Shown here: in pieces, positions 1 to 64,000 of the stretch
Numbering within the stretch: the first letter of the stretch is position 1
How the letters are laid out: each line of letters starts with the position of its first letter
Source: Loktanella sp.
Lineage (GTDB): Bacteria; Pseudomonadota; Alphaproteobacteria; Rhodobacterales; Rhodobacteraceae
DNA: 64,000 bases
Assembly: GCA_017390475.1 (NCBI GenBank)
Contig: JAFPBO010000001.1
Location: forward strand, 62,001-126,000
Direction: 5' to 3'
Notes under the pieces: generated by a model
Databases searched by the model: none
Told to the model about the DNA's origin: nothing
The model's input: the letters and a program-made list of their open reading frames with translations, nothing else
Program-made: the position numbers and the translations under genes

Positions 1-564
1 CTCGTCGCATACAATGAAATCGGGATTGGCAGCCAGCGCGCGGGCGATGGCAATCCGCTGGCGTTGCCCACCGGAAAACTGGTGTGGAAACTTGATCCCA
101 TCCTCGGGGGCGAGTCCCACCAGTGTCAGCAATTCGCCCACCCGCAGGCGTTGGTCACGATTGCTCATGCTGCGTTCGAACACGCGCAGGGGTTCGGCGA
201 CGATATCGGCAACCCGCCAGCGCGGGTTCAGGCTGGCCAGCGGATCCTGAAAGATCATCTGGAACCGGCGCCGGAGGGCCCGGGCCTTGGCCCCTTTCAG
301 CCCGTTTTTCAGTGAGGTACCGTCAAAAATGATATCGCCCTTGCTGGGCTCCAGCAGGCCGACGATCAGCCGGGCGATGGTCGATTTGCCAGAGCCGCTT
401 TCGCCGACAAGGGCGAATGTCTCGCCCTGTTTGACGCTGAAGCTGACATCATCGACGGCATTCACATAAAGCTTGCCTGTTCCTTCGATCTTGCGATTAA
501 GCCACGGCTGCGACACATCAAAGCGTCGCGATAAACCGCGTACATCCAGCAGCGTCTGGGTCAT
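1..564 (-). CDS. Oligopeptide ABC importer, second ATP-binding subunit (DppF/OppF-like), partial
   Basis: This is the N-terminal 188 codons of an ATPase that powers peptide import; the C-terminus lies beyond the left edge. The reverse strand reads MTQTLLDVRGL, then Walker A GESGSGKST, a Q-loop region FQDPLASLNPR typical of Opp/Dpp ATPases, the signature FSGGQRQR and ARALAANPDF leading into Walker B, which is cut. The ATG at 564 overlaps the TGA of the upstream dppD-like gene (ATGA), so the two are translationally coupled. It is the last visible gene of the SBP-DppB-DppC-DppD-DppF operon. Family assignment is firm; substrate is inferred from family only. Confidence 0.9.
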   Translation of the reverse strand, partial: MTQTLLDVRGLSRRFDVSQPWLNRKIEGTGKLYVNAVDDVSFSVKQGETFALVGESGSGKSTIARLIVGLLEPSKGDIIFDGTSLKNGLKGAKARALRRRFQMIFQDPLASLNPRWRVADIVAEPLRVFERSMSNRDQRLRVGELLTLVGLAPEDGIKFPHQFSGGQRQRIAIARALAANPDFIVCDE

Positions 565-1574
565 TCTGCCTGCCGCCTTTCATCAACTAAAGGAGTGGTG
601 CTGCCCTGCGGCGGATAAAGCCAGCAGGCCACCTGCCTGCCTGGTGCGATCTCTGCCGGTTGTGGCTGATCCACCCGGCATTTGTCCATCACATGTTCGC
701 AGCGCGGATTGAAGGCACAGCCACGCGGAATCGCCGACAGCCGTGGCATCGCCCCGGGAATCTGCATCAGCCGGTCCAGGTTGGCCCCAAGCCGCGGAAT
801 AGCGCCCATCAGACCTGCGGAATACGGATGTTTCGCATCTTTGATGACATCACGCACCGGGCCAATTTCGGCGATCCGGCCCGCATACATGACCGCGACA
901 CGGTCGGCGGTTTCCGCGATCACCCCCATATCATGCGTGACCAGCATGATTGCCGCGCCGTTTTCTGCGCAAAGCCGTTTCATCACGTCAATGATCTGCG
1001 CCTGAACAGAGACATCAAGCGCTGTGGTGGGTTCATCTGCGATGACCAGATCAGGCCCGGCGCAGAGCGCCAGTGCGATCACGACTCGCTGCCGCATCCC
1101 ACCCGAAAACTGATGCGGATAATCGTTGATCCGTCGCCCGGCATCGGGAATGCCAACATCGTCCAACAAGCCAATCGCCTTTTTGCGTGCTTCGCTCTCT
1201 GAGAGCGGCAGATGGGTGCGGATCGTTTCGATCAATTGTTCCGAAATCCGATACAGCGGATTGAGCGAGGTCAGCGGGTCCTGGAAGATCATCCCGATCT
1301 TGCGACCCCGGATCTTGCGCATCTCTGCTGCGGGCAGATTGTCGATCCGGCGGCCTTGCAGGAACACCTCGCCCTGCGCGATCCGGCCCGGTCGTTCGAT
1401 CAGCCCGTTGATGGCAGAGCCGGTCATTGACTTGCCAGCACCGGATTCACCAACCACGCCCAGCACTTCGCCAGGCATGATGTCAAAAGATACGTCCTGC
1501 ACAGCAGTCAGAATGCCACGCCTTGTGGGAAATTCGACCGTCAGATTGCGTACGGACAAAAGCGGTTCGGTCAT
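561..1574 (-). CDS. Oligopeptide ABC importer, first ATP-binding subunit (DppD/OppD-like)
   Basis: A 337-residue cytoplasmic ATPase of the peptide/nickel ABC importer family. Visible motifs are Walker A GESGAGKS near residue 42, FQDPLTSLNPLYR, signature FSGGMRQR, Walker [14 protein letters not shown] and H-loop VTHDMG. The C-terminal oligopeptide domain carries the family Cys pattern (CAFNPRC ... C). The start at 1574 has an AGGA-like ribosome site about 7 nt upstream. It follows the DppC-like permease by 9 nt and overlaps the DppF-like gene by 4 nt. The cargo cannot be told from the sequence; oligopeptides are the default for this family. Confidence 0.93.
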   Translation of the reverse strand: MTEPLLSVRNLTVEFPTRRGILTAVQDVSFDIMPGEVLGVVGESGAGKSMTGSAINGLIERPGRIAQGEVFLQGRRIDNLPAAEMRKIRGRKIGMIFQDPLTSLNPLYRISEQLIETIRTHLPLSESEARKKAIGLLDDVGIPDAGRRINDYPHQFSGGMRQRVVIALALCAGPDLVIADEPTTALDVSVQAQIIDVMKRLCAENGAAIMLVTHDMGVIAETADRVAVMYAGRIAEIGPVRDVIKDAKHPYSAGLMGAIPRLGANLDRLMQIPGAMPRLSAIPRGCAFNPRCEHVMDKCRVDQPQPAEIAPGRQVACWLYPPQGSTTPLVDERRQAE

Positions 1575-1583
1575 AGCCTTTTC

Positions 1584-2570
1584 CTAACGCAGTTTGGGGT
1601 TCAGCGCATCGCGCAGCCAGTCACCCAAAAGGTTGACCGACAGCGCCAGCGCAATCAGCGTGATTGCCGGGAAAAACAGGATCCACCATTCGCCCGAGAA
1701 CAGAAATTGCTGCCCAATCCGGATCAATGTGCCAAGAGATGGCTGTGTGGGCGGCACACCGACACCAAGGAAGGACAATGTTGCCTCTTCGATGATGGCA
1801 AGCGCAAGGCTGATCGTGCCGATCACCAGCACCGGTCCCAGTACATTGGGCAACACATGCCGCAACAGGATCAATATCGGATGCACACCCATGATCCGCG
1901 CCGCTGAAACGTAATCTTTCTGACGTTCCACCATCGTGGCACCGCGAACAGTGCGCGCAAATTGCGCCCAGTTCGACAGGCCGATGGCCAGGATCAGCAC
2001 CCAGACGGCCATGTTTTCCTGCTGGCTTGGCGGGATCACGCCGCGTGCGATACCAAAGATCAGCAGTGCGATCAGGATCGCCGGGAATGACAGCTGAATG
2101 TCGGTGACCCGCATGATAACAGCATCGGTAGTCCCACCGTTATATCCCGCGATCAGCCCCAAAGATACGCCAAGGGTCATGGCAAACAAAGTTGCCAGCA
2201 CACCGACAAACAACGACACCCGGCTGCCATACATGATGGTCGACAGCACATCGCGTCCCTGATTGTCAGCGCCGAACAAAAAGTAGTTATCAGTAAACGC
2301 GCCGGTGCTGGCTGGCGGGGTGAACCCGTCCATCAGGTTCAGGCTGGCCGGGTTGAACGGATTGTAGGGCGCGATCCAGGGCGCAAGCACCGCCATCAGG
2401 ACCAGCGCCAAAGCCACCATTGTGGCAATGACGGTGACGGGGGATGTACGCCAGGAATAAAAGATATCGCTATCCAACGCCTGCGCCAGCCGGCTTTGCG
2501 GTGGCAGCGGCACGATCAGATCTTCGGCCGGAACAGCGGTGAGGTCTTTGGTCTGGTTCTTGTTGGCCAT
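1584..2570 (-). CDS. Oligopeptide ABC importer, permease (DppC/OppC-like)
   Basis: A 328-residue inner-membrane permease. It has a roughly 40-residue cytoplasmic N-terminus, a first membrane span (VTVIATMVALALVLMAVLA), a family-typical periplasmic loop (FLFGADNQGRDVLS) and then five spans in a BPD_transp_1 domain. The EAA-type coupling helix is near SAARIMGVHP and the C-terminus ends NLLGDWLRDALNPKLR, as is usual for DppC proteins. The gene starts 2 nt after the DppB-like stop codon, in the same operon. Confidence 0.93.
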   Translation of the reverse strand: MANKNQTKDLTAVPAEDLIVPLPPQSRLAQALDSDIFYSWRTSPVTVIATMVALALVLMAVLAPWIAPYNPFNPASLNLMDGFTPPASTGAFTDNYFLFGADNQGRDVLSTIMYGSRVSLFVGVLATLFAMTLGVSLGLIAGYNGGTTDAVIMRVTDIQLSFPAILIALLIFGIARGVIPPSQQENMAVWVLILAIGLSNWAQFARTVRGATMVERQKDYVSAARIMGVHPILILLRHVLPNVLGPVLVIGTISLALAIIEEATLSFLGVGVPPTQPSLGTLIRIGQQFLFSGEWWILFFPAITLIALALSVNLLGDWLRDALNPKLR

Positions 2571-2572
2571 GG

Positions 2573-3553
2573 TTATTTCCCCGTCCCGCCGTCAACACGC
2601 AGCCGCGGATCGACAACGTAATACAGAATATCCACAACCAGATTGATCAGTACAAAAACCAGGGCGATGAACATCAGGTAAGCGGCCATCACCGGGACAT
2701 CGACAACCTGGACCGACACGATGAACAGCGATCCGACGCCAGGCCATTGAAAGACCGTTTCAGTCACGATGGCGAAGGCGATGACTGACCCCAGCTGCAA
2801 CCCGGTGATGGTGATGACCGGCACCAGCGTGTTCTTGAGAGCGTGGCCAAAATTGATGGTCCGCTGGGTCAATCCACGCGCCTTGGCAAAACGGATATAT
2901 TCCGTGCGCATGACTTCCAGCATCTCGGCCCGCACCAACCGCATGATCAGCGTCAATTGGAAGAGTGACAGTGTGATGGCAGGCAGGATCAGCGATTTCA
3001 GCCCGCTTTCCGTCAGAAACCCGGTGCGCCACCAGCCAAGGTCAACCACCTGTCCGCGGCCAAATGACGGCAGCCAGCCCAGTTCCACCGCGAACAGATA
3101 AATCAACCCGATCCCAATCAGGAATGTCGGCAGGCTGACACCTACCAGCGATAGGGCCATGATCGCCGCTGCTGACCAGCTTTTGGGGCGCAATGCGGTA
3201 TAGACGCCAAAGATTACGCCAAAGACCAGGGCAATTGTAGCTGAGACGACTGCCAGCTCTATTGTTGCGGGCAGGCGGCTGAGGATCAATTCTGTCACAG
3301 GTTGTTGCAACCGATATGAAATTCCGAATTCACCCTGCATGGCATTACCAATGAAGCGGGCAAACTGAATGATCACACTGTCATTCAGCCCCAGTCTTTC
3401 GCGCATGATTTCCTGATCTTCAAGGCGGGTATCGACACCCACCATGCTGGCGATCGGATCGCCGACATAGCGGAACACGATGAACGCGATCAGCGCGACG
3501 AACAACATGACGACGACGGATTGCGCAAGCCGCCGGATGATAAAGGCCAGCAT
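2573..3553 (-). CDS. Oligopeptide ABC importer, permease (DppB/OppB-like)
   Basis: A 326-residue permease with the classic DppB opening MLAFIIRRLAQSVVVMLFV. It has the periplasmic LGLNDSVIIQFARF region, the coupling loop EYIRFAKARGL and the C-terminal DILYYVVDPRLRV. An in-frame extension to 3607 exists, but family alignment and an AGAAGG-like ribosome site upstream favour the ATG at 3553. A strong stem-loop lies between this gene and the upstream binding-protein gene. Partner of the DppC-like gene just downstream. Confidence 0.92.
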   Translation of the reverse strand: MLAFIIRRLAQSVVVMLFVALIAFIVFRYVGDPIASMVGVDTRLEDQEIMRERLGLNDSVIIQFARFIGNAMQGEFGISYRLQQPVTELILSRLPATIELAVVSATIALVFGVIFGVYTALRPKSWSAAAIMALSLVGVSLPTFLIGIGLIYLFAVELGWLPSFGRGQVVDLGWWRTGFLTESGLKSLILPAITLSLFQLTLIMRLVRAEMLEVMRTEYIRFAKARGLTQRTINFGHALKNTLVPVITITGLQLGSVIAFAIVTETVFQWPGVGSLFIVSVQVVDVPVMAAYLMFIALVFVLINLVVDILYYVVDPRLRVDGGTGK

Positions 3554-3577
3554 CACGCGACCCCTTCTTGAATAAAA

Positions 3578-3615
3578 GAACCGCCCGGTATCACTTGCGC
3601 GATACAAGGCGGTTC
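3578..3615 (-). promoter_or_regulatory. Intercistronic stem-loop between binding-protein and permease genes
   Basis: GAACCGCC at 3578-3585 pairs with GGCGGTTC at 3608-3615. An inner stem GTATC/GATAC (3588-3592 with 3601-3605) extends it across a small internal loop. It lies between the stop of the substrate-binding protein and the DppB start. By analogy with other ABC operons it may protect the binding-protein mRNA or partly terminate transcription. The pairing is seen; the role is inferred. Confidence 0.6.
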
Positions 3616-3631
3616 ATGGTGGTTTATCGGA

Positions 3632-5218
3632 TTAGTCTGTGAAAGTAACCGTTGTCAGCATCGGCTGGTTTTCGGGGTGAACCGGCAGGGTGATCCGCTC
3701 GTTCATTGCATAGGCCAGCACCTGATTGTGGATCGGCAGCAGAACGCGGTCTTCCTTTACCACTTCCCAGATTTCAGCAACTGTTGCGGCCCGAGCTTCC
3801 AGATCGGTCTCGGATCCGAGCGATTTGATCATCTCGTCCAGTTCAGGGTTAGAATACAGACCGCCGTTATAGGCACCATAGCTGCCCTCTTTGGTGTGAA
3901 CCAGATCGTTGAAGACATAGGCCGAATCAAAGGTCGGCACGCCCCAGCCCAGCATGTAGAAATCAGTTTCGTTGCTCGTGACCAGCGGCGAATGCTGTGC
4001 AACGGGCCGCGAGGCCAGTGTTACGTTGATCCCGATCCGGCCCAACATCCCCACGACGGCCTGACTGATGGCTTCGTCATTGACATAGCGGTTGTTCGGC
4101 GTGTCGAGCGTGACGGAAAATCCATCGGGATACCCTGCCTCTTCCAAAAGCGCTGCGGCGCGTTCCAGATCGACCGCAGGGTAGGCGTCAAGCTCTTCGG
4201 TCCAGCCATCTACGAATGGCGGGTTCGCCACACCTGTCGGGATCGACTGGCCACGCATCACGACGGCCTGGATCGCGTCGCGATCAATCGCCAGTTCCAT
4301 CGCTTCACGGACCAGCGGGTTGTTGAACGGATTGCTGTCAGTGATGTTGGAAGAGGCCAGAGGCTCATCCCCGAACTTGTAGCCGAAATAGATCACCCGG
4401 TTCTCGGGGCCAGTTTCGATCTTGACACCGGCGGTGCCGCTGAGACGTTCGATATCCTGCACGGGGACATCCTGCACAATGTCCACTTCGCCGGACAAGA
4501 GAGCCGCGACACGCGTCGCCGCGTCGGAAATCGGCAGATAGATGATCTCTGTCACGGCGGGCGGCGTTTCGGCCCAATGCGCTTCGTTGATGGTCATCAC
4601 GGAGCGCACGTCAACCTCACGTTCCTGCAGGATATAGGGGCCGGTGCCATTGGTGTTGCGCACGGCAAAATTGTCTTCGCCCGCAGCGTAATCCTGCACC
4701 TCGACGACATTGTTTGCCTCGGACCAGTCCTTGTCCATGATGAAAGTATTGGTCAGGTTGTTGGGATAGAGCGGCGAAGGCGCGGTCATCCGCACTTCGA
4801 CAGTATAATCATCAACTGCGGTTACTTCGGCAACATCGACGTGCAGCTGGCGCATGTTCGACTTTTCCGACCGCGCACGGTCCAGCGAAAACACCACATC
4901 TTCAGCGGTGAAAGCAGCACCATCATGGAAAGTCACACCTTCGCGCAGGGTAAAGACCCAAGTGTCAGGCGCGCCGTCCTTGATTGCCCATTCGGTGGCC
5001 AGACGCGGTGTCAAAGTACCTTCGACGTCGCGGTCCATCAATGTTTCATAGATGTGGTGCGCAAAATTATGGGTTGGCCCCTGGTTTTGCGAATGCGGAT
5101 CCAGTGTCAATGCATCTGAAGCGCGGGCCCAACGGACTGTTTCCGCCGAAGCCTGCGATACGATCAACGTCGTCGACAGCAACGCGGCAGAAAGCCGGGT
5201 AAAAGTTCTGGTCATCAT
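3632..5218 (-). CDS. ABC importer substrate-binding protein, SBP_bac_5 (peptide/nickel) family
   Basis: A 528-residue periplasmic binding protein. The signal peptide is MMTRTFTRLSAALLSTTLIV ... ASAETVRW. The mature part has SBP_bac_5 hallmarks: DPHSQNQGPTHNFAHHIYETL near the N-terminus, TWVFTLREGVTFHDGAAFTAEDVVFSL, and a C-terminal DEMIKSLGSE region. The open frame runs back to 5476, but the signal peptide and an AGGGAG site place the start at 5218 (or the adjacent ATG at 5215). First gene of the importer operon; a divergent promoter region separates it from rfbC. The ligand is probably a peptide but is unproven. Confidence 0.92.
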   Translation of the reverse strand: MMTRTFTRLSAALLSTTLIVSQASAETVRWARASDALTLDPHSQNQGPTHNFAHHIYETLMDRDVEGTLTPRLATEWAIKDGAPDTWVFTLREGVTFHDGAAFTAEDVVFSLDRARSEKSNMRQLHVDVAEVTAVDDYTVEVRMTAPSPLYPNNLTNTFIMDKDWSEANNVVEVQDYAAGEDNFAVRNTNGTGPYILQEREVDVRSVMTINEAHWAETPPAVTEIIYLPISDAATRVAALLSGEVDIVQDVPVQDIERLSGTAGVKIETGPENRVIYFGYKFGDEPLASSNITDSNPFNNPLVREAMELAIDRDAIQAVVMRGQSIPTGVANPPFVDGWTEELDAYPAVDLERAAALLEEAGYPDGFSVTLDTPNNRYVNDEAISQAVVGMLGRIGINVTLASRPVAQHSPLVTSNETDFYMLGWGVPTFDSAYVFNDLVHTKEGSYGAYNGGLYSNPELDEMIKSLGSETDLEARAATVAEIWEVVKEDRVLLPIHNQVLAYAMNERITLPVHPENQPMLTTVTFTD

Positions 5219-5538
5219 GGAAACTCCCTGAGTGTTTTTGGCGTGCGTGACGCCGCATTGTTTTTCTGTAGGACACAGAAGAGCATTCGCCGACGCTTTG
5301 CAATGGGTAACACGCACAGTTCCGGCTGCGAAAATCAATCTGCCGTATGATGAGCGCCGAGGCAAGTGTTGGCCCTGCAATGCTCGGTGCCCGCGGACCA
5401 TGTTGCAAAAAGTGCAGCAATATTTCGCCACACGTCCACTAAGTTGTTTATCTGGCCATTTTGAAGGTGCTCTCATGGTTTTGGTCTGATAGTCGATACT
5501 TTAACGTAGCCAACCCCAGATTAGCGAAAGTAGATCGA
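5219..5538. other. Intergenic region between divergent importer operon and rfb genes
   Basis: This 320-base stretch should hold the two divergent promoters. I see no gene. An inverted element TGCA-AAAAG-TGCA at 5404-5416, within TTGC...GCAA arms, is a possible operator, but no regulator gene is adjacent. Base composition is more AT-rich near rfbC. Confidence 0.4.
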
Positions 5539-6105
5539 TTGCAAGTTGAAACAACGAAACTCGACGGTGTTTTGATTCTGACCCCGGCCCGATTTGGTGA
5601 TCCGCGTGGTTTCTTTTCCGAAAGCTGGAACCGCAAAACTCTGGCCGATCAGGGGATCATGCTGGATTTCGTGCAGGATAACCATTCGCTTTCGGCTAAG
5701 GTCGGCACCGTGCGGGGTTTGCATTTTCAGGCGCCTCCGCATGCGCAGGCAAAGCTGGTGCGGTGTGGCAAAGGGCAGCTTTTTGATGTTGCTGTCGATA
5801 TCCGGCGCGGGTCACCGACATATGGACAATGGGTTGGGGTCGATCTGTCGTTCGAAAACGGCCGCCAATTGCTGATCCCATCCGGCTTCCTGCATGGATT
5901 TGTGACCCGCGAACCAGATACTGAAATTATCTATAAATGCACCGATTACTATGCGCCCGATTGCGATGGCGCGGTGCGCTTCGATGATCCGGATATTGGC
6001 ATTGACTGGGGGCTGCCCGACGGCGTGACAGCCCTGCTTTCGGAAAAAGATGCCAAAGCGCAGCAGTTGCGCGATTTTCAGTCCCCCTTTGTTTATGCGG
6101 GTTAA
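5539..6105 (+). CDS. rfbC: dTDP-4-dehydrorhamnose 3,5-epimerase
   Basis: The third enzyme numbering-wise of dTDP-L-rhamnose synthesis: it epimerises C3 and C5 of dTDP-4-keto-6-deoxyglucose. The cupin-fold protein shows FGDPRGFFSESW, QDNHS, the active-site His in RGLHFQ (H62 from the start used here) and the catalytic Tyr in EIIYKCTDYY (Y132). The frame is open back to an ATG at 5461, but homologues begin just before the LDGVLIL segment. I therefore favour the TTG at 5539, giving 188 residues. It lies 3 nt before rfbB in the rfbCBDA operon. Confidence 0.92.
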   Translation: MQVETTKLDGVLILTPARFGDPRGFFSESWNRKTLADQGIMLDFVQDNHSLSAKVGTVRGLHFQAPPHAQAKLVRCGKGQLFDVAVDIRRGSPTYGQWVGVDLSFENGRQLLIPSGFLHGFVTREPDTEIIYKCTDYYAPDCDGAVRFDDPDIGIDWGLPDGVTALLSEKDAKAQQLRDFQSPFVYAG

Positions 6106-6108
6106 ACT

Positions 6109-7158
6109 ATGAAGTTGTTGATGACAGGTGGTGCCGGGTTCATCGGGTCGGCGGTTGTGCGGCTTGCCGTTTCGCGCGGGCACGAAGTCGTGAATCTGGA
6201 TGCGCTGACCTATGCGGCATGTCTGGCGAATGTGGCCGATGCTGCAGACAAGCCCGGCTATTTCTTTGAACATGCCGATATCCGGGATCGTGTTGCATTG
6301 GACCGGATCTTTGCCGCGCATCGCCCGGATGCGGTGATGCATCTGGCCGCAGAAAGCCATGTGGACCGATCAATTGATGCCCCGGGTGACTTTATCACCA
6401 CCAATGTTACCGGCACTTACACAATGCTCGAAGCGGCGCGGCAATATTGGCAAGCGCAGGGCAAGCCTGCCGATTTCCGGTTTCACCATATTTCGACGGA
6501 TGAGGTATTTGGGTCCTTGCCGGCCGATCCGACAATAAAGTTTACCGAAGACACACCATATGACCCCCGGTCGCCTTATTCCGCGTCCAAGGCCGCCAGC
6601 GACCATCTGGTGCGCGCATGGCACGAAACCTATGGATTGCCCGTCGTTCTGACCAATTGTTCAAACAATTACGGCCCCTATCATTTCCCCGAAAAGCTGG
6701 TGCCCGTGATCATCCTGAACGCATTGGCAGGCAAGAGCTTGCCGATCTACGGCGACGGGTCCAACATCCGCGACTGGCTTTACGTCGAGGATCACGCAGA
6801 TGCGCTGTTGCTGGTTCTGCAGAAAGGCATCATCGGCCGCAGCTATAATATTGGTGGCGAAAACGAACGGACCAATCTGGAGCTGGTGCGCATCCTTTGT
6901 GGTATTCTGGATGATCTGCGGCCGAAAGCTGCGGGATCCTATGCCGATCAGATCAGCTTTGTCACTGATCGCCCTGGCCATGATGCCCGTTATGCGATTG
7001 ACCCGTCGCGGATCCGTAGCGAATTGGGTTGGCAACCTTCGGTGACAGTCGAAGAAGGGTTACGTCGTACTGTCCAATGGTATCTCGACAATGAAACCTG
7101 GTGGCGGCCATTGCAGGATCGCGCCGGTGTCGGACAACGATTGGGGACAAAAGCTTGA
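6109..7158 (+). CDS. rfbB: dTDP-glucose 4,6-dehydratase
   Basis: An NAD-dependent extended short-chain dehydrogenase of 349 residues that converts dTDP-glucose to dTDP-4-keto-6-deoxyglucose. The cofactor motif GGAGFIG is at residues 7-13. The dehydratase triad region HISTDEVFG (D131, E132) and the YSASK catalytic pair (Y157, K161) are present, as is [17 protein letters not shown]. Length is normal. The stop overlaps the rfbD start (TGATG). Confidence 0.96.
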
Positions 7159-8018
7159 TGCATATTCTCGTCTTTGGCCAAACCGGGCAGGTTGCCACTG
7201 AACTGGCACAACAGTCCGGTGATGAAATTAAAGTCACTTGTCTTGGGCGCGACGCGGCCAATCTCGACGATCCGGCCGCCTGTGCCGCCGTGATCGCAGC
7301 CAGCGAGGCCGATCTGGTTATTAATGCAGCCGCCTATACCGCCGTTGATCGCGCTGAAAGCGAGGCTGATCTTGCCATGACAGTCAATGGGGTTACCCCC
7401 GGTGCAATGGCCGTGGCCTGTGCCGCGCGGGGCCTGCCGTTTTTGCACATTTCCACAGATTATGTGTTTGATGGTAGTGGAATCCAGCCTTGGCATCCCG
7501 CCGATCCGACAGGACCCTTAGGCGTTTATGGTCGCTCGAAACAAGCAGGCGAACAGGCGGTGCGTGCCGCTGGTGGTGCGCATGTCATATTGCGAACCTC
7601 TTGGGTGTTTTCCGCCCATGGTGCCAATTTCGTCAAGACGATGCTGCGGCTGGGTGCAACGCGGGACCATCTTACTGTCGTTGCTGATCAGCAGGGCGGT
7701 CCGACGGCAGCAGCTGATATTGCCGCTGCCCTGCTGACTATTGCGCGGGCCTTTCAGGCGGGGACGGGAACCACCGGCACCTATCATTTCAGCGGCACAC
7801 CTGACGTCAGTTGGGCGGAATTTGCTCGTGAAATTTTTGTGCAGGCAGGCCTTGCCTGCACCGTTGAAGACATCCCGACCACAGCCTATCCGACCCCTGC
7901 ACAGCGGCCTGCAAATTCACGGCTCGATTGCAGCACCCTAACGCGTGATTATGCCATTCAACGGCCTGAATGGCGCTACAGCCTGTCACATGTTCTGAAC
8001 CAGTTGAAGGAGAGTTGA
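7158..8018 (+). CDS. rfbD: dTDP-4-dehydrorhamnose reductase
   Basis: The last step to dTDP-L-rhamnose, an NADPH-dependent reduction. The 286-residue protein starts [16 protein letters not shown] (Rossmann glycine motif), with [22 protein letters not shown] and the active-site YGRSKQAGE. An upstream in-frame extension (to 7101) is ruled out by family alignment and by the TGATG overlap with rfbB. Ends 1 nt before the GTG of rfbA. Confidence 0.95.
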
Positions 8019-8019
8019 C

Positions 8020-8901
8020 GTGACCAATCGCAAAGGAATTATCCTAGCTGGCGGATCCGGCACCCGGCTTTACCCAATCACAATGGGTTTATCGAAACAG
8101 TTGTTGCCGGTTTATGACAAGCCGATGATCTACTACCCGCTCAGCGTTTTGATGCTGACCGGTATCCGCGAGATTGCGATCATTACGACACCTGAGGATC
8201 AAAGCCAGTTTCAGCGCCTTTTGGGGGACGGCAGCCAATGGGGCGTCATGTTCACCTACATTGCCCAGCCCGCGCCGGAAGGGCTCGCACAGGCCTATAT
8301 TCTGGCAGAGGATTTTCTGGCAGGTGCGCCATCGGCCATGGTTCTGGGCGACAATATCTTTTTTGGTCACGGCCTGGTCGATCTTCTGCTGGAGGCTGAT
8401 GCCGCCACGACCGGTGGTACTGTCTTCGGCTATCAGGTCAGCGATCCAGAGCGTTACGGCGTGGTCAGTTTTGACGACGCAGGCCGTGTGGTGACAATCA
8501 TCGAAAAGCCCGACAGACCGGCATCGAATTTTGCTGTAACGGGCCTTTACTTTCTGGACAGCACCGCGCCGGAAAAAGCCCGCAATGTCCAGCCGTCACC
8601 ACGCGGCGAGCTTGAGATCACCTCTTTGCTGGAGCTTTACCTGTCGCAAGCTGCATTATCAGTAAAACGGATGGGGCGGGGTTACGCCTGGCTTGATACT
8701 GGCACGCATGGCAGCCTGCTGGATGCAGGCAATTTTGTGCGTACCTTGGAAAAGCGACAGGGCATGCAGGTTGGCTGCCCTGAGGAAATCGCTTTTGACA
8801 ACGGGTGGATCGATCATGCGGCGCTTGTCGCGCTGGCCGAAAAATTCGCAAAGACCGATTATGGCAAGTATCTCCAGAATATCGCAACGACCCGCGCTTA
8901 G
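8020..8901 (+). CDS. rfbA: Glucose-1-phosphate thymidylyltransferase
   Basis: The first step of the pathway: it makes dTDP-glucose from glucose-1-phosphate and dTTP. 293 residues with the nucleotidyltransferase motif [29 protein letters not shown], the metal-binding GDNIFFGHG and [17 protein letters not shown]. The start is GTG with a GAAGGAGAG ribosome site. Last of the four contiguous rfb genes, so the strain should be able to make dTDP-L-rhamnose for a surface glycan. Confidence 0.96.
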
Positions 8902-9001
8902 TATCGGATCAGTGCTGTGGTACTTCTATGGCAAATGAGGCGTCTTTATGCGACCTTGTCCTGCACTTGGTGTCTTGACCGCAAACTGATCGAGTACTGA
9001 A

Positions 9002-10129
9002 ATGCTGATACCTATGTGGAAACTGCGGCGCGAGTTGTCGCGCCTTGGTGATCAGATACGCAACTTGCCGCGTTATGTGGCCGAGTTGCCGCTGCGCCGC
9101 ACAGAGCCCGCGCGCCGTGCGGCATATGAGCGTGATTTCGACCAGTTGACGAAGCTTGATACTGGCCAAATCCAGCTGGGTCGAAAGCCTGCCGTCTACC
9201 TGCTTTATCAGCCAAAGGGGATCGCCCAATCATCCTTCGCGACGCTGGATTGGTTAGTCGCGCATGGCTATTCGCCAATTGTTGTTTCCAACAGTCCATT
9301 GTCCGAAAACGATCAGCGCGCGCTTTTGGCAAGGTCCGCACTTTTACTGCAACGGCCCAATTTTGGCTACGACTTCGGGGGCTATAAGGATGGGATCCGC
9401 CTGATCATCCGGCATGGGATCACCCCGGAACGTGTGATCATCATGAACGACAGCGTCTGGCTGCCGATGGTGCCCGACCTTATGGAACGCCTGGAGCAGC
9501 GGGAGGATGTTGATATTTTGGGCCTGCTTGAGGATGAGAAAATAAAACATGGAACAGATGGGGGTCAACCCAGCGGCAAAAGACACATCGAGTCCTATTT
9601 TTACATGATCAGTGCGGCGGGCTGGCAGTCGGACGCATTTCAGAATTTCTGGCATGATTACCGGATGACAGATGCAAAAAGCGATACAATCAGATTTGGC
9701 GAGATCGGTTTTTCGCGGAAGATGATCGAAGAGGGTGTCGCAATTGCAGGGCTGACATCAAGAGCCCTGTTTCTTGAAAAAATCGCGCAACAGGATGATT
9801 CCTTCATCGCGAAGACATTGAAATATGCGGCCTATGGCGATGACGATTTGCGCCGTGAGGGTGCCAGGATTCGTGCGCTGCCTATCGTTACCCCGGGATG
9901 GCGGGATCAAGCACTTAATCACATTCGCAAATGCGTTAACCGCAAGCGATTCAACGCAGCTTTCTGTTTTGCGAATGGCAGGATGTTCGGGACCCTGTTC
10001 ATGAAGAAAAATTACGAAAGGGTTTTTTCAGAGATGCGGATGAACTATCTTGAGGCCATCAACGATGGTGTTTTACCCCCTCCACCGGACGCCGTATTGG
10101 CCGAACTGCACGAGGTGGTGGGACATTAG
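9002..10129 (+). CDS. RgpF-like rhamnan synthesis glycosyltransferase
   Basis: A 375-residue protein resembling the rhamnan synthesis F (RgpF) family, which acts in assembling rhamnose-containing polysaccharides. Family-type blocks are FGYDFGGYKDGI, RVIIMNDSVWLP, an HIESYFYMISAAGW segment and a C-terminal KKNYERVFSEM. The N-terminus is basic and not a signal peptide, so a cytoplasmic or membrane-associated enzyme is likely. It sits 100 nt after rfbA, so dTDP-rhamnose is the likely donor. The acceptor is unknown. Start could also be the Met at 9014. Confidence 0.8.
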   Translation: MLIPMWKLRRELSRLGDQIRNLPRYVAELPLRRTEPARRAAYERDFDQLTKLDTGQIQLGRKPAVYLLYQPKGIAQSSFATLDWLVAHGYSPIVVSNSPLSENDQRALLARSALLLQRPNFGYDFGGYKDGIRLIIRHGITPERVIIMNDSVWLPMVPDLMERLEQREDVDILGLLEDEKIKHGTDGGQPSGKRHIESYFYMISAAGWQSDAFQNFWHDYRMTDAKSDTIRFGEIGFSRKMIEEGVAIAGLTSRALFLEKIAQQDDSFIAKTLKYAAYGDDDLRREGARIRALPIVTPGWRDQALNHIRKCVNRKRFNAAFCFANGRMFGTLFMKKNYERVFSEMRMNYLEAINDGVLPPPPDAVLAELHEVVGH

Positions 10130-10171
10130 TATACTGAATCATCAGTGATCTGAAGCGAGCCCCGTGACCTG

Positions 10172-11968
10172 TTATTTCTCTTCTCGCTGCCCGCCAAATT
10201 GCACATCATAAAGCGCCTTGAACTTGCCGTCTGCCGCCAGCAGATCGCGGATCGTGCCTTGTTCGACAATTTCACCGGCTTCCAGATAACAGATTTCGTC
10301 TGCATTCATCACCGTGGACAGGCGGTGCGCGATCACGATGGTCGTGACTCCGCGCGTGATCGTTTCCAGCGCATCGCGTACCAACACCTCTGAATGACTG
10401 TCGAGCGCGCTTGTCGCTTCGTCGAGCAGCAGGATCGGTGCCTGCCGCAGCACGGCGCGCGCAATTGACAGGCGTTGACGCTGGCCGCCGGACAGGAACG
10501 ACCCGTTCTCACCGATCGGGGTGTCATAGCCGTTTGGTAGCTTTTCGATGAATTCATGCGCATGGGCGACCTTGGCCGCAGCAATGGCGTCTTCTTCCGT
10601 TGCATCGCTGCGCGCCAGAAGCAGATTTTCCATCACCGTCCCGGTAAACAGAAATGTATCCTGCCCGACGAATGCGATCTTTTCGCGCAACGATACGAAG
10701 GTCGCGGTACGGATATCCTGCCCGTCGATCAGCACTGATCCTTCGGTTGGATCGTATAGCCGCAGGATCAGGTTCAGCAGTGTGGATTTGCCACCGCCCG
10801 ACGGGCCGACCAGCGCTGTCGTTTTGCCAGGCTGAAAATTGACATGCACGTTGTTCAGTACTTTTTCGCCATCCTTGTCATAGGCAAAGTTCACATTATC
10901 CAGGGTGACAGCACCGGGACCGGGCTGGAGCGGCACGGCATCGGGATTTTGCAGCATGGTCTGCGGTGTGTCGAGCAGTTCATACATCATCCTGACACCG
11001 ACCATGTTGCTTTCGATCACCACGCGCATCCGCGATAGCCTCATCGCAGGCTCATAGGACATCAGAAACGCCGTGACAAAAGACATCAGCTGCCCGGGTG
11101 TTCCCGGTGTCTGACCAAAAATATCCACTGCGCTCAGGATCACGATCGATGCAATTGCAAGACCCGCGACGATGTCCAGCAAAGGCATGGTGGCCGATTG
11201 CAACTGAACGATCCGGTTATTGCGATCTTCGACCTGACGAACGGCAACCTCCATCCGGTCGGCCATCCGTGGTTCCAGCCCAAAGGCCTTGACCACTCGC
11301 GCGCCCAGCGATGTTTCCTGAACGACCTTGATGATTTCACCAAGGCCCGCCATTTCCTGCTGCATCACATCGCGTACCAGCCGCAGGATGCGTTGAACGC
11401 CGTAAACGACAATCGGTGCCACAACAAAACTGACCATTGACAGGACCGGTTGTTGGTAGAACATCACGGCCACCAGGCCGATCAGTGTCAGTAGATCACG
11501 GATAAACCCAGCAACGACCGTATCAATGATGGCGCGTGCCGCTTGCGCGCTTTGTGTTACTTTCAGCAACAGTTCAGATGACGCATTGCTGTTAAAGAAA
11601 GCCACCCCCTGCGCCAGCATCCGGTGATAGATCTGCATCTGTTTTTGCGCGACAATCCGGTTTCCGGCCCGCGCCATCAGCACCGCTTGTGTATACATCG
11701 CGATACCGCGAAACGCAAAGACCAGCGCCACACCCACACCCACGGCCATGACGCGGGACCGGTTTTCTGGCGTCGACAGGGCGTCGACAATCTGCCCCAT
11801 CATCCAGGCCGATGCAGCCGTCGCAGCTGCGACCAGCACCATCGCCCCCGATGCGGCCAGATATTTCCAACGATGCTCCTGAAAGCTTTCCAGCAAAAGA
11901 CGCGTCAGCAGACGGTCCGCAGGAAGCCGGGCCAGCCAGCGGTCGTGCCACTTCAATTTAGCAGCCAT
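10172..11968 (-). CDS. ABC exporter, fused membrane and ATPase domains (MsbA-like)
   Basis: A 598-residue half-transporter. The N-terminal ABC_membrane domain has six predicted spans (first around YLAASGAMVLVAAATAASAW). The C-terminal ATPase has Walker A GPSGGGKST (about residue 388), signature LSGGQRQR, Walker B ILLLDEATSALDS and H-loop IAHRLS. The family exports lipids, lipopolysaccharide precursors or drugs. Its position opposite the rhamnose genes suggests a glycolipid substrate, but this is inference. The frame extends to a GTG at 12016; MAAKLKWHDRW at 11968 fits family N-termini better. Confidence 0.88.
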   Translation of the reverse strand: MAAKLKWHDRWLARLPADRLLTRLLLESFQEHRWKYLAASGAMVLVAAATAASAWMMGQIVDALSTPENRSRVMAVGVGVALVFAFRGIAMYTQAVLMARAGNRIVAQKQMQIYHRMLAQGVAFFNSNASSELLLKVTQSAQAARAIIDTVVAGFIRDLLTLIGLVAVMFYQQPVLSMVSFVVAPIVVYGVQRILRLVRDVMQQEMAGLGEIIKVVQETSLGARVVKAFGLEPRMADRMEVAVRQVEDRNNRIVQLQSATMPLLDIVAGLAIASIVILSAVDIFGQTPGTPGQLMSFVTAFLMSYEPAMRLSRMRVVIESNMVGVRMMYELLDTPQTMLQNPDAVPLQPGPGAVTLDNVNFAYDKDGEKVLNNVHVNFQPGKTTALVGPSGGGKSTLLNLILRLYDPTEGSVLIDGQDIRTATFVSLREKIAFVGQDTFLFTGTVMENLLLARSDATEEDAIAAAKVAHAHEFIEKLPNGYDTPIGENGSFLSGGQRQRLSIARAVLRQAPILLLDEATSALDSHSEVLVRDALETITRGVTTIVIAHRLSTVMNADEICYLEAGEIVEQGTIRDLLAADGKFKALYDVQFGGQREEK

Positions 11969-12227
11969 TCTTGCGCACTTTTCACTACCATAAAGCGTTG
12001 TTCTGTCGTGAGCCACCTACCAGCATTGCCAACTGGGGTCCACCACCGACAGATCCACGGGCCAATTTGGGTGCGCCGTCGTCTTTTCACCATGCCGAGA
12101 GGCCAGGGAAACTGCTGATAGCGGCCTTCACTTCACCTGATGTGCGGCTTAGGGTCCAGTTGCACGTGCCAGTTACCTTTGCCTGTCACGCCGCGAACCG
12201 AAAATCCGGTGATGGGAGCATGATTTT

Positions 12228-12911
12228 TTGACACGACAGCGTGACGTTCTGGGCCAGACAATAGCGATGAAGCTGGAAGCAGCTATTATCGCCGGTGAAT
12301 TGGAAGCTGGAACCCGGCTGGACGAAATGTCTCTGGCCGACCGCTATGCCGTGTCACGTACGCCAGTGCGCGAGGCATTGCAGATCCTCGTGTCGCGCGC
12401 ATTGGTGACCCGTATCCCGTTTCGTGGCACAGTGGTCAGCGAAATCACCCGCGACCGGATCAACGAATTATTCGAGGCGATGGGCGAGGTCGAAGCGCTT
12501 TGCGGTCGGTTTGCCGCCGAACGGATGCGCATGGAAGAACGCGCACGGCTGGAAACCCTGCACGAGGATATGGGCCAAATCATGGCGGCACAAGAAATCG
12601 TTGCCTATGAACAGGCCAATACCGAATTTCATCAACTGATCTACGAAGGCGCGCGCAACAGCGAATTCCACGCCATGGCCGAGGCGATGCGCCTAAAACT
12701 CGCTCCGTTCCGGCGGCGGCAACTCGCCGATGAAACCCGGATCGCCCGGTCGCACCGTGAACATACCCGGATCGTCGAGGCTGTCATGCAACGCAATGGT
12801 GCCGCTGCAGAAAAGGCGCTGCGCCGGCATTTGACCTCGGCCGCCAAGGCGATGCTGTTGCATTGGCCCGATGAGGCTGCTGTCAGCCGAAAGCCGACAA
12901 CAGCATCCTGA
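12228..12911 (+). CDS. GntR-family transcriptional regulator, FCD domain
   Basis: A 227-residue DNA-binding regulator. The winged helix (about residues 5-70) includes LDEMSLADRYAVSRTPVREALQ; the all-helical FCD ligand domain follows with FHQLIYEGARN and a REHTRIVEAVMQRN metal/ligand helix. The start is TTG at 12228 with GGGAG 9 nt upstream. Convergent with the TauE-family gene and overlapping it by 29 nt. It probably controls the TRAP operon, since the palindrome ATTGTATACAAT near that operon's promoter is of a type FCD regulators bind. That link is inferred. Confidence 0.9.
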   Translation: MTRQRDVLGQTIAMKLEAAIIAGELEAGTRLDEMSLADRYAVSRTPVREALQILVSRALVTRIPFRGTVVSEITRDRINELFEAMGEVEALCGRFAAERMRMEERARLETLHEDMGQIMAAQEIVAYEQANTEFHQLIYEGARNSEFHAMAEAMRLKLAPFRRRQLADETRIARSHREHTRIVEAVMQRNGAAAEKALRRHLTSAAKAMLLHWPDEAAVSRKPTTAS

Positions 12912-13710
12912 TCGATGTGATCAACAAGAACACGGCAAAGGCGCGCTTGATCCAGACCGGTTCCAACGCATGGGCGATCCGCGCGCCCAATGGGGCGCAG
13001 GCAACTGACAACGGCAGGATCAGCGCGACGGCGGCTATATTGACATAGCCCAATGAAAACGGCGGCCTGCCATCCACATCCCAGCCAGCGACGATCATCG
13101 CTAGCGATGCAGGCACACCGATCACCAAACCCAGCGCCGCCGCCGTGCCAACAGCCCGGTGCACCGGCACTGAAAAAGCGGTCAGCAATGGTACGCCCAA
13201 TGTCCCCGACCCGATCCCCATCATCGCCGATATCAGCCCCACGCTGCCTGCCATCGCTGGCTGCACGCCGCGCGTTTCAGGCAGGGCAGGGGCAAGGATA
13301 CGTGTCTTGGGCCGGGCCATATTCCATGCCACCAGCAACGCAGTTGTGCCAAACAGGGCTAGCAATGCACGGCCTGACACGGTGCCTGCCAACGCGCCGC
13401 CTGCCAATGCGCCCAATCCCATGAACGGTGCCCAGATCCGCAGAATGCCGGTATCGACCGCACCGCGTTTGTGGTGCGCGCGCGCCGATGAATAGGCTGT
13501 CACGGCCACTGCCACCAATGATGTCGCCACGGCCACCTGCATGCCCAACCCCGCAGGCAAGCCGATCCAGCCAAAAACCCAGAACAGCACCGGCACAACG
13601 ACGATGCCGCCACCAACACCCAGCAATCCCGATAAAATACCCGCCACGGCACCTGTCGCCATGATCCCGATGACAAGCGGGATCAGCTCTGCCCAATTCA
13701 GATCCATCAT
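12883..13710 (-). CDS. Sulfite exporter TauE/SafE family membrane protein
   Basis: A 275-residue polytopic membrane protein with about eight hydrophobic segments. It has the family's repeated glycine-rich motif GILSGLLGVGGGIVVVPVLF near the N-terminus and a second copy, SAMMGIGSGTLGVPLL, in the middle. These proteins move sulfite, sulfoacetate or other organic anions. It is the last gene of the TRAP operon, with a TGATG overlap with the gamma-glutamyltransferase gene. A link to sulphur from glutathione-type compounds is possible but unproven. Confidence 0.88.
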   Translation of the reverse strand: MMDLNWAELIPLVIGIMATGAVAGILSGLLGVGGGIVVVPVLFWVFGWIGLPAGLGMQVAVATSLVAVAVTAYSSARAHHKRGAVDTGILRIWAPFMGLGALAGGALAGTVSGRALLALFGTTALLVAWNMARPKTRILAPALPETRGVQPAMAGSVGLISAMMGIGSGTLGVPLLTAFSVPVHRAVGTAAALGLVIGVPASLAMIVAGWDVDGRPPFSLGYVNIAAVALILPLSVACAPLGARIAHALEPVWIKRAFAVFLLITSIRMLLSAFG

Positions 13711-15296
13711 CAGAACCCGATCGCCGCGCCGTCAGAGCGGGGGTCGGCGGCAACCTCGATCTGGCCATCGGGCCAGCTTGCGACGCCACCGGCATGACCG
13801 GCAAGATCGCTATAGCCAGGGATGATTTCGACCTCATGCCCTGCGGCGCGCAGATCGGCGACCAAAGCAGAATCAAAGCGGTCTTCCAGCTTCAGGCTGG
13901 TTGTCGCATCGCCCCATGTCTTTCCCAGCAACCAACGAGGTGCGGTGATCGCTTGCTGCAAGTCCTGTCCAAACATCGCGTAGCGGCTGAATACAGCTGC
14001 CTGTGTCTGCGGCTGCCCTTCGCCGCCCATCGTGCCATAGGCCAGCACGCGTCCGTCGTTAAGATGTGCGAGCGCGGGGTTCAGCGTGTGGAAGGGGCGC
14101 GCATGCGGGCGCAACTGGTTGGGGCCCGCGGTCAGGCTGAAACCGGCGCCACGGTTCTGGAAGAACACGCCGGTGTCGGGGCAGACCAGGCCTGACCCGA
14201 ATTCCCAGAACACCGACTGGATAAAGCTGACAACGCAGCCGTCCTTATCTGCGGCACCCATCCAGATCGTGTCGCCGGGCTTGGCGACCTCTGGCCACGG
14301 CCGCGCTTTTGCAGGGTCGATCTGCCCCACCAGCGAAGCGACTTTTGTGGGGTCCAGCCAATCTTGCGCAGGGCCTGCCATGTAATCAGGATCGCCCAGT
14401 TTAGCATTTCGTTGTATGAACGCCAGCTTGGTCGCTTCAATCAACCCGTGCAGATGGTCGAAACCATCAGCCGTTGTCACGCCCAGTCGGTCGAATAGGG
14501 CAAGGATCATCAGCGAGGACACGCCCTGTGTTGGTGGATTGGAGTTGAACAATTGCCCTGTGTTGACTTGTGTTGTCAGCGGCGCTGCGACCTCTGCCGC
14601 AAACCCTGTGAAGTCATCAATACGCAGCGGGCTGCCCGCGCTTTCCAGAAACGCTGCATGGATCTGCGCCAGATCACCACGATAGTAATCATCCAGCCCC
14701 GCCTTGGCCAGGCATGCCAACGTTGATGACAAGGCGGATTGCACCAGACGGTGCCCTGCCTTGGGTGCTGCACCGTCATGCAGAAACGTGTCCGCAAAGC
14801 CCGGCACATCGCGCAGACCGTCAAGCTTTTCGCGGGTGGTCCGCGATTGGTTTTCGGTCACGGCCACACCGTCGCGAGCCAGCTCAATTGCGGGGGCGAG
14901 CAGGTCTGCCAGCGGCAAACGGTTGCCTTTCGGGCAAAGTTTCAGCGCCTCTGCCCAACCCGCAATCGTACCCGGCACGGTCAAAGCGGCCAGTGGGCCA
15001 CGGGCAGGCAAGGCATCAGTGATGCCGTGATCAACGTACCAATCCACCGACGCTAGCCCCGCTGCGCGACCGCAGCCCGCGACGGCAACAGGCGCTTGGC
15101 CGGGGCGGTGGATAATCCAGAACCCATCGCCGCCGATCCCGTTCATATGCGGATAGGCGACCGCTATCGTTGCGGCGGCGGCGACCATCGCCTCGACCGC
15201 GCTGCCGCCTGCGGCCAGAATATCGCGCCCGGCAAGCGCTGCGGCGCGGTGCGGTGCAGAAAACCCGCCGTTGAAACCATAAGCAGAGCTCAGCAT
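13710..15296 (-). CDS. Gamma-glutamyltransferase-family protein
   Basis: A 528-residue Ntn-hydrolase of the gamma-glutamyltranspeptidase family, which is cleaved into two chains by a Thr that becomes the nucleophile. The expected Thr is seen as T343 in KPGDTIWMG. Family blocks NGIGGDGFW, LTVPGTIAGW and NPPTQG are present; the C-terminus has GTMGGEGQPQ. There is no clear signal peptide, unlike classical periplasmic Ggt. It lies 1 nt after the DctM stop in a TRAP operon, so it likely acts on an imported gamma-glutamyl or acyl-amide compound. Confidence 0.88.
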   Translation of the reverse strand: MLSSAYGFNGGFSAPHRAAALAGRDILAAGGSAVEAMVAAAATIAVAYPHMNGIGGDGFWIIHRPGQAPVAVAGCGRAAGLASVDWYVDHGITDALPARGPLAALTVPGTIAGWAEALKLCPKGNRLPLADLLAPAIELARDGVAVTENQSRTTREKLDGLRDVPGFADTFLHDGAAPKAGHRLVQSALSSTLACLAKAGLDDYYRGDLAQIHAAFLESAGSPLRIDDFTGFAAEVAAPLTTQVNTGQLFNSNPPTQGVSSLMILALFDRLGVTTADGFDHLHGLIEATKLAFIQRNAKLGDPDYMAGPAQDWLDPTKVASLVGQIDPAKARPWPEVAKPGDTIWMGAADKDGCVVSFIQSVFWEFGSGLVCPDTGVFFQNRGAGFSLTAGPNQLRPHARPFHTLNPALAHLNDGRVLAYGTMGGEGQPQTQAAVFSRYAMFGQDLQQAITAPRWLLGKTWGDATTSLKLEDRFDSALVADLRAAGHEVEIIPGYSDLAGHAGGVASWPDGQIEVAADPRSDGAAIGF

Positions 15297-15297
15297 C

Positions 15298-16623
15298 TTA
15301 CCATCCTATCGCTGTGGGTAGCCATGTCGCGAGACCGGGCATAAAGAACACCATCGTCAATGCGATGAATTGCAACCCTATGAAAGGGATCGCGCCCTTG
15401 TAAATGTCCATCGTCGTCACTCCGGGAGGTGCCACACCTTTGAGAAAAAACAGCGACCAACCGAAAGGTGGTGTCAGAAAACTGGTTTGCAGGTTCAGAC
15501 AGATCAGGATGCCCAGCCAGACCGGATCAACGCCCGCCTGCATGAAGAACGGCAGGAACAAGGGCAGGGCGATATAGCTGATCTCGATCCATTCCAGGAA
15601 AAACCCAAGCACGAAGATCAGCAGCATCAGAAACACCAGGGCGCCGGTCACACCGCCGGGAACCCAGTCGAACATGCGCTGTACCAGATGTTCGCCGCCC
15701 AAGCCGCGGAATGCCAATCCAAAAACCTGCGCGCAGATCAGGATGAAAAACACCATCGCCGAGATCAGCAAAGTGGAGCGCGCGACAGCGAACAGCATTG
15801 CACCAGTCAGCCTGCCCGATAGCGCGACAAAGGCCAGCGCGCCGATGGCACCCATCGATGCCGCCTCGGTCGGGGCGGCGATGCCGCCGATGATGCTGCC
15901 CAGCACTGCGACGACCAACCCGACGGGCGGGCCGACAACCAGTACCACTTTGCGCAACAGCGCCATGCGCGACAGCGCGCGGCGTTCGTCAACGGGGATC
16001 GCCGGCATCGATCCCGGCACCCACCATGCAAAGGCAAGGATCGCGATGATATAGACCGCCGCCAAGGTCAGCCCCGGCACCATGGCCGCCGCAAACATCG
16101 TGCCGACTGATTCCTGCAGGATGTCCGCCAGCAAGATCAGCACCAGCGACGGCGGGATGATCTGCCCCAAAGTGCCGGACGCCGCGATCATTCCGGTTGC
16201 GATTGTCTTGGGATAACCACGCCGCAACAGGGTCGGCAAGGTCAGCAAGCCCATCGTCACGATTGTTGCGCCGACAATCCCGGTGGCCGCGCCCAGCAAC
16301 ACGCCGACAAAGATGATCGCGACACCCATGCCGCCTTGTATGTTGCCGAAGAGATGTCCGACGACATCAATCAGTTCCTCGGCCAGCTTGGACTTTTCCA
16401 GCATCACCCCCATAAAGACGAAAAGTGGGATCGCCATCAGTGTATAATTTGTCACTACCCCGTAAACCCGCGACGGTAGCAGGTTGAACAGCGTCGATCC
16501 GAATCCAAGATAGCCGAAGAAAAACGCCGAACCGGCCAGCGCGATCCCGACCGGTATGCCGATCATCAGCAGCACGAAAAAGGCGGCGATCATCGCGATC
16601 GCCAGAAGTTCCATAGGGGACAT
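15298..16623 (-). CDS. TRAP transporter large permease (DctM)
   Basis: A 441-residue membrane protein of the TRAP large-subunit family, the sodium-coupled transport channel. It has about twelve spans, with GIPVGIALAGSAFFFGYLGFG near the N-terminus, GVLLGAATGIVGATIVTMG, SGTLGQIIPPSLVL and PTEAASMGAIGAL. Start at 16623 has an AAGG site. It pairs with the small permease 24 nt upstream and the binding protein before it. Substrate unknown; the family takes carboxylates and related anions. Confidence 0.93.
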   Translation of the reverse strand: MSPMELLAIAMIAAFFVLLMIGIPVGIALAGSAFFFGYLGFGSTLFNLLPSRVYGVVTNYTLMAIPLFVFMGVMLEKSKLAEELIDVVGHLFGNIQGGMGVAIIFVGVLLGAATGIVGATIVTMGLLTLPTLLRRGYPKTIATGMIAASGTLGQIIPPSLVLILLADILQESVGTMFAAAMVPGLTLAAVYIIAILAFAWWVPGSMPAIPVDERRALSRMALLRKVVLVVGPPVGLVVAVLGSIIGGIAAPTEAASMGAIGALAFVALSGRLTGAMLFAVARSTLLISAMVFFILICAQVFGLAFRGLGGEHLVQRMFDWVPGGVTGALVFLMLLIFVLGFFLEWIEISYIALPLFLPFFMQAGVDPVWLGILICLNLQTSFLTPPFGWSLFFLKGVAPPGVTTMDIYKGAIPFIGLQFIALTMVFFMPGLATWLPTAIGW

Positions 16624-16647
16624 GAGGTATACCTTGAATGGGTGCGT

Positions 16648-17163
16648 TTACACAGTGTCGCGCGGCGGCAGGGCAAAGGCGTGGCGCAGCACATGCGCCA
16701 CGCCTTGCAGCGCCAAAAGGGCAAACCCGAGCGGTATCATCGCCTTGAGCACATAACGAAACGGCAGGCCGCCCGGATTGGGTGATCCCTCGCCACGTGC
16801 ATAAGACATGCCGACCCAGGACCACGATAGTTTGACCAGCAAAACCCCCAGCGCGATGATCAGTAGCCCGCCGATGATTTCGACGATCTGCTGTGCGCGG
16901 GGTGGAAAGCGTTCATAAAGCACATCCACCCGTACCTGCTCGCCTGAAAACAGCGCGTATGACATGCCGAACAGCGCGATGGGGGAAATCAGGTGCCATT
17001 GCAATTCCTGCGCCCAGACCGCCCCGGTGTTGAACAGGTAGCGGGCGAAAACATCGCCCGCTACCAGGAGCACCAATGCGAGACAGAGCCAGGCCGCCAG
17101 AATGCCGAACAGCCTGACGACCCCCTCCAGCGCAAGAACAAAACGCAAAAGTGCCGGTTCCAT
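16648..17163 (-). CDS. TRAP transporter small permease (DctQ)
   Basis: A 171-residue protein with four hydrophobic segments, the usual form of the TRAP small subunit. Motifs include LVAGDVFARYLFNTGAVWAQEL and SYALFSGEQVRVDVLYERF, both characteristic. The ATG at 17163 lies 5 nt beyond the DctP stop. An alternative TTG at 17172 would overlap that stop (TTGA). It joins DctM to the binding protein and has no known separate activity. Confidence 0.92.
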   Translation of the reverse strand: MEPALLRFVLALEGVVRLFGILAAWLCLALVLLVAGDVFARYLFNTGAVWAQELQWHLISPIALFGMSYALFSGEQVRVDVLYERFPPRAQQIVEIIGGLLIIALGVLLVKLSWSWVGMSYARGEGSPNPGGLPFRYVLKAMIPLGFALLALQGVAHVLRHAFALPPRDTV

Positions 17164-17168
17164 CTGGC

Positions 17169-18254
17169 TCAAAACTCCAGAATGTCTTTGAACCAGGACA
17201 CTTCGCTGATCTGCGCCCAGCCGTCGTGATCTGCTTTGAAGGCGAAGTAGCTATCATGCACCTTTTTGGTGATTTCCGATGCGGCGGCTTCGGTTTCCAG
17301 CGTGTCAAGCGTTGCTTCCCTCAGTGCGGCGATCACCTCAGCGGGGAGCGGTGCGGCCGTAACGCCATGATTTGTGACCAGATCGGTCAGCGCTGCACCA
17401 TTGACTGATTCCGACCATAGCAGGCTTTCCAGACAGGCCGCCTGGCTGGCTTGCCTGACGATCATCTGCAGATCTTCGGGCAGGCTGTCCCATGCGGTTT
17501 TGGAAATCAGCAATTCGCCCGTCGTTGCCGGTTCGTGCCAGCCCGAGGTGTGATAGAACTTTGCCGCTTGATGCAGGCCAAGCGCACGGTCCTGATAGGG
17601 GCCGACGAATTCAGCCGCATCAATGACACCGCGCTCGAGTGCCGGGAAAATCTCGCCTCCTGGCAACAGCCGGGTATCGACGCCTAGTGAGGCATAAACG
17701 CGCCCTGCCAGCCCCGGGATGCGCATCCGCAGCCCGTTCAGCTGACCAAGATCCTCGACCGGTTCACGGAACCAGCCGGTCATCTGTACGCCGGTGGAAT
17801 TCATCGGGAAAGCAACAAGGCCGAAAGGCTCATAAACCTCTTGCCACAATTCCAGTCCACCACCGTGAAACAACCAGGCCATGTGACCCATGTAGGACAT
17901 GCCAAAAGGCACGGTGGTAAAATATTGCGCGGCAAAGACATTGCCAGACCAGAAATAGCTGTTGGAGGCGTTCATTTCGACCACACCCTGCTGGACAGCA
18001 TCGAAACCTTCAAAGGCGGGGATCAGTTCGCCTGCGCCGTAATGTTCGATGCTCAGTCGGCCGCCGGACATGATGCGGATTTTCTCGATCATATCGGTCG
18101 GGCTGCCGGGGCCGACAGAATAAAACGGCGCGGTCGGGCCATAGCTGTTGGTCATGCGCCAGTTGAAACTGTCCTGCGCGCGGGCAATTGTCGGGGCGGC
18201 GATACCAGTGCCTGCGACAATGGCAGAGGCGGAAAGAAACTTGCGTCGGTCCAC
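17169..18254 (-). CDS. TRAP transporter substrate-binding protein (DctP family)
   Basis: A 361-residue periplasmic receptor. The N-terminus MDRRKFLSASAIVAGTGIAAP is a twin-arginine (Tat) signal with cleavage near ARAQ, so the protein is probably exported folded. The body has FDAVQQGVVEMN, the family segment GLRMRIPGLAGRVYASLG (which contains the carboxylate-binding Arg) and GVIDAAEFVGPYQD. The latter resembles receptors for 2-oxo acids or mannityl-type compounds, which I mention only as a family likeness. First gene of the TRAP-GGT-TauE operon. Confidence 0.92.
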   Translation of the reverse strand: MDRRKFLSASAIVAGTGIAAPTIARAQDSFNWRMTNSYGPTAPFYSVGPGSPTDMIEKIRIMSGGRLSIEHYGAGELIPAFEGFDAVQQGVVEMNASNSYFWSGNVFAAQYFTTVPFGMSYMGHMAWLFHGGGLELWQEVYEPFGLVAFPMNSTGVQMTGWFREPVEDLGQLNGLRMRIPGLAGRVYASLGVDTRLLPGGEIFPALERGVIDAAEFVGPYQDRALGLHQAAKFYHTSGWHEPATTGELLISKTAWDSLPEDLQMIVRQASQAACLESLLWSESVNGAALTDLVTNHGVTAAPLPAEVIAALREATLDTLETEAAASEITKKVHDSYFAFKADHDGWAQISEVSWFKDILEF

Positions 18255-18629
18255 GGTGTCTTCCTTTCAGTTGTTTAAGGCAATCTGCTGCAAGGCAACG
18301 GAATGAGAGATTCATAAAATGCAATAGTGGCCCTGTCTTCAAACCGGAGACATGTTTTCTGCTATGCGGCAAGATTGTATACAATTTGTGCAGTTATGCT
18401 TTGCATTGGACACATTGTAAGCAGGTGCGAAGGCGATCCGGATGGATTGGCGCTGCTTGGTCAGGGAAAGCATCCGCGGCACTGATCAATGCTGACGTGA
18501 CTTTAAATCAACTGGCATAAGGGGGGTGGGGCCGCGGTCAGGCAATGTCATTCACGACCATCTGTCCGTGATGCTTCGTGGAATCAATCGATGCGCGGAT
18601 CATCTGCGCGACAACCCCGCATCGGCGGG
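18255..18629. other. Intergenic region upstream of the TRAP operon
   Basis: 375 bases between the dctP start and the end of the MarR-type regulator, both on the minus strand. It must hold the TRAP operon promoter. The perfect palindrome ATTGTATACAAT lies at 18374-18385. I see no credible coding sequence here. Confidence 0.5.
18374..18385. promoter_or_regulatory. Candidate FCD-GntR operator upstream of dctP
   Basis: ATTGTATACAAT is a perfect 12-base palindrome, 120 bases upstream of the dctP start codon in an AT-rich stretch. GntR regulators with FCD domains often bind NTGGTATACCAN- or TTGTATACAA-like sites. The adjacent regulator at the other end of the operon (12228-12911) is the obvious candidate. 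Seen: the palindrome. Inferred: who binds it. Confidence 0.5.
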
Positions 18630-19145
18630 TCAGTCCGTGCGCGACGTCGGGTCTTCGGCTTTCTCGGCCGGATAGGTGCGGTGGATCTCGCCCATATCGA
18701 GCAGCGGGGATGCGTCGATGGCGGAGGCGTTCAGCATTGCGGCGACCCTTTCCAGTGCCGCAACGATCATTGCCTGTTCCCAATCGGCCAAAGCTTCAAA
18801 TTCCCTGACATATTTCTGCTGCAGCGGGTCCGGCGCCCCATCGACGGCCTGTCGGCCTTTTTCTGTCAGCACGATATTGGTTTGCCGCCGGTCACGGTCC
18901 GAACGTTGGCGTTCGATCATCGCCTTTGCGGCCAGTCGGTCAAGCAGCGTCGATATGGTTGCCGGGCTGACCCCCATCTGTGACGATATTTGCGTCGGGG
19001 TCGCGCTGCCATGGCTGAGCACGATCTGCAGGACGCGGATTTGCACCGGTGTCAGTCCTGCTGTCAGCGCCAGTGTGCGGCCATAAAGCTCTGTCGCGCG
19101 CAAAATGCGGCGCAGGGCGATGAGTGATGTATCAGTGCGGTCCAA
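18630..19145 (-). CDS. ectR: MarR-family regulator, probable EctR of the ectoine operon
   Basis: A 171-residue winged-helix regulator (MarR family). It shows RRILRATELYGRTLALTAGLTPVQIRVLQIV, STRATEGY-like helix region ATPTQISSQMGVSPATISTLLDRL, and the wing DRDRRQTNIVLTEKG. Divergently placed upstream of ectABC-ask, exactly where EctR sits in many ectoine producers. No ATG is available: the frame runs to a TTG at 19199. I choose the TTG at 19145, just after GGGAGG; a GTG at 19157 is possible. It probably represses ectoine synthesis at low osmolarity. Confidence 0.85.
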   Translation of the reverse strand: MDRTDTSLIALRRILRATELYGRTLALTAGLTPVQIRVLQIVLSHGSATPTQISSQMGVSPATISTLLDRLAAKAMIERQRSDRDRRQTNIVLTEKGRQAVDGAPDPLQQKYVREFEALADWEQAMIVAALERVAAMLNASAIDASPLLDMGEIHRTYPAEKAEDPTSRTD

Positions 19146-19221
19146 GCCGCCTCCCACGTTAAATTTGTAGTATGATGAATAGATGATCGATGGGTGCAAC
19201 GCAATAATTTAGTTAGCGTAC

Positions 19222-19375
19222 CGAAATATTTTGATAGCGATGTGCTAGATTTATTTCAAGAATACCAGCAATTTTTGGTACAATGCGCTGTTTTTATTGT
19301 GTAAAATTTACATAGTATCAGATAGGTATGTGCTGTTGATTTTTGCCATAAGATTGGTATACCTAACGAAATATT
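19222..19375 (+). promoter_or_regulatory. ectA promoter region with repeated CGAAATATT and a palindrome
   Basis: The AT-rich gap between ectR and ectA has TTGATT at 19336-19341 and, 16 nt later, TATACC at 19358-19363, a plausible sigma-70 promoter. The -10 lies inside the palindrome GGTATACC (19356-19363). The 9-mer CGAAATATT occurs at 19222-19230 and 19367-19375, one copy near each divergent gene. In a methanotroph, EctR1 is known to bind a palindrome over the -10 of ectA; the same logic would fit here but is not shown. Confidence 0.5.
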
Positions 19376-19397
19376 GAAGCAGCACCTGAGGTACACC

Positions 19398-19937
19398 GTG
19401 GTTAATGTCCGGCAGATCAAATCGAACAGCGACAAGGTTCAGTTCCGCAAGCCCGAGTCCGAGGACGGGGCGGCGATCTGGGAATTGATCGCATCATGCA
19501 AGCCGCTTGATGAAAATTCGATGTATTGCAACCTGATCCAATGCGATCATTTCCGCGATACCTGCATTCTGGCAGAGATTGACGGTCAGCCTGTCGGTTG
19601 GATTTCTGGTTACGTGCTGCCGTCTGACTCGACGACTTTCTTTGTCTGGCAGGTCGCCGTATCGACAAAAGCGCGCGGCATGGGGCTGGCGAAGCGAATG
19701 CTGGAAAAACTGTTGGCGCGCGACATCTGTAATAGCGTGACGCGCATGCAGACCACGATCACGAAAGACAATGAGGCTAGCTGGGCGCTGTTCCGCAGCT
19801 TTGCCGATGCGCAAGACGCCGAACTGGACCATGAGGCCCATTTCGAGAGTGACATCCATTTCCAAGGCGAACATGCCACCGAACATATGGTGACAATCAC
19901 CTTGCCTGAAGCTGAAACATTGAACGCGGTGGCCTGA
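19398..19937 (+). CDS. ectA: L-2,4-diaminobutyrate N-acetyltransferase
   Basis: The second step of ectoine synthesis: it acetylates 2,4-diaminobutyrate. The 179-residue GNAT protein shows FRKPESEDGAAIWELI, MYCNLIQCDHF, and the acetyl-CoA loop VSTKARGMGLAKRML, with TRMQTTITKDNEASWALF. The GTG at 19398 has a TGAGG ribosome site; the frame is open to a TTG at 19374, which would add 8 residues. First gene of ectABC-ask. Confidence 0.95.
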   Translation: MVNVRQIKSNSDKVQFRKPESEDGAAIWELIASCKPLDENSMYCNLIQCDHFRDTCILAEIDGQPVGWISGYVLPSDSTTFFVWQVAVSTKARGMGLAKRMLEKLLARDICNSVTRMQTTITKDNEASWALFRSFADAQDAELDHEAHFESDIHFQGEHATEHMVTITLPEAETLNAVA

Positions 19938-19982
19938 CGGCCCGCGTCTGCTTTGGCTTTTACACTGAAAAAGGAATATACT

Positions 19983-21269
19983 ATGACAACGGACATTTCA
20001 TCCGACAAGACGATCTTTGAACGACGTGAATCGCAGGTTCGCAGCTATTGCCGGTCTTTCGATACGGTGTTTACCAAGGCGCAGGGATCGACCCTGCATG
20101 ATGAAAGTGGCGCGACCTACACTGATTTTCTGTCTGGCTGTTCATCATTGAACTACGGCCACAACGACCCCGACATGAAGGCAGCCTTGGTCGATTACAT
20201 CACTGGCGACGGCATTGCCCATGCGCTGGATATGTACACCGGACCAAAGGCGCAGTTCCTTGAAACATTCGAGCGATTGATCCTGACCCCTCGTGGCATG
20301 GACCACAAGATCATGATGACCGGTCCCACCGGCACGAATGCCGTTGAGGCGGCGATAAAACTGGCGCGCAAAGTGACGGGCCGGACCAATGTGATTTCCT
20401 TCACCAACGGGTTTCACGGCATGACCCTTGGCGCGCTGGCGCTGACTGGCAATTCTGGCAAGCGTGGTGGTGCGGGTGTGCCGCTGAACGGCGTGACCCA
20501 CTTGCCGTTTGAAGGATCGCTGGGCGATGATGTCGACACCTTGGCGTTGATCGAAACTATGCTCGACAACGGGTCCAGCGGCATTGACGCACCTGCCGCC
20601 TTTATCGTGGAACTGGTGCAGGGCGAGGGTGGTCTGAACGCTGCTTCGCGCACATGGGTCGAAGGGATCGCGCGTTTGGCCAAAAAGCATGGTGCAAAGC
20701 TGATCATCGATGACATTCAGGCCGGTGTCGGACGGGCTGGCAGTTTCTTCAGCTTTGACGATATGGATGTTGAGCCTGACATGATCACGCTGGCGAAATC
20801 CTTGTCCGGATTCGGGTTGCCCTTCGCGCTGACCCTGATCAAACCGGAACTGGATGTGTGGAAACCTGCCGAACATAACGGCACTTTCCGTGGCAACACT
20901 CATGCATTCGTCACCGCCCGCGTTGCGTTAGAAAAATTCTGGTCTGATGATGCGTTCAAGACCGACATCGCCGAAAAATCCGCCGTGCTGACAGATCGCT
21001 TGCAGCAGATCGCGGCCACTATCCCGGGCGCGCGCCTGAAAGGGCGCGGCATGATGCAGGGTGTCGATGTCGGTTCGGGCGATTTGGCCGGTGCGATCTG
21101 TGCAGAGGCGTTTCTGCGCGGGCTGGTGATCGAAACATCCGGTGCCAACGACGAAGTTGTCAAAGTGCTTGCCCCCCTGACGACGCCGATGGATCAATTC
21201 AAAGAAGGTCTCGATATTCTGACCGAGGCGGCGCAAATCTGCGTCCAAACCAAAATTGCAGCGGAGTAA
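19983..21269 (+). CDS. ectB: Diaminobutyrate-2-oxoglutarate aminotransferase
   Basis: The first ectoine step: a PLP enzyme turning aspartate semialdehyde and glutamate into 2,4-diaminobutyrate. 428 residues; N-terminus [19 protein letters not shown] is typical of EctB. PLP contacts are [11 protein letters not shown] (D243-D244) and the Schiff-base Lys K272 in [12 protein letters not shown]. Start at 19983 has AAGGAA. It lies 45 nt after ectA and 5 nt before ectC. Confidence 0.97.
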
Positions 21270-21274
21270 TCCCC

Positions 21275-21658
21275 ATGATCGTACGTGACATCGAAGACCT
21301 GAAAAATACTGACAAAGAAGTTAGTGACGCAAAATGGACATCTGTGCGTCTGCTACTGGCGAAGGATGGTATGGGCTTTTCTTTCCACATCACCACGCTT
21401 GAGGCGGGGTCTGAACATACGTTCCATTACAAAAACCACTTTGAAAGCGTCTATTGTATGGCTGGCAAGGGCTCGATCACCGATCTGGCTACTGGCGAGA
21501 CGCATGCGATCCGACCCGGCGTGATGTATGCGCTGGACCAGCATGATCACCACACCCTGCGCGCGGAAGAAGAGCTGGTCATGGCCTGCTGTTTCAACCC
21601 GCCCGTTACCGGGAATGAGGTGCATCAGGCGGACGGCTCTTACGCCGCTGCGGATTGA
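21275..21658 (+). CDS. ectC: L-ectoine synthase
   Basis: The ring-closing enzyme of ectoine synthesis, an iron-dependent cupin of 127 residues. Residues matching the known iron ligands are present: E57 in [14 protein letters not shown]85 in [13 protein letters not shown], and H93. Also has the family opening [16 protein letters not shown]. No ectoine hydroxylase (ectD) is found in the window, so this locus makes ectoine only. Confidence 0.97.
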
Positions 21659-21761
21659 TGGCACATGATATCGCTTGGTCAGGGTCCACATTACCTGCGG
21701 GCCTTGGGCGAGCGTTCACGCAGTTGACAGAAGGCGTCCCTGACCGAAAGGGGCGAATGAA

Positions 21762-23234
21762 ATGAACAAAAAAGCACATACCGTTGAAAAAATCGGCGGC
21801 ACTTCGATGAGCCGCTCGGCCGAATTGCTGGATTCTTTGTTCCTGCGGGACGGGGCTGATCCATATAACCGGATTTTTGTGGTCTCGGCCTATGCTGGCA
21901 TCACCAATATGCTGCTCGAACATAAAAAGACCCGCGAATCCGGGGTCTATGCCCGCTTTGCCAATGCAAGCCACGACCGTGGCTGGTCGGATGCGCTGGA
22001 CGATGTGATGGCCGCGATGAACGAGGCGCATGGCAAAGTGCTGGACGCCCCCGGAGATATCCGTGATGCCGATCATTTTGTGCGAGAACGGGTCGAAGGT
22101 GCGCGGTCCTGCCTGATCGACCTGCAGCGCCTGTGTTCCTACGGGCATTTCCGGCTGAACCAGCATCTGGATATCATCCGTGAACTGCTGTCAGGTTTGG
22201 GGGAAAGTCATTCAGCCTATGTCACTGCCCTGATGTTGCGTCGTGCCGGTTTGCACGCACGTTTCGTCGATCTGGGCGGCTGGCGCGACGAGCGTGAGAT
22301 GACCCTTGAACAGCGGATCGAAGAGGGGATGCGCGATCTCGACCTCAGCAGTGAAATGCCGATTGTCACAGGCTATGCGCAATGTTCCGAAGGCCTGATG
22401 TCGCTTTATGATCGTGGCTATTCCGAGGTCACGTTCAGCCGCATCGCTGCCCAGACCGGCGCATCAGAGGCGATCATTCACAAGGAATTCCACCTGTCAT
22501 CGGCTGATCCGAAACTTGTCGGTGCAGAGAATGTACGCAAGCTTGGCTACACCAACTACGACGTGGCGGACCAGCTATCCAACATGGGGATGGAGGCGAT
22601 CCATCCTTCTGCGGCCAAGACTTTGCGGCAGGCCGATATCCCGCTGCGCGTCACCAACGCGTTTGAACCAGCGGACCCCGGCACGTTGATCGACGATTCC
22701 GCGGCGACCGCGCCGCAGGTTGAGATCGTGACTGCTCTTGATGTGTTCGCACTGGAAGTGTTCGCGCATGAAATGGTGGGCGTCAAAGGCTATGATGCCA
22801 CAATTCTGCAGTCACTGACCCAGCATAAGGTCAGCATTGTCGCAAAATCCTCGAACGCCAATACCATCACCCATTATGTCGATGCTTCGCTGAAGCGGGT
22901 CAAACGGGTGGAACGCGATCTGGCAGAGGCTTATCCGACGGCGTCGGTCACCACACGCGGCTTGGCCGTCGTTGCCGCGATTGGCCGTGACCTGAAAGGG
23001 CTGAACGCGCTGGGCCGTGGTCTGACCGCGCTGAAAGAGGCTGGGATATCACCGGTCGCGGTACAGCAGGGGCCGCGCAATGTGGATATTCAATTCGTGC
23101 TGACGCGCGAGGATGCAGATAATGCGGTCAAGCTTTTGCATGAGGCGCTGATCGGACAGGACATTGCTGCCGCAAGCACTGGACGCACCAAATCCGCCAA
23201 GGTGGAAAAGACCGAGCCACGGCTGGTGGCCTGA
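21762..23234 (+). CDS. ask: Aspartate kinase, ectoine-operon type
   Basis: It phosphorylates aspartate, feeding precursor into ectoine synthesis. 490 residues with KIGGTSM at the N-terminus, FVVSAYAGITNMLLEHK and a C-terminal pair of ACT domains (KVSIVAKSSNANTITHYV; TTRGLAVVAAIGRDL). Ectoine-linked Ask enzymes are usually less sensitive to feedback by lysine and threonine. It follows ectC after 103 bases that contain an inverted repeat (GGTCAGGG 21677-21684 with CCCTGACC 21738-21745). Confidence 0.94.
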   Translation: MNKKAHTVEKIGGTSMSRSAELLDSLFLRDGADPYNRIFVVSAYAGITNMLLEHKKTRESGVYARFANASHDRGWSDALDDVMAAMNEAHGKVLDAPGDIRDADHFVRERVEGARSCLIDLQRLCSYGHFRLNQHLDIIRELLSGLGESHSAYVTALMLRRAGLHARFVDLGGWRDEREMTLEQRIEEGMRDLDLSSEMPIVTGYAQCSEGLMSLYDRGYSEVTFSRIAAQTGASEAIIHKEFHLSSADPKLVGAENVRKLGYTNYDVADQLSNMGMEAIHPSAAKTLRQADIPLRVTNAFEPADPGTLIDDSAATAPQVEIVTALDVFALEVFAHEMVGVKGYDATILQSLTQHKVSIVAKSSNANTITHYVDASLKRVKRVERDLAEAYPTASVTTRGLAVVAAIGRDLKGLNALGRGLTALKEAGISPVAVQQGPRNVDIQFVLTREDADNAVKLLHEALIGQDIAAASTGRTKSAKVEKTEPRLVA

Positions 23235-23246
23235 AACTGGCTGCGC

Positions 23247-23269
23247 GGGGGCGACAGATTGTCGGCCCC
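23247..23269. terminator. Hairpin between convergent ask and LuxR-type regulator
   Basis: GGGGGCGACA (23247-23256) pairs with TGTCGGCCCC (23260-23269) across a GAT loop with one mismatch. It sits in the 45-base gap between convergent genes and could stop transcription from both sides, although no clear T-run follows. Confidence 0.55.
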
Positions 23270-23279
23270 GTAGCCCGCT

Positions 23280-23807
23280 TCAAACGCTGCGCTGCTCTGC
23301 CTCTGGGATTGCAGTGACCACATCTTCGATCACGCAAACGACCAGTTGCAACCGACTGGTCAGCTTTGCCTTGCGGAAAATCGACGTCACCTGTGATTTG
23401 ATGGTGGATTCCGTCGTGCCGCGCAGCCTTGCGATTTCTGCATTGCTGAACCCTTTGATGACCAGCAAGGCGACCACACGTTCGCTCGGGGTCAGGCGCC
23501 AGTCATCAAATTGTTTTTCAACATGAGCCTGAAAATCGCCCGCGGCTGCATCCAACTGCATATTGATCCGCAGCATGCGTCTTGATGCTACCCACAGCAA
23601 AACAACGCTGCTGATCAATCCGAACAGCAGGCCGACACTGGACAGAATTTCGAGGATTTCCTGCACCTCCCAGGGAATCACGGTAATCTGCCAAAGGAAA
23701 AATTCGGACATGATCTTGAGAATGAAAAAACCTGCGCTCAGGATCTGCACGGCGAGTACAAAAATGATTAAAACAACAAATGGCCAGCGCAACCCCTGAA
23801 TTGACAC
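23280..23807 (-). CDS. Membrane-anchored LuxR-type helix-turn-helix regulator
   Basis: A 175-residue protein with two N-terminal membrane spans (about residues 9-31 and 52-75) and a C-terminal LuxR/GerE DNA-binding domain (about 104-165) reading LTPSERVVALLVIKGFSNAEIARLRG then STIKSQVTSIFRKAKL. There is no receiver or autoinducer domain. GTG start with GGAGA 8 nt upstream. It lies downstream of the PepSY-like and receiver-like genes on the same strand. I infer that it responds to an envelope or periplasmic signal; target genes are unknown. Confidence 0.82.
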   Translation of the reverse strand: MSIQGLRWPFVVLIIFVLAVQILSAGFFILKIMSEFFLWQITVIPWEVQEILEILSSVGLLFGLISSVVLLWVASRRMLRINMQLDAAAGDFQAHVEKQFDDWRLTPSERVVALLVIKGFSNAEIARLRGTTESTIKSQVTSIFRKAKLTSRLQLVVCVIEDVVTAIPEAEQRSV

Positions 23808-23868
23808 AATTATAGTCTCCGGTCTTGTCTGGTCAGAAAACGTTTTCTTGAAAGTAAATCCGTCAGCG

Positions 23869-24276
23869 TCACGGGTTCAGAATCCGTATCTGACCATCGT
23901 TATTTTCCAGTATCATCTCCAGCGGAATTGCCGGGGACGGCTCGTCTGATGGTGGCGCAGTGAATTCTTCAATAACCACATCACGCAGCACTTGGCCAGA
24001 TGCACGACTGACAACGATTTCACGTAAATGTCTTTGATTGCGCGCCCTGATCAATGCGCGGTTCAGTAAGGTATTGCGCAGATCGACGATCTCATAGCCG
24101 TTCTGATCAAGCGTCTGAATAACCCGGACATAGCGTGCCTGTGGGTCCTGATCCAGAACCAGGGCATCTAACTGCGACAGCGGTATTGTATTCTGATCCT
24201 GCGCCGCCAGGTTCTGGCTGCTCAGCGTCAGCGCAACGAATGCAATCAAGCAAGTACCAGGGCCGGATCTTTTCAA
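23869..24276 (-). CDS. Exported PepSY-like small protein
   Basis: A 135-residue protein with a signal peptide (about 1-25, ending NLAAQDQ). The mature part resembles a PepSY-type domain: QARYVRVIQTLDQNGYEIV, then a strand ending RHLREIVVSRASGQVLRDVVIEEF. The start is TTG, 7 nt after the stop of the receiver-like gene, so the two are likely co-transcribed. PepSY proteins often inhibit or sense in the periplasm. Function here is unknown; I suggest a sensor partner for the membrane LuxR regulator. Confidence 0.65.
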   Translation of the reverse strand: MKRSGPGTCLIAFVALTLSSQNLAAQDQNTIPLSQLDALVLDQDPQARYVRVIQTLDQNGYEIVDLRNTLLNRALIRARNQRHLREIVVSRASGQVLRDVVIEEFTAPPSDEPSPAIPLEMILENNDGQIRILNP

Positions 24277-24283
24277 AATATCT

Positions 24284-24904
24284 TCATTCCAATAGCTGGC
24301 AGCTCAAACCCTGCCTGTCGCGGGATGATTGCGCGGTTTGTGTGCCGCGCGAGGTGGTCAGAGTGTTACCGATTGCCTGTGAGACCGCCAGCATTATTGT
24401 CGTCTCTGACGCTGGCAGCCTGACAGAGACATCAGCAATCGCTTTGCGTTCAGATGAAAAATCGCTTTTTTGAAATGCGGCGGAACCTATAATCACTGCC
24501 GCCGAAGGATGATCGGAGCGGAGCACAAGCAAGGCGCAGACGATGTCGTCGAGGCAAGGAAATTCGTCCAGATTGACGATGACGAGAGCCGGTCCATCGC
24601 CATGTTCTGACAGGATATCGCTGACCGGTGACAGGCTGTTCACATTGATCACATCCCGCGACTTTAGGGAGATGTTTTGCAGGCCCGGTAACCACATTTG
24701 GCGCTGCGGATCGACTGTAATAACCAGTTGCGACATCGCTGCTGCGTGATCGGTTTCGGCTTTTGCCAGACCAAATCGCCCAAACAACAGATCAGCAATC
24801 GATGATACACGCGGCCAGGACCGATGCCGCGCAGTTGTACGGGCGGATCCGGTGCAGACGCCTCCTGTCGCAGCCGGTTCAACGATCAATTCTGAATGTT
24901 TCAT
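24284..24904 (-). CDS. Receiver-like protein of unknown function
   Basis: A 206-residue protein. After a disordered, basic N-terminus (about 1-55) comes an alpha/beta segment resembling a response-regulator receiver: QLVITVDPQ, then PALVIVNLDEF (the Asp could match the phosphorylation site), VCALLVLRSDHPSAAVIIGS, and a helical end. The acidic cluster at the first strand is not convincing, so it may be a pseudo-receiver. The ATG at 24904 is chosen over a TTG at 24913. First gene of a three-gene unit with the PepSY-like and LuxR-type genes. Confidence 0.55.
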   Translation of the reverse strand: MKHSELIVEPAATGGVCTGSARTTARHRSWPRVSSIADLLFGRFGLAKAETDHAAAMSQLVITVDPQRQMWLPGLQNISLKSRDVINVNSLSPVSDILSEHGDGPALVIVNLDEFPCLDDIVCALLVLRSDHPSAAVIIGSAAFQKSDFSSERKAIADVSVRLPASETTIMLAVSQAIGNTLTTSRGTQTAQSSRDRQGLSCQLLE

Positions 24905-25671
24905 GCCGACCAACTCAAATGACTATACCGAACGCCAGAACAGGTATGCTTGCAAAACGCGCCCGCCCCCTACGGAGTATGTGCTCCCAGCATTTGTACT
25001 GCGTGACTATCAGCGGAAAGGCCGTATATCGGTACATCAGACTGAAGTGCGAACCGCAGGAATGCCGATGACGGCCAAGGGCAGGGTGATCGGGATACCC
25101 CGCGACTGCGGCGACAAGCGCCATGGTTACCTGTTGATGCCAAACTGCGGCATTACCTCGCAGGGCATAATTTCCAGTTGCGCTTGACCAATGGTGCCCA
25201 ACACGACTGATTCGGGAAACGGCACTGTGGCATCATCCGACGAAAGAGCGAATCCACCGAGAGAACGGTGGATTAACTGCGTAAAGTGCGATTGCCTGTC
25301 CGAAAGTAGCAGCAGACAGATCTGTAAGTGCCTTGGAGGAGAAGTTTCCGCCGGCAAAATGCCTGTTAATTGCTCATGAGACGTGCTGGGAAATCATTCT
25401 GGCCGAATTACAGCATGCGACTTTGGTACGAGATACATGCCCTAATGGTCTTATAACGCTTTCCAGGCGAACGCTGAGGCAGAGAGAAGTCTACTCGTAA
25501 TAGGCGATAGGTGCTAAAACGCAGCTACTGGTTGCCGCAGTTTTTTCCCATCCAAACAAGCAGTCAGCGATAATGGTTGGTCGCCCTGTCAGGGTCGTTT
25601 CGCAGAATGTGCTTTTAACGATATGTCGGTCCTTTTGGCAACCACCGTACACAACAGAAGGTATTTACAAA
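24905..25671. other. 767-base stretch without a convincing gene
   Basis: Between the receiver-like gene and the glycine-rich protein gene, which diverge. Open frames are short. One on the minus strand at 25127-25357 (76 codons) has mixed codon use, no good ribosome site and no family I recognise. The right-hand part (25380-25671) is likely promoter and leader for the glycine-rich gene. I see no RNA gene or repeat. Confidence 0.4.
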
Positions 25672-26583
25672 ATGGTATCCAACAGAAAAGTGAATAGCCG
25701 TCGCCTGCAGAATTCCGCAGCGCTGGCATTGGTTATGGCTCTCGGTATGACAGCGGGCGCAGTGCAGGCCCAGGGACTGGATCTTGGTGTGGTCAAGGTT
25801 GACCTGGGGTCCCGCGACGGCGGGCTGAGCGCTGGAGTCAGCGTCGGCAACAGCGTCAGCGTCGGTGCGACGGTGGGTGGAGGATCAGTTGCCTCGGTAG
25901 ACGCTAACGTCACTGACAGTGTGACAGCAAACGCGACGGTTGGTGGAGGATCACTGGCGACAGTCGATGCGAATGTCCGTGATACGGTCTCCACTAGCAC
26001 GACTGTGGGTGGCGGCGGATCGTTGGTTGATACGTCTGTCTCGCTTGGGTCAAGTGGTGGCGACGGCGGCGGCGGGAACAATGGCGGCGGCGGTAATAAC
26101 GGTGGCGGCGGTAACAATGGCGGCGGTGGCAACAACGGCGGCGGTGGCAACAACGGCGGCGGCGGTAACAACGGTGGCGGTGGCAACAATGGTGGCGGCA
26201 CACCTGGTAACGGGGGCGAGATGCCGGGTAACGGGAGCGGCAGCGGTGGCGGCAGTGGATCGTCTGGTGGCGGTTTGTCGCTTGCAAGCCTCAATACGAT
26301 GGGTATGGCGCGTAGTTCCTTGCCCTCGATCTGTGGGGCGGCTGGCAACTTTAACGCGATCAACGGCGTATCGGTCTTTGCGCAGGACCGGACCCGGCTT
26401 GGTACCGTGGTCGGAGCCTATACCGAAAATGACAACCTGGTGCGCGTTCGCGTGATGGTGGATCCAAACCTTGTCGCCAACAGCGGCTGCGTCGAGTATT
26501 CGACACAGAACGGTCAGGTCATGCCCGATGGCATCATGCTGATGACGACAACCGCGCTGCTGCTGTCCAGCCTGGGAATGTAA
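25672..26583 (+). CDS. Exported glycine-rich repeat protein
   Basis: A 303-residue secreted protein. A long signal peptide ends near GAVQAQG. Next are two 22-residue repeats (TVGGGS-AxVDANV-D-V) and a shorter third copy, then seven GGGGNN hexapeptides, then a GN/GS-rich linker. The last 90 residues look like a small folded domain with two Cys (SICGAAGN, NSGCVEY) and a PRC-barrel-like piece (VFAQDRTRLGTVVGAYTE). An AGAAGG site precedes the ATG at 25672. No function is assignable; an envelope or surface role is likely. Confidence 0.75.
   Translation: MVSNRKVNSRRLQNSAALALVMALGMTAGAVQAQGLDLGVVKVDLGSRDGGLSAGVSVGNSVSVGATVGGGSVASVDANVTDSVTANATVGGGSLATVDANVRDTVSTSTTVGGGGSLVDTSVSLGSSGGDGGGGNNGGGGNNGGGGNNGGGGNNGGGGNNGGGGNNGGGGNNGGGTPGNGGEMPGNGSGSGGGSGSSGGGLSLASLNTMGMARSSLPSICGAAGNFNAINGVSVFAQDRTRLGTVVGAYTENDNLVRVRVMVDPNLVANSGCVEYSTQNGQVMPDGIMLMTTTALLLSSLGM
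26065..26190 (+). repeat. Seven tandem 18-bp units coding GGGGNN
   Basis: Seven in-frame units of 18 bp, each GGN GGN GGN GGN AAY AAY, within the glycine-rich protein gene. Third-position changes between units show that selection or drift has worked at codon level. Such arrays can change copy number between strains. Confidence 0.9.
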
Positions 26584-26589
26584 GAACCT

Positions 26590-26630
26590 GACCGGAGCAG
26601 CGCGCGTTGCGTTGGCGTGCTGCTCCGGTC
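26590..26630. terminator. Strong hairpin between convergent glycine-rich and tonB genes
   Basis: A 16-base stem: 26590-26605 (starting GACCGGAGCAGC) pairs with 26615-26630 (ending GCTGCTCCGGTC), with one G-U-type position and a 9-base loop. Starts 7 bases after the stop codon of the glycine-rich gene. Likely terminator for that gene and perhaps for the tonB operon from the other side. No long T-run follows. Confidence 0.75.
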
Positions 26631-26695
26631 AAGAATGGCAACCTGGCCGCAATACGGCACCGAGCTGCCGATTTGGGCACGTGCCGGGGCGGTCC

Positions 26696-27559
26696 TCAGG
26701 GCCGACCGACAAATTCAAAGCTGAAAGCGGTTTGCGCACCTGCGGGCGGTGGCGGGAAAGGCGCGGCGCGGCGGATATGGTCCATCGCCATCTGATCCAG
26801 CTGACCCGACCCGGATGACCGCGCGACAGCGACATCCGCCAGCGCGCCTGATCCCGAAATCGCAAAATTTACTAGAACCGATCCCCGCGCCGGGGCGTTT
26901 TGCCGTCGCAACCGTGTGATCTGACGCAGAACCTGCCCGGGATAATTCGCCACTGCTTCCCGTCCACCTGCGGTATCCTGTGCGGGTGCTGCCGTCCCAG
27001 AAGCTGCCGCCTGTCCGCCGTCCTGGCCCTGCGCGCTGCCCCGGTTCGCATCGGTTTCGGCATTGCCCGCCGGGCGGGGCGGTGCTGCCTGCGCAGTGCG
27101 CTGTGGTGGTGCGGCAGGGCGCGCCACCGGCCGGATCGAGCTGGTGGGCGCGCTTTCGGTGTCGGTGACATCGCTGGCAGTGGCTGTTGTTGCGTCCGGC
27201 GTCACGGCGGTAACTGCCGCGCTGGCTGCTGTCACTGTGGTGACGGCAGGGGGGCTGGTTTCGGCTTCACGCGCGGGGACTGGCGCCGCCAGATCGGCAA
27301 CGGCAGAGGTCGGCAGGGTCAGGCCAGGCTGGATGGCGGGCATTTGCACAGCGGGTTGCGCAACCTGCGTGACGGGGGTTGACCCGGCGACGAAATCCTC
27401 AAACGCGGCACCAAGGGCTGCGATCTCGGCAACGCCAGCGCCGGAAACCTGAACCGTCTCATCCTCCGGCGGCACCGCGATCAGCAAGACGGCGGCATGC
27501 AGGCCCCCCGATAACGCCAAAGCAATTGTCGCGCCGCCGATGATACGTGGCCGGGTCAT
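26696..27559 (-). CDS. tonB: TonB-family energy transducer for haem uptake
   Basis: A 287-residue TonB protein. A single N-terminal membrane anchor (GGATIALALSGGLHAAVLLIAV) is followed by an Ala/Pro/Thr-rich periplasmic spacer (about 100-190). The C-terminal TonB domain (about 205-287) reads YPGQVLRQITRLRRQN, GSVLVNFAISGSGALADV and AFSFEFVG. It carries energy from ExbB/ExbD to the outer-membrane receptor. Last gene of the receptor-exb-tonB operon; its ATG overlaps the ExbD stop by 4 nt. Confidence 0.9.
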   Translation of the reverse strand: MTRPRIIGGATIALALSGGLHAAVLLIAVPPEDETVQVSGAGVAEIAALGAAFEDFVAGSTPVTQVAQPAVQMPAIQPGLTLPTSAVADLAAPVPAREAETSPPAVTTVTAASAAVTAVTPDATTATASDVTDTESAPTSSIRPVARPAAPPQRTAQAAPPRPAGNAETDANRGSAQGQDGGQAAASGTAAPAQDTAGGREAVANYPGQVLRQITRLRRQNAPARGSVLVNFAISGSGALADVAVARSSGSGQLDQMAMDHIRRAAPFPPPPAGAQTAFSFEFVGRP

Positions 27560-27948
27560 GGGGTCAGCCCTTGCTGTGTGACCAGCCGGACATCTCGCCC
27601 GGTAATTGCGCGCAGATCTACGGCAACCGCGATCAGATCGCGGGCGGCCAGGTTGCGGTCCGGCAGGATGCGCAGCGCGGGTCCGTCGGCTGCGGTGACC
27701 TGAGCCACGGCAAAATCAAGTATTGTGGTCGGTTCGCCGCGCCATTGCAGGGTGCCGTCAGCGCGCAGGACCAGCGCATCATCGGGAACATTCGCACTGG
27801 GCAGATCGGCATCGATCAGCGTGACCTCGCGGTCGGTCGGGCGCGCTATCTGGCCTGCGACCAGAAAGAAAACCAGCATCAGAAAAACGACATTGATCAG
27901 GGCAATCGTCGGTTCCGGTTTGTTGCGGGGCGGTGTGGCAAGACGCAT
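27556..27948 (-). CDS. ExbD-family protein, second copy, lacking the membrane Asp
   Basis: A 130-residue ExbD/TolR protein with one membrane span. In the family, an Asp in the span (LIDV) carries protons. Here the matching residue is N19 in IALINVVFLMLVFF (codon AAT on the coding strand). The periplasmic domain has ADLPSANVPDDALVLRADG, as in ExbD. A GGAGGATAG ribosome site precedes the start. It sits between the normal ExbD and TonB, so it may form a mixed ExbD pair. Confidence 0.88.
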   Translation of the reverse strand: MRLATPPRNKPEPTIALINVVFLMLVFFLVAGQIARPTDREVTLIDADLPSANVPDDALVLRADGTLQWRGEPTTILDFAVAQVTAADGPALRILPDRNLAARDLIAVAVDLRAITGRDVRLVTQQGLTP

Positions 27949-27952
27949 CGGT

Positions 27953-28324
27953 CTATCCTCCGATCAGGCGCAGGCTGACGCCTGGTACAGTTTGGGCGAT
28001 GACCAGCACATCAACCAGCCGCTGGGCCGATACGCCGTCAGACGGGGCAATCAGTACCAGTGCCGCATCCTGTGCGGTCAGGGCAGCGGGCAGGTCGGCC
28101 AGCGTCACTTCGGCCACGTTCAACAGGATACTGTCGGGCTGGACCCGCAGAAAGACGGGGGTGGCGGTTTCTGCCGCACCCGCGCCGCCGGTCGCCGCCA
28201 AAAACGGCAGATCGCCATAGCGGGTAAAGGTCGAGGACAGCATGAAAAACAACAGCAGCAGAAAGATGACATCGATCAGCGATGTCAGCGACAGCCGCCG
28301 CCTGCGCAACCCGGATCTAGGCAT
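27953..28324 (-). CDS. exbD: ExbD-family protein, first copy
   Basis: A 123-residue ExbD/TolR protein. After a short basic N-terminus comes the span SLIDVIFLLLLFFM with the proton-carrying Asp (D18). The periplasmic domain ends VIAQTVPGVSLRLIGG. The ATG at 28324 overlaps the end of exbB by 8 nt; an upstream ATG at 28345 is less likely. Works with ExbB to energise TonB. Confidence 0.9.
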   Translation of the reverse strand: MPRSGLRRRRLSLTSLIDVIFLLLLFFMLSSTFTRYGDLPFLAATGGAGAAETATPVFLRVQPDSILLNVAEVTLADLPAALTAQDAALVLIAPSDGVSAQRLVDVLVIAQTVPGVSLRLIGG

Positions 28325-28979
28325 GGGCCAGACCTGACCTGGCATGGCTTTCGGCCTGCGGCACGGTCAGGCCGGGGCGCAGGGCCCCTTCGATCAGCGC
28401 CTCAGCCATGCGGCGTTCGCCCGCCATCCGGCTTTCCAGCCAGGACAGGATCGCAGACAGCGGCATCGCTACCGCCAGACCTGCTGCGGTGGTCATCAGC
28501 GCCACCCAGATACCCCCGGCCAGTACGGAAGGGTCGACGTTCTGCCCGGCCTCCTGCATCGCGCGGAAGGCATCGATCATGCCCAGCACGGTACCGAACA
28601 AGCCCAACAGCGGCGCGGTCTGCGCCACGGCATCCAGCAGACGAAAGCCGCCTTCAAGCCGGGCCAACGGCGTTTCGGCATAGCTATACAGCCGGTCGCG
28701 CGCATCGGTGGCCTGCAAGGCCAGTGCCAGCACTGACCCCAAATGCGATGGCGCGGCTTCGGCCAGCGCGATGGCGCGGGTTGGCTGGCCTGCGTCCGAT
28801 GCGGCCAATGCCGCCATCAACGGCGCGTGCCGTCCGACACCTGCACGATAGAACTGCCACAGCTTCCACAGCACCACGGCACCCGACAACACCGAAAGTG
28901 CGATGATCAGGGCAACCACCCAGCCGCCCAGATCGACAAAACCCAGAATGGCATCGCGGGCCTGATAAAGATGGATCAC
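28317..28979 (-). CDS. exbB: ExbB/TolQ-family proton channel subunit
   Basis: A 220-residue MotA/TolQ/ExbB protein. It has an N-terminal span (LGGWVVALIIALSVLSGAVV) and the family core LLDAVAQTAPLLGLFGTVLGMIDAF followed by GGIWVALMTTAAGLAVAMP. It forms the pentameric channel around the ExbD dimer. Overlaps the upstream small exported-protein gene by 4 nt. Confidence 0.93.
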   Translation of the reverse strand: MIHLYQARDAILGFVDLGGWVVALIIALSVLSGAVVLWKLWQFYRAGVGRHAPLMAALAASDAGQPTRAIALAEAAPSHLGSVLALALQATDARDRLYSYAETPLARLEGGFRLLDAVAQTAPLLGLFGTVLGMIDAFRAMQEAGQNVDPSVLAGGIWVALMTTAAGLAVAMPLSAILSWLESRMAGERRMAEALIEGALRPGLTVPQAESHARSGLAHA

Positions 28980-29383
28980 TGCAGCACCTCAATATTTTCA
29001 ACTGATCCGGTCACGCGCAAAGCCTGCGCACAGATCGGTGTATCCACTGCGTCGCCCGTACATGAGGCAACACCATTGACCAGCACTTGCGCGATAGCGG
29101 CACAATCCTGACCTGCGACATCAAACTGCCGCACCCGGCGCGCCCCTGCGGGCAATGCGCCAAAGTCGAACAGGGTCAGCGCCGCAACCCTGCCATCCTG
29201 GTCAAACAGCACCGTTTCCAGCGCCAGTGCCGACAGATCCGTCAGATTGTTGTCAGTGACAAAGGTCAGCCGGCAGGCATTGTCCACCTGATCCAGCCGG
29301 TTGAGATCCAGCGCGATCCCACCGCCATCCTGTGCCGCCGCAGGAGCTGCGACGGCAAGGGCAAGAAGGATTTTCCTTACCAT
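28976..29383 (-). CDS. Small exported protein in the haem-uptake operon
   Basis: A 135-residue protein with a signal peptide (MVRKILLALAVAAPAAAQD). The mature part has five Cys (CRLTF, DCAAI, SCTGD, ICAQA region) and a beta-rich look (LVFDQDGRVAALTLFDFGALPAG-like region). It overlaps hmuR by 7 nt and exbB by 4 nt, so it is part of the same operon. I do not recognise a named family. Its place suggests a periplasmic or outer-membrane helper in haem uptake. Confidence 0.7.
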   Translation of the reverse strand: MVRKILLALAVAAPAAAQDGGGIALDLNRLDQVDNACRLTFVTDNNLTDLSALALETVLFDQDGRVAALTLFDFGALPAGARRVRQFDVAGQDCAAIAQVLVNGVASCTGDAVDTPICAQALRVTGSVENIEVLQ

Positions 29384-31503
29384 GTGAAGGTCCGCGCCAC
29401 AGCGACCTTGAAGGTACGCCCGCGCCCCTGATCGGATGACAGATTGTTGCGATAATCCGTGTCGAACAGGTTTTCGACCGCCAGTTGCACGTTGAGCCCG
29501 TCAAATGCGCCGGTCTGTGGTGTCCATGTCATAAAGATATCCTGTGTGTTATAGCTGTCGTAGCTTGTGCTTGTGATCGCACCCGTGCTGGTGGATCGGC
29601 TGGATGTCGTGATCTCATCGACGAAAGTCCCGCGCCAGCCGAATTCTAGCCCCTGATCCGGCAAGCGTCCGCCCAAGGTCAGTGCGACGGTGTCAGCCGG
29701 TGCCGTCGAAAGGGTATAGCCGAAATCGCGGTCTGTTGCGCGGACGGTCGATACGGCCAGACGGCCAAAGACGTCGTTGTTTTCATAACCTGCCTCAATC
29801 TCTGCGCCTTCAAATTCGGCGCGTGCAAGGTTGCGGAAGAACACTGGGTCATTGCCGGGCGTGGTGGTGACCAGCCCGTCAATCCGGTTTCGGAAACCGG
29901 TCAGCTTCAGTTGAAGGTTGTCACCCGGCGTGAACAGACCATCGCGGTTATAGGTCAGACCCAGTTCGATATTGGTGGCTTCTTCCTTGTCCAGATTCAA
30001 GGCCGGGGCTTTGGTCCCGGAATAGGAATAAAGCTCATCCAGCGTTGGCAGCCGTTCGGTGCGCGCGACAGAGCCAAAGACGGACAGATCGTCAGTGACG
30101 TCGTAAAGTGCCGCCAATGATAGCGCGGTCGCATTATCCGTCACGTCGTCACCCCCGGGCACACCGGTACCCGCCTCGCGTTCGGCGAAATCGATCCGCG
30201 CGCCGGGGATCAGCGTCAGCCTGTCGCCGATCACGAATTCCGATTGCGCATAAAGCCCGATCTTGCGGTCGGTACCTTCAGGATGGAACCCAAGCGGTCC
30301 GGCGCTGTCGGCGACACGGTCCTGATGCGTCGCCTGCAGACCAAAGGTCAGATAATTCTGCCAGCCTGCACCGGTGAAATTGGCGGTATTTTCGGCCTTC
30401 AGCATGGTGGTGCGATAGGCATAGGTCACATCGCAAAACACGTTGTTATTGCTCAATGTCGGCAAACAGCGCTGTGGGGTGCCCGTTACCGTGCGGGCAT
30501 TGGATTGTTCAACGGTCGTGTCTGCATAGGACAGCTGGACGCGTGGGTTGAACAGGTCGCCGCCCTGATGCTGCCATTCCAGGTTGAAGGTGTCGTCGGT
30601 CACTTTGCGGTCAACCCGGCCAAACAGATCGTCAATCGTCATTGTGCCAAAGGCTGGGTTGTTACCACCTGCCGTCTGAACCAGCGCGGCATTGTCGGCA
30701 TCGGATGAAAACCGTTGCGCGGACAGGCGCAGCGTCTGGGTATCGTTCAACTGGAATGTGCCTTTGAGAAGGGCTGAAGGCGCCTCGAATTCGCTGCCCT
30801 GCACGTCATTGCCCGCACCATCCTGATAATCGTCAGAGCTGCGATACCCCAGGGCGGCCAGAAATTCGGCCCCTTCGGTTGGGCGCGCGGCATAGATCAG
30901 CGATCCCAATTGCCCGTTGCCATTGCTTTCATAGCCGTATTTCAACCGCAGCGCGCCAGTGCCGCCCTCTGGGATGAAATCACTGGCATCCTTGGTCTCA
31001 AAATTGACCGCGCCGCCGACGGCACCAGTGCCGTACAAGGTTGCCGATCCCGGCCCGCGCAGCACCTCGACCCGCCGATAAAGTTCAGGATCGGAAAAGA
31101 ACGACCCCAACCTGTATTGTTCATAGAATTTCGGGACACCATCAACATTCACGATGATCCGCGCCTCGGAGGCGGATTGTTCCGTCCCGCCGATGCCACG
31201 GATGTTAAAGGCAAAGCCCAGTGGCCGGTCGGACCCTGCGGTCTGTGCGCCGGGCACATTGCGCAATAGCTGCCCGACATTGGCCGCCTGTTCGCGGTCG
31301 ATATCTGCCTGATCCAGCACGCTGACCGCCTGTGGCGTATCAATCGCTACCTTTTGCTGGCCTGCGCCAAAGATCAGCCGCCCCAGAAAAGTGCTGCCAT
31401 CCGCATCGGCCTGCTGAGCGGTCGCCGCCCCCGCCGATAAGATCGCTGTTGTCATCAGCAGGCAGGCCAAGCCAAACCTGCGCGGGTGCACGCGCATTAT
31501 CAT
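29377..31503 (-). CDS. hmuR: TonB-dependent haem/haemoglobin receptor
   Basis: A 708-residue outer-membrane receptor. Signal peptide to about ATAQQA. The plug shows VSVLDQADIDREQAANVGQLL, then FNIRGIGG and VEVLRGPGSATLYGTGAVGGAVNF; the barrel follows, ending with the terminal aromatic W in VAVARTFTW. A lone TLDELYSYSGTKAP region stands where haem receptors carry the FRAP segment. Substrate is inferred from the adjacent hmuSTUV. Divergent from hmuS, so likely sharing iron control. Confidence 0.88.
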   Translation of the reverse strand: MIMRVHPRRFGLACLLMTTAILSAGAATAQQADADGSTFLGRLIFGAGQQKVAIDTPQAVSVLDQADIDREQAANVGQLLRNVPGAQTAGSDRPLGFAFNIRGIGGTEQSASEARIIVNVDGVPKFYEQYRLGSFFSDPELYRRVEVLRGPGSATLYGTGAVGGAVNFETKDASDFIPEGGTGALRLKYGYESNGNGQLGSLIYAARPTEGAEFLAALGYRSSDDYQDGAGNDVQGSEFEAPSALLKGTFQLNDTQTLRLSAQRFSSDADNAALVQTAGGNNPAFGTMTIDDLFGRVDRKVTDDTFNLEWQHQGGDLFNPRVQLSYADTTVEQSNARTVTGTPQRCLPTLSNNNVFCDVTYAYRTTMLKAENTANFTGAGWQNYLTFGLQATHQDRVADSAGPLGFHPEGTDRKIGLYAQSEFVIGDRLTLIPGARIDFAEREAGTGVPGGDDVTDNATALSLAALYDVTDDLSVFGSVARTERLPTLDELYSYSGTKAPALNLDKEEATNIELGLTYNRDGLFTPGDNLQLKLTGFRNRIDGLVTTTPGNDPVFFRNLARAEFEGAEIEAGYENNDVFGRLAVSTVRATDRDFGYTLSTAPADTVALTLGGRLPDQGLEFGWRGTFVDEITTSSRSTSTGAITSTSYDSYNTQDIFMTWTPQTGAFDGLNVQLAVENLFDTDYRNNLSSDQGRGRTFKVAVARTFTW

Positions 31504-31686
31504 TTCCGATTCTCCATCCGATTGTTTTTGTTATTTGGCTGGCTGTTCCGCTGGCGCGTCTTTTAAGGTGTCTTGACCCCCGACGTCGGGCGTTCTAAGC
31601 AACCTGACAGAAACAGTCAAGTATGCGTCAGATCTTCCAGCCATGTCCTTTTGGACAACGCCAGATCCGGGACCTGGTGCTTCCAC

Positions 31687-31705
31687 GCCCGCAATAATTG
31701 CGGGC
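31687..31705 (+). promoter_or_regulatory. Stem-loop just upstream of the hmuS ribosome site
   Basis: GCCCGCAA (31687-31694) pairs with TTGCGGGC (31698-31705) with a three-base TAA loop. It ends five bases before the GGAGG site of hmuS. It may affect translation or be a protein-binding palindrome in the hmuR-hmuS divergent region. Pairing is seen; the role is not known. Confidence 0.45.
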
Positions 31706-31722
31706 CTTACGGAGGTAACCCC

Positions 31723-32763
31723 ATGATTCTATCCCCCACCCGCGTTGAAGCGATCGCCACAGCGCGTGCCGATAAACCCAAGATGCGCGAACGCGATCTG
31801 GCCGATATGTTGGGCATCCGCGAGGCAGAAATACTCGTCGCCGATCTTGGCAATGGTGCGCGCCGCATTGTGGCAGATCCTGCACAACTGATGCCGCGGA
31901 TCGCGGCGCTGGGCGATGTTATGGCACTGACGCGCAACGATCATTGTGTGCATGAACGCCGTGGCATCTATACCGGTTTTCATGCAGGGGCGCATGCCTC
32001 GATGTTGTTGGGGCCGGATATCGACCTGCGCCTGTTCCCCAAACATTGGGTTCATGGTTTCGCGGTGGAACGCCCTGGGCCGGACGGCACCCGCCGCAGC
32101 CTGCAGGTCTTTGATGCCGCTGGCGATGCGGTCCATAAAATCCACCTTGGGGCGGATTCGGACATTGCCGCCTTCGACGCGCTGGTCGCTGATCTGGCTG
32201 TGGCCGATGATGCGCCCTTTGATCTGGCCCCCCGCGCGACCCCCGAACCGGTCCGCGTGAACGAGGCCAAACTGGATGAGCTGCGCGACAATTGGGCGGC
32301 GATGACCGACACCCATCAGTTTCTTGCTATGACCAGCCGGTTGAAATTCGACCGTCTTGGCGCGAACCGGTCCATCGGCGCGCCATGGGCCACCCGATTG
32401 CCAGTGACAGCGGTCGAAGACGCGCTGCGTCAGGCCGGAGAGCAGGGACTGAAGATCATGGTCTTTGTCGGCAATCGCGGCTGTATCCAGATCCATTCCG
32501 GCACCGTGCAACGGCTGGAAGTGATGGGGCCATGGTTCAACGTGCTTGACCCCCGGTTCAACCTGCATCTGCGCGCTGACAAGGTCGCCGAGGTCTGGCT
32601 GGTGCGCAAACCCACAAAACGCGGTGATGCTATCTCGGTCGAGGCTTTTGACACGGACGGTCAGTTGATCCTGCAGATCTTCGGCAAACGCGCTGAAGCT
32701 GCCACAGATACCAAAGGCTGGGACATTCTGGCCGATGCTCTGGCCGGAAAGGTGCCAGCATGA
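31723..32763 (+). CDS. hmuS: Haemin-degrading/haem-handling factor HmuS
   Basis: A 346-residue cytoplasmic protein of the HmuS/ChuS/HemS family, which binds imported haem and may open the ring to free iron. It has the two repeated halves expected: about 40-165 (HERRGIYTGFHAGAHASMLLG, LRLFPKHWVHGFAVER) and 205-340 (VEDALRQAGEQGLKIMVFVGNRGCIQIHSG, VMGPWFNVLDPRFNLHL). The start at 31723 has a GGAGG site; the open frame begins earlier. Overlaps hmuT by 4 nt. Confidence 0.94.
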   Translation: MILSPTRVEAIATARADKPKMRERDLADMLGIREAEILVADLGNGARRIVADPAQLMPRIAALGDVMALTRNDHCVHERRGIYTGFHAGAHASMLLGPDIDLRLFPKHWVHGFAVERPGPDGTRRSLQVFDAAGDAVHKIHLGADSDIAAFDALVADLAVADDAPFDLAPRATPEPVRVNEAKLDELRDNWAAMTDTHQFLAMTSRLKFDRLGANRSIGAPWATRLPVTAVEDALRQAGEQGLKIMVFVGNRGCIQIHSGTVQRLEVMGPWFNVLDPRFNLHLRADKVAEVWLVRKPTKRGDAISVEAFDTDGQLILQIFGKRAEAATDTKGWDILADALAGKVPA

Positions 32764-33632
32764 AACTGCACATCAACCGCCGCAACGCGCTGGTCCTTGC
32801 CGCTTCGCTTGTCTTTGCCCCTGCTGCGCAGGCGGACAGCCCGTCGCGGGTGATCGCGGCTGGCGGGTCGGTTGCAGAAATCATCCATGCCTTGGGTGCA
32901 GGTGACCGGCTGATCGCGCGCGACACCACCTCGACCTATCCCGCAGAGGTCGAGGCGCTGCCCGATATCGGCTATGTCCGTGCCTTGTCCGCAGAAAACC
33001 TGATTGCGATGGACCCCGACATGATCATCGCCGAACATGATGCTGGCCCGCCAGAGGTGCTGGAGGTGTTGCAGCGCACCGGTATTCCGCTGGTGATGGT
33101 GCCACAGGCGCTTGACCCGGACGGTGTCGCCGCCAAGATCGCCGCCGTGGCGGGGGCGCTGGACCTGCCAGAGGCGGGACAAGCCCTGCAAGACAGCGTC
33201 GCGGCCAAGCTGGAAGAGGCGCGCATAGCAGGCGCAGCCCTGCCCGAAACCCCGCGCGTCATGTTCATTCTGTCGATGCAGGGCGGGCGGCTGATGGTCG
33301 GCGGTACCGGCACATCGGCTGAAGCGATGATCGAACTTGCTGGCGGCGTCAATGCTGTGGCCGGTCTGGACGGCTACAAACCCCTGACCGATGAGGCTGC
33401 GATTGCTGCGGCACCCGACCTGATCCTGATGATGGACCGCGGCGGTGATCACGAAGTGTCGGTGGCTGATATCGCCGCGCATCCCGCGCTACGGCTGACC
33501 TCTGCCGGGGCAGAGGGGCGCGTCATCACCATGGACGGGCTTTATCTGTTGGGCTTTGGACCGCGTACCGGTGATGCCGCACTTGAGCTGACTGCGCAGT
33601 TCCGGCGCTTGCCAGAATGGGCGGATGGTTGA
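32760..33632 (+). CDS. hmuT: Haem ABC importer substrate-binding protein
   Basis: A 290-residue periplasmic haem-binding protein with a signal peptide (ALVLAASLVFAPAAQAD). Cluster A binding-protein motifs: RVIAAGGSVAEIIHALGAGDRLIARDTTSTYP and LMVGGTGTSAEAMIELAGGVNA. The Tyr in STYP matches the usual haem-ligand region in this family. ATGA overlap with hmuS, TGATG overlap with hmuU. Confidence 0.94.
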   Translation: MKLHINRRNALVLAASLVFAPAAQADSPSRVIAAGGSVAEIIHALGAGDRLIARDTTSTYPAEVEALPDIGYVRALSAENLIAMDPDMIIAEHDAGPPEVLEVLQRTGIPLVMVPQALDPDGVAAKIAAVAGALDLPEAGQALQDSVAAKLEEARIAGAALPETPRVMFILSMQGGRLMVGGTGTSAEAMIELAGGVNAVAGLDGYKPLTDEAAIAAAPDLILMMDRGGDHEVSVADIAAHPALRLTSAGAEGRVITMDGLYLLGFGPRTGDAALELTAQFRRLPEWADG

Positions 33633-34699
33633 TGGTGGCGATTGATTTCACCGCTGTCCTGCCCGGTGACCGCACCCCACGCGCGCGACGGGTGGCCATC
33701 GGGCTGGGCGTGCTGTTGCTGGTGACATGCCTGCTAAGCCTGTCGCATGGCGCATCGGGTGTGCATCTGGGTGACTTGGTCATGGCCCTGTGGGCGGGCG
33801 ACACCTTGCCTGATCGCGATCGCCTGATCCTGTGGGAAATCCGCCTGCCACGAATGCTGACCGGCGTGCTGGTCGGCGCATCGCTGGCTGTCGGCGGTGC
33901 CGTGATGCAGGGGTTGTTCCGCAATCCTCTGGCCGATCCCGGTCTGGTCGGGGTCGGCGCTGGTGCCGGTCTGGGCGCGGTTCTGGCGATTGTGCTGGGC
34001 AGCATGGCCCCGGCCTGGGTTGTGGCGACGCTCGGCTGGCAGATGGTGCCGGTGGCGGCCTTTGTCGGTGGCTGGCTGTCGACGATCGTGCTCTATCGTG
34101 TATCCACCCGCGCTGGCCGGACCTCGACCGCGACGATGCTGCTGGCGGGGATAGCTCTTGGTGCCTTGGCGGGGGCAGCGACGGGCATTCTCGTTTATGT
34201 TGCAGATGACCGGCAATTGCGCGACCTGACTTTCTGGGGATTGGGCTCGCTGGGCGGCGCATCATGGCCCAAGATCGTAGCGGCAGGGCCGGTCATGATG
34301 CTGGCGCTGGTCGCGGCACCGTTTCTGGCGCGTGGCCTGAACGGTTTGTCATTGGGCGAGGCTGCGGCGCATCACATCGGCCTGCCGGTGCAAAGGGTCA
34401 AGCATGTCGCAATTCTGACAGTCGCGGCCGCAACAGGCGCTGCCGTTGCCGTATCCGGCGGGATCGGTTTTATCGGCATCGTGGTGCCACATCTGCTGCG
34501 TTTGGCGACAGGGCCGGACCACCGCTATCTGTTGGTGAATGCGGCTTTGCTGGGGGCGATCCTGTTGCTGCTGGCCGATCTGATCGCGCGCAGCATCATT
34601 GCGCCTGCGGAACTCCCTATCGGGATCGTGACCGCCGTCATCGGTGCGCCGGTGTTCCTTTGGATCTTGCTGCGCCGTCGTGGATTGGTGGATATGTGA
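33632..34699 (+). CDS. hmuU: Haem ABC importer permease
   Basis: A 355-residue FecCD-family permease with about ten spans. Family blocks: LWEIRLPRMLTGVLVGASLAVGG, RNPLADPGLVGVGAGAGLGA, GLNGLSLGEAAAHHIGLPV (coupling region) and GGIGFIGIVVPHLLRL. ATG at 33632 overlaps the hmuT stop; an earlier ATG at 33617 is less likely. Paired with HmuV. Confidence 0.94.
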   Translation: MVAIDFTAVLPGDRTPRARRVAIGLGVLLLVTCLLSLSHGASGVHLGDLVMALWAGDTLPDRDRLILWEIRLPRMLTGVLVGASLAVGGAVMQGLFRNPLADPGLVGVGAGAGLGAVLAIVLGSMAPAWVVATLGWQMVPVAAFVGGWLSTIVLYRVSTRAGRTSTATMLLAGIALGALAGAATGILVYVADDRQLRDLTFWGLGSLGGASWPKIVAAGPVMMLALVAAPFLARGLNGLSLGEAAAHHIGLPVQRVKHVAILTVAAATGAAVAVSGGIGFIGIVVPHLLRLATGPDHRYLLVNAALLGAILLLLADLIARSIIAPAELPIGIVTAVIGAPVFLWILLRRRGLVDM

Positions 34700-35478
34700 T
34701 GCTGACAATCCGCAATCTGCAGGTGGCCCTTGGCCGCACACCCGTTCTGCACGGGATCGACATCAGCGCCGCCCCTGGACGGATCATCGCGGTGATCGGG
34801 CCGAACGGGTCGGGCAAGACAACGCTGTTACGCGCGATATCGGGCGATGTGCCCTATCAAGGGCAGATCGCGCTGGATGGTCATGACCTTGCAACACTGA
34901 AACCATGGGAACTGGCCGCAAGGCGCGGGGTGCTGCCGCAGGCGGCGACACTCGCCTTTCCCTTCACCGTGGCAGAGGTCGTGCGCCTTGGCCTGACCAG
35001 CGGTACGCAGGCCGACCGAACCGACCTGATCGCAAGGGCCTTGGCCGAGGTTGATCTGACAGGCTTTTCCGGGCGCTATTACCAAGAGCTTTCGGGCGGG
35101 CAGCAGGCGCGGGTGCAACTGGCACGCGTCCGCGTGCAGGTTTGGGACCCGGTGCAGAACGGTGCGGCGCGCTGGCTGTTTCTGGATGAACCTGTCGCCA
35201 GTCTGGATATCGCGCATCAGATCGGCGTCATGCGTGTACTGCGCGGCTTTGCCGATGGTGGCGGCGGTGTGGTGATGGTGCTCCATGACCTGAATCTGGC
35301 CGCAATGGTCGCTGATCATGTCTGGCTGATCCATGACGGGAGGTTGCTGGATGCAGGTCCACCTGCACGGGTGATCGGCGGGCCGGGGCTTGCCAAGGCC
35401 TATGGCTGCCCGATTATGGCAAACCAGATGCCCCCTGCGGCGGCGACATTCGTTCTGCCGCATGGGCTGTGGGGGTGA
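34699..35478 (+). CDS. hmuV: Haem ABC importer ATP-binding protein
   Basis: A 259-residue ATPase. It has Walker A GPNGSGKTT, signature LSGGQQARVQLARV, then the insertion typical of HmuV (VWDPVQNGAARW) before Walker B LFLDEPVASLD, and the H-loop VLHDLN. The frame is open well upstream but the TGATG overlap with hmuU fixes the start at 34699. Last gene of hmuSTUV. Confidence 0.95.
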   Translation: MLTIRNLQVALGRTPVLHGIDISAAPGRIIAVIGPNGSGKTTLLRAISGDVPYQGQIALDGHDLATLKPWELAARRGVLPQAATLAFPFTVAEVVRLGLTSGTQADRTDLIARALAEVDLTGFSGRYYQELSGGQQARVQLARVRVQVWDPVQNGAARWLFLDEPVASLDIAHQIGVMRVLRGFADGGGGVVMVLHDLNLAAMVADHVWLIHDGRLLDAGPPARVIGGPGLAKAYGCPIMANQMPPAAATFVLPHGLWG

Positions 35479-35528
35479 CATAACCCCGGCGTCGCGGCCG
35501 CACCGCGCCAAAATGCGACGATATTGTC

Positions 35529-35558
35529 AGGCCGGGGCGCGATGATGCGTCCCGGCCT
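35529..35558. terminator. Bidirectional terminator hairpin after hmuV
   Basis: AGGCCGGGGCGC (35529-35540) pairs with GCGTCCCGGCCT (35547-35558), a 12-base stem with one wobble and a six-base loop. It lies in the 87-base gap between hmuV and the convergent repeat protein gene. Likely stops both transcripts. Confidence 0.75.
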
Positions 35559-35565
35559 GTTCTGC

Positions 35566-36507
35566 CTAGCGCAGCAGACCGCCGGTCAGACGGCCCACAG
35601 TGCCGCCAAGCCCGCCATCGTTATTGTTGTCACTGCCGCCAAGGACCCGCTCGACCAGACCGTCGCGCCGGTTGTCGTTGTCAGACCCGCCGCTGTCACG
35701 TCCCAGCAGGCCACCGCTGTCTTGATTGGTTTCGACATTGACCCGGGCGACCGACCGGTTGTCCGACCCGGATCTTTCCAACACATTCGCGCTGATCGCC
35801 GGGGATCGCGACGCTGAAGAAATCAGCGTCGCATCGCCCAGTGTGACTTCGGCCAGCCCGTCCAGCCGCAGCAGACCCCGCGACCGGTCGCGGCTGTCAT
35901 TTGAGACAATCGCCGCGACATCGTCCAGCAATTCGCCAAGGCTATCCACGCCGATCTGGTCATTGTCCTGCCGGTCATTCCCGATCGTCAGATTGGCGAT
36001 TGTCTGGCCATTCTCTGTCGGGCGGTCCAGCAGGTTAGCACTGACAAGAGGCGCCGTTCCGCCCGATGCGATCAGCGTTTCGCCGCCAAGTCGCAGATCA
36101 ATCAATCCATCCAGTCCCAAACCGCTATCGTCGTTTCCGCCGCCGGTCAGATTGTCCAGCAAACTGTCAAGCTCGCTCAGTTTGATCGGCCTGTCTGTCG
36201 TACCGGAATCATTGTCCTGACCAATGGCCAGATGCAGGATAGATTGCTCGTCAGCCGCCATCGGGTCGAGGATGTTGGCGGTCACCAGCGGCCGTTCGGT
36301 CGGGGATGAGATGATCGTATTGTTGCCGAGCGTGATCATTGCCAAACGGTCCAGTGTCAGCAGCTCATCGCCCGACCCTACGTCGCCAGTCCCGTTAGAC
36401 AGGCCCAGCGTATCCAGCAGATCATCCAGTTGGATGCCCTGTGCGAATGCCGGACTGGTCAGGCCCAACCCGCAAACCGTGGCAATTACCAGTTTATTAT
36501 ACGTCAT
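35566..36507 (-). CDS. Exported protein with three internal repeats
   Basis: A 313-residue protein with a signal peptide (cut near SPAFAQ). The mature part has three repeats of about 65-70 residues (roughly 27-97, 113-177, 190-260). Each contains L-D-x-L followed by a LG--T-I-S core (for example AMITLGNNTIISS, IDLRLGGETLIAS, AEVTLGDATLISS), then PLVSANLLD-like and AxLTIG-like strands. The tail is rich in Gly, Asp and Asn. An AAGGA site precedes the ATG. I do not recognise the family; a beta-rich, calcium-binding or adhesive role is conceivable but unproven. Confidence 0.78.
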   Translation of the reverse strand: MTYNKLVIATVCGLGLTSPAFAQGIQLDDLLDTLGLSNGTGDVGSGDELLTLDRLAMITLGNNTIISSPTERPLVTANILDPMAADEQSILHLAIGQDNDSGTTDRPIKLSELDSLLDNLTGGGNDDSGLGLDGLIDLRLGGETLIASGGTAPLVSANLLDRPTENGQTIANLTIGNDRQDNDQIGVDSLGELLDDVAAIVSNDSRDRSRGLLRLDGLAEVTLGDATLISSASRSPAISANVLERSGSDNRSVARVNVETNQDSGGLLGRDSGGSDNDNRRDGLVERVLGGSDNNNDGGLGGTVGRLTGGLLR

Positions 36508-36812
36508 TTCTATCCTTACCTCTGCTCGAACACCTTACCGGATCATTCCCGGCGTTTCGTTGTTTTTCTCGCAGATCAATGCGCGTGGGCACATCCGACG
36601 CTGGGGCGATGATTGTCAGACTTTCGTATGACAGCCGACGTTTCGGAAACCACCGCCTGACACCATTGCCTTGCGGGCGTCGCTGGTTTTGACGATCCGC
36701 CAGGATCGGCTGGCAAGCGGCTCTGCGGCGAAAGAGACTGGTGACTTTATCCGCAGCCGTTATTGTGGTTCCGCAACCTTTTTCTTGGGTGCGGCAGTAA
36801 TGGGCAGATATC
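36508..36812. other. Intergenic region between repeat protein and BLUF genes
   Basis: About 305 bases between divergent genes; it should carry both promoters. I see no gene, strong hairpin or clear operator. Confidence 0.4.
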
Positions 36813-37214
36813 ATGAGCGTTTTCCGGACAATCTATTCATCGATCCCCTTTGGTTTTGACGAAAGCATTCTCAACGGCATACTGGTGCAGGCGCGGCGTA
36901 TGAATGCACGGGACGGGATCACCGGGGCACTGATTTGTCGGGCGGATATCTATCTGCAATGGCTGGAAGGCCCCGAACAAGAGGTGCGCGACACGATCGC
37001 CCGGATCAAGCGCGATGATCGCCACGTTGAAGTGCGGGTCCACGTCGCCGAAACAGTGGCAGATCGGGTTTTCGGTGACTGGGCCATGCTGCATGATCCG
37101 GCGCAAAGCTGGATCTGGTCACAGGCAGAGATTGCGGATGGCGCTGTCGATCGCGCCACCCCGCAGGAGGTGACAGATTTTTTCCTGCGCCTTAGCGACG
37201 TGGCCGCGCGTTAG
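36813..37214 (+). CDS. Short BLUF-domain blue-light sensor
   Basis: A 133-residue stand-alone BLUF protein that should bind flavin and respond to blue light. All key positions are seen: Y8 (TIYSS), N31 (RMNARDGITGAL), Q49 (YLQWLEGP) and the WxM pair W90/M92 (FGDWAML). DDRH follows, as usual. No output domain is fused, so it would act through a partner protein. It ends 23 nt inside the convergent gamma-glutamyltransferase gene. Confidence 0.92.
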   Translation: MSVFRTIYSSIPFGFDESILNGILVQARRMNARDGITGALICRADIYLQWLEGPEQEVRDTIARIKRDDRHVEVRVHVAETVADRVFGDWAMLHDPAQSWIWSQAEIADGAVDRATPQEVTDFFLRLSDVAAR

Positions 37215-38994
37215 GCGAAGCCGTCGTCTCATCGCCCAGCACGATAGCCCGCCCATGTGGGGTGCGCATCGTTGCCGCGGCGCTCAGGCGCCCATCCGCG
37301 CCGCGCGCTGCGGTGGTGATGCGCCCGACACTACCTGCGGGCACGCGGGTCACAATATGACCCGCAGCTTCCAAAGCGCGCAATGTTGCCTCTGGCAGAT
37401 TGTCTTCGGCGACGACACCGCCCGGCTGCCGGGATCTGGGATAGAAAGACGCGGGCATATGCGTGGTATGGAACATCGGCGCATCTGCGGCCTGTTGCAG
37501 GTCCATGCCGTGATGGACGTGACGCAGCCAGAACAGCAATTGCCATTGGTCCTGCTGGTCGCCACCGGGCGTGCCGAAACTGATCCGCCGCCCGTCGCGA
37601 TGCCAGGCAAGACTGGGTGACAAGGTGGTCCGTGGCCGTTTACCGGGTGCCAGCGCGCCGACAGCAGCTTCATCCAGCCAATACATCTGCGCGCGGGAAT
37701 TGAGGCAGAACCCCAGCCCTGCCACGATGGGTGAACTTTGCAGCCACCCGCCTGACGGCGTCGCTGACACCATATTGCCATGCCGGTCAATCACATCCAG
37801 ATGTACCGTGTCGCCCCGCGGTGCGGTCGCCAGATGTGCCATTGTCGGTTCGTAGACAGCACCTTCCGGCAAGCTCAGCCGGTCAAGCATCGCCTGCACC
37901 TGCGCCACCTGCGGCGCAAAGCCATCCAGAACCCCAGGGCGCAGGTCATGATCCGCTTTTTCGCCGATCAAGGCACGGCGCGTTGAATTATACGCCGTGG
38001 ACAGCAGACCATCCATTGGCACCGGGGCATGATCAGGGTCAGTATAATAGATTTCCCGATCCGCCAGCGCCAGTTTCTGCGCCTCGATCACCAGATGCGC
38101 AAACTCAGGCCCCAACGGGTCCAGCGCCGCCAGATTATCACCCGCCAGCAAGGCCAATGTCTGTAGCAGCACCGGCCCTTGTCCCCAAGGCCCGGTCTTG
38201 GCGATGGTCCAGCCGTGATAGTCAAAGGTTTGGGGGGCTTCAAAATGTGCGGCATAGCCCGCCATGTCGGTGGCAGTCAGCACGCCTGCATGTAGTGTTC
38301 CGCTGGCATCCATCGCTTTGGTTTCGGCGCAAAACGCGCCGATCCGTTCGGCGATAAAGCCGCGGTAGAAACAATCCCGCGCGGCATCAATCCGTGCTTC
38401 ACGGGTCGGGCCTTGCGCTTCTGCCACGACGCGCTGCCATGTTGCTGCCAGGTCAGGGTTGGTGAACAGCGCACCTTTTTCGGGCAGCTTGCCATTCGGT
38501 GCCCAAACAGCGGCAGAGCTGGGCCAATGTTCGCGAAAGAAATCCGCCAGCCCCGCAATCGTATCCACCGCACGGTCCAGCATCACATGGCCATTGGCAG
38601 CCAGATCAATTGCCGGGGCCATGATCTCGGCCAGCTCCATCGTGCCGTGATCGCGCAGCATCAGCATCCAGCCGTCAAAGGCACCGGGGATCACCGTGGC
38701 GAGCAGCCCGTCTCCGGGGATCAGTTCCAACCCCTGTACGCGATAATGTGCAATGGTTGCACCGGCAGGAGCCGCACCTTGCGCACAAAGCACTGTCGCT
38801 TTGCCGTCTTTCCACAAGATGGCGGGCAGATCACCACCCGGCCCATTCAAATGCGGTTCCACCACTTGCAGAACCAGCCCGGCAGCGACGGCCGCATCAA
38901 AGGCGTTGCCACCATCGCGCAGGATTTGCGCCCCGGCCTCGGTGGCAAGATAATGGGTCGAGGCGATAGCCCCGTTCACGGGATCACTTTGCAT
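37192..38994 (-). CDS. Gamma-glutamyltransferase-family protein (second copy)
   Basis: A 600-residue Ntn-hydrolase. The expected catalytic Thr is T396 in APRGDTVHLDVID. Other blocks: AFDAAVAAGLVLQVVEPHLNGPGGD, VIPGAFDGWM, GPWGQGPVLLQTL and SFGTPGGDQQDQWQ. There is no signal peptide. It is the last gene of an oligopeptide-type ABC importer operon (TGATG overlap with the DppC-like gene), which suggests cleavage of imported gamma-glutamyl peptides such as glutathione. Only distantly like the copy at 13710-15296. Confidence 0.9.
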   Translation of the reverse strand: MQSDPVNGAIASTHYLATEAGAQILRDGGNAFDAAVAAGLVLQVVEPHLNGPGGDLPAILWKDGKATVLCAQGAAPAGATIAHYRVQGLELIPGDGLLATVIPGAFDGWMLMLRDHGTMELAEIMAPAIDLAANGHVMLDRAVDTIAGLADFFREHWPSSAAVWAPNGKLPEKGALFTNPDLAATWQRVVAEAQGPTREARIDAARDCFYRGFIAERIGAFCAETKAMDASGTLHAGVLTATDMAGYAAHFEAPQTFDYHGWTIAKTGPWGQGPVLLQTLALLAGDNLAALDPLGPEFAHLVIEAQKLALADREIYYTDPDHAPVPMDGLLSTAYNSTRRALIGEKADHDLRPGVLDGFAPQVAQVQAMLDRLSLPEGAVYEPTMAHLATAPRGDTVHLDVIDRHGNMVSATPSGGWLQSSPIVAGLGFCLNSRAQMYWLDEAAVGALAPGKRPRTTLSPSLAWHRDGRRISFGTPGGDQQDQWQLLFWLRHVHHGMDLQQAADAPMFHTTHMPASFYPRSRQPGGVVAEDNLPEATLRALEAAGHIVTRVPAGSVGRITTAARGADGRLSAAATMRTPHGRAIVLGDETTASPNARPRR

Positions 38995-39872
38995 CAGGTT
39001 TCTTTCGGATCAAGCGCGTCGCGCAGACCGTCGCCCAACAGGTTAAAGCCCATCACGACCATAAAGATCGCAGCACCCGGCCACAGCGCCATCCAAGGGG
39101 CCTGGCTCAGGAAATTGCGCGCGGTGGCCAGCATTGACCCCCAGCTAGGTTGCGGCGCTTGCTGACCTAGGCCCAGAAACGACAAGGCCGCTTCGGCGAT
39201 AATCGCAGTGGCAATCGTCAGCGTCGCCTGCACCAGAATGGGCGGGAACACATTGGGCAGAATGTAATGCGACATGATCCGCGTATGCCCCAGGCCAATG
39301 GCGCGGGCGCCTTCGACGTAGTCCTCGGTCTTGACCGACAGGACCTGCCCACGGGTCAGGCGGATAAATATCGGCACGGCGGAAAGGCCGATGGCGATCA
39401 TCGCGTTGGTCAGGCTTGGCCCAAGGAACGCGGCCAGCGCGATGGCCATGATCAGGAACGGCATCGCCAGCAGCGCATCGGTGGCCCGTGCGATGATCTG
39501 ATCAGTCCAGCCGCCGAAATACCCCGCGATCACGCCCAAAGGCACGCCCACAGCCATCGCGATCAGGACTGAAATCACGCCCGCCATCAGTGACGCTCGC
39601 GCGCCCCAGACCATGCGCGACAGGATATCGCGGCCAATCTCATCCGTGCCCATCCAATGTTCGGCGGATGGGGCCAACCGGATTTTGCCCCAGTCGGTCA
39701 AGGTTGGATCAGGGATCGGTAGGATCGGCGCCAGTAGCGCGATGATGATGAACACCACCACGACAAAGCCGCCGACCATGGCGCTTTTGTTCTTTTTCAG
39801 CTTGCCCCAGGTGCGGTTGCGCCGGGGCGCGGGGGCCGCCTCGTGAGAGGTCAGGGTCACAGCAGCAGTCAT
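38994..39872 (-). CDS. Oligopeptide ABC importer, permease (DppC-like), second system
   Basis: A 292-residue permease. N-terminal NKSAMVGGFVVVVFIIIALLAP span, periplasmic MGTDEIGRDILSRMVWGAR, coupling region EGARAIGLGHTRIM and the C-terminal NLLGDGLRDALDPKET, all typical. Overlaps the DppB-like gene by 4 nt. Part of the GntR-DppD-DppF-SBP-DppB-DppC-GGT operon. Confidence 0.93.
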   Translation of the reverse strand: MTAAVTLTSHEAAPAPRRNRTWGKLKKNKSAMVGGFVVVVFIIIALLAPILPIPDPTLTDWGKIRLAPSAEHWMGTDEIGRDILSRMVWGARASLMAGVISVLIAMAVGVPLGVIAGYFGGWTDQIIARATDALLAMPFLIMAIALAAFLGPSLTNAMIAIGLSAVPIFIRLTRGQVLSVKTEDYVEGARAIGLGHTRIMSHYILPNVFPPILVQATLTIATAIIAEAALSFLGLGQQAPQPSWGSMLATARNFLSQAPWMALWPGAAIFMVVMGFNLLGDGLRDALDPKET

Positions 39873-40816
39873 ATCGTGGCCCTCATGCGGGGGTTGAGCA
39901 GGACATAGGCGACATCCGCCAAAAGGTTGATCAGGATAAACCCGGTTGCGGTGACCAGAACGACGCCTTGCACCACCGCGTAATCACGGTTGAACACGGC
40001 ATCCACGATCATCTTGCCAAAGCCGGGGATGGTGAAAATCTGCTCGGTCAGCACGGCACCGGCCAGCAATTCGCCAAACATGATCGCCGACAGCGTCACG
40101 ATGGGCAGCAGCGCGTTGCGGAAGGCATGGCGGCGGATCACCACCTTTTCGCGTAGCCCCTTGGCGCGGGCAGTGCGCACATAATCGGCCTGCAACACGC
40201 CCAGCATGGACGACCTTGTGTGCCGCATCAATGTTGCAGCCAAAGCGGTGCCGAGCACGATCGAGGGCATCAGCATGGTCTGGAAACTGCGTACCGGATC
40301 AACCCATGGGCTTTCGTAGCCAGAGGCAGGCAACCAACCCAGATTGACCGAAATCAGCAGGATCATCATGATCCCCAGCCAGAAATTCGGGATCGACAGG
40401 CCCGACAGTGCCACGAAATTCGCCAGATAGTCCCAGAACGTGCCTTTGCGGACCGCTGACATCACGCCCGCAGGAATCCCGATCAGCGTCGCAAAGATCA
40501 TCGACATCACCGCCAGTTGCAGCGTCACAGGCAGCTTTTGCGCGATCAGTTCGGTCACTGGCAGGCCAGTGCGCAAGGAAATCCCCAGATCGCCACGCAG
40601 CACATCCATCAGCCAATAGAGATATTGAAAAATCAACGGATCATTCAGCCGGTATTGTTCGCGCAGAAAGGCGATGGTCTCAGGGTCACGGCTTTCACCG
40701 GCCAGCACCAGAATCGGATCGCCGGGCAGCAGTTTTTGCAGCATGAACACAAAAATCGACACCAAAAGCAGCGTCGGTATGGCAATCAGCACGCGGTTGG
40801 CGATGTAGCGCAGCAT
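39869..40816 (-). CDS. Oligopeptide ABC importer, permease (DppB-like), second system
   Basis: A 315-residue permease beginning MLRYIANRVLIAIPTLLLVS. It shows the family GDPILVLAGE, YRLNDPLIFQYLYWL and the coupling segment DYVRTARAKGLREKVVIRRHAFRNALLP. It follows the binding protein after 72 bases that hold a hairpin. Confidence 0.93.
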   Translation of the reverse strand: MLRYIANRVLIAIPTLLLVSIFVFMLQKLLPGDPILVLAGESRDPETIAFLREQYRLNDPLIFQYLYWLMDVLRGDLGISLRTGLPVTELIAQKLPVTLQLAVMSMIFATLIGIPAGVMSAVRKGTFWDYLANFVALSGLSIPNFWLGIMMILLISVNLGWLPASGYESPWVDPVRSFQTMLMPSIVLGTALAATLMRHTRSSMLGVLQADYVRTARAKGLREKVVIRRHAFRNALLPIVTLSAIMFGELLAGAVLTEQIFTIPGFGKMIVDAVFNRDYAVVQGVVLVTATGFILINLLADVAYVLLNPRMRATI

Positions 40817-40840
40817 CTTGGCGGGGACCTTTCTGGATGG

Positions 40841-40868
40841 GTCCCGCCCGCTCTGATGCGGACGGGAC
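40841..40868 (-). promoter_or_regulatory. Intercistronic stem-loop after the second peptide-binding protein gene
   Basis: GTCCCGCCCGC (40841-40851) pairs with GCGGACGGGAC (40858-40868), with one wobble on the transcribed strand and a six-base loop. Placed between the binding-protein stop and the DppB start, like the hairpin at 3578-3615. Probably raises binding-protein over permease levels; role inferred. Confidence 0.6.
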
Positions 40869-40888
40869 GGTCAGTTTAGCGCAAAGGT

Positions 40889-42394
40889 TTACCCTTGCAC
40901 GCCACGCAGACGGATGATGCCGTCGGCATAAGGCTCGAACCCTTCGATACCGTCACGCAGGGTGTAGAAATATTTGATGTGATACAAATAGATCAGCGGC
41001 AGGTCTTCTTTCAGGATATCGCGGGTCTGATCATAAAGCGCCTTGCGGGCTTCAGGGTCAGGTTCTGCGCGGGCCTCTGCCAGCAACGCATCGATTTCTT
41101 CGTTGCGATAATGCTGGTCGTTATTGGCGCCTTCGCTACCGACAAAGGCACTGATGTTGGCATCGGGATCGATCCGACCAGACCAGCCCTGCTGGGACAT
41201 ATCAAAGTTGCCCTGCACGTTTTCGGACAGCAATGTCGCGAATTCCGTCGCACGCAGGGTGATTTCAAAGCCTGCCTCCGCAGCCATGGCCTGAATGACC
41301 TGACCTTGTTGCATAGCGACAGGCGCGTTGCCGGTCTGCATCTCGATGCGCAGCGGGGTCTCTACCCCGGCTTCGGCCAGCAATTCGCGGGCGCGTTCGA
41401 CATCGCGTGCCGGCACAGGATCACTTTCGTCATACCAGGTGGTGCCGGGTGCGGCCCATTGGTTGCCGACGACATATTCGCCTTCAAACACAACCTGGTT
41501 CAGCGCTTCGCGGTCGATGGACAGGGACAGTGCCTGACGCACACGTGGATCAGACCCAAGCGGACCTTCGGACCGGGGGCCGTTGCCGACATTGATCGTG
41601 ATGCCCTGATAACCGATGTTGGGCACTTCAAACAATTGCAGACGGCTGTCGTCACGGATGCTGGGCACGTCAGAAGGGGCGGTCCGTTCGATCATGTCCA
41701 GATCGCCCGAACGGACGTTCGCCAGACGCACAGTCGTGTCGGGGATCGGCTGATAGATCACGCGGTCGTAATGGTATTCATCCGCTTCCCAGTAATCAGC
41801 GAATTTTTCCAGTACGATCCGGTCACCTTCGACACGTTCGGCAAAGGCATAGGGGCCTGTGCAAACAGGAGCGGCACCGAAACGATCACCGGCCGCCTCC
41901 GCCGCATCGGGTGAATACATCCGGCCTGCGTGGTGGGCCAGCTGTGCCAGCAAGGTCACGTCAGGGCCGTTCAGCGTGAGGGTCAGCTCATGCTCTCCGG
42001 TGGCCTCGGCGGTGGCGATGGATGACAGCTCTGCCCGGCGATTGCTGGTTGGCATATTGATATTGCGATCTAGCACACGCATGGCGGATTCAGCATTGAA
42101 GGGCGTGCCATCGTGATGCGTGACACCTTCGCGCAGCATCAGGGTCAGCGTCAGACCATCCTCGGACCAGGTCCAGTCAGTCGCCAGTTCGGGAATGATT
42201 TCCATATCGGTATTGGTGTTGAACAGCCGGTCGCACAGCGATTCATAGACCAGCGACGACACGAACGTCCGCGACTGTGCCGGATCAAGCGAATCCGGGT
42301 CTTCGTTCAGGCCGATCCGCAGATCGGCGGCTGCGGCCATGCTGCCCAGGGCAACAGTGCTCAGCAGCGTGGTCATCATTGTGGTTATTTTCAT
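40889..42394 (-). CDS. ABC importer substrate-binding protein, SBP_bac_5 family, second system
   Basis: A 501-residue periplasmic binding protein with signal peptide MKITTMMTTLLSTVALGSMA then AAADLRIG. Family blocks: NEDPDSLDPAQSRTFVSSLVYESLCD, LTLMLREGVTHHDGTPFNAESAM and YVVGNQWAAPGTTW. The GGGAG site before 42394 selects this start over the open frame to 42616. It resembles glutathione or dipeptide receptors (GsiB/DppA type) and shares an operon with a gamma-glutamyltransferase. Confidence 0.92.
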   Translation of the reverse strand: MKITTMMTTLLSTVALGSMAAAADLRIGLNEDPDSLDPAQSRTFVSSLVYESLCDRLFNTNTDMEIIPELATDWTWSEDGLTLTLMLREGVTHHDGTPFNAESAMRVLDRNINMPTSNRRAELSSIATAEATGEHELTLTLNGPDVTLLAQLAHHAGRMYSPDAAEAAGDRFGAAPVCTGPYAFAERVEGDRIVLEKFADYWEADEYHYDRVIYQPIPDTTVRLANVRSGDLDMIERTAPSDVPSIRDDSRLQLFEVPNIGYQGITINVGNGPRSEGPLGSDPRVRQALSLSIDREALNQVVFEGEYVVGNQWAAPGTTWYDESDPVPARDVERARELLAEAGVETPLRIEMQTGNAPVAMQQGQVIQAMAAEAGFEITLRATEFATLLSENVQGNFDMSQQGWSGRIDPDANISAFVGSEGANNDQHYRNEEIDALLAEARAEPDPEARKALYDQTRDILKEDLPLIYLYHIKYFYTLRDGIEGFEPYADGIIRLRGVQG

Positions 42395-42417
42395 CGAAAT
42401 CTCCCGGTTATTGACGG

Positions 42418-43488
42418 TTATTGAGCAGCAGCCTTGCTGGCTGCATCGCGATAAAGCGCAAAACGCGCTTCGGTTGCCGCACTGCGCGGTGCAGTGGCGA
42501 CGGCGTCTGACCCCATGGCTGGCAGGTCTTGCCAATGGTGGCAGGCGGTCTGATGCTTCCCGTTGGTATCCAGCGCGGGATGCGTTGTTTTGCAGATATC
42601 CGTGGCATGCGGACACCGTGTGTGAAATTTACAGCCTGCAGGCGGGTTGGCAGGCGATGGAATATCGCCACCCAACGCCGCCATCGGGCCGCGTCCGCCC
42701 GGCATCGGCACCGGAATCGCGGTCAGCAGGGCGCGCGTATAGGGGTGGCGCGGCGACTGGAACAGTTCCTCGGTCGTGGCCAGTTCGACGACTTCGCCCA
42801 GATACATCACTGCGACACGATCAGCCATGTGGCGGATCACTGACAGATCATGCGCGATGATGATCAGGGTCAGGCCGAAGTCATCCTTGAGGTCTTCCAG
42901 CAGGTTCACGATCTGCGCCTGCACTGATACATCCAGCGCCGACACCGGTTCATCCCCGATCAGCAGTTTCGGGCCAGAGGCCAGCGCGCGGGCCACACAG
43001 ATCCGTTGGCGTTGACCACCCGAAAATTCATGCGGATAACGGTCGGCATAATCAGGGCGCAACCCGACCTTGCGCAACAGATCAGCGACTTTTTCGCGGC
43101 GCTGTTTGCGGTTCAGCTTGGTGTGGATCAACAGCGGTTCACCGACAATCGCCTCGACGGTCATGCGCGGGTTCAACGATGAAAACGGGTCCTGAAAGAT
43201 GAACTGCATCTGCGACCGCAGCTTGCGCATTGCAGCTGCAGGCAGCTTGGTCAGGTCTTGCCCGTCATAGACGACCTGTCCTTCGGACGGGTCCAACAGG
43301 CGCAACAACAGCCGGGCAAGGGTCGATTTTCCGCAACCGGATTCACCGACGATGGCAAAGGTTTCACCTTTATTGACCGACAGCGATACGCCGTTGACCG
43401 CATGGATCGTCGTCGATGCGCCAACAAGGCCAGAGCCGGTAACGAACCTTTTGTGCAGGTCTGTGGTGGTCAGGATCGCGTCAGTCAT
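42418..43488 (-). CDS. Oligopeptide ABC importer, ATP-binding subunit (DppF-like), second system
   Basis: A 356-residue ATPase. Walker [28 protein letters not shown], signature FSGGQRQR, Walker B LLIGDEPVSALDV and H-loop IAHDLS, followed by the oligopeptide C-terminal Cys motif (GCKFHTRCPHATDIC). The ATG at 43488 overlaps the DppD-like stop (ATGA). The open frame upstream to 43587 is ignored for that reason. Confidence 0.93.
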   Translation of the reverse strand: MTDAILTTTDLHKRFVTGSGLVGASTTIHAVNGVSLSVNKGETFAIVGESGCGKSTLARLLLRLLDPSEGQVVYDGQDLTKLPAAAMRKLRSQMQFIFQDPFSSLNPRMTVEAIVGEPLLIHTKLNRKQRREKVADLLRKVGLRPDYADRYPHEFSGGQRQRICVARALASGPKLLIGDEPVSALDVSVQAQIVNLLEDLKDDFGLTLIIIAHDLSVIRHMADRVAVMYLGEVVELATTEELFQSPRHPYTRALLTAIPVPMPGGRGPMAALGGDIPSPANPPAGCKFHTRCPHATDICKTTHPALDTNGKHQTACHHWQDLPAMGSDAVATAPRSAATEARFALYRDAASKAAAQ

Positions 43489-44498
43489 GCGGCACCTTTG
43501 GCGAAATGGGTTTCCAGCGGCGCTTTGATGCAGGCGACGTGATGCTTTGGCGTCACCGCCAGATTGGCAGGGCGGGCCGCATCGCATTCTGCCGTGGCAA
43601 AAGGACAGCGGGTCGCGAAACGACAGCCCGGCGGCATGTTTTCTGGCACCGGCACTGACCCGGGAATAGTCATCAGCCGCGATGCGCCCTGCACACGGCC
43701 GGATAATGCGGGCATCGACCCCATCAGACCCAGCGTATAGGGATGCTGCGGATCGGTGAAAATATCCTGCACAGAGCCGGATTCGACCACCCGTCCGGCA
43801 TACATGACCGCCACATCATCGGCAATTTCAGCCACAACACCCAGATCATGGGTGATCATCAGCATCGCGGCACCGGTTTCCTGCAACAGATCACGCATCA
43901 GATCAAGGATCTGCGCCTGAATGGTCACGTCAAGCGCCGTCGTCGGTTCGTCCGCGATCAGCAGGGCCGGATCATTCGCCAGGGCCATCGCGATCATGAC
44001 ACGCTGGCGCATACCGCCGGACAATTGATGCGGATATTCGTCCAGACGCTTGGCGGCGGCAGGCATCCGCACCAGATCGAACATCTCGAGCGCCCGCGCA
44101 CGGGCATCCTCGACTGAACATTGGCGGTGACGACGCACCGCCTCGGCAACTTGTTCGCCGATGGTAAAGACCGGGTTCAGCGCTGTCATCGGTTCCTGAA
44201 AAATCATCGCGATGCTGTTGCCGCGCAGGGATTCCATCCGCGTGACATTGTAGTCCAGCAAATTGTCACCGCGAAACAGCACCTGCCCGTTGGTCACGGT
44301 CGCGGCCTTTTTGGGAAGCAACCCCATCGTCGCCAATGATGTCACGGATTTGCCGCAGCCCGATTCCCCGACCAACGCCAATGTGCGTCCGGGATTGATC
44401 GACAGGCTGACGCGGTCAATCAGGTCAATCGGCTGGCCTTGAAAGCGGATCGACAGATCGCGCAGTTCCAGCGTCGGCGTCGCGGTTTCAGACGTCAT
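43485..44498 (-). CDS. Oligopeptide ABC importer, ATP-binding subunit (DppD-like), second system
   Basis: A 337-residue ATPase with Walker [26 protein letters not shown], signature LSGGMRQR, Walker [15 protein letters not shown]-loop ITHDLG and the C-terminal [15 protein letters not shown] pattern. It overlaps the GntR regulator by 11 nt, so the regulator and importer are one transcript. Confidence 0.93.
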
Positions 44499-45273
44499 GG
44501 CTGGTCATTTCCTCTTGGTTATATTGTAGAAGGAGTGTGTAAAGATCGGTCAGGTGATCGCGCATCGCCTGCGCGGCGGCTGCCCCATCGCCCGCTTCCA
44601 TTGCGGCCAGAATGCGGCGGTGTTCGGTCTGGGCATAGCCTGCGCTGATCCGGTGACGGCTGTTCAGGCTGGTGCGCAACCGCAGCAGGCCCTTATCATG
44701 GCGCCAGGCGTTGAGCCGGTCAAACAGCGACAATAGCAGCGGATTGGCCGCCGCCTGCGCGATCTCGCGGTGCAGGGTGCTGTCCCATAGATCAGCGCTG
44801 TCAACATCTTCGGCACTGCCGATCCGGTCGATACAGGTCGCGATCCGGCGCAGCACATCCGGCGAGGCGCGCTGCGCCGCCAGACGCGCCAGCGAGGGCT
44901 CCAGCGCCAGACGTGCCTCGATCAGGTTCAGCAGACCGGCGGGGCTGGCGCTGATCGTATCGCTTTGCAATGGCGGCAAATCCTGCGGTGGTCCGGTGAA
45001 CGTGCCCGCGCCTTGCCGCCGCCAGATCAGGCCTTCGGTTTCCAGCACTTCCAAAGCACGGCGGATCTCGCGGCGGCCCAGTCCGAGCTGCGCAGCTAGG
45101 TCGCGTTCGGTCGGCAGTTTTTGGCCCGGTGCGGCACTGGGCGACACCACGATCGCGCGCAGACGTTCCAACGCGATGGCTGAACTGTCCGCCAGGACAG
45201 CAGGATCATCGACCGCATCCTTGCGGTCTGAATGGGACAGATCGTCCGGCGTTAAGGGTGAACCATTAGACAT
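44488..45273 (-). CDS. FCD-type GntR regulator of the second peptide importer operon
   Basis: A 261-residue regulator. The winged helix (about 30-95) contains LPTERDLAAQLGLGRREIRRALEVLETEGLIWRRQGAGTF; the FCD domain follows with EARLALEPSLARLAA and a late QTEHRRILAAMEAGDG helix. First gene of the importer-GGT operon. Its start codon sits in the middle of a perfect inverted repeat (45258-45281), which suggests self-control. Confidence 0.9.
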   Translation of the reverse strand: MSNGSPLTPDDLSHSDRKDAVDDPAVLADSSAIALERLRAIVVSPSAAPGQKLPTERDLAAQLGLGRREIRRALEVLETEGLIWRRQGAGTFTGPPQDLPPLQSDTISASPAGLLNLIEARLALEPSLARLAAQRASPDVLRRIATCIDRIGSAEDVDSADLWDSTLHREIAQAAANPLLLSLFDRLNAWRHDKGLLRLRTSLNSRHRISAGYAQTEHRRILAAMEAGDGAAAAQAMRDHLTDLYTLLLQYNQEEMTSHDV

Positions 45274-45281
45274 TGGTTCAC
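45258..45281. promoter_or_regulatory. Inverted repeat over the GntR start codon, candidate operator
   Basis: GTGAACCA (45258-45265) and TGGTTCAC (45274-45281) are perfect 8-base arms with an 8-base spacer. The start codon of the regulator (45271-45273) falls in the spacer. FadR-type regulators bind TGGT-ACCA-like repeats, so this could be an autoregulatory operator; in RNA it could also hide the start codon. Binding is inferred. Confidence 0.6.
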
Positions 45282-45435
45282 ATTAAGGTTCGTTCTGGAT
45301 TTTGCAACCCGACTTTTGCACGCCGTGCCCGTCCCGCTGCTATAACTATGGCGAGCGGGGCTCTGGTGCCGTCACAACGTGCAAGGCGCATAGAAATCGG
45401 GCGGGATTGTTATGGACAGGCCCGGTCTGGCCGGC

Positions 45436-46098
45436 TCAGCCGGGGGCGCGCAGCAGCAGAATCCGCACTGCCGCCTGCGCAGCGCCAAAGCCATTATCGA
45501 TATTCACCACCGTCAGACCGGGCGCGCAGCTGCCCAAGGCCGAGGTCAAGGCAGCATGTCCGCCTGCGGTGACGCCATGGCCGACCGCAACCGGCAGGGC
45601 GATGATAGGCGACTGGACCAGCCCGGCAAGGACGGAAAACAACGCGCCCTCCATCCCGGCGACGGCAATGATTACGTCAAAACTGCGGATCGTGTCGATC
45701 CGGTCGAGCAGCCGCCACAGACCCGCAACCCCGACATCGGCGATCAGCACACTGTCATGGCCACAAAAGCGCAGGGTGCGGGCCGCTTCGGTCGCGGCGG
45801 GCAGATCGGCCAGCCCGCCGGTCACGATCACAACGCGGGGCTGACCTGACAATGGCGGCAACAGCCCCGCGAATGCGGTGCGCGACACCGGGTCATAATC
45901 CAGCCCGTCGCGCAATTCCGCTGGCAGCGCTTCATATTGGTCGGGTTGCAGCCGGGTCAGCAGCAGGGGGTGGTTCGTCTGCTGCGCCTCGGTCAAAAGC
46001 GCTGTCAGATGGGCGGATGACTTTGCCTCTGCCAGCACTGCTTCGGGAAGGCCGGTGCGCCGGGAACGATCCCAATCCATCAGCGGGGCGGCGGTCAT
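45436..46098 (-). CDS. larB: Nickel-pincer cofactor biosynthesis protein LarB
   Basis: LarB carboxylates and hydrolyses nicotinic acid adenine dinucleotide, the first step to the nickel-pincer nucleotide. This 220-residue protein has the LarB N-terminal part (MDWDRSRRTGLPEAVLAEAK) and a PurE/AIR-carboxylase-like core: VVIVTGGLADLPAATEAARTL, VGVAGLWRLLDRI, VAGMEGALFSVLAGLV and ALPVAVGHG. The ATG at 46098 overlaps the larE stop (ATGA). Last gene of larC-larE-larB. Confidence 0.93.
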   Translation of the reverse strand: MTAAPLMDWDRSRRTGLPEAVLAEAKSSAHLTALLTEAQQTNHPLLLTRLQPDQYEALPAELRDGLDYDPVSRTAFAGLLPPLSGQPRVVIVTGGLADLPAATEAARTLRFCGHDSVLIADVGVAGLWRLLDRIDTIRSFDVIIAVAGMEGALFSVLAGLVQSPIIALPVAVGHGVTAGGHAALTSALGSCAPGLTVVNIDNGFGAAQAAVRILLLRAPG

Positions 46099-46892
46099 CG
46101 GGCCGCACCATGCAAGAAGGCAGAGCCTTGCCGGTACTTTGTCACCCCGGTAAATGGGCGGCCCGCTGCGGCGCAAAACGGGGCTGCAAGATCATGCAGC
46201 CCGGTCAGCGGCGCGTCGGTTTCAACGCTGACGCCAGCCCGGCGAATCCGGATGCGCAGGGTGCTGGTGGCTGGAATGCCGGCCCGTAACAAAGCCTCCA
46301 ATTGATCGACAAAGGCCAGATCAGCCGGATCAATCCGGATACCGGTTTCGATCCGGCTGGCCAGACAGGGCTGGGCAGGCAATTCGGCAAAATCCAGCGC
46401 GGCATCACGCGCCAGATTGCGGATATCGGCCTTGGAAATTCCCGCCTCGACAAAAGGATGCCGGATACCATGCTCTGCCGCCGCCGCCAGGCCAGGACGA
46501 AAATCACCCAGATCATCGGTATTCGTGCCGCTGGCGATATGACCGCCGCCTTGCTGGCTGTGCCGGGCGGCAATGTCGCGCAGAATGCCACTATAAAGGT
46601 TGGATTTGCAGAAATAGCAGCGATTGACCGGATTACTGCGATAGTTTTCGTCGCCAAATTCGCCGGTCTGCAGAATATGCAGATCCCAGCCCTCGGCCTT
46701 GGCTTGGCGGCTTATCAGCTCTTCTGCGGCGGCGGGCACGGCGGGCGATGTTGCATGGCACATCCGCACCTGTCCGGGCAGATGCCGGTGCGCCAGCGTG
46801 GCCAGTGTCATACTGTCAACGCCGCCGGAGACAGCGATGGTCCAGAACCCGCCTTCGGACAGGACAGCGCAGAGCCGGTCCAGCGCCGTCAT
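46095..46892 (-). CDS. larE: Nickel-pincer cofactor sulfur transferase LarE
   Basis: LarE adenylates the pyridinium dicarboxylate and inserts sulfur twice. 265 residues, PP-loop ATP motif AVSGGVDSMT at 20-29. Three Cys are placed at C92 and C95 (NRCYFCKSNLY) and C176 (AQPCLASRI). Some LarE proteins give up a single Cys sulfur; others with this CxxC plus Cys pattern hold an iron-sulfur cluster and recycle. This one looks like the cluster type, which is inference. ATGA overlaps on both sides. Confidence 0.93.
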   Translation of the reverse strand: MTALDRLCAVLSEGGFWTIAVSGGVDSMTLATLAHRHLPGQVRMCHATSPAVPAAAEELISRQAKAEGWDLHILQTGEFGDENYRSNPVNRCYFCKSNLYSGILRDIAARHSQQGGGHIASGTNTDDLGDFRPGLAAAAEHGIRHPFVEAGISKADIRNLARDAALDFAELPAQPCLASRIETGIRIDPADLAFVDQLEALLRAGIPATSTLRIRIRRAGVSVETDAPLTGLHDLAAPFCAAAGRPFTGVTKYRQGSAFLHGAAR

Positions 46893-48091
46893 GCGCCGCT
46901 GCCATCTTCGGTTCTGGCCCGGGTCGCGCGGCGTGCCGCCAGCGTCGCGATGTCACGCAGATCATCATGTTCCACCTTGACCGTCGCCCCCGCCGGGCGG
47001 TCGGCGCGTTTCAGGCGGCGTCCGTCCGGCGCTGTTCCGGCCCGCCGGGTCAGCACATGGCGCGTCGTATCGCTGCGCCGCAACCCGATGGTGGAGGTTT
47101 CGTCAAAGATCGCCGTCACGGCCGCATCCGCCCGGTCCGGTCGGACCAGCAGGTCGAAACGCACAGCGGGCCGTCCCTTTTTGCCAGTCGCGGCAACCAG
47201 CGTCACGTCCTGCACCCCATCCAGCCCGCGCAGATGATCGGCGGCGCAGCCAATTTCTTCGCCGGTCATATCGTCGATGTCAAAGCTTAACAGGGTGATC
47301 GTCTCGGACCGGATCATCGGCAGCGGCGGCGTCTCTGTTTCATAGATTGTGGCGCGCAGAATATTGGGCAAACCGGCAAACCGGCGCGTACCAGCACCAT
47401 AGCCGATCTGGCGCGATATCCCGCCTGCATTGCGCCCGTTGCCGGCCCCTGCCGTCAGATGCGCAAGGATGGCAGCGCCGGTCGGCGTCACCCGCTCGCC
47501 TGCTAGGCCATCATCATGCCAGTCATAACCTTTCAGGATGGCTGCAGTGGCCGGGGCAGGGACCGGCAGTAAACCATGTGCCGTCCGTACCGTGCCACGC
47601 CCGGTGGGCAGGGGGCCACAGCTCCACCCGCTTTGTGCCAATGCCGCTGACAGGCTACCAGCGGCAACGACATCGACCAAAGCGTCCCAGTCGGATAATT
47701 CGTGAAAATGCACCTGATCAAGAGGCACATTGTGAATGGCGGCCTCTGCCTGCGCAAGCAGGGTCAGAATATCAACCGCCGCCGTCGCGGTTCCCGGCGC
47801 GAGTGTTGCCTTTTCGAGGCAGGCCAGAAAATCGGTAAAATGCCGCAAAGGACCGTGGTGATGGCCGTCGTTGTCTTGCCGCACCTGTTGTGGGCAAAAA
47901 CGGAAACCCGCCGCAGCCAGACCTGACACATCGGTCCTGTGCAACGCATAGGATCCGACTTGGCTGGGCAGCACAGCGACAATATCGGCGAACACCCGGT
48001 CCTGCAGGTCAGGCCGCGCGTCCAGCATGGCGGCGACGAACATATCCCCGGCCAGCCCGCCAACCGGATCAAGGTGAATATGTAATGTCAT
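46889..48091 (-). CDS. larC: Nickel-pincer cofactor nickel-insertion protein LarC
   Basis: LarC uses CTP to put nickel into the pincer nucleotide. 400 residues in one unbroken frame; in Lactiplantibacillus the gene is split by a programmed frameshift. It shows the N-terminal LDPVGGLAGDMFVAAMLDA, a His-rich loop DNDGHHHG (nickel-binding type), VHFHELSDWDALVDVVAA and a C-terminal GRRLKRADRPAGATVKVEHDD. It begins 45 nt after the GntR regulator gene on the same strand. Confidence 0.93.
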   Translation of the reverse strand: MTLHIHLDPVGGLAGDMFVAAMLDARPDLQDRVFADIVAVLPSQVGSYALHRTDVSGLAAAGFRFCPQQVRQDNDGHHHGPLRHFTDFLACLEKATLAPGTATAAVDILTLLAQAEAAIHNVPLDQVHFHELSDWDALVDVVAAGSLSAALAQSGWSCGPLPTGRGTVRTAHGLLPVPAPATAAILKGYDWHDDGLAGERVTPTGAAILAHLTAGAGNGRNAGGISRQIGYGAGTRRFAGLPNILRATIYETETPPLPMIRSETITLLSFDIDDMTGEEIGCAADHLRGLDGVQDVTLVAATGKKGRPAVRFDLLVRPDRADAAVTAIFDETSTIGLRRSDTTRHVLTRRAGTAPDGRRLKRADRPAGATVKVEHDDLRDIATLAARRATRARTEDGSGA

Positions 48092-48136
48092 GGTCTGGCC
48101 CGGTTCATCGACAGGGCAGGGGTCGGGTCCAAGGCT

Positions 48137-48955
48137 TCACTCCCCAAACCGTTTGCGCCATGTGGCGATATAATAGTCCTTTGCCGGTGCCAGATGACGG
48201 GCGCAGGCTGCGACCAGCAGTTCCCGGTCGCCGCTCCGACAGGCCTGGGTCATGATCCGGTGCTCTGACGCGGCCCATTCCAGATATTCTTTCTGGGTCA
48301 CAAAGACCGACCGGTAAGCATGTGATTTTTGTGCAAATATATCAATGGCTTCGACCAGCGCCGGATTGCCGCAATGGGAAAACAGGCTGCGGTGAAATTC
48401 GATATTGATCCGGAAAACATTGCGCTGATCATCCGAGGCAATAGCCGCAGCATGGCGCGACTGGATATCCTCTAGCTGTTGCAGCGCCGCTTCGGGCAGC
48501 GGCAACGGGATCAGCGATGCGGCGTGGACTTCGATCAATTCGCGCACGGCGTTGATATCTTCCACCTCTTGCGCCGAATAGGCACGCACGACAGCGCCGC
48601 GATTGCGGATCCGTTCGACCAACCCGAGGTTTTCCAACGCAATCAGCGCCTGCCGGACCACGTGGCGTTTGACGGAAAATTCCTCGCACAGCTCGTCCTC
48701 GATCAGCCGTTCGCGTGGGTTCAGCTGGCCCAGAACGATTTTTTCTTCCAGTTTACGGGTCACCGCTTCGGGCGTATCCGCCCCGTTTTCTTCCCCGCGG
48801 GGAAGGTTACTGCTCCCATCAGGTGCAAAGTTTTTCAACGCGCCAACCCTTTTGTCGATCATTCCTGCGCTACAACTTGCACTTGCTGCGCGCTTTTTCA
48901 ATAAAAGAGCGTCAGCATGGCAGGTTGATTGCACAGCATCAAGCACTCCACTCAT
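48137..48955 (-). CDS. FCD-type GntR regulator of the hydroxy-acid locus
   Basis: A regulator of about 272 residues. The winged helix (about 60-130) reads LEEKIVLGQLNPRERLIEDELCEEFSVKRHVVRQALIAL and the FCD domain has NIEFHRSLFSHCGNPALVEAI and the ASEHRIMTQACRSGD metal-site helix. The start is uncertain: ATG 48955 overlaps the tctA stop (ATGA), but an ATG at 48862 would drop an unusual 31-residue leader. It lies between tctA and larC on one strand, so it likely controls transport, catabolism and cofactor genes together. Confidence 0.87.
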   Translation of the reverse strand: MSGVLDAVQSTCHADALLLKKRAASASCSAGMIDKRVGALKNFAPDGSSNLPRGEENGADTPEAVTRKLEEKIVLGQLNPRERLIEDELCEEFSVKRHVVRQALIALENLGLVERIRNRGAVVRAYSAQEVEDINAVRELIEVHAASLIPLPLPEAALQQLEDIQSRHAAAIASDDQRNVFRINIEFHRSLFSHCGNPALVEAIDIFAQKSHAYRSVFVTQKEYLEWAASEHRIMTQACRSGDRELLVAACARHLAPAKDYYIATWRKRFGE

Positions 48956-50499
48956 GATTGTTGCGAAGATCGCACGCGACGCAGGCCGATGCCGATCCAC
49001 CGGAACAACGGCGTGGCTTGGAGGATCGACAGGAAGGCGATGACCAGCAATACAGCGGAAATCTTGCTTTCAAAGAACACCATCCAGCTGCCGCCGCCGA
49101 TCAGCAAGGATTGCTGCAGGCTGGTATCCAGCACAGGACCAAGGATCAGTCCGATCACCAGGGGTGGTGTCGGTACCTTGCAGCTGTCCAGCAGGAAGCC
49201 CAGAAACCCAAAGCCCAGCATCAGCCAGATATCGAATACCGAATTGTTGATCGCAAAGGCCCCGATGATCGACAGCACGATGATCACCGGCCCGACAACG
49301 CGGTTCGGAATCTTGGTGACGGAAATGCAGGCGCGGGTGAACATGATGCCCACGACGAACAGCGCGATATTGGCAAAAAAGACCGCCCAGAGCAGCGTAT
49401 AGGTAACCGCGCCATGATCCGTCATCAGGGTCGGGCCCGGCAGAATGCCATGCACCATCAGCCCGCCCAGCAGCACTGCGGTGGCTGACGAACCGGGAAT
49501 ACCCAGCGCGATCGTCGGGATCAACGACCCGCCGACCACCGCATTATTGGCCGCTTCCGGCGCGACGATGCCGGGGGTATGGCCCGTACCAAACTTTTCC
49601 TTTTCGCGCGAAAACCGCTTTGCCTCGTTATAGGCGAACCAGGATGCGGTATCGCCGCCGGTCCCGGGGATCAGCCCGACGATCACACCGATCACGCCAG
49701 AGCGCAGGCTGTTGGGCAGCATCTCGATGAATTGCCGGCCTGTTGGCAGCATCCGGTCCTTGATCTTGGACACGGTCTTGACCATGCCGCCGGGTGCATC
49801 CTCGGTCATCGTCTTGGCTTTGTCGCCATCAACGATCAGCCGGATCGCCTGTGGCACCGAAAACAGCCCGATCAGCGCGACGGTGAAAGGGACGCCGCCG
49901 AACAGGCTCAGGTTATCCATCGTAAACCGCGGCGTACCGGTGGTAGGGTCCATGCCGATCGTGCCCAGCAACAGGCCCAATGCGCCTGCCAACAGCCCCA
50001 ACACGGCAGAACCGGTGGACAGTGACCCGATAATCGTCATGCCCAGCACTGCGATAGCAAAGATCTGCACTGGTCCAAAATTCAGTACCAGCGCGCCCAG
50101 CAAAGGCGCGACTGTCAGCAGGACGATGGATGACAACAGCCCGCCGATCAGCGATGCCGTCAGCGAGAACCCCAGCGCCTTGCCCGCTTTGCCCTGTTGC
50201 GCCAGCGGAAAGCCATCGATTACCGTGGCCGCCGCCGCTGGTGTACCGGGGGTGCGCAGCAATATAGCCGCGATTGACCCGCCATACATCGCCCCCAGAT
50301 AGAGCGAGGCGAGCAAGGCGAGCCCGGTTTCGGGGCGGAATGAAAAGGTCAAAGGCAACAACAGCGCGATCGCCATGGTCGCAGACAGACCCGGCATCGC
50401 CCCGATGAACATGCCGATCAGCGTGCCCAGCAGGATCGCAGCGATATTGATCGGATCAAGGACGTTGATCAGTCCGATCATCAGGAAACTGTCTGGCAT
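48952..50499 (-). CDS. tctA: Tripartite tricarboxylate transporter large permease (TctA)
   Basis: A 515-residue membrane protein with about 12 spans. TctA hallmarks: LIGMFIGAMPGLSATMAIALLLPLTF near the N-terminus, GGSIAAILLRTPGTPAAAATVIDGFP, GLIPGTGGDTASWFAYNEAKR and GIPGSSATAVLLGGLMVHGI. The family takes up citrate and other organic acids with sodium or protons. Follows tctB by 63 nt. Confidence 0.94.
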   Translation of the reverse strand: MPDSFLMIGLINVLDPINIAAILLGTLIGMFIGAMPGLSATMAIALLLPLTFSFRPETGLALLASLYLGAMYGGSIAAILLRTPGTPAAAATVIDGFPLAQQGKAGKALGFSLTASLIGGLLSSIVLLTVAPLLGALVLNFGPVQIFAIAVLGMTIIGSLSTGSAVLGLLAGALGLLLGTIGMDPTTGTPRFTMDNLSLFGGVPFTVALIGLFSVPQAIRLIVDGDKAKTMTEDAPGGMVKTVSKIKDRMLPTGRQFIEMLPNSLRSGVIGVIVGLIPGTGGDTASWFAYNEAKRFSREKEKFGTGHTPGIVAPEAANNAVVGGSLIPTIALGIPGSSATAVLLGGLMVHGILPGPTLMTDHGAVTYTLLWAVFFANIALFVVGIMFTRACISVTKIPNRVVGPVIIVLSIIGAFAINNSVFDIWLMLGFGFLGFLLDSCKVPTPPLVIGLILGPVLDTSLQQSLLIGGGSWMVFFESKISAVLLVIAFLSILQATPLFRWIGIGLRRVRSSQQS

Positions 50500-50562
50500 A
50501 GGCGGGTCCTCTTGGGAAGATGGCGGCAGATGAAGTGCCAGCGGTCAGTTGATGGGGGGCGT

Positions 50563-51009
50563 TCAGATCCGGGGGAACAAGGGGATCGGCAGGCGCAGAA
50601 AATTCACAAAGATCACCCAGATCGCCAAGGTGACGATTGCGGCAGTCAGCAGGATGATCCACGGCTTGGTCGCGCGCGCGATAAACAGGCTCGACAGCAG
50701 AAAGGCCGGTGTGGCGATCAGATAGCCGATCGATGTGATGGCCCAGGCGTAAAGGATAATCAGCGCGACAAAGACCGACCCGTCGCGGATGCGTGGCCAG
50801 GATGGCATGGTCAATGCATAGCGGCTGGCACCATCCGTTACCTGTCGCCACGCCAAAAGCTGCTGCACAATTGCCAGCAGCGCCAGACCGATCATCACGC
50901 TGGTGATCAGCTTGGGCAATTGTGCCGCGACGCGCGGATAACCCGCTGCCTCGTTGCGAAAGATCAGGGCGATGATGATCGCCGCCAGCGCCACCAGAAG
51001 TCTTGTCAT
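50563..51009 (-). CDS. tctB: Tripartite tricarboxylate transporter small permease (TctB)
   Basis: A 148-residue protein with four hydrophobic segments (first MTRLLVALAAIIIALIF, later VFVALIILYAWAITSIGYLIATPAFLLSS and two more). Includes the weakly conserved FPRVAAQLPKLI-like region GYPRVAAQLPKLITS seen in TctB. Lies between tctC and tctA with a hairpin before it. Confidence 0.88.
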   Translation of the reverse strand: MTRLLVALAAIIIALIFRNEAAGYPRVAAQLPKLITSVMIGLALLAIVQQLLAWRQVTDGASRYALTMPSWPRIRDGSVFVALIILYAWAITSIGYLIATPAFLLSSLFIARATKPWIILLTAAIVTLAIWVIFVNFLRLPIPLFPRI

Positions 51010-51054
51010 GCCAGCTTTATCCTTGTTCGAGCATCGTCACGCAGCACAGAAGAA

Positions 51055-51084
51055 GGCCGCCCATCTGTCAGCAGACGGGCGGCC
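51055..51084 (-). promoter_or_regulatory. Intercistronic stem-loop between tctC and tctB
   Basis: GGCCGCCCATCTG (51055-51067) pairs with CAGACGGGCGGCC (51072-51084), 13 pairs with one wobble on the transcribed strand and a 4-base loop. It starts eight bases after the tctC stop. Third hairpin in this window placed after a binding-protein gene; probably lets more TctC than TctAB be made. Confidence 0.65.
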
Positions 51085-51092
51085 ACAGTAGA

Positions 51093-52076
51093 TTACTGGT
51101 TTTGAACGTCGTCTTTGACTTCTTCCCAGATTGCGCTGAACTCGACGAACTGGTTTTCAAGGAAGGCTGTGTAGTCATCGCCGCCGATGAAATCGATGTT
51201 CATCGCCTGCGCCGCAGCAGCAGCCTGAAAATCAGGGTTCTCTGTCACGATACGCAGACCTTCGACCAATTGGTCGCGGATATCATCCGGCATCCCGGCA
51301 GGTGCGCTATAGCCGCGCGATGACCCGGCGACGACATCATAGCCCAATTCGCGGGCTGTCGGCACGTCAGGCAATTCGGGGATGCGCTCTTCGGAAAATA
51401 CGACCAGCGCACGTAGGTTGCCTGCCGCGATCTGCGGATAGGTGATGCCGACATTGTTGAAACTGACATCAATACTGTCACCCATGGCGGCCGTCATCGA
51501 CGGGCCGTCACCCTGAAAGGGGACCTTTTGAAACTCTACCCCGGCAGCGCGTTCGAACATGACCGAAGTGAAAAAGTCATCGCCGCCGACGCCGGAATTG
51601 CCAACTGTCAGGGTGCGTGGATTGTCACGCGCTGCGTTCAGCATATCCTCGAATGTTTCCAGCGGGCTGTTGGGCGATACTACGGCAAGGCCCGGGTCAG
51701 TCACCACATTGGCGATCGGTGTCAGTTCTTCGATCGTATAGGTGATTGCCGGATTCATTAGATAATTGGTCATCAACATCGGTGTGTTGGTGATGCTGAT
51801 GATCGTGCCGTCATTGGGTTCTTGTTTGGCCAGACGGGTCCAGGCGATAGCACCGGTGGCACCGGGCAGATACTGGTTGACGAAATTCACACCCAGCACT
51901 TCGGCCAGATAGGGCTGAACAAGCTGCGCCAGCGCGTCAGAGCCACCGCCCGCTGCAAAACCCTGCAGGACCGTCACTTCATTCGCTGCGGTATATTGCA
52001 TGTCTTGCGCAGCCAGTGGTGCGGCTGTCGCAATAGCAAGCGCGGAAGCGCAAGCCAGATACATTCTCTGTTTCAA
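51093..52076 (-). CDS. tctC: Tripartite tricarboxylate transporter substrate-binding protein (TctC)
   Basis: A 327-residue periplasmic receptor. Signal peptide MKQRMYLACASALAIATAAP then LAAQ. Family blocks: VLQGFAAGGGSDALAQLVQPYL, VNQYLPGATGAIAWTRLAK, TVGNSGVGGDDFFTSVMFE and the VPFQGDGPSMTAAMG ligand loop. The TTG at 52076 has GGGAGG 6 nt upstream; the open frame to 52091 includes that site. First gene of the leftward arm of the hydroxy-acid locus. Confidence 0.92.
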   Translation of the reverse strand: MKQRMYLACASALAIATAAPLAAQDMQYTAANEVTVLQGFAAGGGSDALAQLVQPYLAEVLGVNFVNQYLPGATGAIAWTRLAKQEPNDGTIISITNTPMLMTNYLMNPAITYTIEELTPIANVVTDPGLAVVSPNSPLETFEDMLNAARDNPRTLTVGNSGVGGDDFFTSVMFERAAGVEFQKVPFQGDGPSMTAAMGDSIDVSFNNVGITYPQIAAGNLRALVVFSEERIPELPDVPTARELGYDVVAGSSRGYSAPAGMPDDIRDQLVEGLRIVTENPDFQAAAAAQAMNIDFIGGDDYTAFLENQFVEFSAIWEEVKDDVQNQ

Positions 52077-52106
52077 AGTAAATCCTCCCATTTTCTCCGA
52101 GTCACA

Positions 52107-52172
52107 GCCTAGTCCGCGCCAAAACTAAATGTCAAACATATTATTGACAATCTGGGCGACAGTCTTTTTGAT
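52107..52172. promoter_or_regulatory. Divergent promoters sharing a palindrome, tctC and sugar-acid dehydratase
   Basis: TGTCAA (52130-52135) and TTGACA (52144-52149) form an inverted repeat with an 8-base spacer. Rightwards, TTGACA followed 17 bases later by TTTGAT (52167-52172) is a good sigma-70 promoter for the dehydratase operon. Leftwards, the other arm read in reverse is also TTGACA, with a weak -10 near 52106-52112. A repressor on this palindrome would shut both arms; the GntR at 48137-48955 is the candidate. Binding is inferred. Confidence 0.6.
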
Positions 52173-52200
52173 GAGCGTAGACATAAGGGGAGGCCAGATC

Positions 52201-53952
52201 ATGAGTGGCGCAGACAAAGACGACAAACCCAGCGGCATGCGCAAAGGGTTGACCAGCTATGGCGATGCAGGGTTTTCCCTGTTTCTGCGCAAGGCCTTTA
52301 TCAAAGGCATGGGCTATACGGACGAGGCGCTGGACCGCCCGATTATCGGCATCGTTGATACGGGTAGCGGGTTCAATGCCTGCCACGGCAATATGGCCGA
52401 ACTGGTCGAGGCTGCGAAACGCGGCATTATGCTGGCGGGGGCCTTGCCGGTCGCATTTCCGACGATTTCGGTCCACGAATCCTTTTCCAACCCGACCAGC
52501 ATGTTCCTGCGCAACCTGATGTCGATGGATACCGAAGAAATGATCCGCGCCCAGCCGATGGATGCGGTGGTCATGATCGGTGGCTGTGACAAGACAGTGC
52601 CAGCACAGTTGATGGGGGCCGGTTCGGCAGGGTTGCCTGCGATCCAATTGGTCACCGGCCCGATGCTGACCGGCAGCCACCGTGGGCAAAAGGTCGGGGC
52701 CTGCACCGATTGCCGCCGGTTCTGGGCTGCTTATCGTGCTGGTGAAGTCGATGATCAGGAAATCGCCGATGTGAATGACCAGCTTGTCCCCGGTACTGGC
52801 ACCTGCGGTGTGATGGGTACAGCATCCACCATGGCGATGGTGACCGAAGCCCTAGGCATGATGCTGCCCGGCGGCAGCACCGCACCTGCGGTCTCCGCCG
52901 ACCGGCGGCGGATTGCGGAACAGACCGGCAAGATCGCGGTGCAGATGGCAGCGCAAAACCTGACGCCGGACAAGATCATGACCCGCGCGGCATTCAAAAA
53001 CGCGCTGACGGTGCTTTTAGCGATTGGCGGCTCCACCAATGGGCTGATCCACCTGTCTGCCATTGCAGGCCGCATGGGCATCCAGATTGATCTTGCCGAA
53101 TTCGATGCCATCGGGCGGAATATCCCGGTGCTGGTCGATCTCAAACCATCCGGCCAGCATTATATGCAGGACCTGCATGCTGCCGGCGGGCTTGTGACAG
53201 TGCTGCGTGAATTGCGCCCCTATCTGGACCTTGATTGCCTGACCGTAACGGGCCGGACGCTGGGCGAAGAAATCGACGCAGCTCCCGCCAGCTTTGCGCA
53301 GGATATCGTCACCCCCCGCGACAAGCCGATTTATCACCAAGGTGGGATGGCGGTGCTGACCGGCAACCTCGCCCCCGGTGGTGCGATCATCAAGCAATCC
53401 GCAGCCTCGCCCGATCTGATGGTGCATCGTGGGCGCGCTGTTGTGTTTACCTCGATTGAGGATATGGCCGCGCGCGTCGATCACCCTGATCTGGATGTGA
53501 CCAAGGATGATATCCTAGTGCTGCAAAACGCAGGGCCGAAGGGTGCGCCGGGGATGCCGGAGGCGGGCTATATGCCGATCCCGCGCAAGATCGCGGCGCA
53601 GGGCGTGAAGGACATGGTCCGCATTTCCGATGCAAGGATGAGCGGGACCGCCAGCGGCACCATCGTGCTGCATGTCACACCCGAAAGCGCGCAGGGTGGT
53701 CCTTTGGGTCTGGTCCGTGACGGGGATGAGATTGAACTGGACGTGACCGCCCGCAAAATCACCCTGCATGTGGACGAGGCAGAGCTGGACCAGCGTCGCA
53801 AGGATTTTGTCGCCCCCGATCATGTCGGGTCGGACCGGGGATACAAGAAGTTGTTCCTCGATTCCGTGCTGCAGGCCGATGGCGGTTGCGATTTCGATTT
53901 CCTGCAACCGACCAGCATCCGCAGCAATGCGGGTTATGGGTCCAAGTCGTGA
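52201..53952 (+). CDS. IlvD/Edd-family sugar-acid dehydratase
   Basis: A 583-residue dehydratase with a [2Fe-2S] cluster that removes water from a sugar acid to give a 2-keto-3-deoxy acid. Cluster Cys are C61 (NACHGNMAEL), C129 (IGGCDKTVPAQ) and C202 (GTGTCGVMGTAST), at spacings matching known arabinonate-type dehydratases. The GGGGAGG site selects 52201. Sugar-acid subgroup rather than amino-acid IlvD because of the neighbours and FAAYRAG region, but the substrate is not deducible. First gene of the rightward operon. Confidence 0.9.
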   Translation: MSGADKDDKPSGMRKGLTSYGDAGFSLFLRKAFIKGMGYTDEALDRPIIGIVDTGSGFNACHGNMAELVEAAKRGIMLAGALPVAFPTISVHESFSNPTSMFLRNLMSMDTEEMIRAQPMDAVVMIGGCDKTVPAQLMGAGSAGLPAIQLVTGPMLTGSHRGQKVGACTDCRRFWAAYRAGEVDDQEIADVNDQLVPGTGTCGVMGTASTMAMVTEALGMMLPGGSTAPAVSADRRRIAEQTGKIAVQMAAQNLTPDKIMTRAAFKNALTVLLAIGGSTNGLIHLSAIAGRMGIQIDLAEFDAIGRNIPVLVDLKPSGQHYMQDLHAAGGLVTVLRELRPYLDLDCLTVTGRTLGEEIDAAPASFAQDIVTPRDKPIYHQGGMAVLTGNLAPGGAIIKQSAASPDLMVHRGRAVVFTSIEDMAARVDHPDLDVTKDDILVLQNAGPKGAPGMPEAGYMPIPRKIAAQGVKDMVRISDARMSGTASGTIVLHVTPESAQGGPLGLVRDGDEIELDVTARKITLHVDEAELDQRRKDFVAPDHVGSDRGYKKLFLDSVLQADGGCDFDFLQPTSIRSNAGYGSKS

Positions 53953-54986
53953 CCACAGTCCCAGCCAGCGATCTGGGCGATTTCGCGACGCGGCTACTCG
54001 CGGGCGGGGGGCTTGACCCCGCCTATGCCGCGATTGTCGCTGATGTGCTGGTCGAAGGTGATCTGATGGCGCATCCGACGCATGGCGTGGCGCTGCTGCC
54101 CAGCTATATGAATGAGATCCGCAAGGGCCGGATGACGCTGTCGGGCCAACCCGAAAAGCGCAGCAATGGCGCCAGTGTCGAGACTTGGGATGGCTGCTGG
54201 TTGCCCGGCCCGGTGCTGGTGCGGGACGCGCTGGATGCCGCCTGCACCAAGGCGCGGGCGACCGGGATGGGGGCGGTAACCATAGCGCGCAGCCAGCATA
54301 TCGCTTGCCTTGCTGCCTATCTGCTGCCGGTGACCGAGGCTGGGTTTGCCGCGATCATCACCTCATCCTCACCCACCACGCAATCGGTGGCCCCTTACGG
54401 CGCGACCGAAGGTGTCTATTCACCTAACCCCATCGCCGCGGGCTGGCCGACCCAGGGTGATCCGGTGATCTTTGACATCTCGATGTCGATCACGACCAAT
54501 GGGCTGGTGGCGCAGAAGAAGGCCGAAGGCGAAGCCATGCCGGGCCTCTGGCTCACGGATGCTGATGGCAGCCCCACGGATGATCCAAATGTCATCGGCC
54601 AAGGCGGCGCGCTGATGCCGATGGGCGGGGTGGATCACGGGCATAAAGGCTTTGCTTTGGGTTTGCTTGTCGAAATGCTGACCTCTGGCCTTGCCGGTTT
54701 CGGGCGTGCCGATGTGCCGGACCGCTGGGGCGCGGCGGTCACCATCCTCGTTTTCGATCCCGCCCGTTTCGGCGGGGCAGAGGCGTTTTGTCGCCAGACG
54801 GATCATATCGTCACCGCCAGCCGAGCTGCTGCCGTACCGGACGGTGCTTCGCCGGTCCGTATCGCAGGCCAACAGGCGCTGCGGCGGCGCGCCGAACAAC
54901 TTGAACATGGGATTACCCTCTCGCAATCGCTGGTCGCACAGATCAGCGCGCTGGACCCCAATATTCCCTTTCCAACCAAAGGATAA
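53949..54986 (+). CDS. Ldh-family NAD(P)-dependent oxidoreductase
   Basis: A 345-residue protein of the malate/L-lactate dehydrogenase (Ldh_2) family, which includes ureidoglycolate, 2,3-diketogulonate and L-lactate-type enzymes. Blocks seen: GDLMAHPTHGVALLPSYMNEI, a substrate/cofactor section VAPYGATEGVYSPNPIAAGWPT and GVDHGHKGFALGLLVEMLTSGL. The GTG at 53949 overlaps the dehydratase stop (GTGA). It probably oxidises or reduces a 2-hydroxy/2-keto intermediate of the pathway. Confidence 0.88.
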   Translation: MTTVPASDLGDFATRLLAGGGLDPAYAAIVADVLVEGDLMAHPTHGVALLPSYMNEIRKGRMTLSGQPEKRSNGASVETWDGCWLPGPVLVRDALDAACTKARATGMGAVTIARSQHIACLAAYLLPVTEAGFAAIITSSSPTTQSVAPYGATEGVYSPNPIAAGWPTQGDPVIFDISMSITTNGLVAQKKAEGEAMPGLWLTDADGSPTDDPNVIGQGGALMPMGGVDHGHKGFALGLLVEMLTSGLAGFGRADVPDRWGAAVTILVFDPARFGGAEAFCRQTDHIVTASRAAAVPDGASPVRIAGQQALRRRAEQLEHGITLSQSLVAQISALDPNIPFPTKG

Positions 54987-54990
54987 ACCG

Positions 54991-55926
54991 ATGACCACAC
55001 TCACCCCGCACAAGGGCGTTCTGTCGCCCGTCGTCACCCCGTTTGATGCCGACCTGCGCCCCGATATTGCGCGCCTTGCCGCGCAATGCCGCTGGCTGTT
55101 GTCCAGTGATGTCGGGCTGGCGATCTTTGGCACCAATTCAGAGGCCAATTCGCTGGGCCATCAGGAACGGATCGCGATCCTTGACGGGCTGGTCGAGGCG
55201 GGTATTCCCGTGGACCGGATGATGCCCGGTACTGGGACCTGTGCGTTGACCGATACGGTCGATCTGACGGCGCGCGCTGTCAAACATGGCTGCGCCGGGG
55301 TGCTGATGCTGCCGCCCTTCTATTACAAAGGCGTCAGCGATGATGGTCTGTTCGCGCATTTTGCGGAAGTGATCGAACGGGTTGGGGACGAAAAACTGCG
55401 GGTCTATCTGTATCATATCCCGCCCGTCTCGCAGGTGCCCTTGTCGCTGGACCTGATCGAACGGCTGCTGAAAGCCTATCCCAAGGCCATCGCAGGGGTG
55501 AAGGATTCGGGCGGTCAGTGGGAGAACACCGCCGCGATGATCAGCAATTTTGGCGATGAGGGCTTTGACGTCTTTGCCGGGTCCGAGGCGTTTTTGCTGC
55601 AGACCATGCGGGCGGGCGGCAAAGGCTGCATCTCGGCCACGGCCAACGTCAACCCTGCGGCGATTGCGGCGCTTTATGAAAACTGGCAGGCCGATGATGC
55701 CGATGCCCAGCAGGCGGCATTGACCGCAACACGGGGGATTTTCCAATCCTATCCGATGATCCCTGCGCTGAAAGCCGCCGTTGCGCAGCATTCTGAGGAT
55801 GACACCTGGTTCAACGTACGTCCGCCTTTGGTCGGGCTGACCATGGATCAGCGGCGCAACCTTGCTGCTGATCTTGCGGCAGTTGATTTCGACATGCCTG
55901 GTTTGAAGGAAGCGTCCCATGGCTGA
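54991..55926 (+). CDS. DapA-family aldolase/dehydratase
   Basis: A 311-residue member of the dihydrodipicolinate synthase/N-acetylneuraminate lyase family. It has the TPF segment near residue 16, the GTNSEANSL loop (family GTTGE), YLYHIPP with Y141 and the Schiff-base Lys K171 in AGVKDSGG. The family includes 2-keto-3-deoxy-sugar-acid aldolases and dehydratases, which fits the operon. AAAGGA site upstream. Overlaps the next gene by 8 nt. Confidence 0.9.
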   Translation: MTTLTPHKGVLSPVVTPFDADLRPDIARLAAQCRWLLSSDVGLAIFGTNSEANSLGHQERIAILDGLVEAGIPVDRMMPGTGTCALTDTVDLTARAVKHGCAGVLMLPPFYYKGVSDDGLFAHFAEVIERVGDEKLRVYLYHIPPVSQVPLSLDLIERLLKAYPKAIAGVKDSGGQWENTAAMISNFGDEGFDVFAGSEAFLLQTMRAGGKGCISATANVNPAAIAALYENWQADDADAQQAALTATRGIFQSYPMIPALKAAVAQHSEDDTWFNVRPPLVGLTMDQRRNLAADLAAVDFDMPGLKEASHG

Positions 55927-57466
55927 AGCGCAAACCAAAAAACGGCGCGGCCCGGCGATCCGGTTGCATGACGACGACAATGTGGTGATCGCCTATGTGC
56001 CGATTGATCCCGGCACCGAAATCCCCGGCGAAGGTGTCACCACTCGCACGCCGGTGCCTGCCGGTTACAAGATCGCGACCCGTGCAATTGCGGCGGGCGA
56101 GCCGGTGCGCAAATATAATGTGACCATTGGTTTCGCGTCCAAGGACGTCACGCCCGGCACGATGCTGCACAGCCACAACATGGAATTCCGCGAATTCGAC
56201 CGCGCGCCGAACCATGCGACCGAATATGTGCCGACACAGGTGCTGCCGGTCGAGGAACAGGCGACGTTCCAAGGCATCATCCGCGCTGATGGCCGGGTGG
56301 CGACGCGCAATTACATCGGGATTTGCAGTTCGGTCAATTGTTCGGCCACGGTGATCCGCATGATCGCGGCGCATTTCACGCCGGAGAAACTGGCCGACTA
56401 TCCCAATGTCGATGGCGTCGTGGCCTTTGCCCATGGGCTTGGCTGCGGCATGGAAATGTCGGGCGAGCCGATGCAATTGCTGCGCCGCACGATTGCCGGT
56501 TTTGCCACGCATCCCAACCTTGCCGGGGCCTTGATCATCGGGCTGGGCTGCGAACGTAACCAGATCGCGGGGATGATGGCGCAAGAGGGGCTGTCCACCG
56601 GACCCCGCCTGCTGAACCTGACGATGCAGGAAACGGGCGGCACCCGTGCGACAATCGCCGCCGGGATTGCAGCAGTGGAAGAAATGCTGCCAGAGGCGAA
56701 TGCGGTTGAGCGTGTTCCTGTGCCGGTCAGCCATCTGAAAATCGGCTTGCAATGTGGCGGGTCGGACGGGTTTTCTTCGATCACCGCCAACCCGGCCTTG
56801 GGCCATGCCGTCGATATCCTGTCCCGCCACGGCGGCACCGCGATCCTGTCGGAAACGCCAGAGATTTATGGCGTGGAACATACGCTGACCCGGCGCGCGC
56901 AGACTGTGGAAGTTGGCGAAAAACTGATTGACCGCATCCGCTGGTGGAAAGAGGAATATTCCCCTGGGCGCGATGTGCAGATCAATGGCGCGGTCAGCCC
57001 CGGCAACCAGATCGGCGGCCTGGCGAATATCCTCGAAAAATCGCTTGGCTCTGCGATGAAAGGTGGCACCGGTCCCTTGATGGAGGTGTATCGCTATGCC
57101 GAAAAGGTCACGCAACCGGGGCTGGTGTTCATGGATACGCCGGGCTTTGATCCGGTCTCGGCCACCGGCCAGATCGCAGGCGGGGCCAATCTGATCTGCT
57201 TTACCACCGGACGCGGGTCGATGTTTGGGTCCAAACCAGCGCCAGCGATCAAGATCGCGACCAATACGGCGATGTATTCACGATTGACCGAGGATATGGA
57301 CCTGAATGCGGGCGTGATCCTTGACGGCGATGCGACACTCGAAGAAGTCGGGATGCAGATATTCGAGGAAATGATTGCCGTCGCATCCGGTAAGAAGACC
57401 AAAAGCGAAGAACTGGGCCTTGGCGATAATGAATTCGTGCCGTGGAGCATCGGCATCATGAGCTGA
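55919..57466 (+). CDS. UxaA-family (altronate/galactarate-type) dehydratase
   Basis: A 515-residue iron-dependent sugar-acid dehydratase. The N-terminal SAF domain (about 15-95: IRLHDDDNVVIAY ... LHSHNMEF) is followed by the central catalytic region with GIIRADGRVATRNYIGICSSVNCSATV, HGLGCGM, LIIGLGCERNQI and GLQCGGSDGFSSITANPALG. N- and C-terminal parts that are often separate in altronate dehydratase (UxaA1/UxaA2) are fused here. A second dehydratase in one operon suggests a branched pathway or two related substrates. Confidence 0.9.
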   Translation: MAEAQTKKRRGPAIRLHDDDNVVIAYVPIDPGTEIPGEGVTTRTPVPAGYKIATRAIAAGEPVRKYNVTIGFASKDVTPGTMLHSHNMEFREFDRAPNHATEYVPTQVLPVEEQATFQGIIRADGRVATRNYIGICSSVNCSATVIRMIAAHFTPEKLADYPNVDGVVAFAHGLGCGMEMSGEPMQLLRRTIAGFATHPNLAGALIIGLGCERNQIAGMMAQEGLSTGPRLLNLTMQETGGTRATIAAGIAAVEEMLPEANAVERVPVPVSHLKIGLQCGGSDGFSSITANPALGHAVDILSRHGGTAILSETPEIYGVEHTLTRRAQTVEVGEKLIDRIRWWKEEYSPGRDVQINGAVSPGNQIGGLANILEKSLGSAMKGGTGPLMEVYRYAEKVTQPGLVFMDTPGFDPVSATGQIAGGANLICFTTGRGSMFGSKPAPAIKIATNTAMYSRLTEDMDLNAGVILDGDATLEEVGMQIFEEMIAVASGKKTKSEELGLGDNEFVPWSIGIMS

Positions 57467-57486
57467 TCGGAAGAAGGAAGACGACA

Positions 57487-58770
57487 ATGAGCGATGTGAT
57501 TGCCAAAGTGCTCGACCCTGTGAGCCTGCCGCGCATGGTGCCGGTGCGGCAGATTTTCACCGATGATGCCTTGCCCGATATCGCAGGTGCTGTGCGCGGG
57601 CAGATCGCGCGGCCCGATATCGCCGCAAGGGTGCGCCCCGGCATGTCCATCGCGGTGGGCGTGGGCAGTCGCGGCCTTGCCGATTTGCCGGTCTTGGTCG
57701 CTACCGTTATTGCGGCGCTCAAAGACCTTGGTGCTGTCCCTTTCATTGTGCCCGCCATGGGCAGCCACGGCGGGTCCAGTGCGGAAGGCCAGCGTAAAAT
57801 GCTCGCCTCGCTTGGCGTGACAGAGCAAAGCGCAGGCTGCGAAATCCGGTCCAGCATGGAGACGGTCGAGATCGGGCGTTTGCCAAACGGCTTGCCCATT
57901 GCGATGGACAAGATCGCCATGGCGGCGGATGGTATCGTCGTGATCAACCGGGTCAAACCGCATACCAGTTTCAGCGGCACCATCGAAAGCGGGTTGGCCA
58001 AGATGATTACCATCGGGCTGGGCAAACAGGTCGGCGCGGATGCCTGCCATATGCTGGGTTTTGGCCATATGGCGGAGCAGGTGATCGCGATGACTAAGGT
58101 CAAGATCGCCAAGACAAAGGTGCTGTTTGGTCTGGCGACGGTCGAAAATGCCTATGACCATATCAAACTGGTCGAGGCGGTAGGGGCCGAGGATATTCTG
58201 GCGCGCGAGGCAGAACTGCTCGACATCGCGCGGGGCTGCATGCCGCGCATTCTGTTCAGTCCGCTGGATGTGCTGGTCGTAGACCGGATGGGCAAGAATT
58301 TTTCCGGCACCGGGACTGACCCGAATATTACCGGGCGCGCGGCGACACCCTATTTGCGGCTGACGCAGGAGGTGGGCAAGATGGTGATCCTTGATCTGGA
58401 CGACCGCAGCCATGGCAATGCGGCTGGGGTCGGGCTGGCCGATATCTGCACAAGGCGGCTGGTCGATAAGATCGATTATGAAGCGACTTACATGAACCAC
58501 ATCACCTCGACCGCGCTGGTCGGGGGTAAGTTGCCGGTCGTGATGGAGCATGACCGCCATGCCGTGCAATTGGCGGTCAAGACCTGCAATGCGATGCCGG
58601 GGCTTGGGCTGCGAATGGTGCGCCTGTCCGATACATTGCATCTGGAACGTATCCTGATTTCCGAAACCATGCTGGATGATGCAAAGGCGCATGATCAGAT
58701 TGAGGTGCTGGGCGATCCGGTGCCGTGGGATTTTGATGCGGATGGCGGCTTGCAGGGACGCGCAGTCTGA
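57487..58770 (+). CDS. LarA-domain protein, probable nickel-pincer hydroxy-acid racemase/epimerase
   Basis: A 427-residue protein with a LarA-type N-terminal domain (DUF2088). Residues that match lactate racemase are H94 (MGSHGG), H159 (VKPHTSFSG), K172 (GLAKM, the pincer-bound Lys) and H188 (ACHML, nickel ligand). The K-to-H spacing of 16 equals that of LarA; the H-to-K gap is 13 instead of 10. Homologues act on other 2-hydroxy acids. It shares an operon with sugar-acid enzymes, and larC-larE-larB lie on the other arm. So it is likely a C2 racemase or epimerase for the imported acid; not proven. Confidence 0.82.
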   Translation: MSDVIAKVLDPVSLPRMVPVRQIFTDDALPDIAGAVRGQIARPDIAARVRPGMSIAVGVGSRGLADLPVLVATVIAALKDLGAVPFIVPAMGSHGGSSAEGQRKMLASLGVTEQSAGCEIRSSMETVEIGRLPNGLPIAMDKIAMAADGIVVINRVKPHTSFSGTIESGLAKMITIGLGKQVGADACHMLGFGHMAEQVIAMTKVKIAKTKVLFGLATVENAYDHIKLVEAVGAEDILAREAELLDIARGCMPRILFSPLDVLVVDRMGKNFSGTGTDPNITGRAATPYLRLTQEVGKMVILDLDDRSHGNAAGVGLADICTRRLVDKIDYEATYMNHITSTALVGGKLPVVMEHDRHAVQLAVKTCNAMPGLGLRMVRLSDTLHLERILISETMLDDAKAHDQIEVLGDPVPWDFDADGGLQGRAV

Positions 58771-58797
58771 ATTCAGATAAGTCAGGACAGGCACATC

Positions 58798-60207
58798 ATG
58801 GCGGCACCGCTGGGCATTCTGATGGTCGCCCTGATCTTTGCGCAATTACTGGCACGGATCACCGACAATCCGCTGGCACAGATGGCAACCTGGATGATTG
58901 CCGGTTGCGTCGTCGTCTTGGCGCGCAAATCCATGGGACTGCGCGAAGCCTATCTGCTGGCGCTCAGCGCGGTGCTGGCCGGATTGCTTGTGGTTTGGGG
59001 GAGTGATCCGGCGGGCGATATCGCGTCCGCATTGGATCAGGCAACCTTTCTGATGACCTTCATCCTGTTGATGGGGCTGCTGCATGAGGCGGCCTCGACA
59101 TCGCCTTCTGTCGAAAGTTGCGGACGCTATCTGACCCAGCAGCCCGCCGGACGGCAATATCCTGCACTTTATACCGGCACTGGTGTCATGGCCGTGTTGT
59201 TCAATCTGGGTGTCGTCAGCTTTCTGGTGCCTTTGGTCCGTCGGGGGATCGCCGCCGCGACACCGGGTGACGCGCAGAACCCGACCCGTGAACGCCGCCA
59301 GATCAGCGCGGTGTTGCGCGGTTTTGCCTGGTCAGTTGTCTGGTCGCCCACGGCCATTGCGCCCTTGGCGGTGGTCGAGCTGATCCCCGGCGTCAACCGG
59401 CCGCTGTGGATCGGGCTGGGCTTTGGTATTTATCTGGCGATGCTGCTGCTGGGGGCGGTCGAAGACCGGCTGCGGTTTCGTGGGTTTCTGTTCGACAAGG
59501 ACCGGCCTGCAGCGCCGTTTCCGTTGCTCGCCGCTACACTGTTCTTTGCGGCCTGCGGCGTGATGTTCATGATGACCCTGATCGCAATGTGGCTGACCGG
59601 CGATACCGTCGTGTTCGGCTTGATGCTGGCCTGCCCGGCGATGTTGATCGGCTGGGTGGGTGCGCAATATCTTCAACCGGCCGGGCAACCGCAGATGGTC
59701 GCCGCACAACAAGCCCTTACGGCGACTGGGCGGCGCTTGCATCACATCATCACGATCAACCTACCGAAATCAGCGGCTATTGCGGTGACTTTGGGTTGTT
59801 CGGGCTTTGTCGGACGCGCTGCTGCGACGCTCATGCCTGCTGACGCGCTGGCCTCTGGTCTGGGCATTTACGCGATGCCGGATTTTGTGCTGCTCTCGCT
59901 GATCCCTGTGTTGCTGAGTCTGCTGAGCTTGCTTGCCCTCAGCCCGATCATGATGGCTGTGTTTTTCGGCAGCCTGTTCGGTTCGTTGGAGGTGATGCCC
60001 GCAAATCCCACGCTGATCGCGCTGTCGATTTCCTGCGGCTGGGCCTTGTCGATGACCTTTTCGCCCTTTGCAACGGTTGTGCTGCTGATCGACCGGGTCG
60101 CGGGGATACCACCGCGACGGCTGACATGGGGCTGGAACCTGACCCATGCCGGGCTCAGCGCAATTGCCCTGGTCCCGGTTTTCGCCCTGCTTGCATGGTG
60201 GGTGTGA
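58798..60207 (+). CDS. Polytopic membrane protein, probable organic-acid permease
   Basis: A 469-residue protein with about twelve hydrophobic segments. It has two similar polar turn motifs, FNLGVVSFLVPLVRRG plus WSPTAIAPLAVVEL in the first half and MTFSPFATVVLLIDRVAG in the second, as in ion-transporter superfamily permeases. I cannot name the family. It ends the sugar-acid operon, so it may export a product or import a second acid. A hydrophilic stretch of Arg-rich loop (RERRQ) separates the halves. Confidence 0.7.
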   Translation: MAAPLGILMVALIFAQLLARITDNPLAQMATWMIAGCVVVLARKSMGLREAYLLALSAVLAGLLVVWGSDPAGDIASALDQATFLMTFILLMGLLHEAASTSPSVESCGRYLTQQPAGRQYPALYTGTGVMAVLFNLGVVSFLVPLVRRGIAAATPGDAQNPTRERRQISAVLRGFAWSVVWSPTAIAPLAVVELIPGVNRPLWIGLGFGIYLAMLLLGAVEDRLRFRGFLFDKDRPAAPFPLLAATLFFAACGVMFMMTLIAMWLTGDTVVFGLMLACPAMLIGWVGAQYLQPAGQPQMVAAQQALTATGRRLHHIITINLPKSAAIAVTLGCSGFVGRAAATLMPADALASGLGIYAMPDFVLLSLIPVLLSLLSLLALSPIMMAVFFGSLFGSLEVMPANPTLIALSISCGWALSMTFSPFATVVLLIDRVAGIPPRRLTWGWNLTHAGLSAIALVPVFALLAWWV

Positions 60208-60244
60208 CGGGTTGACGACTGCGTTGGAATGTCACAATCTGGCG

Positions 60245-60445
60245 GCCGGATGGTTCCCGGAAAGCCAAAGCTGACCGGGATGAAAAGGGAACACGGTGCG
60301 GAATAGCCATCAGGCGCCAAACCCGTGACTGCCCCCGCAACTGTGAGCGGTGAGCGACCCCGAGAATGCCACTGGACCAGCTACAGGTCCGGGAAGGTTT
60401 GGGGAAGTGTCGACCCGCAAGTCAGGAGACCTGCCATCCGGGGTG
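60245..60445 (+). ncRNA. Cobalamin riboswitch
   Basis: A B12 riboswitch: GGTTCCCGG opening, GGGAACACGGTGC, CCGTGACTGCCCCCGCAACTG, GCCACTGG, GGGAAGG and the B12-box GTCAGGAGACCTGCC at about 60421-60435. Downstream are a GGTGTC-GCAA-GACACC hairpin (60442-60457) and a GC-rich hairpin at about 60473-60490 next to the AGAGG site of the first ORF, likely the expression platform. It should lower expression of the BtuDFC-like genes when cobalamin is plentiful. Confidence 0.93.
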
Positions 60446-60500
60446 TCGCAAGACACCTGAATGTAATGCGACCCGGGCGGGGTGCCCCGGAAAAGAGGTC

Positions 60501-60650
60501 ATGATGGCAAGACAACGGCTGATGCCGACAGAATTGGTCTGTTCCGACTTTTTGCAAGCCCCGCTTTGGCGCGGAGGGCTGCATGGAACAATCGAAACCA
60601 CAAACCACAACTTTCATCATCGTCGGAAAGGACCGCAGGTGCGGGCTTGA
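60501..60650 (+). CDS. Tiny ORF after the B12 riboswitch
   Basis: A 49-residue frame starting ATGATG with AGAGG 4-8 nt upstream, directly after the riboswitch. The product has no recognised domain (Arg/His-rich C-terminus). It overlaps the next tiny frame in another register. It may be a leader peptide, a remnant, or not expressed. Confidence 0.35.
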   Translation: MMARQRLMPTELVCSDFLQAPLWRGGLHGTIETTNHNFHHRRKGPQVRA

Positions 60651-60708
60651 CCTGATCGCCCGGCCATCGGCGATGTTGATCCGCCCCAGCGCGGGATCGG
60701 GGCAATGA
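60583..60708 (+). CDS. Tiny ORF translationally coupled to btuD
   Basis: A 41-residue frame with a strong GGAGGG site 5 nt before the ATG and a TGA that overlaps the start of the ATPase gene (ATGA). That arrangement fits a coupled leader that delivers ribosomes to btuD. No known domain. With the overlapping frame at 60501-60650 it could also be the remains of one frameshifted gene. Confidence 0.45.
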   Translation: MEQSKPQTTTFIIVGKDRRCGLDLIARPSAMLIRPSAGSGQ

Positions 60709-61496
60709 CGGCTGCGGCGATCACGGCAGCCAACCTTGGCTGGGGTCCGTCTGGTCAGCCTGCGATCCTGTCGGATGTCAGCTTTGATCTGGCACCGGGC
60801 CGGATGCTGGGGATCGTCGGGGCCAATGGGGCGGGTAAATCGACGCTGTTGCGCATGCTGTACCGGTTCCATCGCCCGATGATCGGGGCGGTGACGCTGG
60901 ATGGTGCTGATCTGTGGCAGCTGTCCGCGCGTGAAGCGGCTTGCCGGATCGCGGTGGTTCTGCAGGAACAACCCACCGATTTCGCCCTGAATGTGCGCGA
61001 GATTGTGGCCCTGGGTCGCACGCCGCATCGGCGCGGCTTTGCCGGTGGCGGCGCGCGTGACAGTCGGATCATCGAAAGCGCGTTGGACAGGCTTGGCCTG
61101 CAGCCTTTGGCGCACCGAGCGCTTGGCACGCTGTCGGGCGGCGAAAAACAGCGTGTGATGGTTGCCCGCGCGCTGGCGCAGGAACCCGGTCTGCTGATCC
61201 TGGATGAACCGACAAACCACCTTGATATCCGCCATCAGCTGCAGGTTCTGGCACTGGTGCGCGGCCTTGGCATCACCATTGTGACCAGCCTGCATGATCT
61301 GAACCTTGCCGGCGGGCTTTGCGATGACGTGCTGGTGCTGGCAGAGGGTCGGGCGCTGGCCTTTGGTCCGCCCGCCGAGGTGCTGACTGAAGCCATCGTC
61401 GCGCGCAGCTTTGCCGTCGTTGCCCGCCGCCAGACACTGCAGCCCAGCGGGCAGGCGCATTTTACCTATCATCTTACCGATCCTGAAAGGACCTGA
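60705..61496 (+). CDS. btuD: ABC importer ATP-binding protein, BtuD/FecE type
   Basis: A 263-residue ATPase. Walker A GANGAGKST, Q-loop LQEQPTDF, signature LSGGEKQR, Walker B LLILDEPTNHLD and H-loop SLHDLN, as in FecE/BtuD-type importers. The B12 riboswitch upstream marks cobalamin or a related corrinoid as the likely cargo. Followed after 3 nt by the binding-protein gene. Confidence 0.88.
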   Translation: MTAAAITAANLGWGPSGQPAILSDVSFDLAPGRMLGIVGANGAGKSTLLRMLYRFHRPMIGAVTLDGADLWQLSAREAACRIAVVLQEQPTDFALNVREIVALGRTPHRRGFAGGGARDSRIIESALDRLGLQPLAHRALGTLSGGEKQRVMVARALAQEPGLLILDEPTNHLDIRHQLQVLALVRGLGITIVTSLHDLNLAGGLCDDVLVLAEGRALAFGPPAEVLTEAIVARSFAVVARRQTLQPSGQAHFTYHLTDPERT

Positions 61497-61499
61497 ACC

Positions 61500-62444
61500 A
61501 TGAAACACCTGACTATTGCGGCCTGCGCATTGGCTGCAACGCAAGCCGCAGCACAAGATTATCCTATCACCGTGCAAAGCTGCGACCGACAGGTGACTTT
61601 TTACGCGGCCCCGGCGCGTGCGGTATCGCATGACGTGGCAATCACCGAAATGATGCTGGTGCTGGGCCTGCAGGGCCACATTGTCGGCTATACCGGGATC
61701 AGTGGCTGGAACAAGATTGATGAAATGCTGCGCGTCGATATCGCCGCGCTGCCGGAACTGGCCCCGCAAAGCCCGACCCGCGAAGTGCTGATCGGCGCGG
61801 ATGCAGATTTTTTCTTTGCCGGATGGAATTATGGCCTGCGGGTAGGCGGCGAGCTGACCCCGGAAACGCTGGGTCAATATGGGATCGCGGTTTACGAGCT
61901 GACCGAAAGCTGTGCCCATATTATGGACAAGGGCAAGGCCAGCCTTGACGACATGTATGCGGATATCCTGAACCTTGGCCTGATCTTTGGTGTCTCAGAC
62001 CGGGCCGAAGCCTTGGTCGCAGACTGGCAGGCCGAGGTTGCGGCGCTGACCGCCGATGTTGCCCCGGACGACCTACCGCGGGTCTTTGTCTATGACAGCG
62101 GCGAAGATCAGCCGTTCACCGCTGGCCGCTATGCGATGCCGACCGCCTTGATCGAGGCGGCAGGCGGCACCAATATCATGGACACATTTGAGAAAAGCTG
62201 GGCCACCGTCGCATGGGAAGAAGTGATCGCGCAGGACCCCGAAGTGATCATGATCGTCAATTATGGCGACGTGACCGCCGAACAGAAACGCGACTTCATG
62301 CGCAATAACCCGGCCTTTGCAGACCTTCAGGCTGTGCGCAACGATCATTTCGTCACGCTGGAATATGTCGAAGCGGTGCCGGGCCCGCGCAATATCAACG
62401 CGATCGCGACGCTGGCAGCCGCTTTCGCAGATGCGCGGCAATGA
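61500..62444 (+). CDS. btuF: ABC importer substrate-binding protein, BtuF type
   Basis: A 314-residue periplasmic binding protein (cluster A) with signal peptide MKHLTIAACALAATQAAAQD. Blocks include ARAVSHDVAITEMMLVLGLQGHIVGYTG, ADFFFAGWNYG and FVYDSGEDQPFTAGRYAMPTALIEAAGG. It is closer in layout to BtuF/FecB than to haem HmuT. Cargo inferred from the riboswitch. Overlaps the permease by 4 nt. Confidence 0.87.
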   Translation: MKHLTIAACALAATQAAAQDYPITVQSCDRQVTFYAAPARAVSHDVAITEMMLVLGLQGHIVGYTGISGWNKIDEMLRVDIAALPELAPQSPTREVLIGADADFFFAGWNYGLRVGGELTPETLGQYGIAVYELTESCAHIMDKGKASLDDMYADILNLGLIFGVSDRAEALVADWQAEVAALTADVAPDDLPRVFVYDSGEDQPFTAGRYAMPTALIEAAGGTNIMDTFEKSWATVAWEEVIAQDPEVIMIVNYGDVTAEQKRDFMRNNPAFADLQAVRNDHFVTLEYVEAVPGPRNINAIATLAAAFADARQ

Positions 62445-63496
62445 CCGATCTGGCGATCACAACGGCCCGACGGGTGATCCGGGCGCGGCGGGCCTTTCCT
62501 GTGGCGCTGATCCTGTCGGCATTGGTGCTGCTGGTGTCGGTCTCTGCGGCGATCAGCGTCGGAGCCGTGACCGTGCCGACGCGCGTTGTCTGGGGGGTGA
62601 TCACCGACAATCTACTGCCCGGCGTCATCACGCCGGATTGGTCGCCAGGGCGCAATGCGATAGTCTGGGAATTGCGCCTGCCGCGCGCCTTGCTGGCGGC
62701 GATGGTCGGGGCCGGGCTGGCGATGGTCGGTGCAACCTTGCAGGCGGTGACCCGCAACCCTTTGGCCGATCCGCATCTGCTGGGGATCTCATCCGGCGGA
62801 GCCTTTGGCGCGATTGTCGCCCTGCTGCATACCGGCCTGATGCTTGGCGCGCTGACGGTGCCGTTGTTTGCGTTTCTGGGCGCACTGGTGGCGACGGCGC
62901 TTGTTCTCGGCGTTGCCCGTGTGGCGCGGGCGTCATCGGCGGACCGGCTGGTGCTGGCGGGGGTGGCGGTATCCTTCATCGTGATGGCGGCGGCAAATGT
63001 GATGATCTTTCTGGGTGATCCACGCGCCACCCATACGGTGGTGTTCTGGATGCTGGGTGGGCTTGGGCTCGCGCAATGGCCGCATCTGATCTATCCGTTG
63101 GGCGTCTTGCTGGTTTGCGGTGCCTGGTTCCGCTGGCGCGCGCATGATCTGGATGCGATGACCGTCGGCGATGAGACCGCCGCAACGCTGGGCATCGCCG
63201 TTGCACGGTTCCGGCTGGAGGTTTTCGTAGCAGGCGCGCTGGTCACCGGTGTGATGGTTGCCTTTTCCGGCGTCATCGGTTTTGTCGGGCTGATGATCCC
63301 GCATATCGTGCGGATGGTCGTTGGCGGCAGCTATGCGCGGGTACTGCCGGTCTCGGCGCTGTTCGGTGCCGTGTTTCTGGTCTGGTGCGATATTCTGGCC
63401 CGCACGATCCGCGCGCCCGAGGAATTGCCCATCGGCATTGTCACCGGCCTGATCGGCGGGGTGTTTTTTGTCTGGCTTCTGGGGCGGCGGATTTGA
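62441..63496 (+). CDS. btuC: ABC importer permease, BtuC/FecCD type
   Basis: A 351-residue FecCD permease with about ten spans: VWELRLPRALLAAMVGAGLAMVG, TRNPLADPHLLGISSGGAFGA, VGDETAATLGIAVARFRLE (coupling region) and GVIGFVGLMIPHIVRM. It completes the BtuDFC-like transporter under the B12 riboswitch. Confidence 0.9.
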   Translation: MTDLAITTARRVIRARRAFPVALILSALVLLVSVSAAISVGAVTVPTRVVWGVITDNLLPGVITPDWSPGRNAIVWELRLPRALLAAMVGAGLAMVGATLQAVTRNPLADPHLLGISSGGAFGAIVALLHTGLMLGALTVPLFAFLGALVATALVLGVARVARASSADRLVLAGVAVSFIVMAAANVMIFLGDPRATHTVVFWMLGGLGLAQWPHLIYPLGVLLVCGAWFRWRAHDLDAMTVGDETAATLGIAVARFRLEVFVAGALVTGVMVAFSGVIGFVGLMIPHIVRMVVGGSYARVLPVSALFGAVFLVWCDILARTIRAPEELPIGIVTGLIGGVFFVWLLGRRI

Positions 63497-63617
63497 ACAT
63501 GCCCCCTCGCACCATTTTGAACGCTGCGACATGGGTGCAGCTTGCATCTTTGGGTCAGGCGGTGATGATAGAGGTCTCGCGCCGCTGTGGCGCGATTGCC
63601 CCGTGGAGGATGTTAGC

Positions 63618-63929
63618 ATGTGCCAGATCTTCGCCGGCCAGGACCCGAGCCGCTATGAATATGTCACCCGCCGCGTGCGGTTGAACGGGCAATCCACGAG
63701 TGTGCGGCTGGAACGCTCTTTCTGGCGGATCGTCGATCAGATGGCAGAGAAAGACGGCGTCACCACCCCTGCCTTTTTGTCGAAACTGCATGCCGAGGTG
63801 TTGGAACAACGCGGCGAGGCGACGAATTTCACGTCGCTTTTGCGCTGTGCCTGTACGATCCATCTGGGCGAATTGCAGCAGATCCCGCAGCCTTTGGCTG
63901 CAACCAGCACAAGTTTCGCGGCGGAATAG
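63618..63929 (+). CDS. Ribbon-helix-helix DNA-binding-type protein
   Basis: A 103-residue protein of the alphaproteobacterial RHH_4 type. The ribbon-helix-helix is seen as RRVRLNGQSTSVRLERSFWRIVDQMAEKDGVTTPAFLSKL, followed by a helix with NFTSLLRCACTIHL. The ATG at 63618 has GGAGG 8 nt upstream; the open frame runs back to 63468. Function unknown; small regulator or scaffold. No clear link to the btu genes. Confidence 0.8.
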   Translation: MCQIFAGQDPSRYEYVTRRVRLNGQSTSVRLERSFWRIVDQMAEKDGVTTPAFLSKLHAEVLEQRGEATNFTSLLRCACTIHLGELQQIPQPLAATSTSFAAE

Positions 63930-63943
63930 CAAAAATCTGACCT

Positions 63944-63961
63944 GTAGTAGCGACCTACTAC
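63944..63961. promoter_or_regulatory. Inverted repeat at the right edge
   Basis: GTAGTAG (63944-63950) and CTACTAC (63955-63961) are perfect 7-base arms with a CGAC spacer, just after the ribbon-helix-helix gene. It may be an operator of a gene beyond the window or a short terminator. No T-run follows. Confidence 0.4.
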
Positions 63962-64000
63962 CTGCGGCCAAAACTGGTCTGCTAGCCTTACCAGAATGCA

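Follow-up and report, generated by a model that had tools for sequence, protein, structure and literature searches.

Genes at the locus

The window, a 64,000-nt stretch of DNA from Loktanella sp., carries two divergent gene arms between positions 45436 and 60207. One arm includes larB, larE, and larC, whose products make the nickel-pincer nucleotide (NPN). Gene identities were assigned by profile searches with Pfam and NCBIfam models and their curated cut-offs. Several of the first-listed open reading frame (ORF) starts were too early, and the likely starts were chosen by us among the in-frame start codons (IlvD, 52201; Ldh_2, 53949, a GTG; DapA, 54991; LarA, 57487; GntR, 48862; LarB, 46098).

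45436 to 46098, minus strand: larB, NPN cofactor synthesis (NF033503, 241.0 bits, cut-off 175; listed ORF 45436 to 46176, ATG at 46098)
46095 to 46892, minus strand: larE, sacrificial sulfur transferase (TIGR00268, 226.5 bits, cut-off 150)
46889 to 48091, minus strand: larC, nickel insertion, with both parts (C1 and C2) in a single frame (TIGR00299, 172.7 bits, cut-off 90; NF052512, 90.0 bits, cut-off 50)
48137 to 48862, minus strand: GntR/FCD regulator (PF07729, PF00392)
48952 to 50499, minus strand: tctA, large membrane subunit of a tripartite tricarboxylate-type transporter (PF01970, 486.8 bits)
50563 to 51009, minus strand: tctB, small membrane subunit (PF07331, 51.8 bits)
51093 to 52091, minus strand: tctC, periplasmic binding protein (PF03401, 136.4 bits)
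52130 to 52149, no strand: palindrome TGTCAA-N8-TTGACA, putative shared operator (exact-site and one-mismatch scans)
52201 to 53952, plus strand: IlvD/Edd-type sugar-acid dehydratase, L-arabinonate-dehydratase-like (PF00920, PF24877)
53949 to 54986, plus strand: Ldh_2-family oxidoreductase (PF02615, 283.7 bits)
54991 to 55926, plus strand: DapA/NanA-family aldolase or dehydratase (PF00701, DHDPS, 132.4 bits)
55919 to 57466, plus strand: UxaA/GarD-type sugar-acid dehydratase (PF20629; PF04295, GD_AH; PF08666, SAF)
57487 to 58770, plus strand: larA homologue, NPN-dependent isomerase group 22, probable C2-epimerase (NF052515, 521.6 bits, cut-off 400)
58798 to 60207, plus strand: unclassified membrane protein, possible second permease (about 12 hydrophobic segments by hydropathy)

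This confirmed the gene cluster reported in a preliminary description, with larC-larE-larB, the GntR gene, and tctCBA on the minus strand and the IlvD, Ldh_2, DapA, UxaA, and LarA genes diverging from them. The exception was its "permease," the membrane protein at 58798 to 60207, which matched no Pfam or NCBIfam model despite its hydrophobic segments. All three NPN synthesis proteins exceeded their curated cut-offs, and the TctABC complement is complete, with both membrane subunits and the binding protein.

The IlvD protein scored 854.1 bits with the NF004784/PRK06131 subfamily model (cut-off 539) and fell below the L-arabinonate dehydratase equivalog PRK13016 (688.1 versus a cut-off of 882). 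The UxaA/GarD-type enzyme carries SAF and GD_AH domains, and its cysteines 136, 176, 211, and 279 are spaced like the conserved four (134, 173, 208, and 276) given in PMC6336799. No NCBIfam equivalog scored above its cut-off for the Ldh_2 oxidoreductase.

A cobalamin riboswitch (60234 to 60452) lies directly 3' of the cluster and heads the next operon. The riboswitch and the FecCD ABC genes (60234 to 63496) were considered as part of the unit and set aside, as other genes come after the module in a related locus (L109). Nickel supply by these ABC genes was likewise rejected: the NCBIfam models on which they scored best were of the F420-0, siderophore, and B12 types, each score falling short of its cut-off, and the match to NikE was weak.

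Conservation of the two arms and their shared promoter region

In four further loci (L016, L017, L018, and L109) the tct arm likewise stands back to back with the ilvD arm. Together with the window they represent three gene arrangements, in which larA and larBCE switch arms. L109 has the same gene set as the window, including DapA (80% identity) and the membrane protein (64%), whereas L016, L017, and L018 have this set minus those two genes; no DapA match was found in their 20-kb stretches. Ldh_2 is present in all five loci, and GntR proteins matching at 60 to 68% are encoded beside tctA in the four relatives.

A single intergenic region of 109 bp separates the divergent arms. The palindrome within it is the single exact site in the 4.13-Mb genome and is common to the divergent promoters of all five loci; among 130 loci scanned, many of them short stretches, it was found in four, exactly those that have this divergent gene pair. 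When one mismatch was allowed, 1 site was found in the window against 0.13 expected, and one or more sites appeared in 12 of 100 shuffled sequences. TTGACA occurs in each half of the palindrome, and a sigma-70 promoter at this position was considered and rejected, as a strict scan of 51900 to 52400 yielded no sigma-70 promoter.

The preliminary description had treated the two arms as one locus. The arms indeed occur together in relatives, in two other orders, and the single divergent region with its genome-unique palindrome, kept in four relatives, argues against separate regulation. Because four other loci keep the arms back to back with the shared palindrome, the two arms are, by comparative sequence evidence, one unit. 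The palindrome is probably the shared operator of the divergent promoters, and the GntR protein is probably the regulator of both arms.

Among 390 genomes of the order, 14 encode a group-22 LarA and 20 encode a LarB above cut-off. All 14 are among the 20, with both genes on the same contig within about 21 kb, which indicates that the genes are not grouped by chance.

The LarA proteins of the five tct-type loci form one clade in a tree of 34 of the 98 aligned rows, selected by us. A single clade was rejected for LarC (p-AU, 1.1e-5), so that the loci of this LarA clade appear to have drawn their LarC from at least two lineages. The five loci fall on three separate branches in each of the LarC, LarE, and LarB trees, with L109 beside L028 in those of LarC and LarE. 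However, the LarE and LarB trees alone do not reject a single clade (p-AU, 0.087 and 0.13), and independent recruitment of all three cofactor genes was not adopted as a conclusion.

The LarA homologue

The protein exceeds the curated cut-off of the model named "NPN isomerase group 22." Histidines H95 and H160, whose equivalence to the catalytic histidines was judged from the sequence pattern, are present in all 98 aligned LarA rows, as are the cofactor lysine K173 and the nickel-ligand histidine H189. The spacing of 16 between K173 and H189 equals that between K184 and H200 of LarA. The alignment comprises the window and 97 loci, with 97 distinct sequences (L020 and L083 are identical). The L028 protein, excluded from it by a score threshold, retains all four residues in a 14-row alignment (as L015).

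Among solved structures the only sequence match was 2yjg (phmmer E of 0.022 for the protein itself; 0.51 for a profile, with which unrelated chains scored equally well), and a fold search was therefore used. With an AlphaFold2 model (pLDDT, 86.1), all 17 Foldseek matches at an E value of ≤0.001 were LarA-family structures, the best being 9eia (3.0e-12; TM score, 0.47 to 0.57 by query length).

The second catalytic histidine is followed by T161 and S162 in the window; T occupies position 161 in 83 of the 98 rows, and A or S occupies position 162 in 80. The D-gluconate 2-epimerase signature is E,V after this histidine, with A,H further on (PMC11770544), and comparison of the first residue pair thus argues against the published kind of D-gluconate 2-epimerase. 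The single-histidine type (group 17) is excluded by the histidine at the second catalytic position in 98 of 98 rows. No substrate is named for group 22 and no tested member was found in the literature searched, outside which lies the supplement of PMC7583248; "LarAH22" does not occur in the main text of that paper.

Neighborhoods of group-22 larA genes

Group 22 is part of a large set: one scan gave at least 563 stretches that encode a relative, not all of them necessarily group 22. Neighborhoods were counted in the 46 of 80 loci, among the matches listed, that reach 7.5 kb or more to either side, with 34 shorter loci left out. Neighbors were detected by blastp (E ≤1e-10) with our own queries, and the counts are raw. 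L020 and L083 appear to be one record, and there is no double counting among the 80 loci. As 41 of the 46 loci are from Bacillota, the rows are not independent. One locus labeled Pseudomonas (L048) has the gene order of Bacillaceae.

Among these 46 full loci of the matches listed, UxaA was found in 26, IlvD or an MR/MLE enzyme in 25, both in 20, and any of the three in 31; by genus, any dehydratase was found in 23 of 32 and both types in 14 of 32. The remaining 15 loci had none of the three dehydratases nearby, and 34 of the 46 had no larB, larC, or larE within reach. Strict dependence of UxaA on LarA was rejected, because 62% relatives of UxaA were found outside lar loci. Two loci point to aldonates: L081, with a D-galactonate dehydratase (645 bits, cut-off 311) beside UxaA and LarA, and L032, with a 2-keto-3-deoxygalactonokinase and KDPG-type aldolases beside LarA. 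These counts among the matches listed narrow the "hydroxy acid" of the preliminary description to a sugar acid, probably an aldonate.

Comparison with known systems

The GntE1 and GntE2 enzymes (LarA groups 19 and 20; Corynebacterium glutamicum and Thermotoga maritima) are likewise LarA homologues that depend on NPN and have a pair of catalytic histidines; they act at C2 of aldonates, and a sugar-acid gene context is reported for them (PMC7583248, PMC11770544). The Loktanella protein differs in belonging to group 22 and in having T,S rather than E,V after the second histidine, and its locus adds IlvD, UxaA, DapA, Ldh_2, Tct, and a full larBCE set. LarA_Sp and LarA_Bw (group 17) share the LarA fold, and a carbohydrate gene context has been suggested for them, but Asn replaces their second catalytic histidine, (PMC12611868), whereas this position is His in all 98 rows aligned here.

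The nonphosphorylative pentose pathways of Herbaspirillum and Paraburkholderia resemble the locus in using a UxaA-type D-arabinonate dehydratase, IlvD/Edd-type L-arabinonate and D-xylonate dehydratases, and enzymes of the DapA family and related ones with 2-keto-3-deoxypentonates as substrates. No NPN enzyme is described for them in the portion of PMC6336799 consulted, whereas Loktanella has both dehydratase types in one operon. Two Burkholderiales sugar-acid loci, on pBN1 of Paraburkholderia aromaticivorans (L127) and in Caballeronia sp. SBC2 (L132), encode close relatives of IlvD (68%), DapA (63 to 64%), UxaA (70 to 71%), and GntR (42 to 43%). They differ in having an MR/MLE enzyme and a gluconolactonase, and the stretches searched held no match to LarA, larBCE, tct, or Ldh_2. 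In the lactate racemase operon of Lactiplantibacillus plantarum (larA-larBCE) the LarA enzyme is clustered with cofactor genes, as it is here; the Loktanella locus differs in pathway genes and regulator and probably in substrate.

The locus appears to place a nickel-cofactor epimerase within a sugar-acid catabolic set that includes its own cofactor genes, a set that relatives keep together in rearranged form. The suggestion that this combination had not been described agrees with the literature searched, outside which lies the supplementary table of PMC7583248, where the gene context of the 25 LarA groups is given.

Proposed function and alternative readings

We favor, with moderate confidence, the reading that the locus is one regulated sugar-acid catabolic unit in which the group-22 LarA is an aldonate C2-epimerase that feeds two dehydratases of opposite C2/C3 preference. 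The substrates would be sugar acids, namely aldonates and possibly aldarates. Judged by its family, TctABC, perhaps with the last membrane protein, would import the acid, and LarB, LarE, and LarC, also by family assignment, would supply NPN. With NPN, LarA may reversibly invert C2 of an aldonate via proton-coupled hydride transfer, a reaction with which the conserved residues are consistent. The two dehydratases would then remove water, each with the C2/C3 configuration of its family: IlvD/Edd-type enzymes accept that of D-xylonate and L-arabinonate and UxaA/GarD-type enzymes that of D-arabinonate and D-altronate (PMC6336799). Since dehydration destroys both stereocenters, all routes would converge on a 2-keto-3-deoxy acid. 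The DapA-type enzyme would cleave or dehydrate this product, the Ldh_2 oxidoreductase could act before or after that step, and the GntR regulator would act at the palindrome between the arms. The wider interpretation in the preliminary description is supported in part. Of the three findings that it named as refuting, two were looked for, missing co-occurrence of the arms in relatives and separate regulation, and neither turned up; import by TctABC, the substrate, and the reaction are what we infer. Counting against the favored reading are the loci among the matches listed without a dehydratase (15 of 46) or without larB, larC, or larE (34 of 46), the close UxaA and IlvD relatives without LarA in L127 and L132, the lack of a DapA match in L016 to L018, the T,S pair after H160, the LarE and LarB p-AU values, and the negative strict promoter scan.

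LarA might instead act late, on a small 2-hydroxy acid from the pathway (glycerate, lactate, or malate), with Ldh_2 oxidizing one enantiomer and the dehydratases and aldolase acting upstream. The Ldh_2 family does include malate, lactate, sulfolactate, and ureidoglycolate dehydrogenases; Ldh_2 accompanies all five tct-type loci and matches at 27% beside LarA in L081, and a 2-hydroxyacid dehydrogenase lies near larA in 15 of the 46 full loci among the matches listed. We nevertheless consider this unlikely: among the matches listed, Ldh_2 turns up in none of the 46 full loci and in a single one of all 80, while UxaA and IlvD or MR/MLE enzymes recur; larA starts 20 nt downstream of uxaA in the window; and where lactate racemase has F,F behind its second histidine, this protein has T,S. 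Quite unlikely, too, is epimerization of galactarate, glucarate, or their C2 epimers, with the UxaA/GarD and DapA-type enzymes forming a route to 2-oxoglutarate semialdehyde. Tct-type transporters are known for di- and tricarboxylates, the window UxaA, at 36.8%, is nearer to Escherichia coli GarD than to the UxaA of that species (32.7%), and its sole full-length relative with a solved structure is a galactarate dehydratase. However, UxaA misses the cut-off of the galactarate dehydratase equivalog TIGR03248 (388.4 versus 730.85), DapA scores 64.6 on the KdgD model, and the L-arabinonate-like IlvD and, elsewhere, the D-galactonate dehydratase point to aldonates.

Group-22 proteins could also employ NPN to catalyze something different from C2 inversion, such as hydride transfer to a neighboring carbon, on another substrate class. 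The marginal identity to the solved LarA and the want of a tested member in the literature searched (PMC7583248 supplement outside it) leave some room for this, but both acid/base histidines required for inversion are present in 98 of 98 rows, unlike in the single-histidine group of PMC12611868, and we regard it as very unlikely. That the arms are chance neighbors or separate operons for different substrates, with LarA a passenger, is hardly credible: the lar genes do shift between arms and the module is sporadic (a group-22 LarA in 1 of 22 genomes of the genus), but the set is kept together in four relatives, in other orders, with the conserved, genome-unique divergent palindrome.

Under the favored reading of LarA as an aldonate C2-epimerase, a further step is possible, though doubtful: the nickel epimerase and two dehydratases of opposite preference might form a stereochemical funnel that takes all four C2/C3 aldonate diastereomers to the same 2-keto-3-deoxy acid.

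Implications

The compact locus unites two types of dehydratase with a dedicated set of cofactor genes and a shared palindrome, and it offers a short substrate list and a testable genetic system. If such a funnel exists, group 22 would be a widespread class of aldonate C2-epimerases to which cofactor genes were joined more than once, and unprotected sugar acids could be inverted at C2 by an enzyme. The funnel would also explain why nickel-pincer chemistry is retained in sugar-acid catabolism.

Gene content and organization of the locus

The preliminary description had placed nickel-pincer cofactor genes within a sugar-acid or hydroxy-acid catabolic locus at 45436-60207, and open reading frame and profile searches found all of its named genes there, in two arms that diverge from one intergenic region:

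Minus strand (tct arm), from the centre outward: tctC, tctB, tctA, GntR/FCD regulator, larC, larE, larB
52130-52149, between tctC and ilvD: palindrome TGTCAA-N8-TTGACA
Plus strand (ilvD arm): IlvD/Edd dehydratase, Ldh_2 oxidoreductase, DapA-family enzyme, UxaA/GarD dehydratase, LarA homologue, membrane protein (58798-60207)

LarB, LarE, LarC1 and LarC2 all scored above the NCBI curated cut-offs in profile searches. The membrane protein has about 12 hydrophobic segments and matched no Pfam or NCBIfam model. Relatives with 47 to 64% identity occur on plasmids of Rhodobacterales (three records); in two of these (L121 and L122), no lar gene is annotated within 9 kb of the relative. Upstream of the module (42418-45273) are genes for ABC ATPases of the oligopeptide type and another GntR/FCD regulator, which apparently form an operon of their own. 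Downstream (60234-63496), a cobalamin riboswitch (135.4 bits) precedes genes that encode an ABC ATPase, a periplasmic binding protein and a permease of the FecCD family, apparently a separate, ordinary uptake operon of the B12 type or a related one that adjoins the module.

The LarA homologue

The LarA homologue, the sole match in the genome at E ≤ 1, scored 521.6 bits against the NCBIfam model for nickel pincer cofactor-dependent isomerases of group 22 (cut-off, 400) and 32.5 bits against Pfam Lar_N (cut-off, 23.3). By sequence, the solved LarA structures are nearly out of reach (best E, 0.022). However, when an AlphaFold2 model (pLDDT, 86.1), built from an alignment of 14 sequences, was used for a structure search, all 17 matches at E ≤ 0.001 were LarA-family proteins, with 9eia the best. 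R63, H95, H160, K173, H189 and K271 were invariant in an alignment of 98 rows (97 distinct sequences); the L028 protein, from the same order, was excluded from it by the score threshold and retained all six residues in a 14-row alignment. K173 and H189 are 16 residues apart, as are the cofactor lysine and nickel ligand of LarA (K184/H200) and LarA_Sp (Lys195/His211). Because of the invariant residues and this spacing, it is very likely that the protein binds the nickel-pincer nucleotide. Unlike the single-histidine group (PMC12611868), it keeps both acid/base histidines. The second histidine is followed by T,S, whereas the published signatures are F,F in lactate racemases and E,V in D-gluconate 2-epimerases.

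The individual components, namely LarA enzymes, larBCE, the two dehydratase families and tct transporters, have all been described before, and PMC7583248 and PMC12611868 report sugar-acid gene contexts for some LarA groups. Neither a substrate for group 22 nor this gene set is described in the titles and abstract openings surveyed.

Conservation and regulation of the two arms

The proposal that the two arms belong together was borne out in relatives, as the divergent pair was also found in L109, a plasmid of Loktanella salsilacus, and in L016, L017 and L018, from three genomes of the same order. In the window, the tct arm holds larCEB and the ilvD arm holds larA; in L109, the ilvD arm holds both larA and larBCE; and in L016 to L018 the placement is the reverse of that in the window, the tct arm carrying larA and the ilvD arm carrying larCEB. 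The arms have swapped genes among themselves but remained linked, and the locus is a real, coherent and conserved unit. L109 shares with the window a DapA gene and the membrane protein; neither was found in the 20-kb stretches L016 to L018. Identity between the window and L109 was 79 to 90% for LarA, DapA, TctC, IlvD, UxaA and TctA, and 64 to 68% for GntR, Ldh_2, TctB and the membrane protein. Mobility of the module is probable, because on the 598-kb plasmid of L109 it lies between IS30 and an IS6/IS3/IS6 group (L109:4760-5392 and 20707-23716), and group-22 LarA is confined to 1 of 22 genomes in the window's genus.

The palindrome at 52130-52149 occurs without mismatch nowhere else in the 4.13-Mb genome, and the window has one occurrence with at most one mismatch (0.13 expected). 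Among 130 loci, many of them short, it was found solely in L016, L017, L018 and L109, where it occupies the corresponding intergenic region. All four also have a GntR relative (60 to 68%) beside tctA. Each half of the palindrome is a TTGACA hexamer directed towards one arm; a strict scan detected no complete sigma-70 promoter there. The natural reading is that the palindrome is a putative operator through which both arms would be jointly controlled.

History of the cofactor genes

Among 390 genomes of the order, group-22 LarA exceeded its cut-off in 14 and LarB in 20. All 14 were LarB positive, with both genes on the same contig within approximately 21 kb. LarA from the five tct-type loci grouped with that of L029 in one clade (support, 98/97) in a tree of 34 hand-picked rows. 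A single clade was rejected for the LarC proteins of these loci (p-AU, 1.1e-5); the LarE and LarB trees each had three branches, but neither rejected a single clade (p-AU, 0.087 and 0.13, respectively). LarB, LarC and LarE were also only 49 to 50% identical between the window and L109, below the other genes, in agreement with the trees. Therefore, at least larC joined the module more than once, or was replaced, which is consistent with a genuine need for the cofactor. For LarB and LarE, rapid divergence may be the explanation.

Gene neighborhoods of group-22 LarA

Scanning a genome collection for LarA relatives yielded at least 563 encoding stretches. Neighborhoods were counted in 80 loci among the matches listed, 46 of which had at least 7.5 kb on both sides. 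Among these 46 listed matches, UxaA-type genes were present in 26, IlvD in 23 and MR/MLE in 13; any of the three was found in 31, UxaA together with IlvD or MR/MLE in 20, and none within the stretches of the other 15. Tct or TRAP transporter genes were near 27 and larB, larC or larE near 12. Counted per genus among the matches listed, any dehydratase occurred in 23 of 32 and both in 14 of 32. Within the order, UxaA or IlvD was near LarA in 12 of 14 group-22 loci (window, L016-L018, L020-L025, L027 and L028), and neither was in the stretches examined at L019 and L026. For scale, 179 of the 390 genomes encode a UxaA relative at E ≤ 1e-150, so the probability of a UxaA match within 20 kb by chance alone can be roughly estimated at well under 1%.

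Individual loci had further sugar-acid genes. In L081, a D-galactonate dehydratase (645 bits; cut-off, 311) adjoins UxaA and LarA, and there is a 27% Ldh_2 match. On a Smithella contig (L032:1995-5510), the genes after LarA encode two KDPG-type aldolases, 2-keto-3-deoxygalactonokinase and a 2-hydroxyacid dehydrogenase. The Paenibacillus cellulositrophicus locus contains glucuronate isomerase, LarA, an SDR, larE, larB and larC.

Much of one long operon is common to Bacillaceae and kin (L036, L037, L039-L042, L044-L048, L050-L052, L054-L056, L058, L059 and L063), with a TRAP transporter, LarA, an IlvD-like protein of ∼735 amino acids, IclR and an FAH-type hydrolase; UxaA, aldehyde dehydrogenase, DapA and lar genes are frequent additions. 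In L048, a record labelled Pseudomonas sp. ISL-84, the genes are ordered as in the Bacillaceae, and the record is possibly mislabelled or contaminated.

Potential role of LarA in aldonate catabolism

Dehydration abolishes the C2 and C3 stereocentres, and the substrate sets of UxaA/GarD-type and IlvD/Edd-type dehydratases have opposite configurations at C2 and at C3. Because of these two properties, a C2-epimerase would open the remaining two C2/C3 diastereomers to the two dehydratases, which is the most parsimonious function to assign to LarA in the company of IlvD and UxaA. According to PMC6336799, D-arabinonate is the substrate of a UxaA/GarD-type enzyme that also has weak activity on D-altronate, L-fuconate and L-galactonate, these acids having the same configuration at C2, C3 and C4; D-idonate, the substrate of a close relative, matches D-arabinonate at C2 and C3; and L-arabinonate and D-xylonate are substrates of IlvD/Edd-type enzymes. 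Cysteines 136, 176, 211 and 279 of the window's UxaA are spaced like the four conserved cysteines named there. Judging from their families, TctABC would import the substrate, and DapA and Ldh_2 would each have a role in the pathway.

Some observations speak against this role. Ldh_2 is almost restricted to tct-type loci (none of the 46 full loci and 1 of 80 overall, among the matches listed), so that LarA could instead act on a small 2-hydroxy acid. In addition, Paraburkholderia and Caballeronia loci (L127:9001-19545 and L132:10809-22264) have homologous IlvD, UxaA, DapA and GntR without LarA, and an MR/MLE enzyme in the locus; larBCE had no match in either stretch. The MR/MLE enzyme may be a functional, non-homologous substitute for the nickel enzyme, or LarA may be merely optional.

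On balance, we slightly favor the general proposal that LarA is an aldonate C2-epimerase that would feed the dehydratases. More tentatively, it is possible that the complete scheme operates, in which LarA, together with IlvD and UxaA of opposite preference, would bring all four C2/C3 aldonate diastereomers to one 2-keto-3-deoxy acid.
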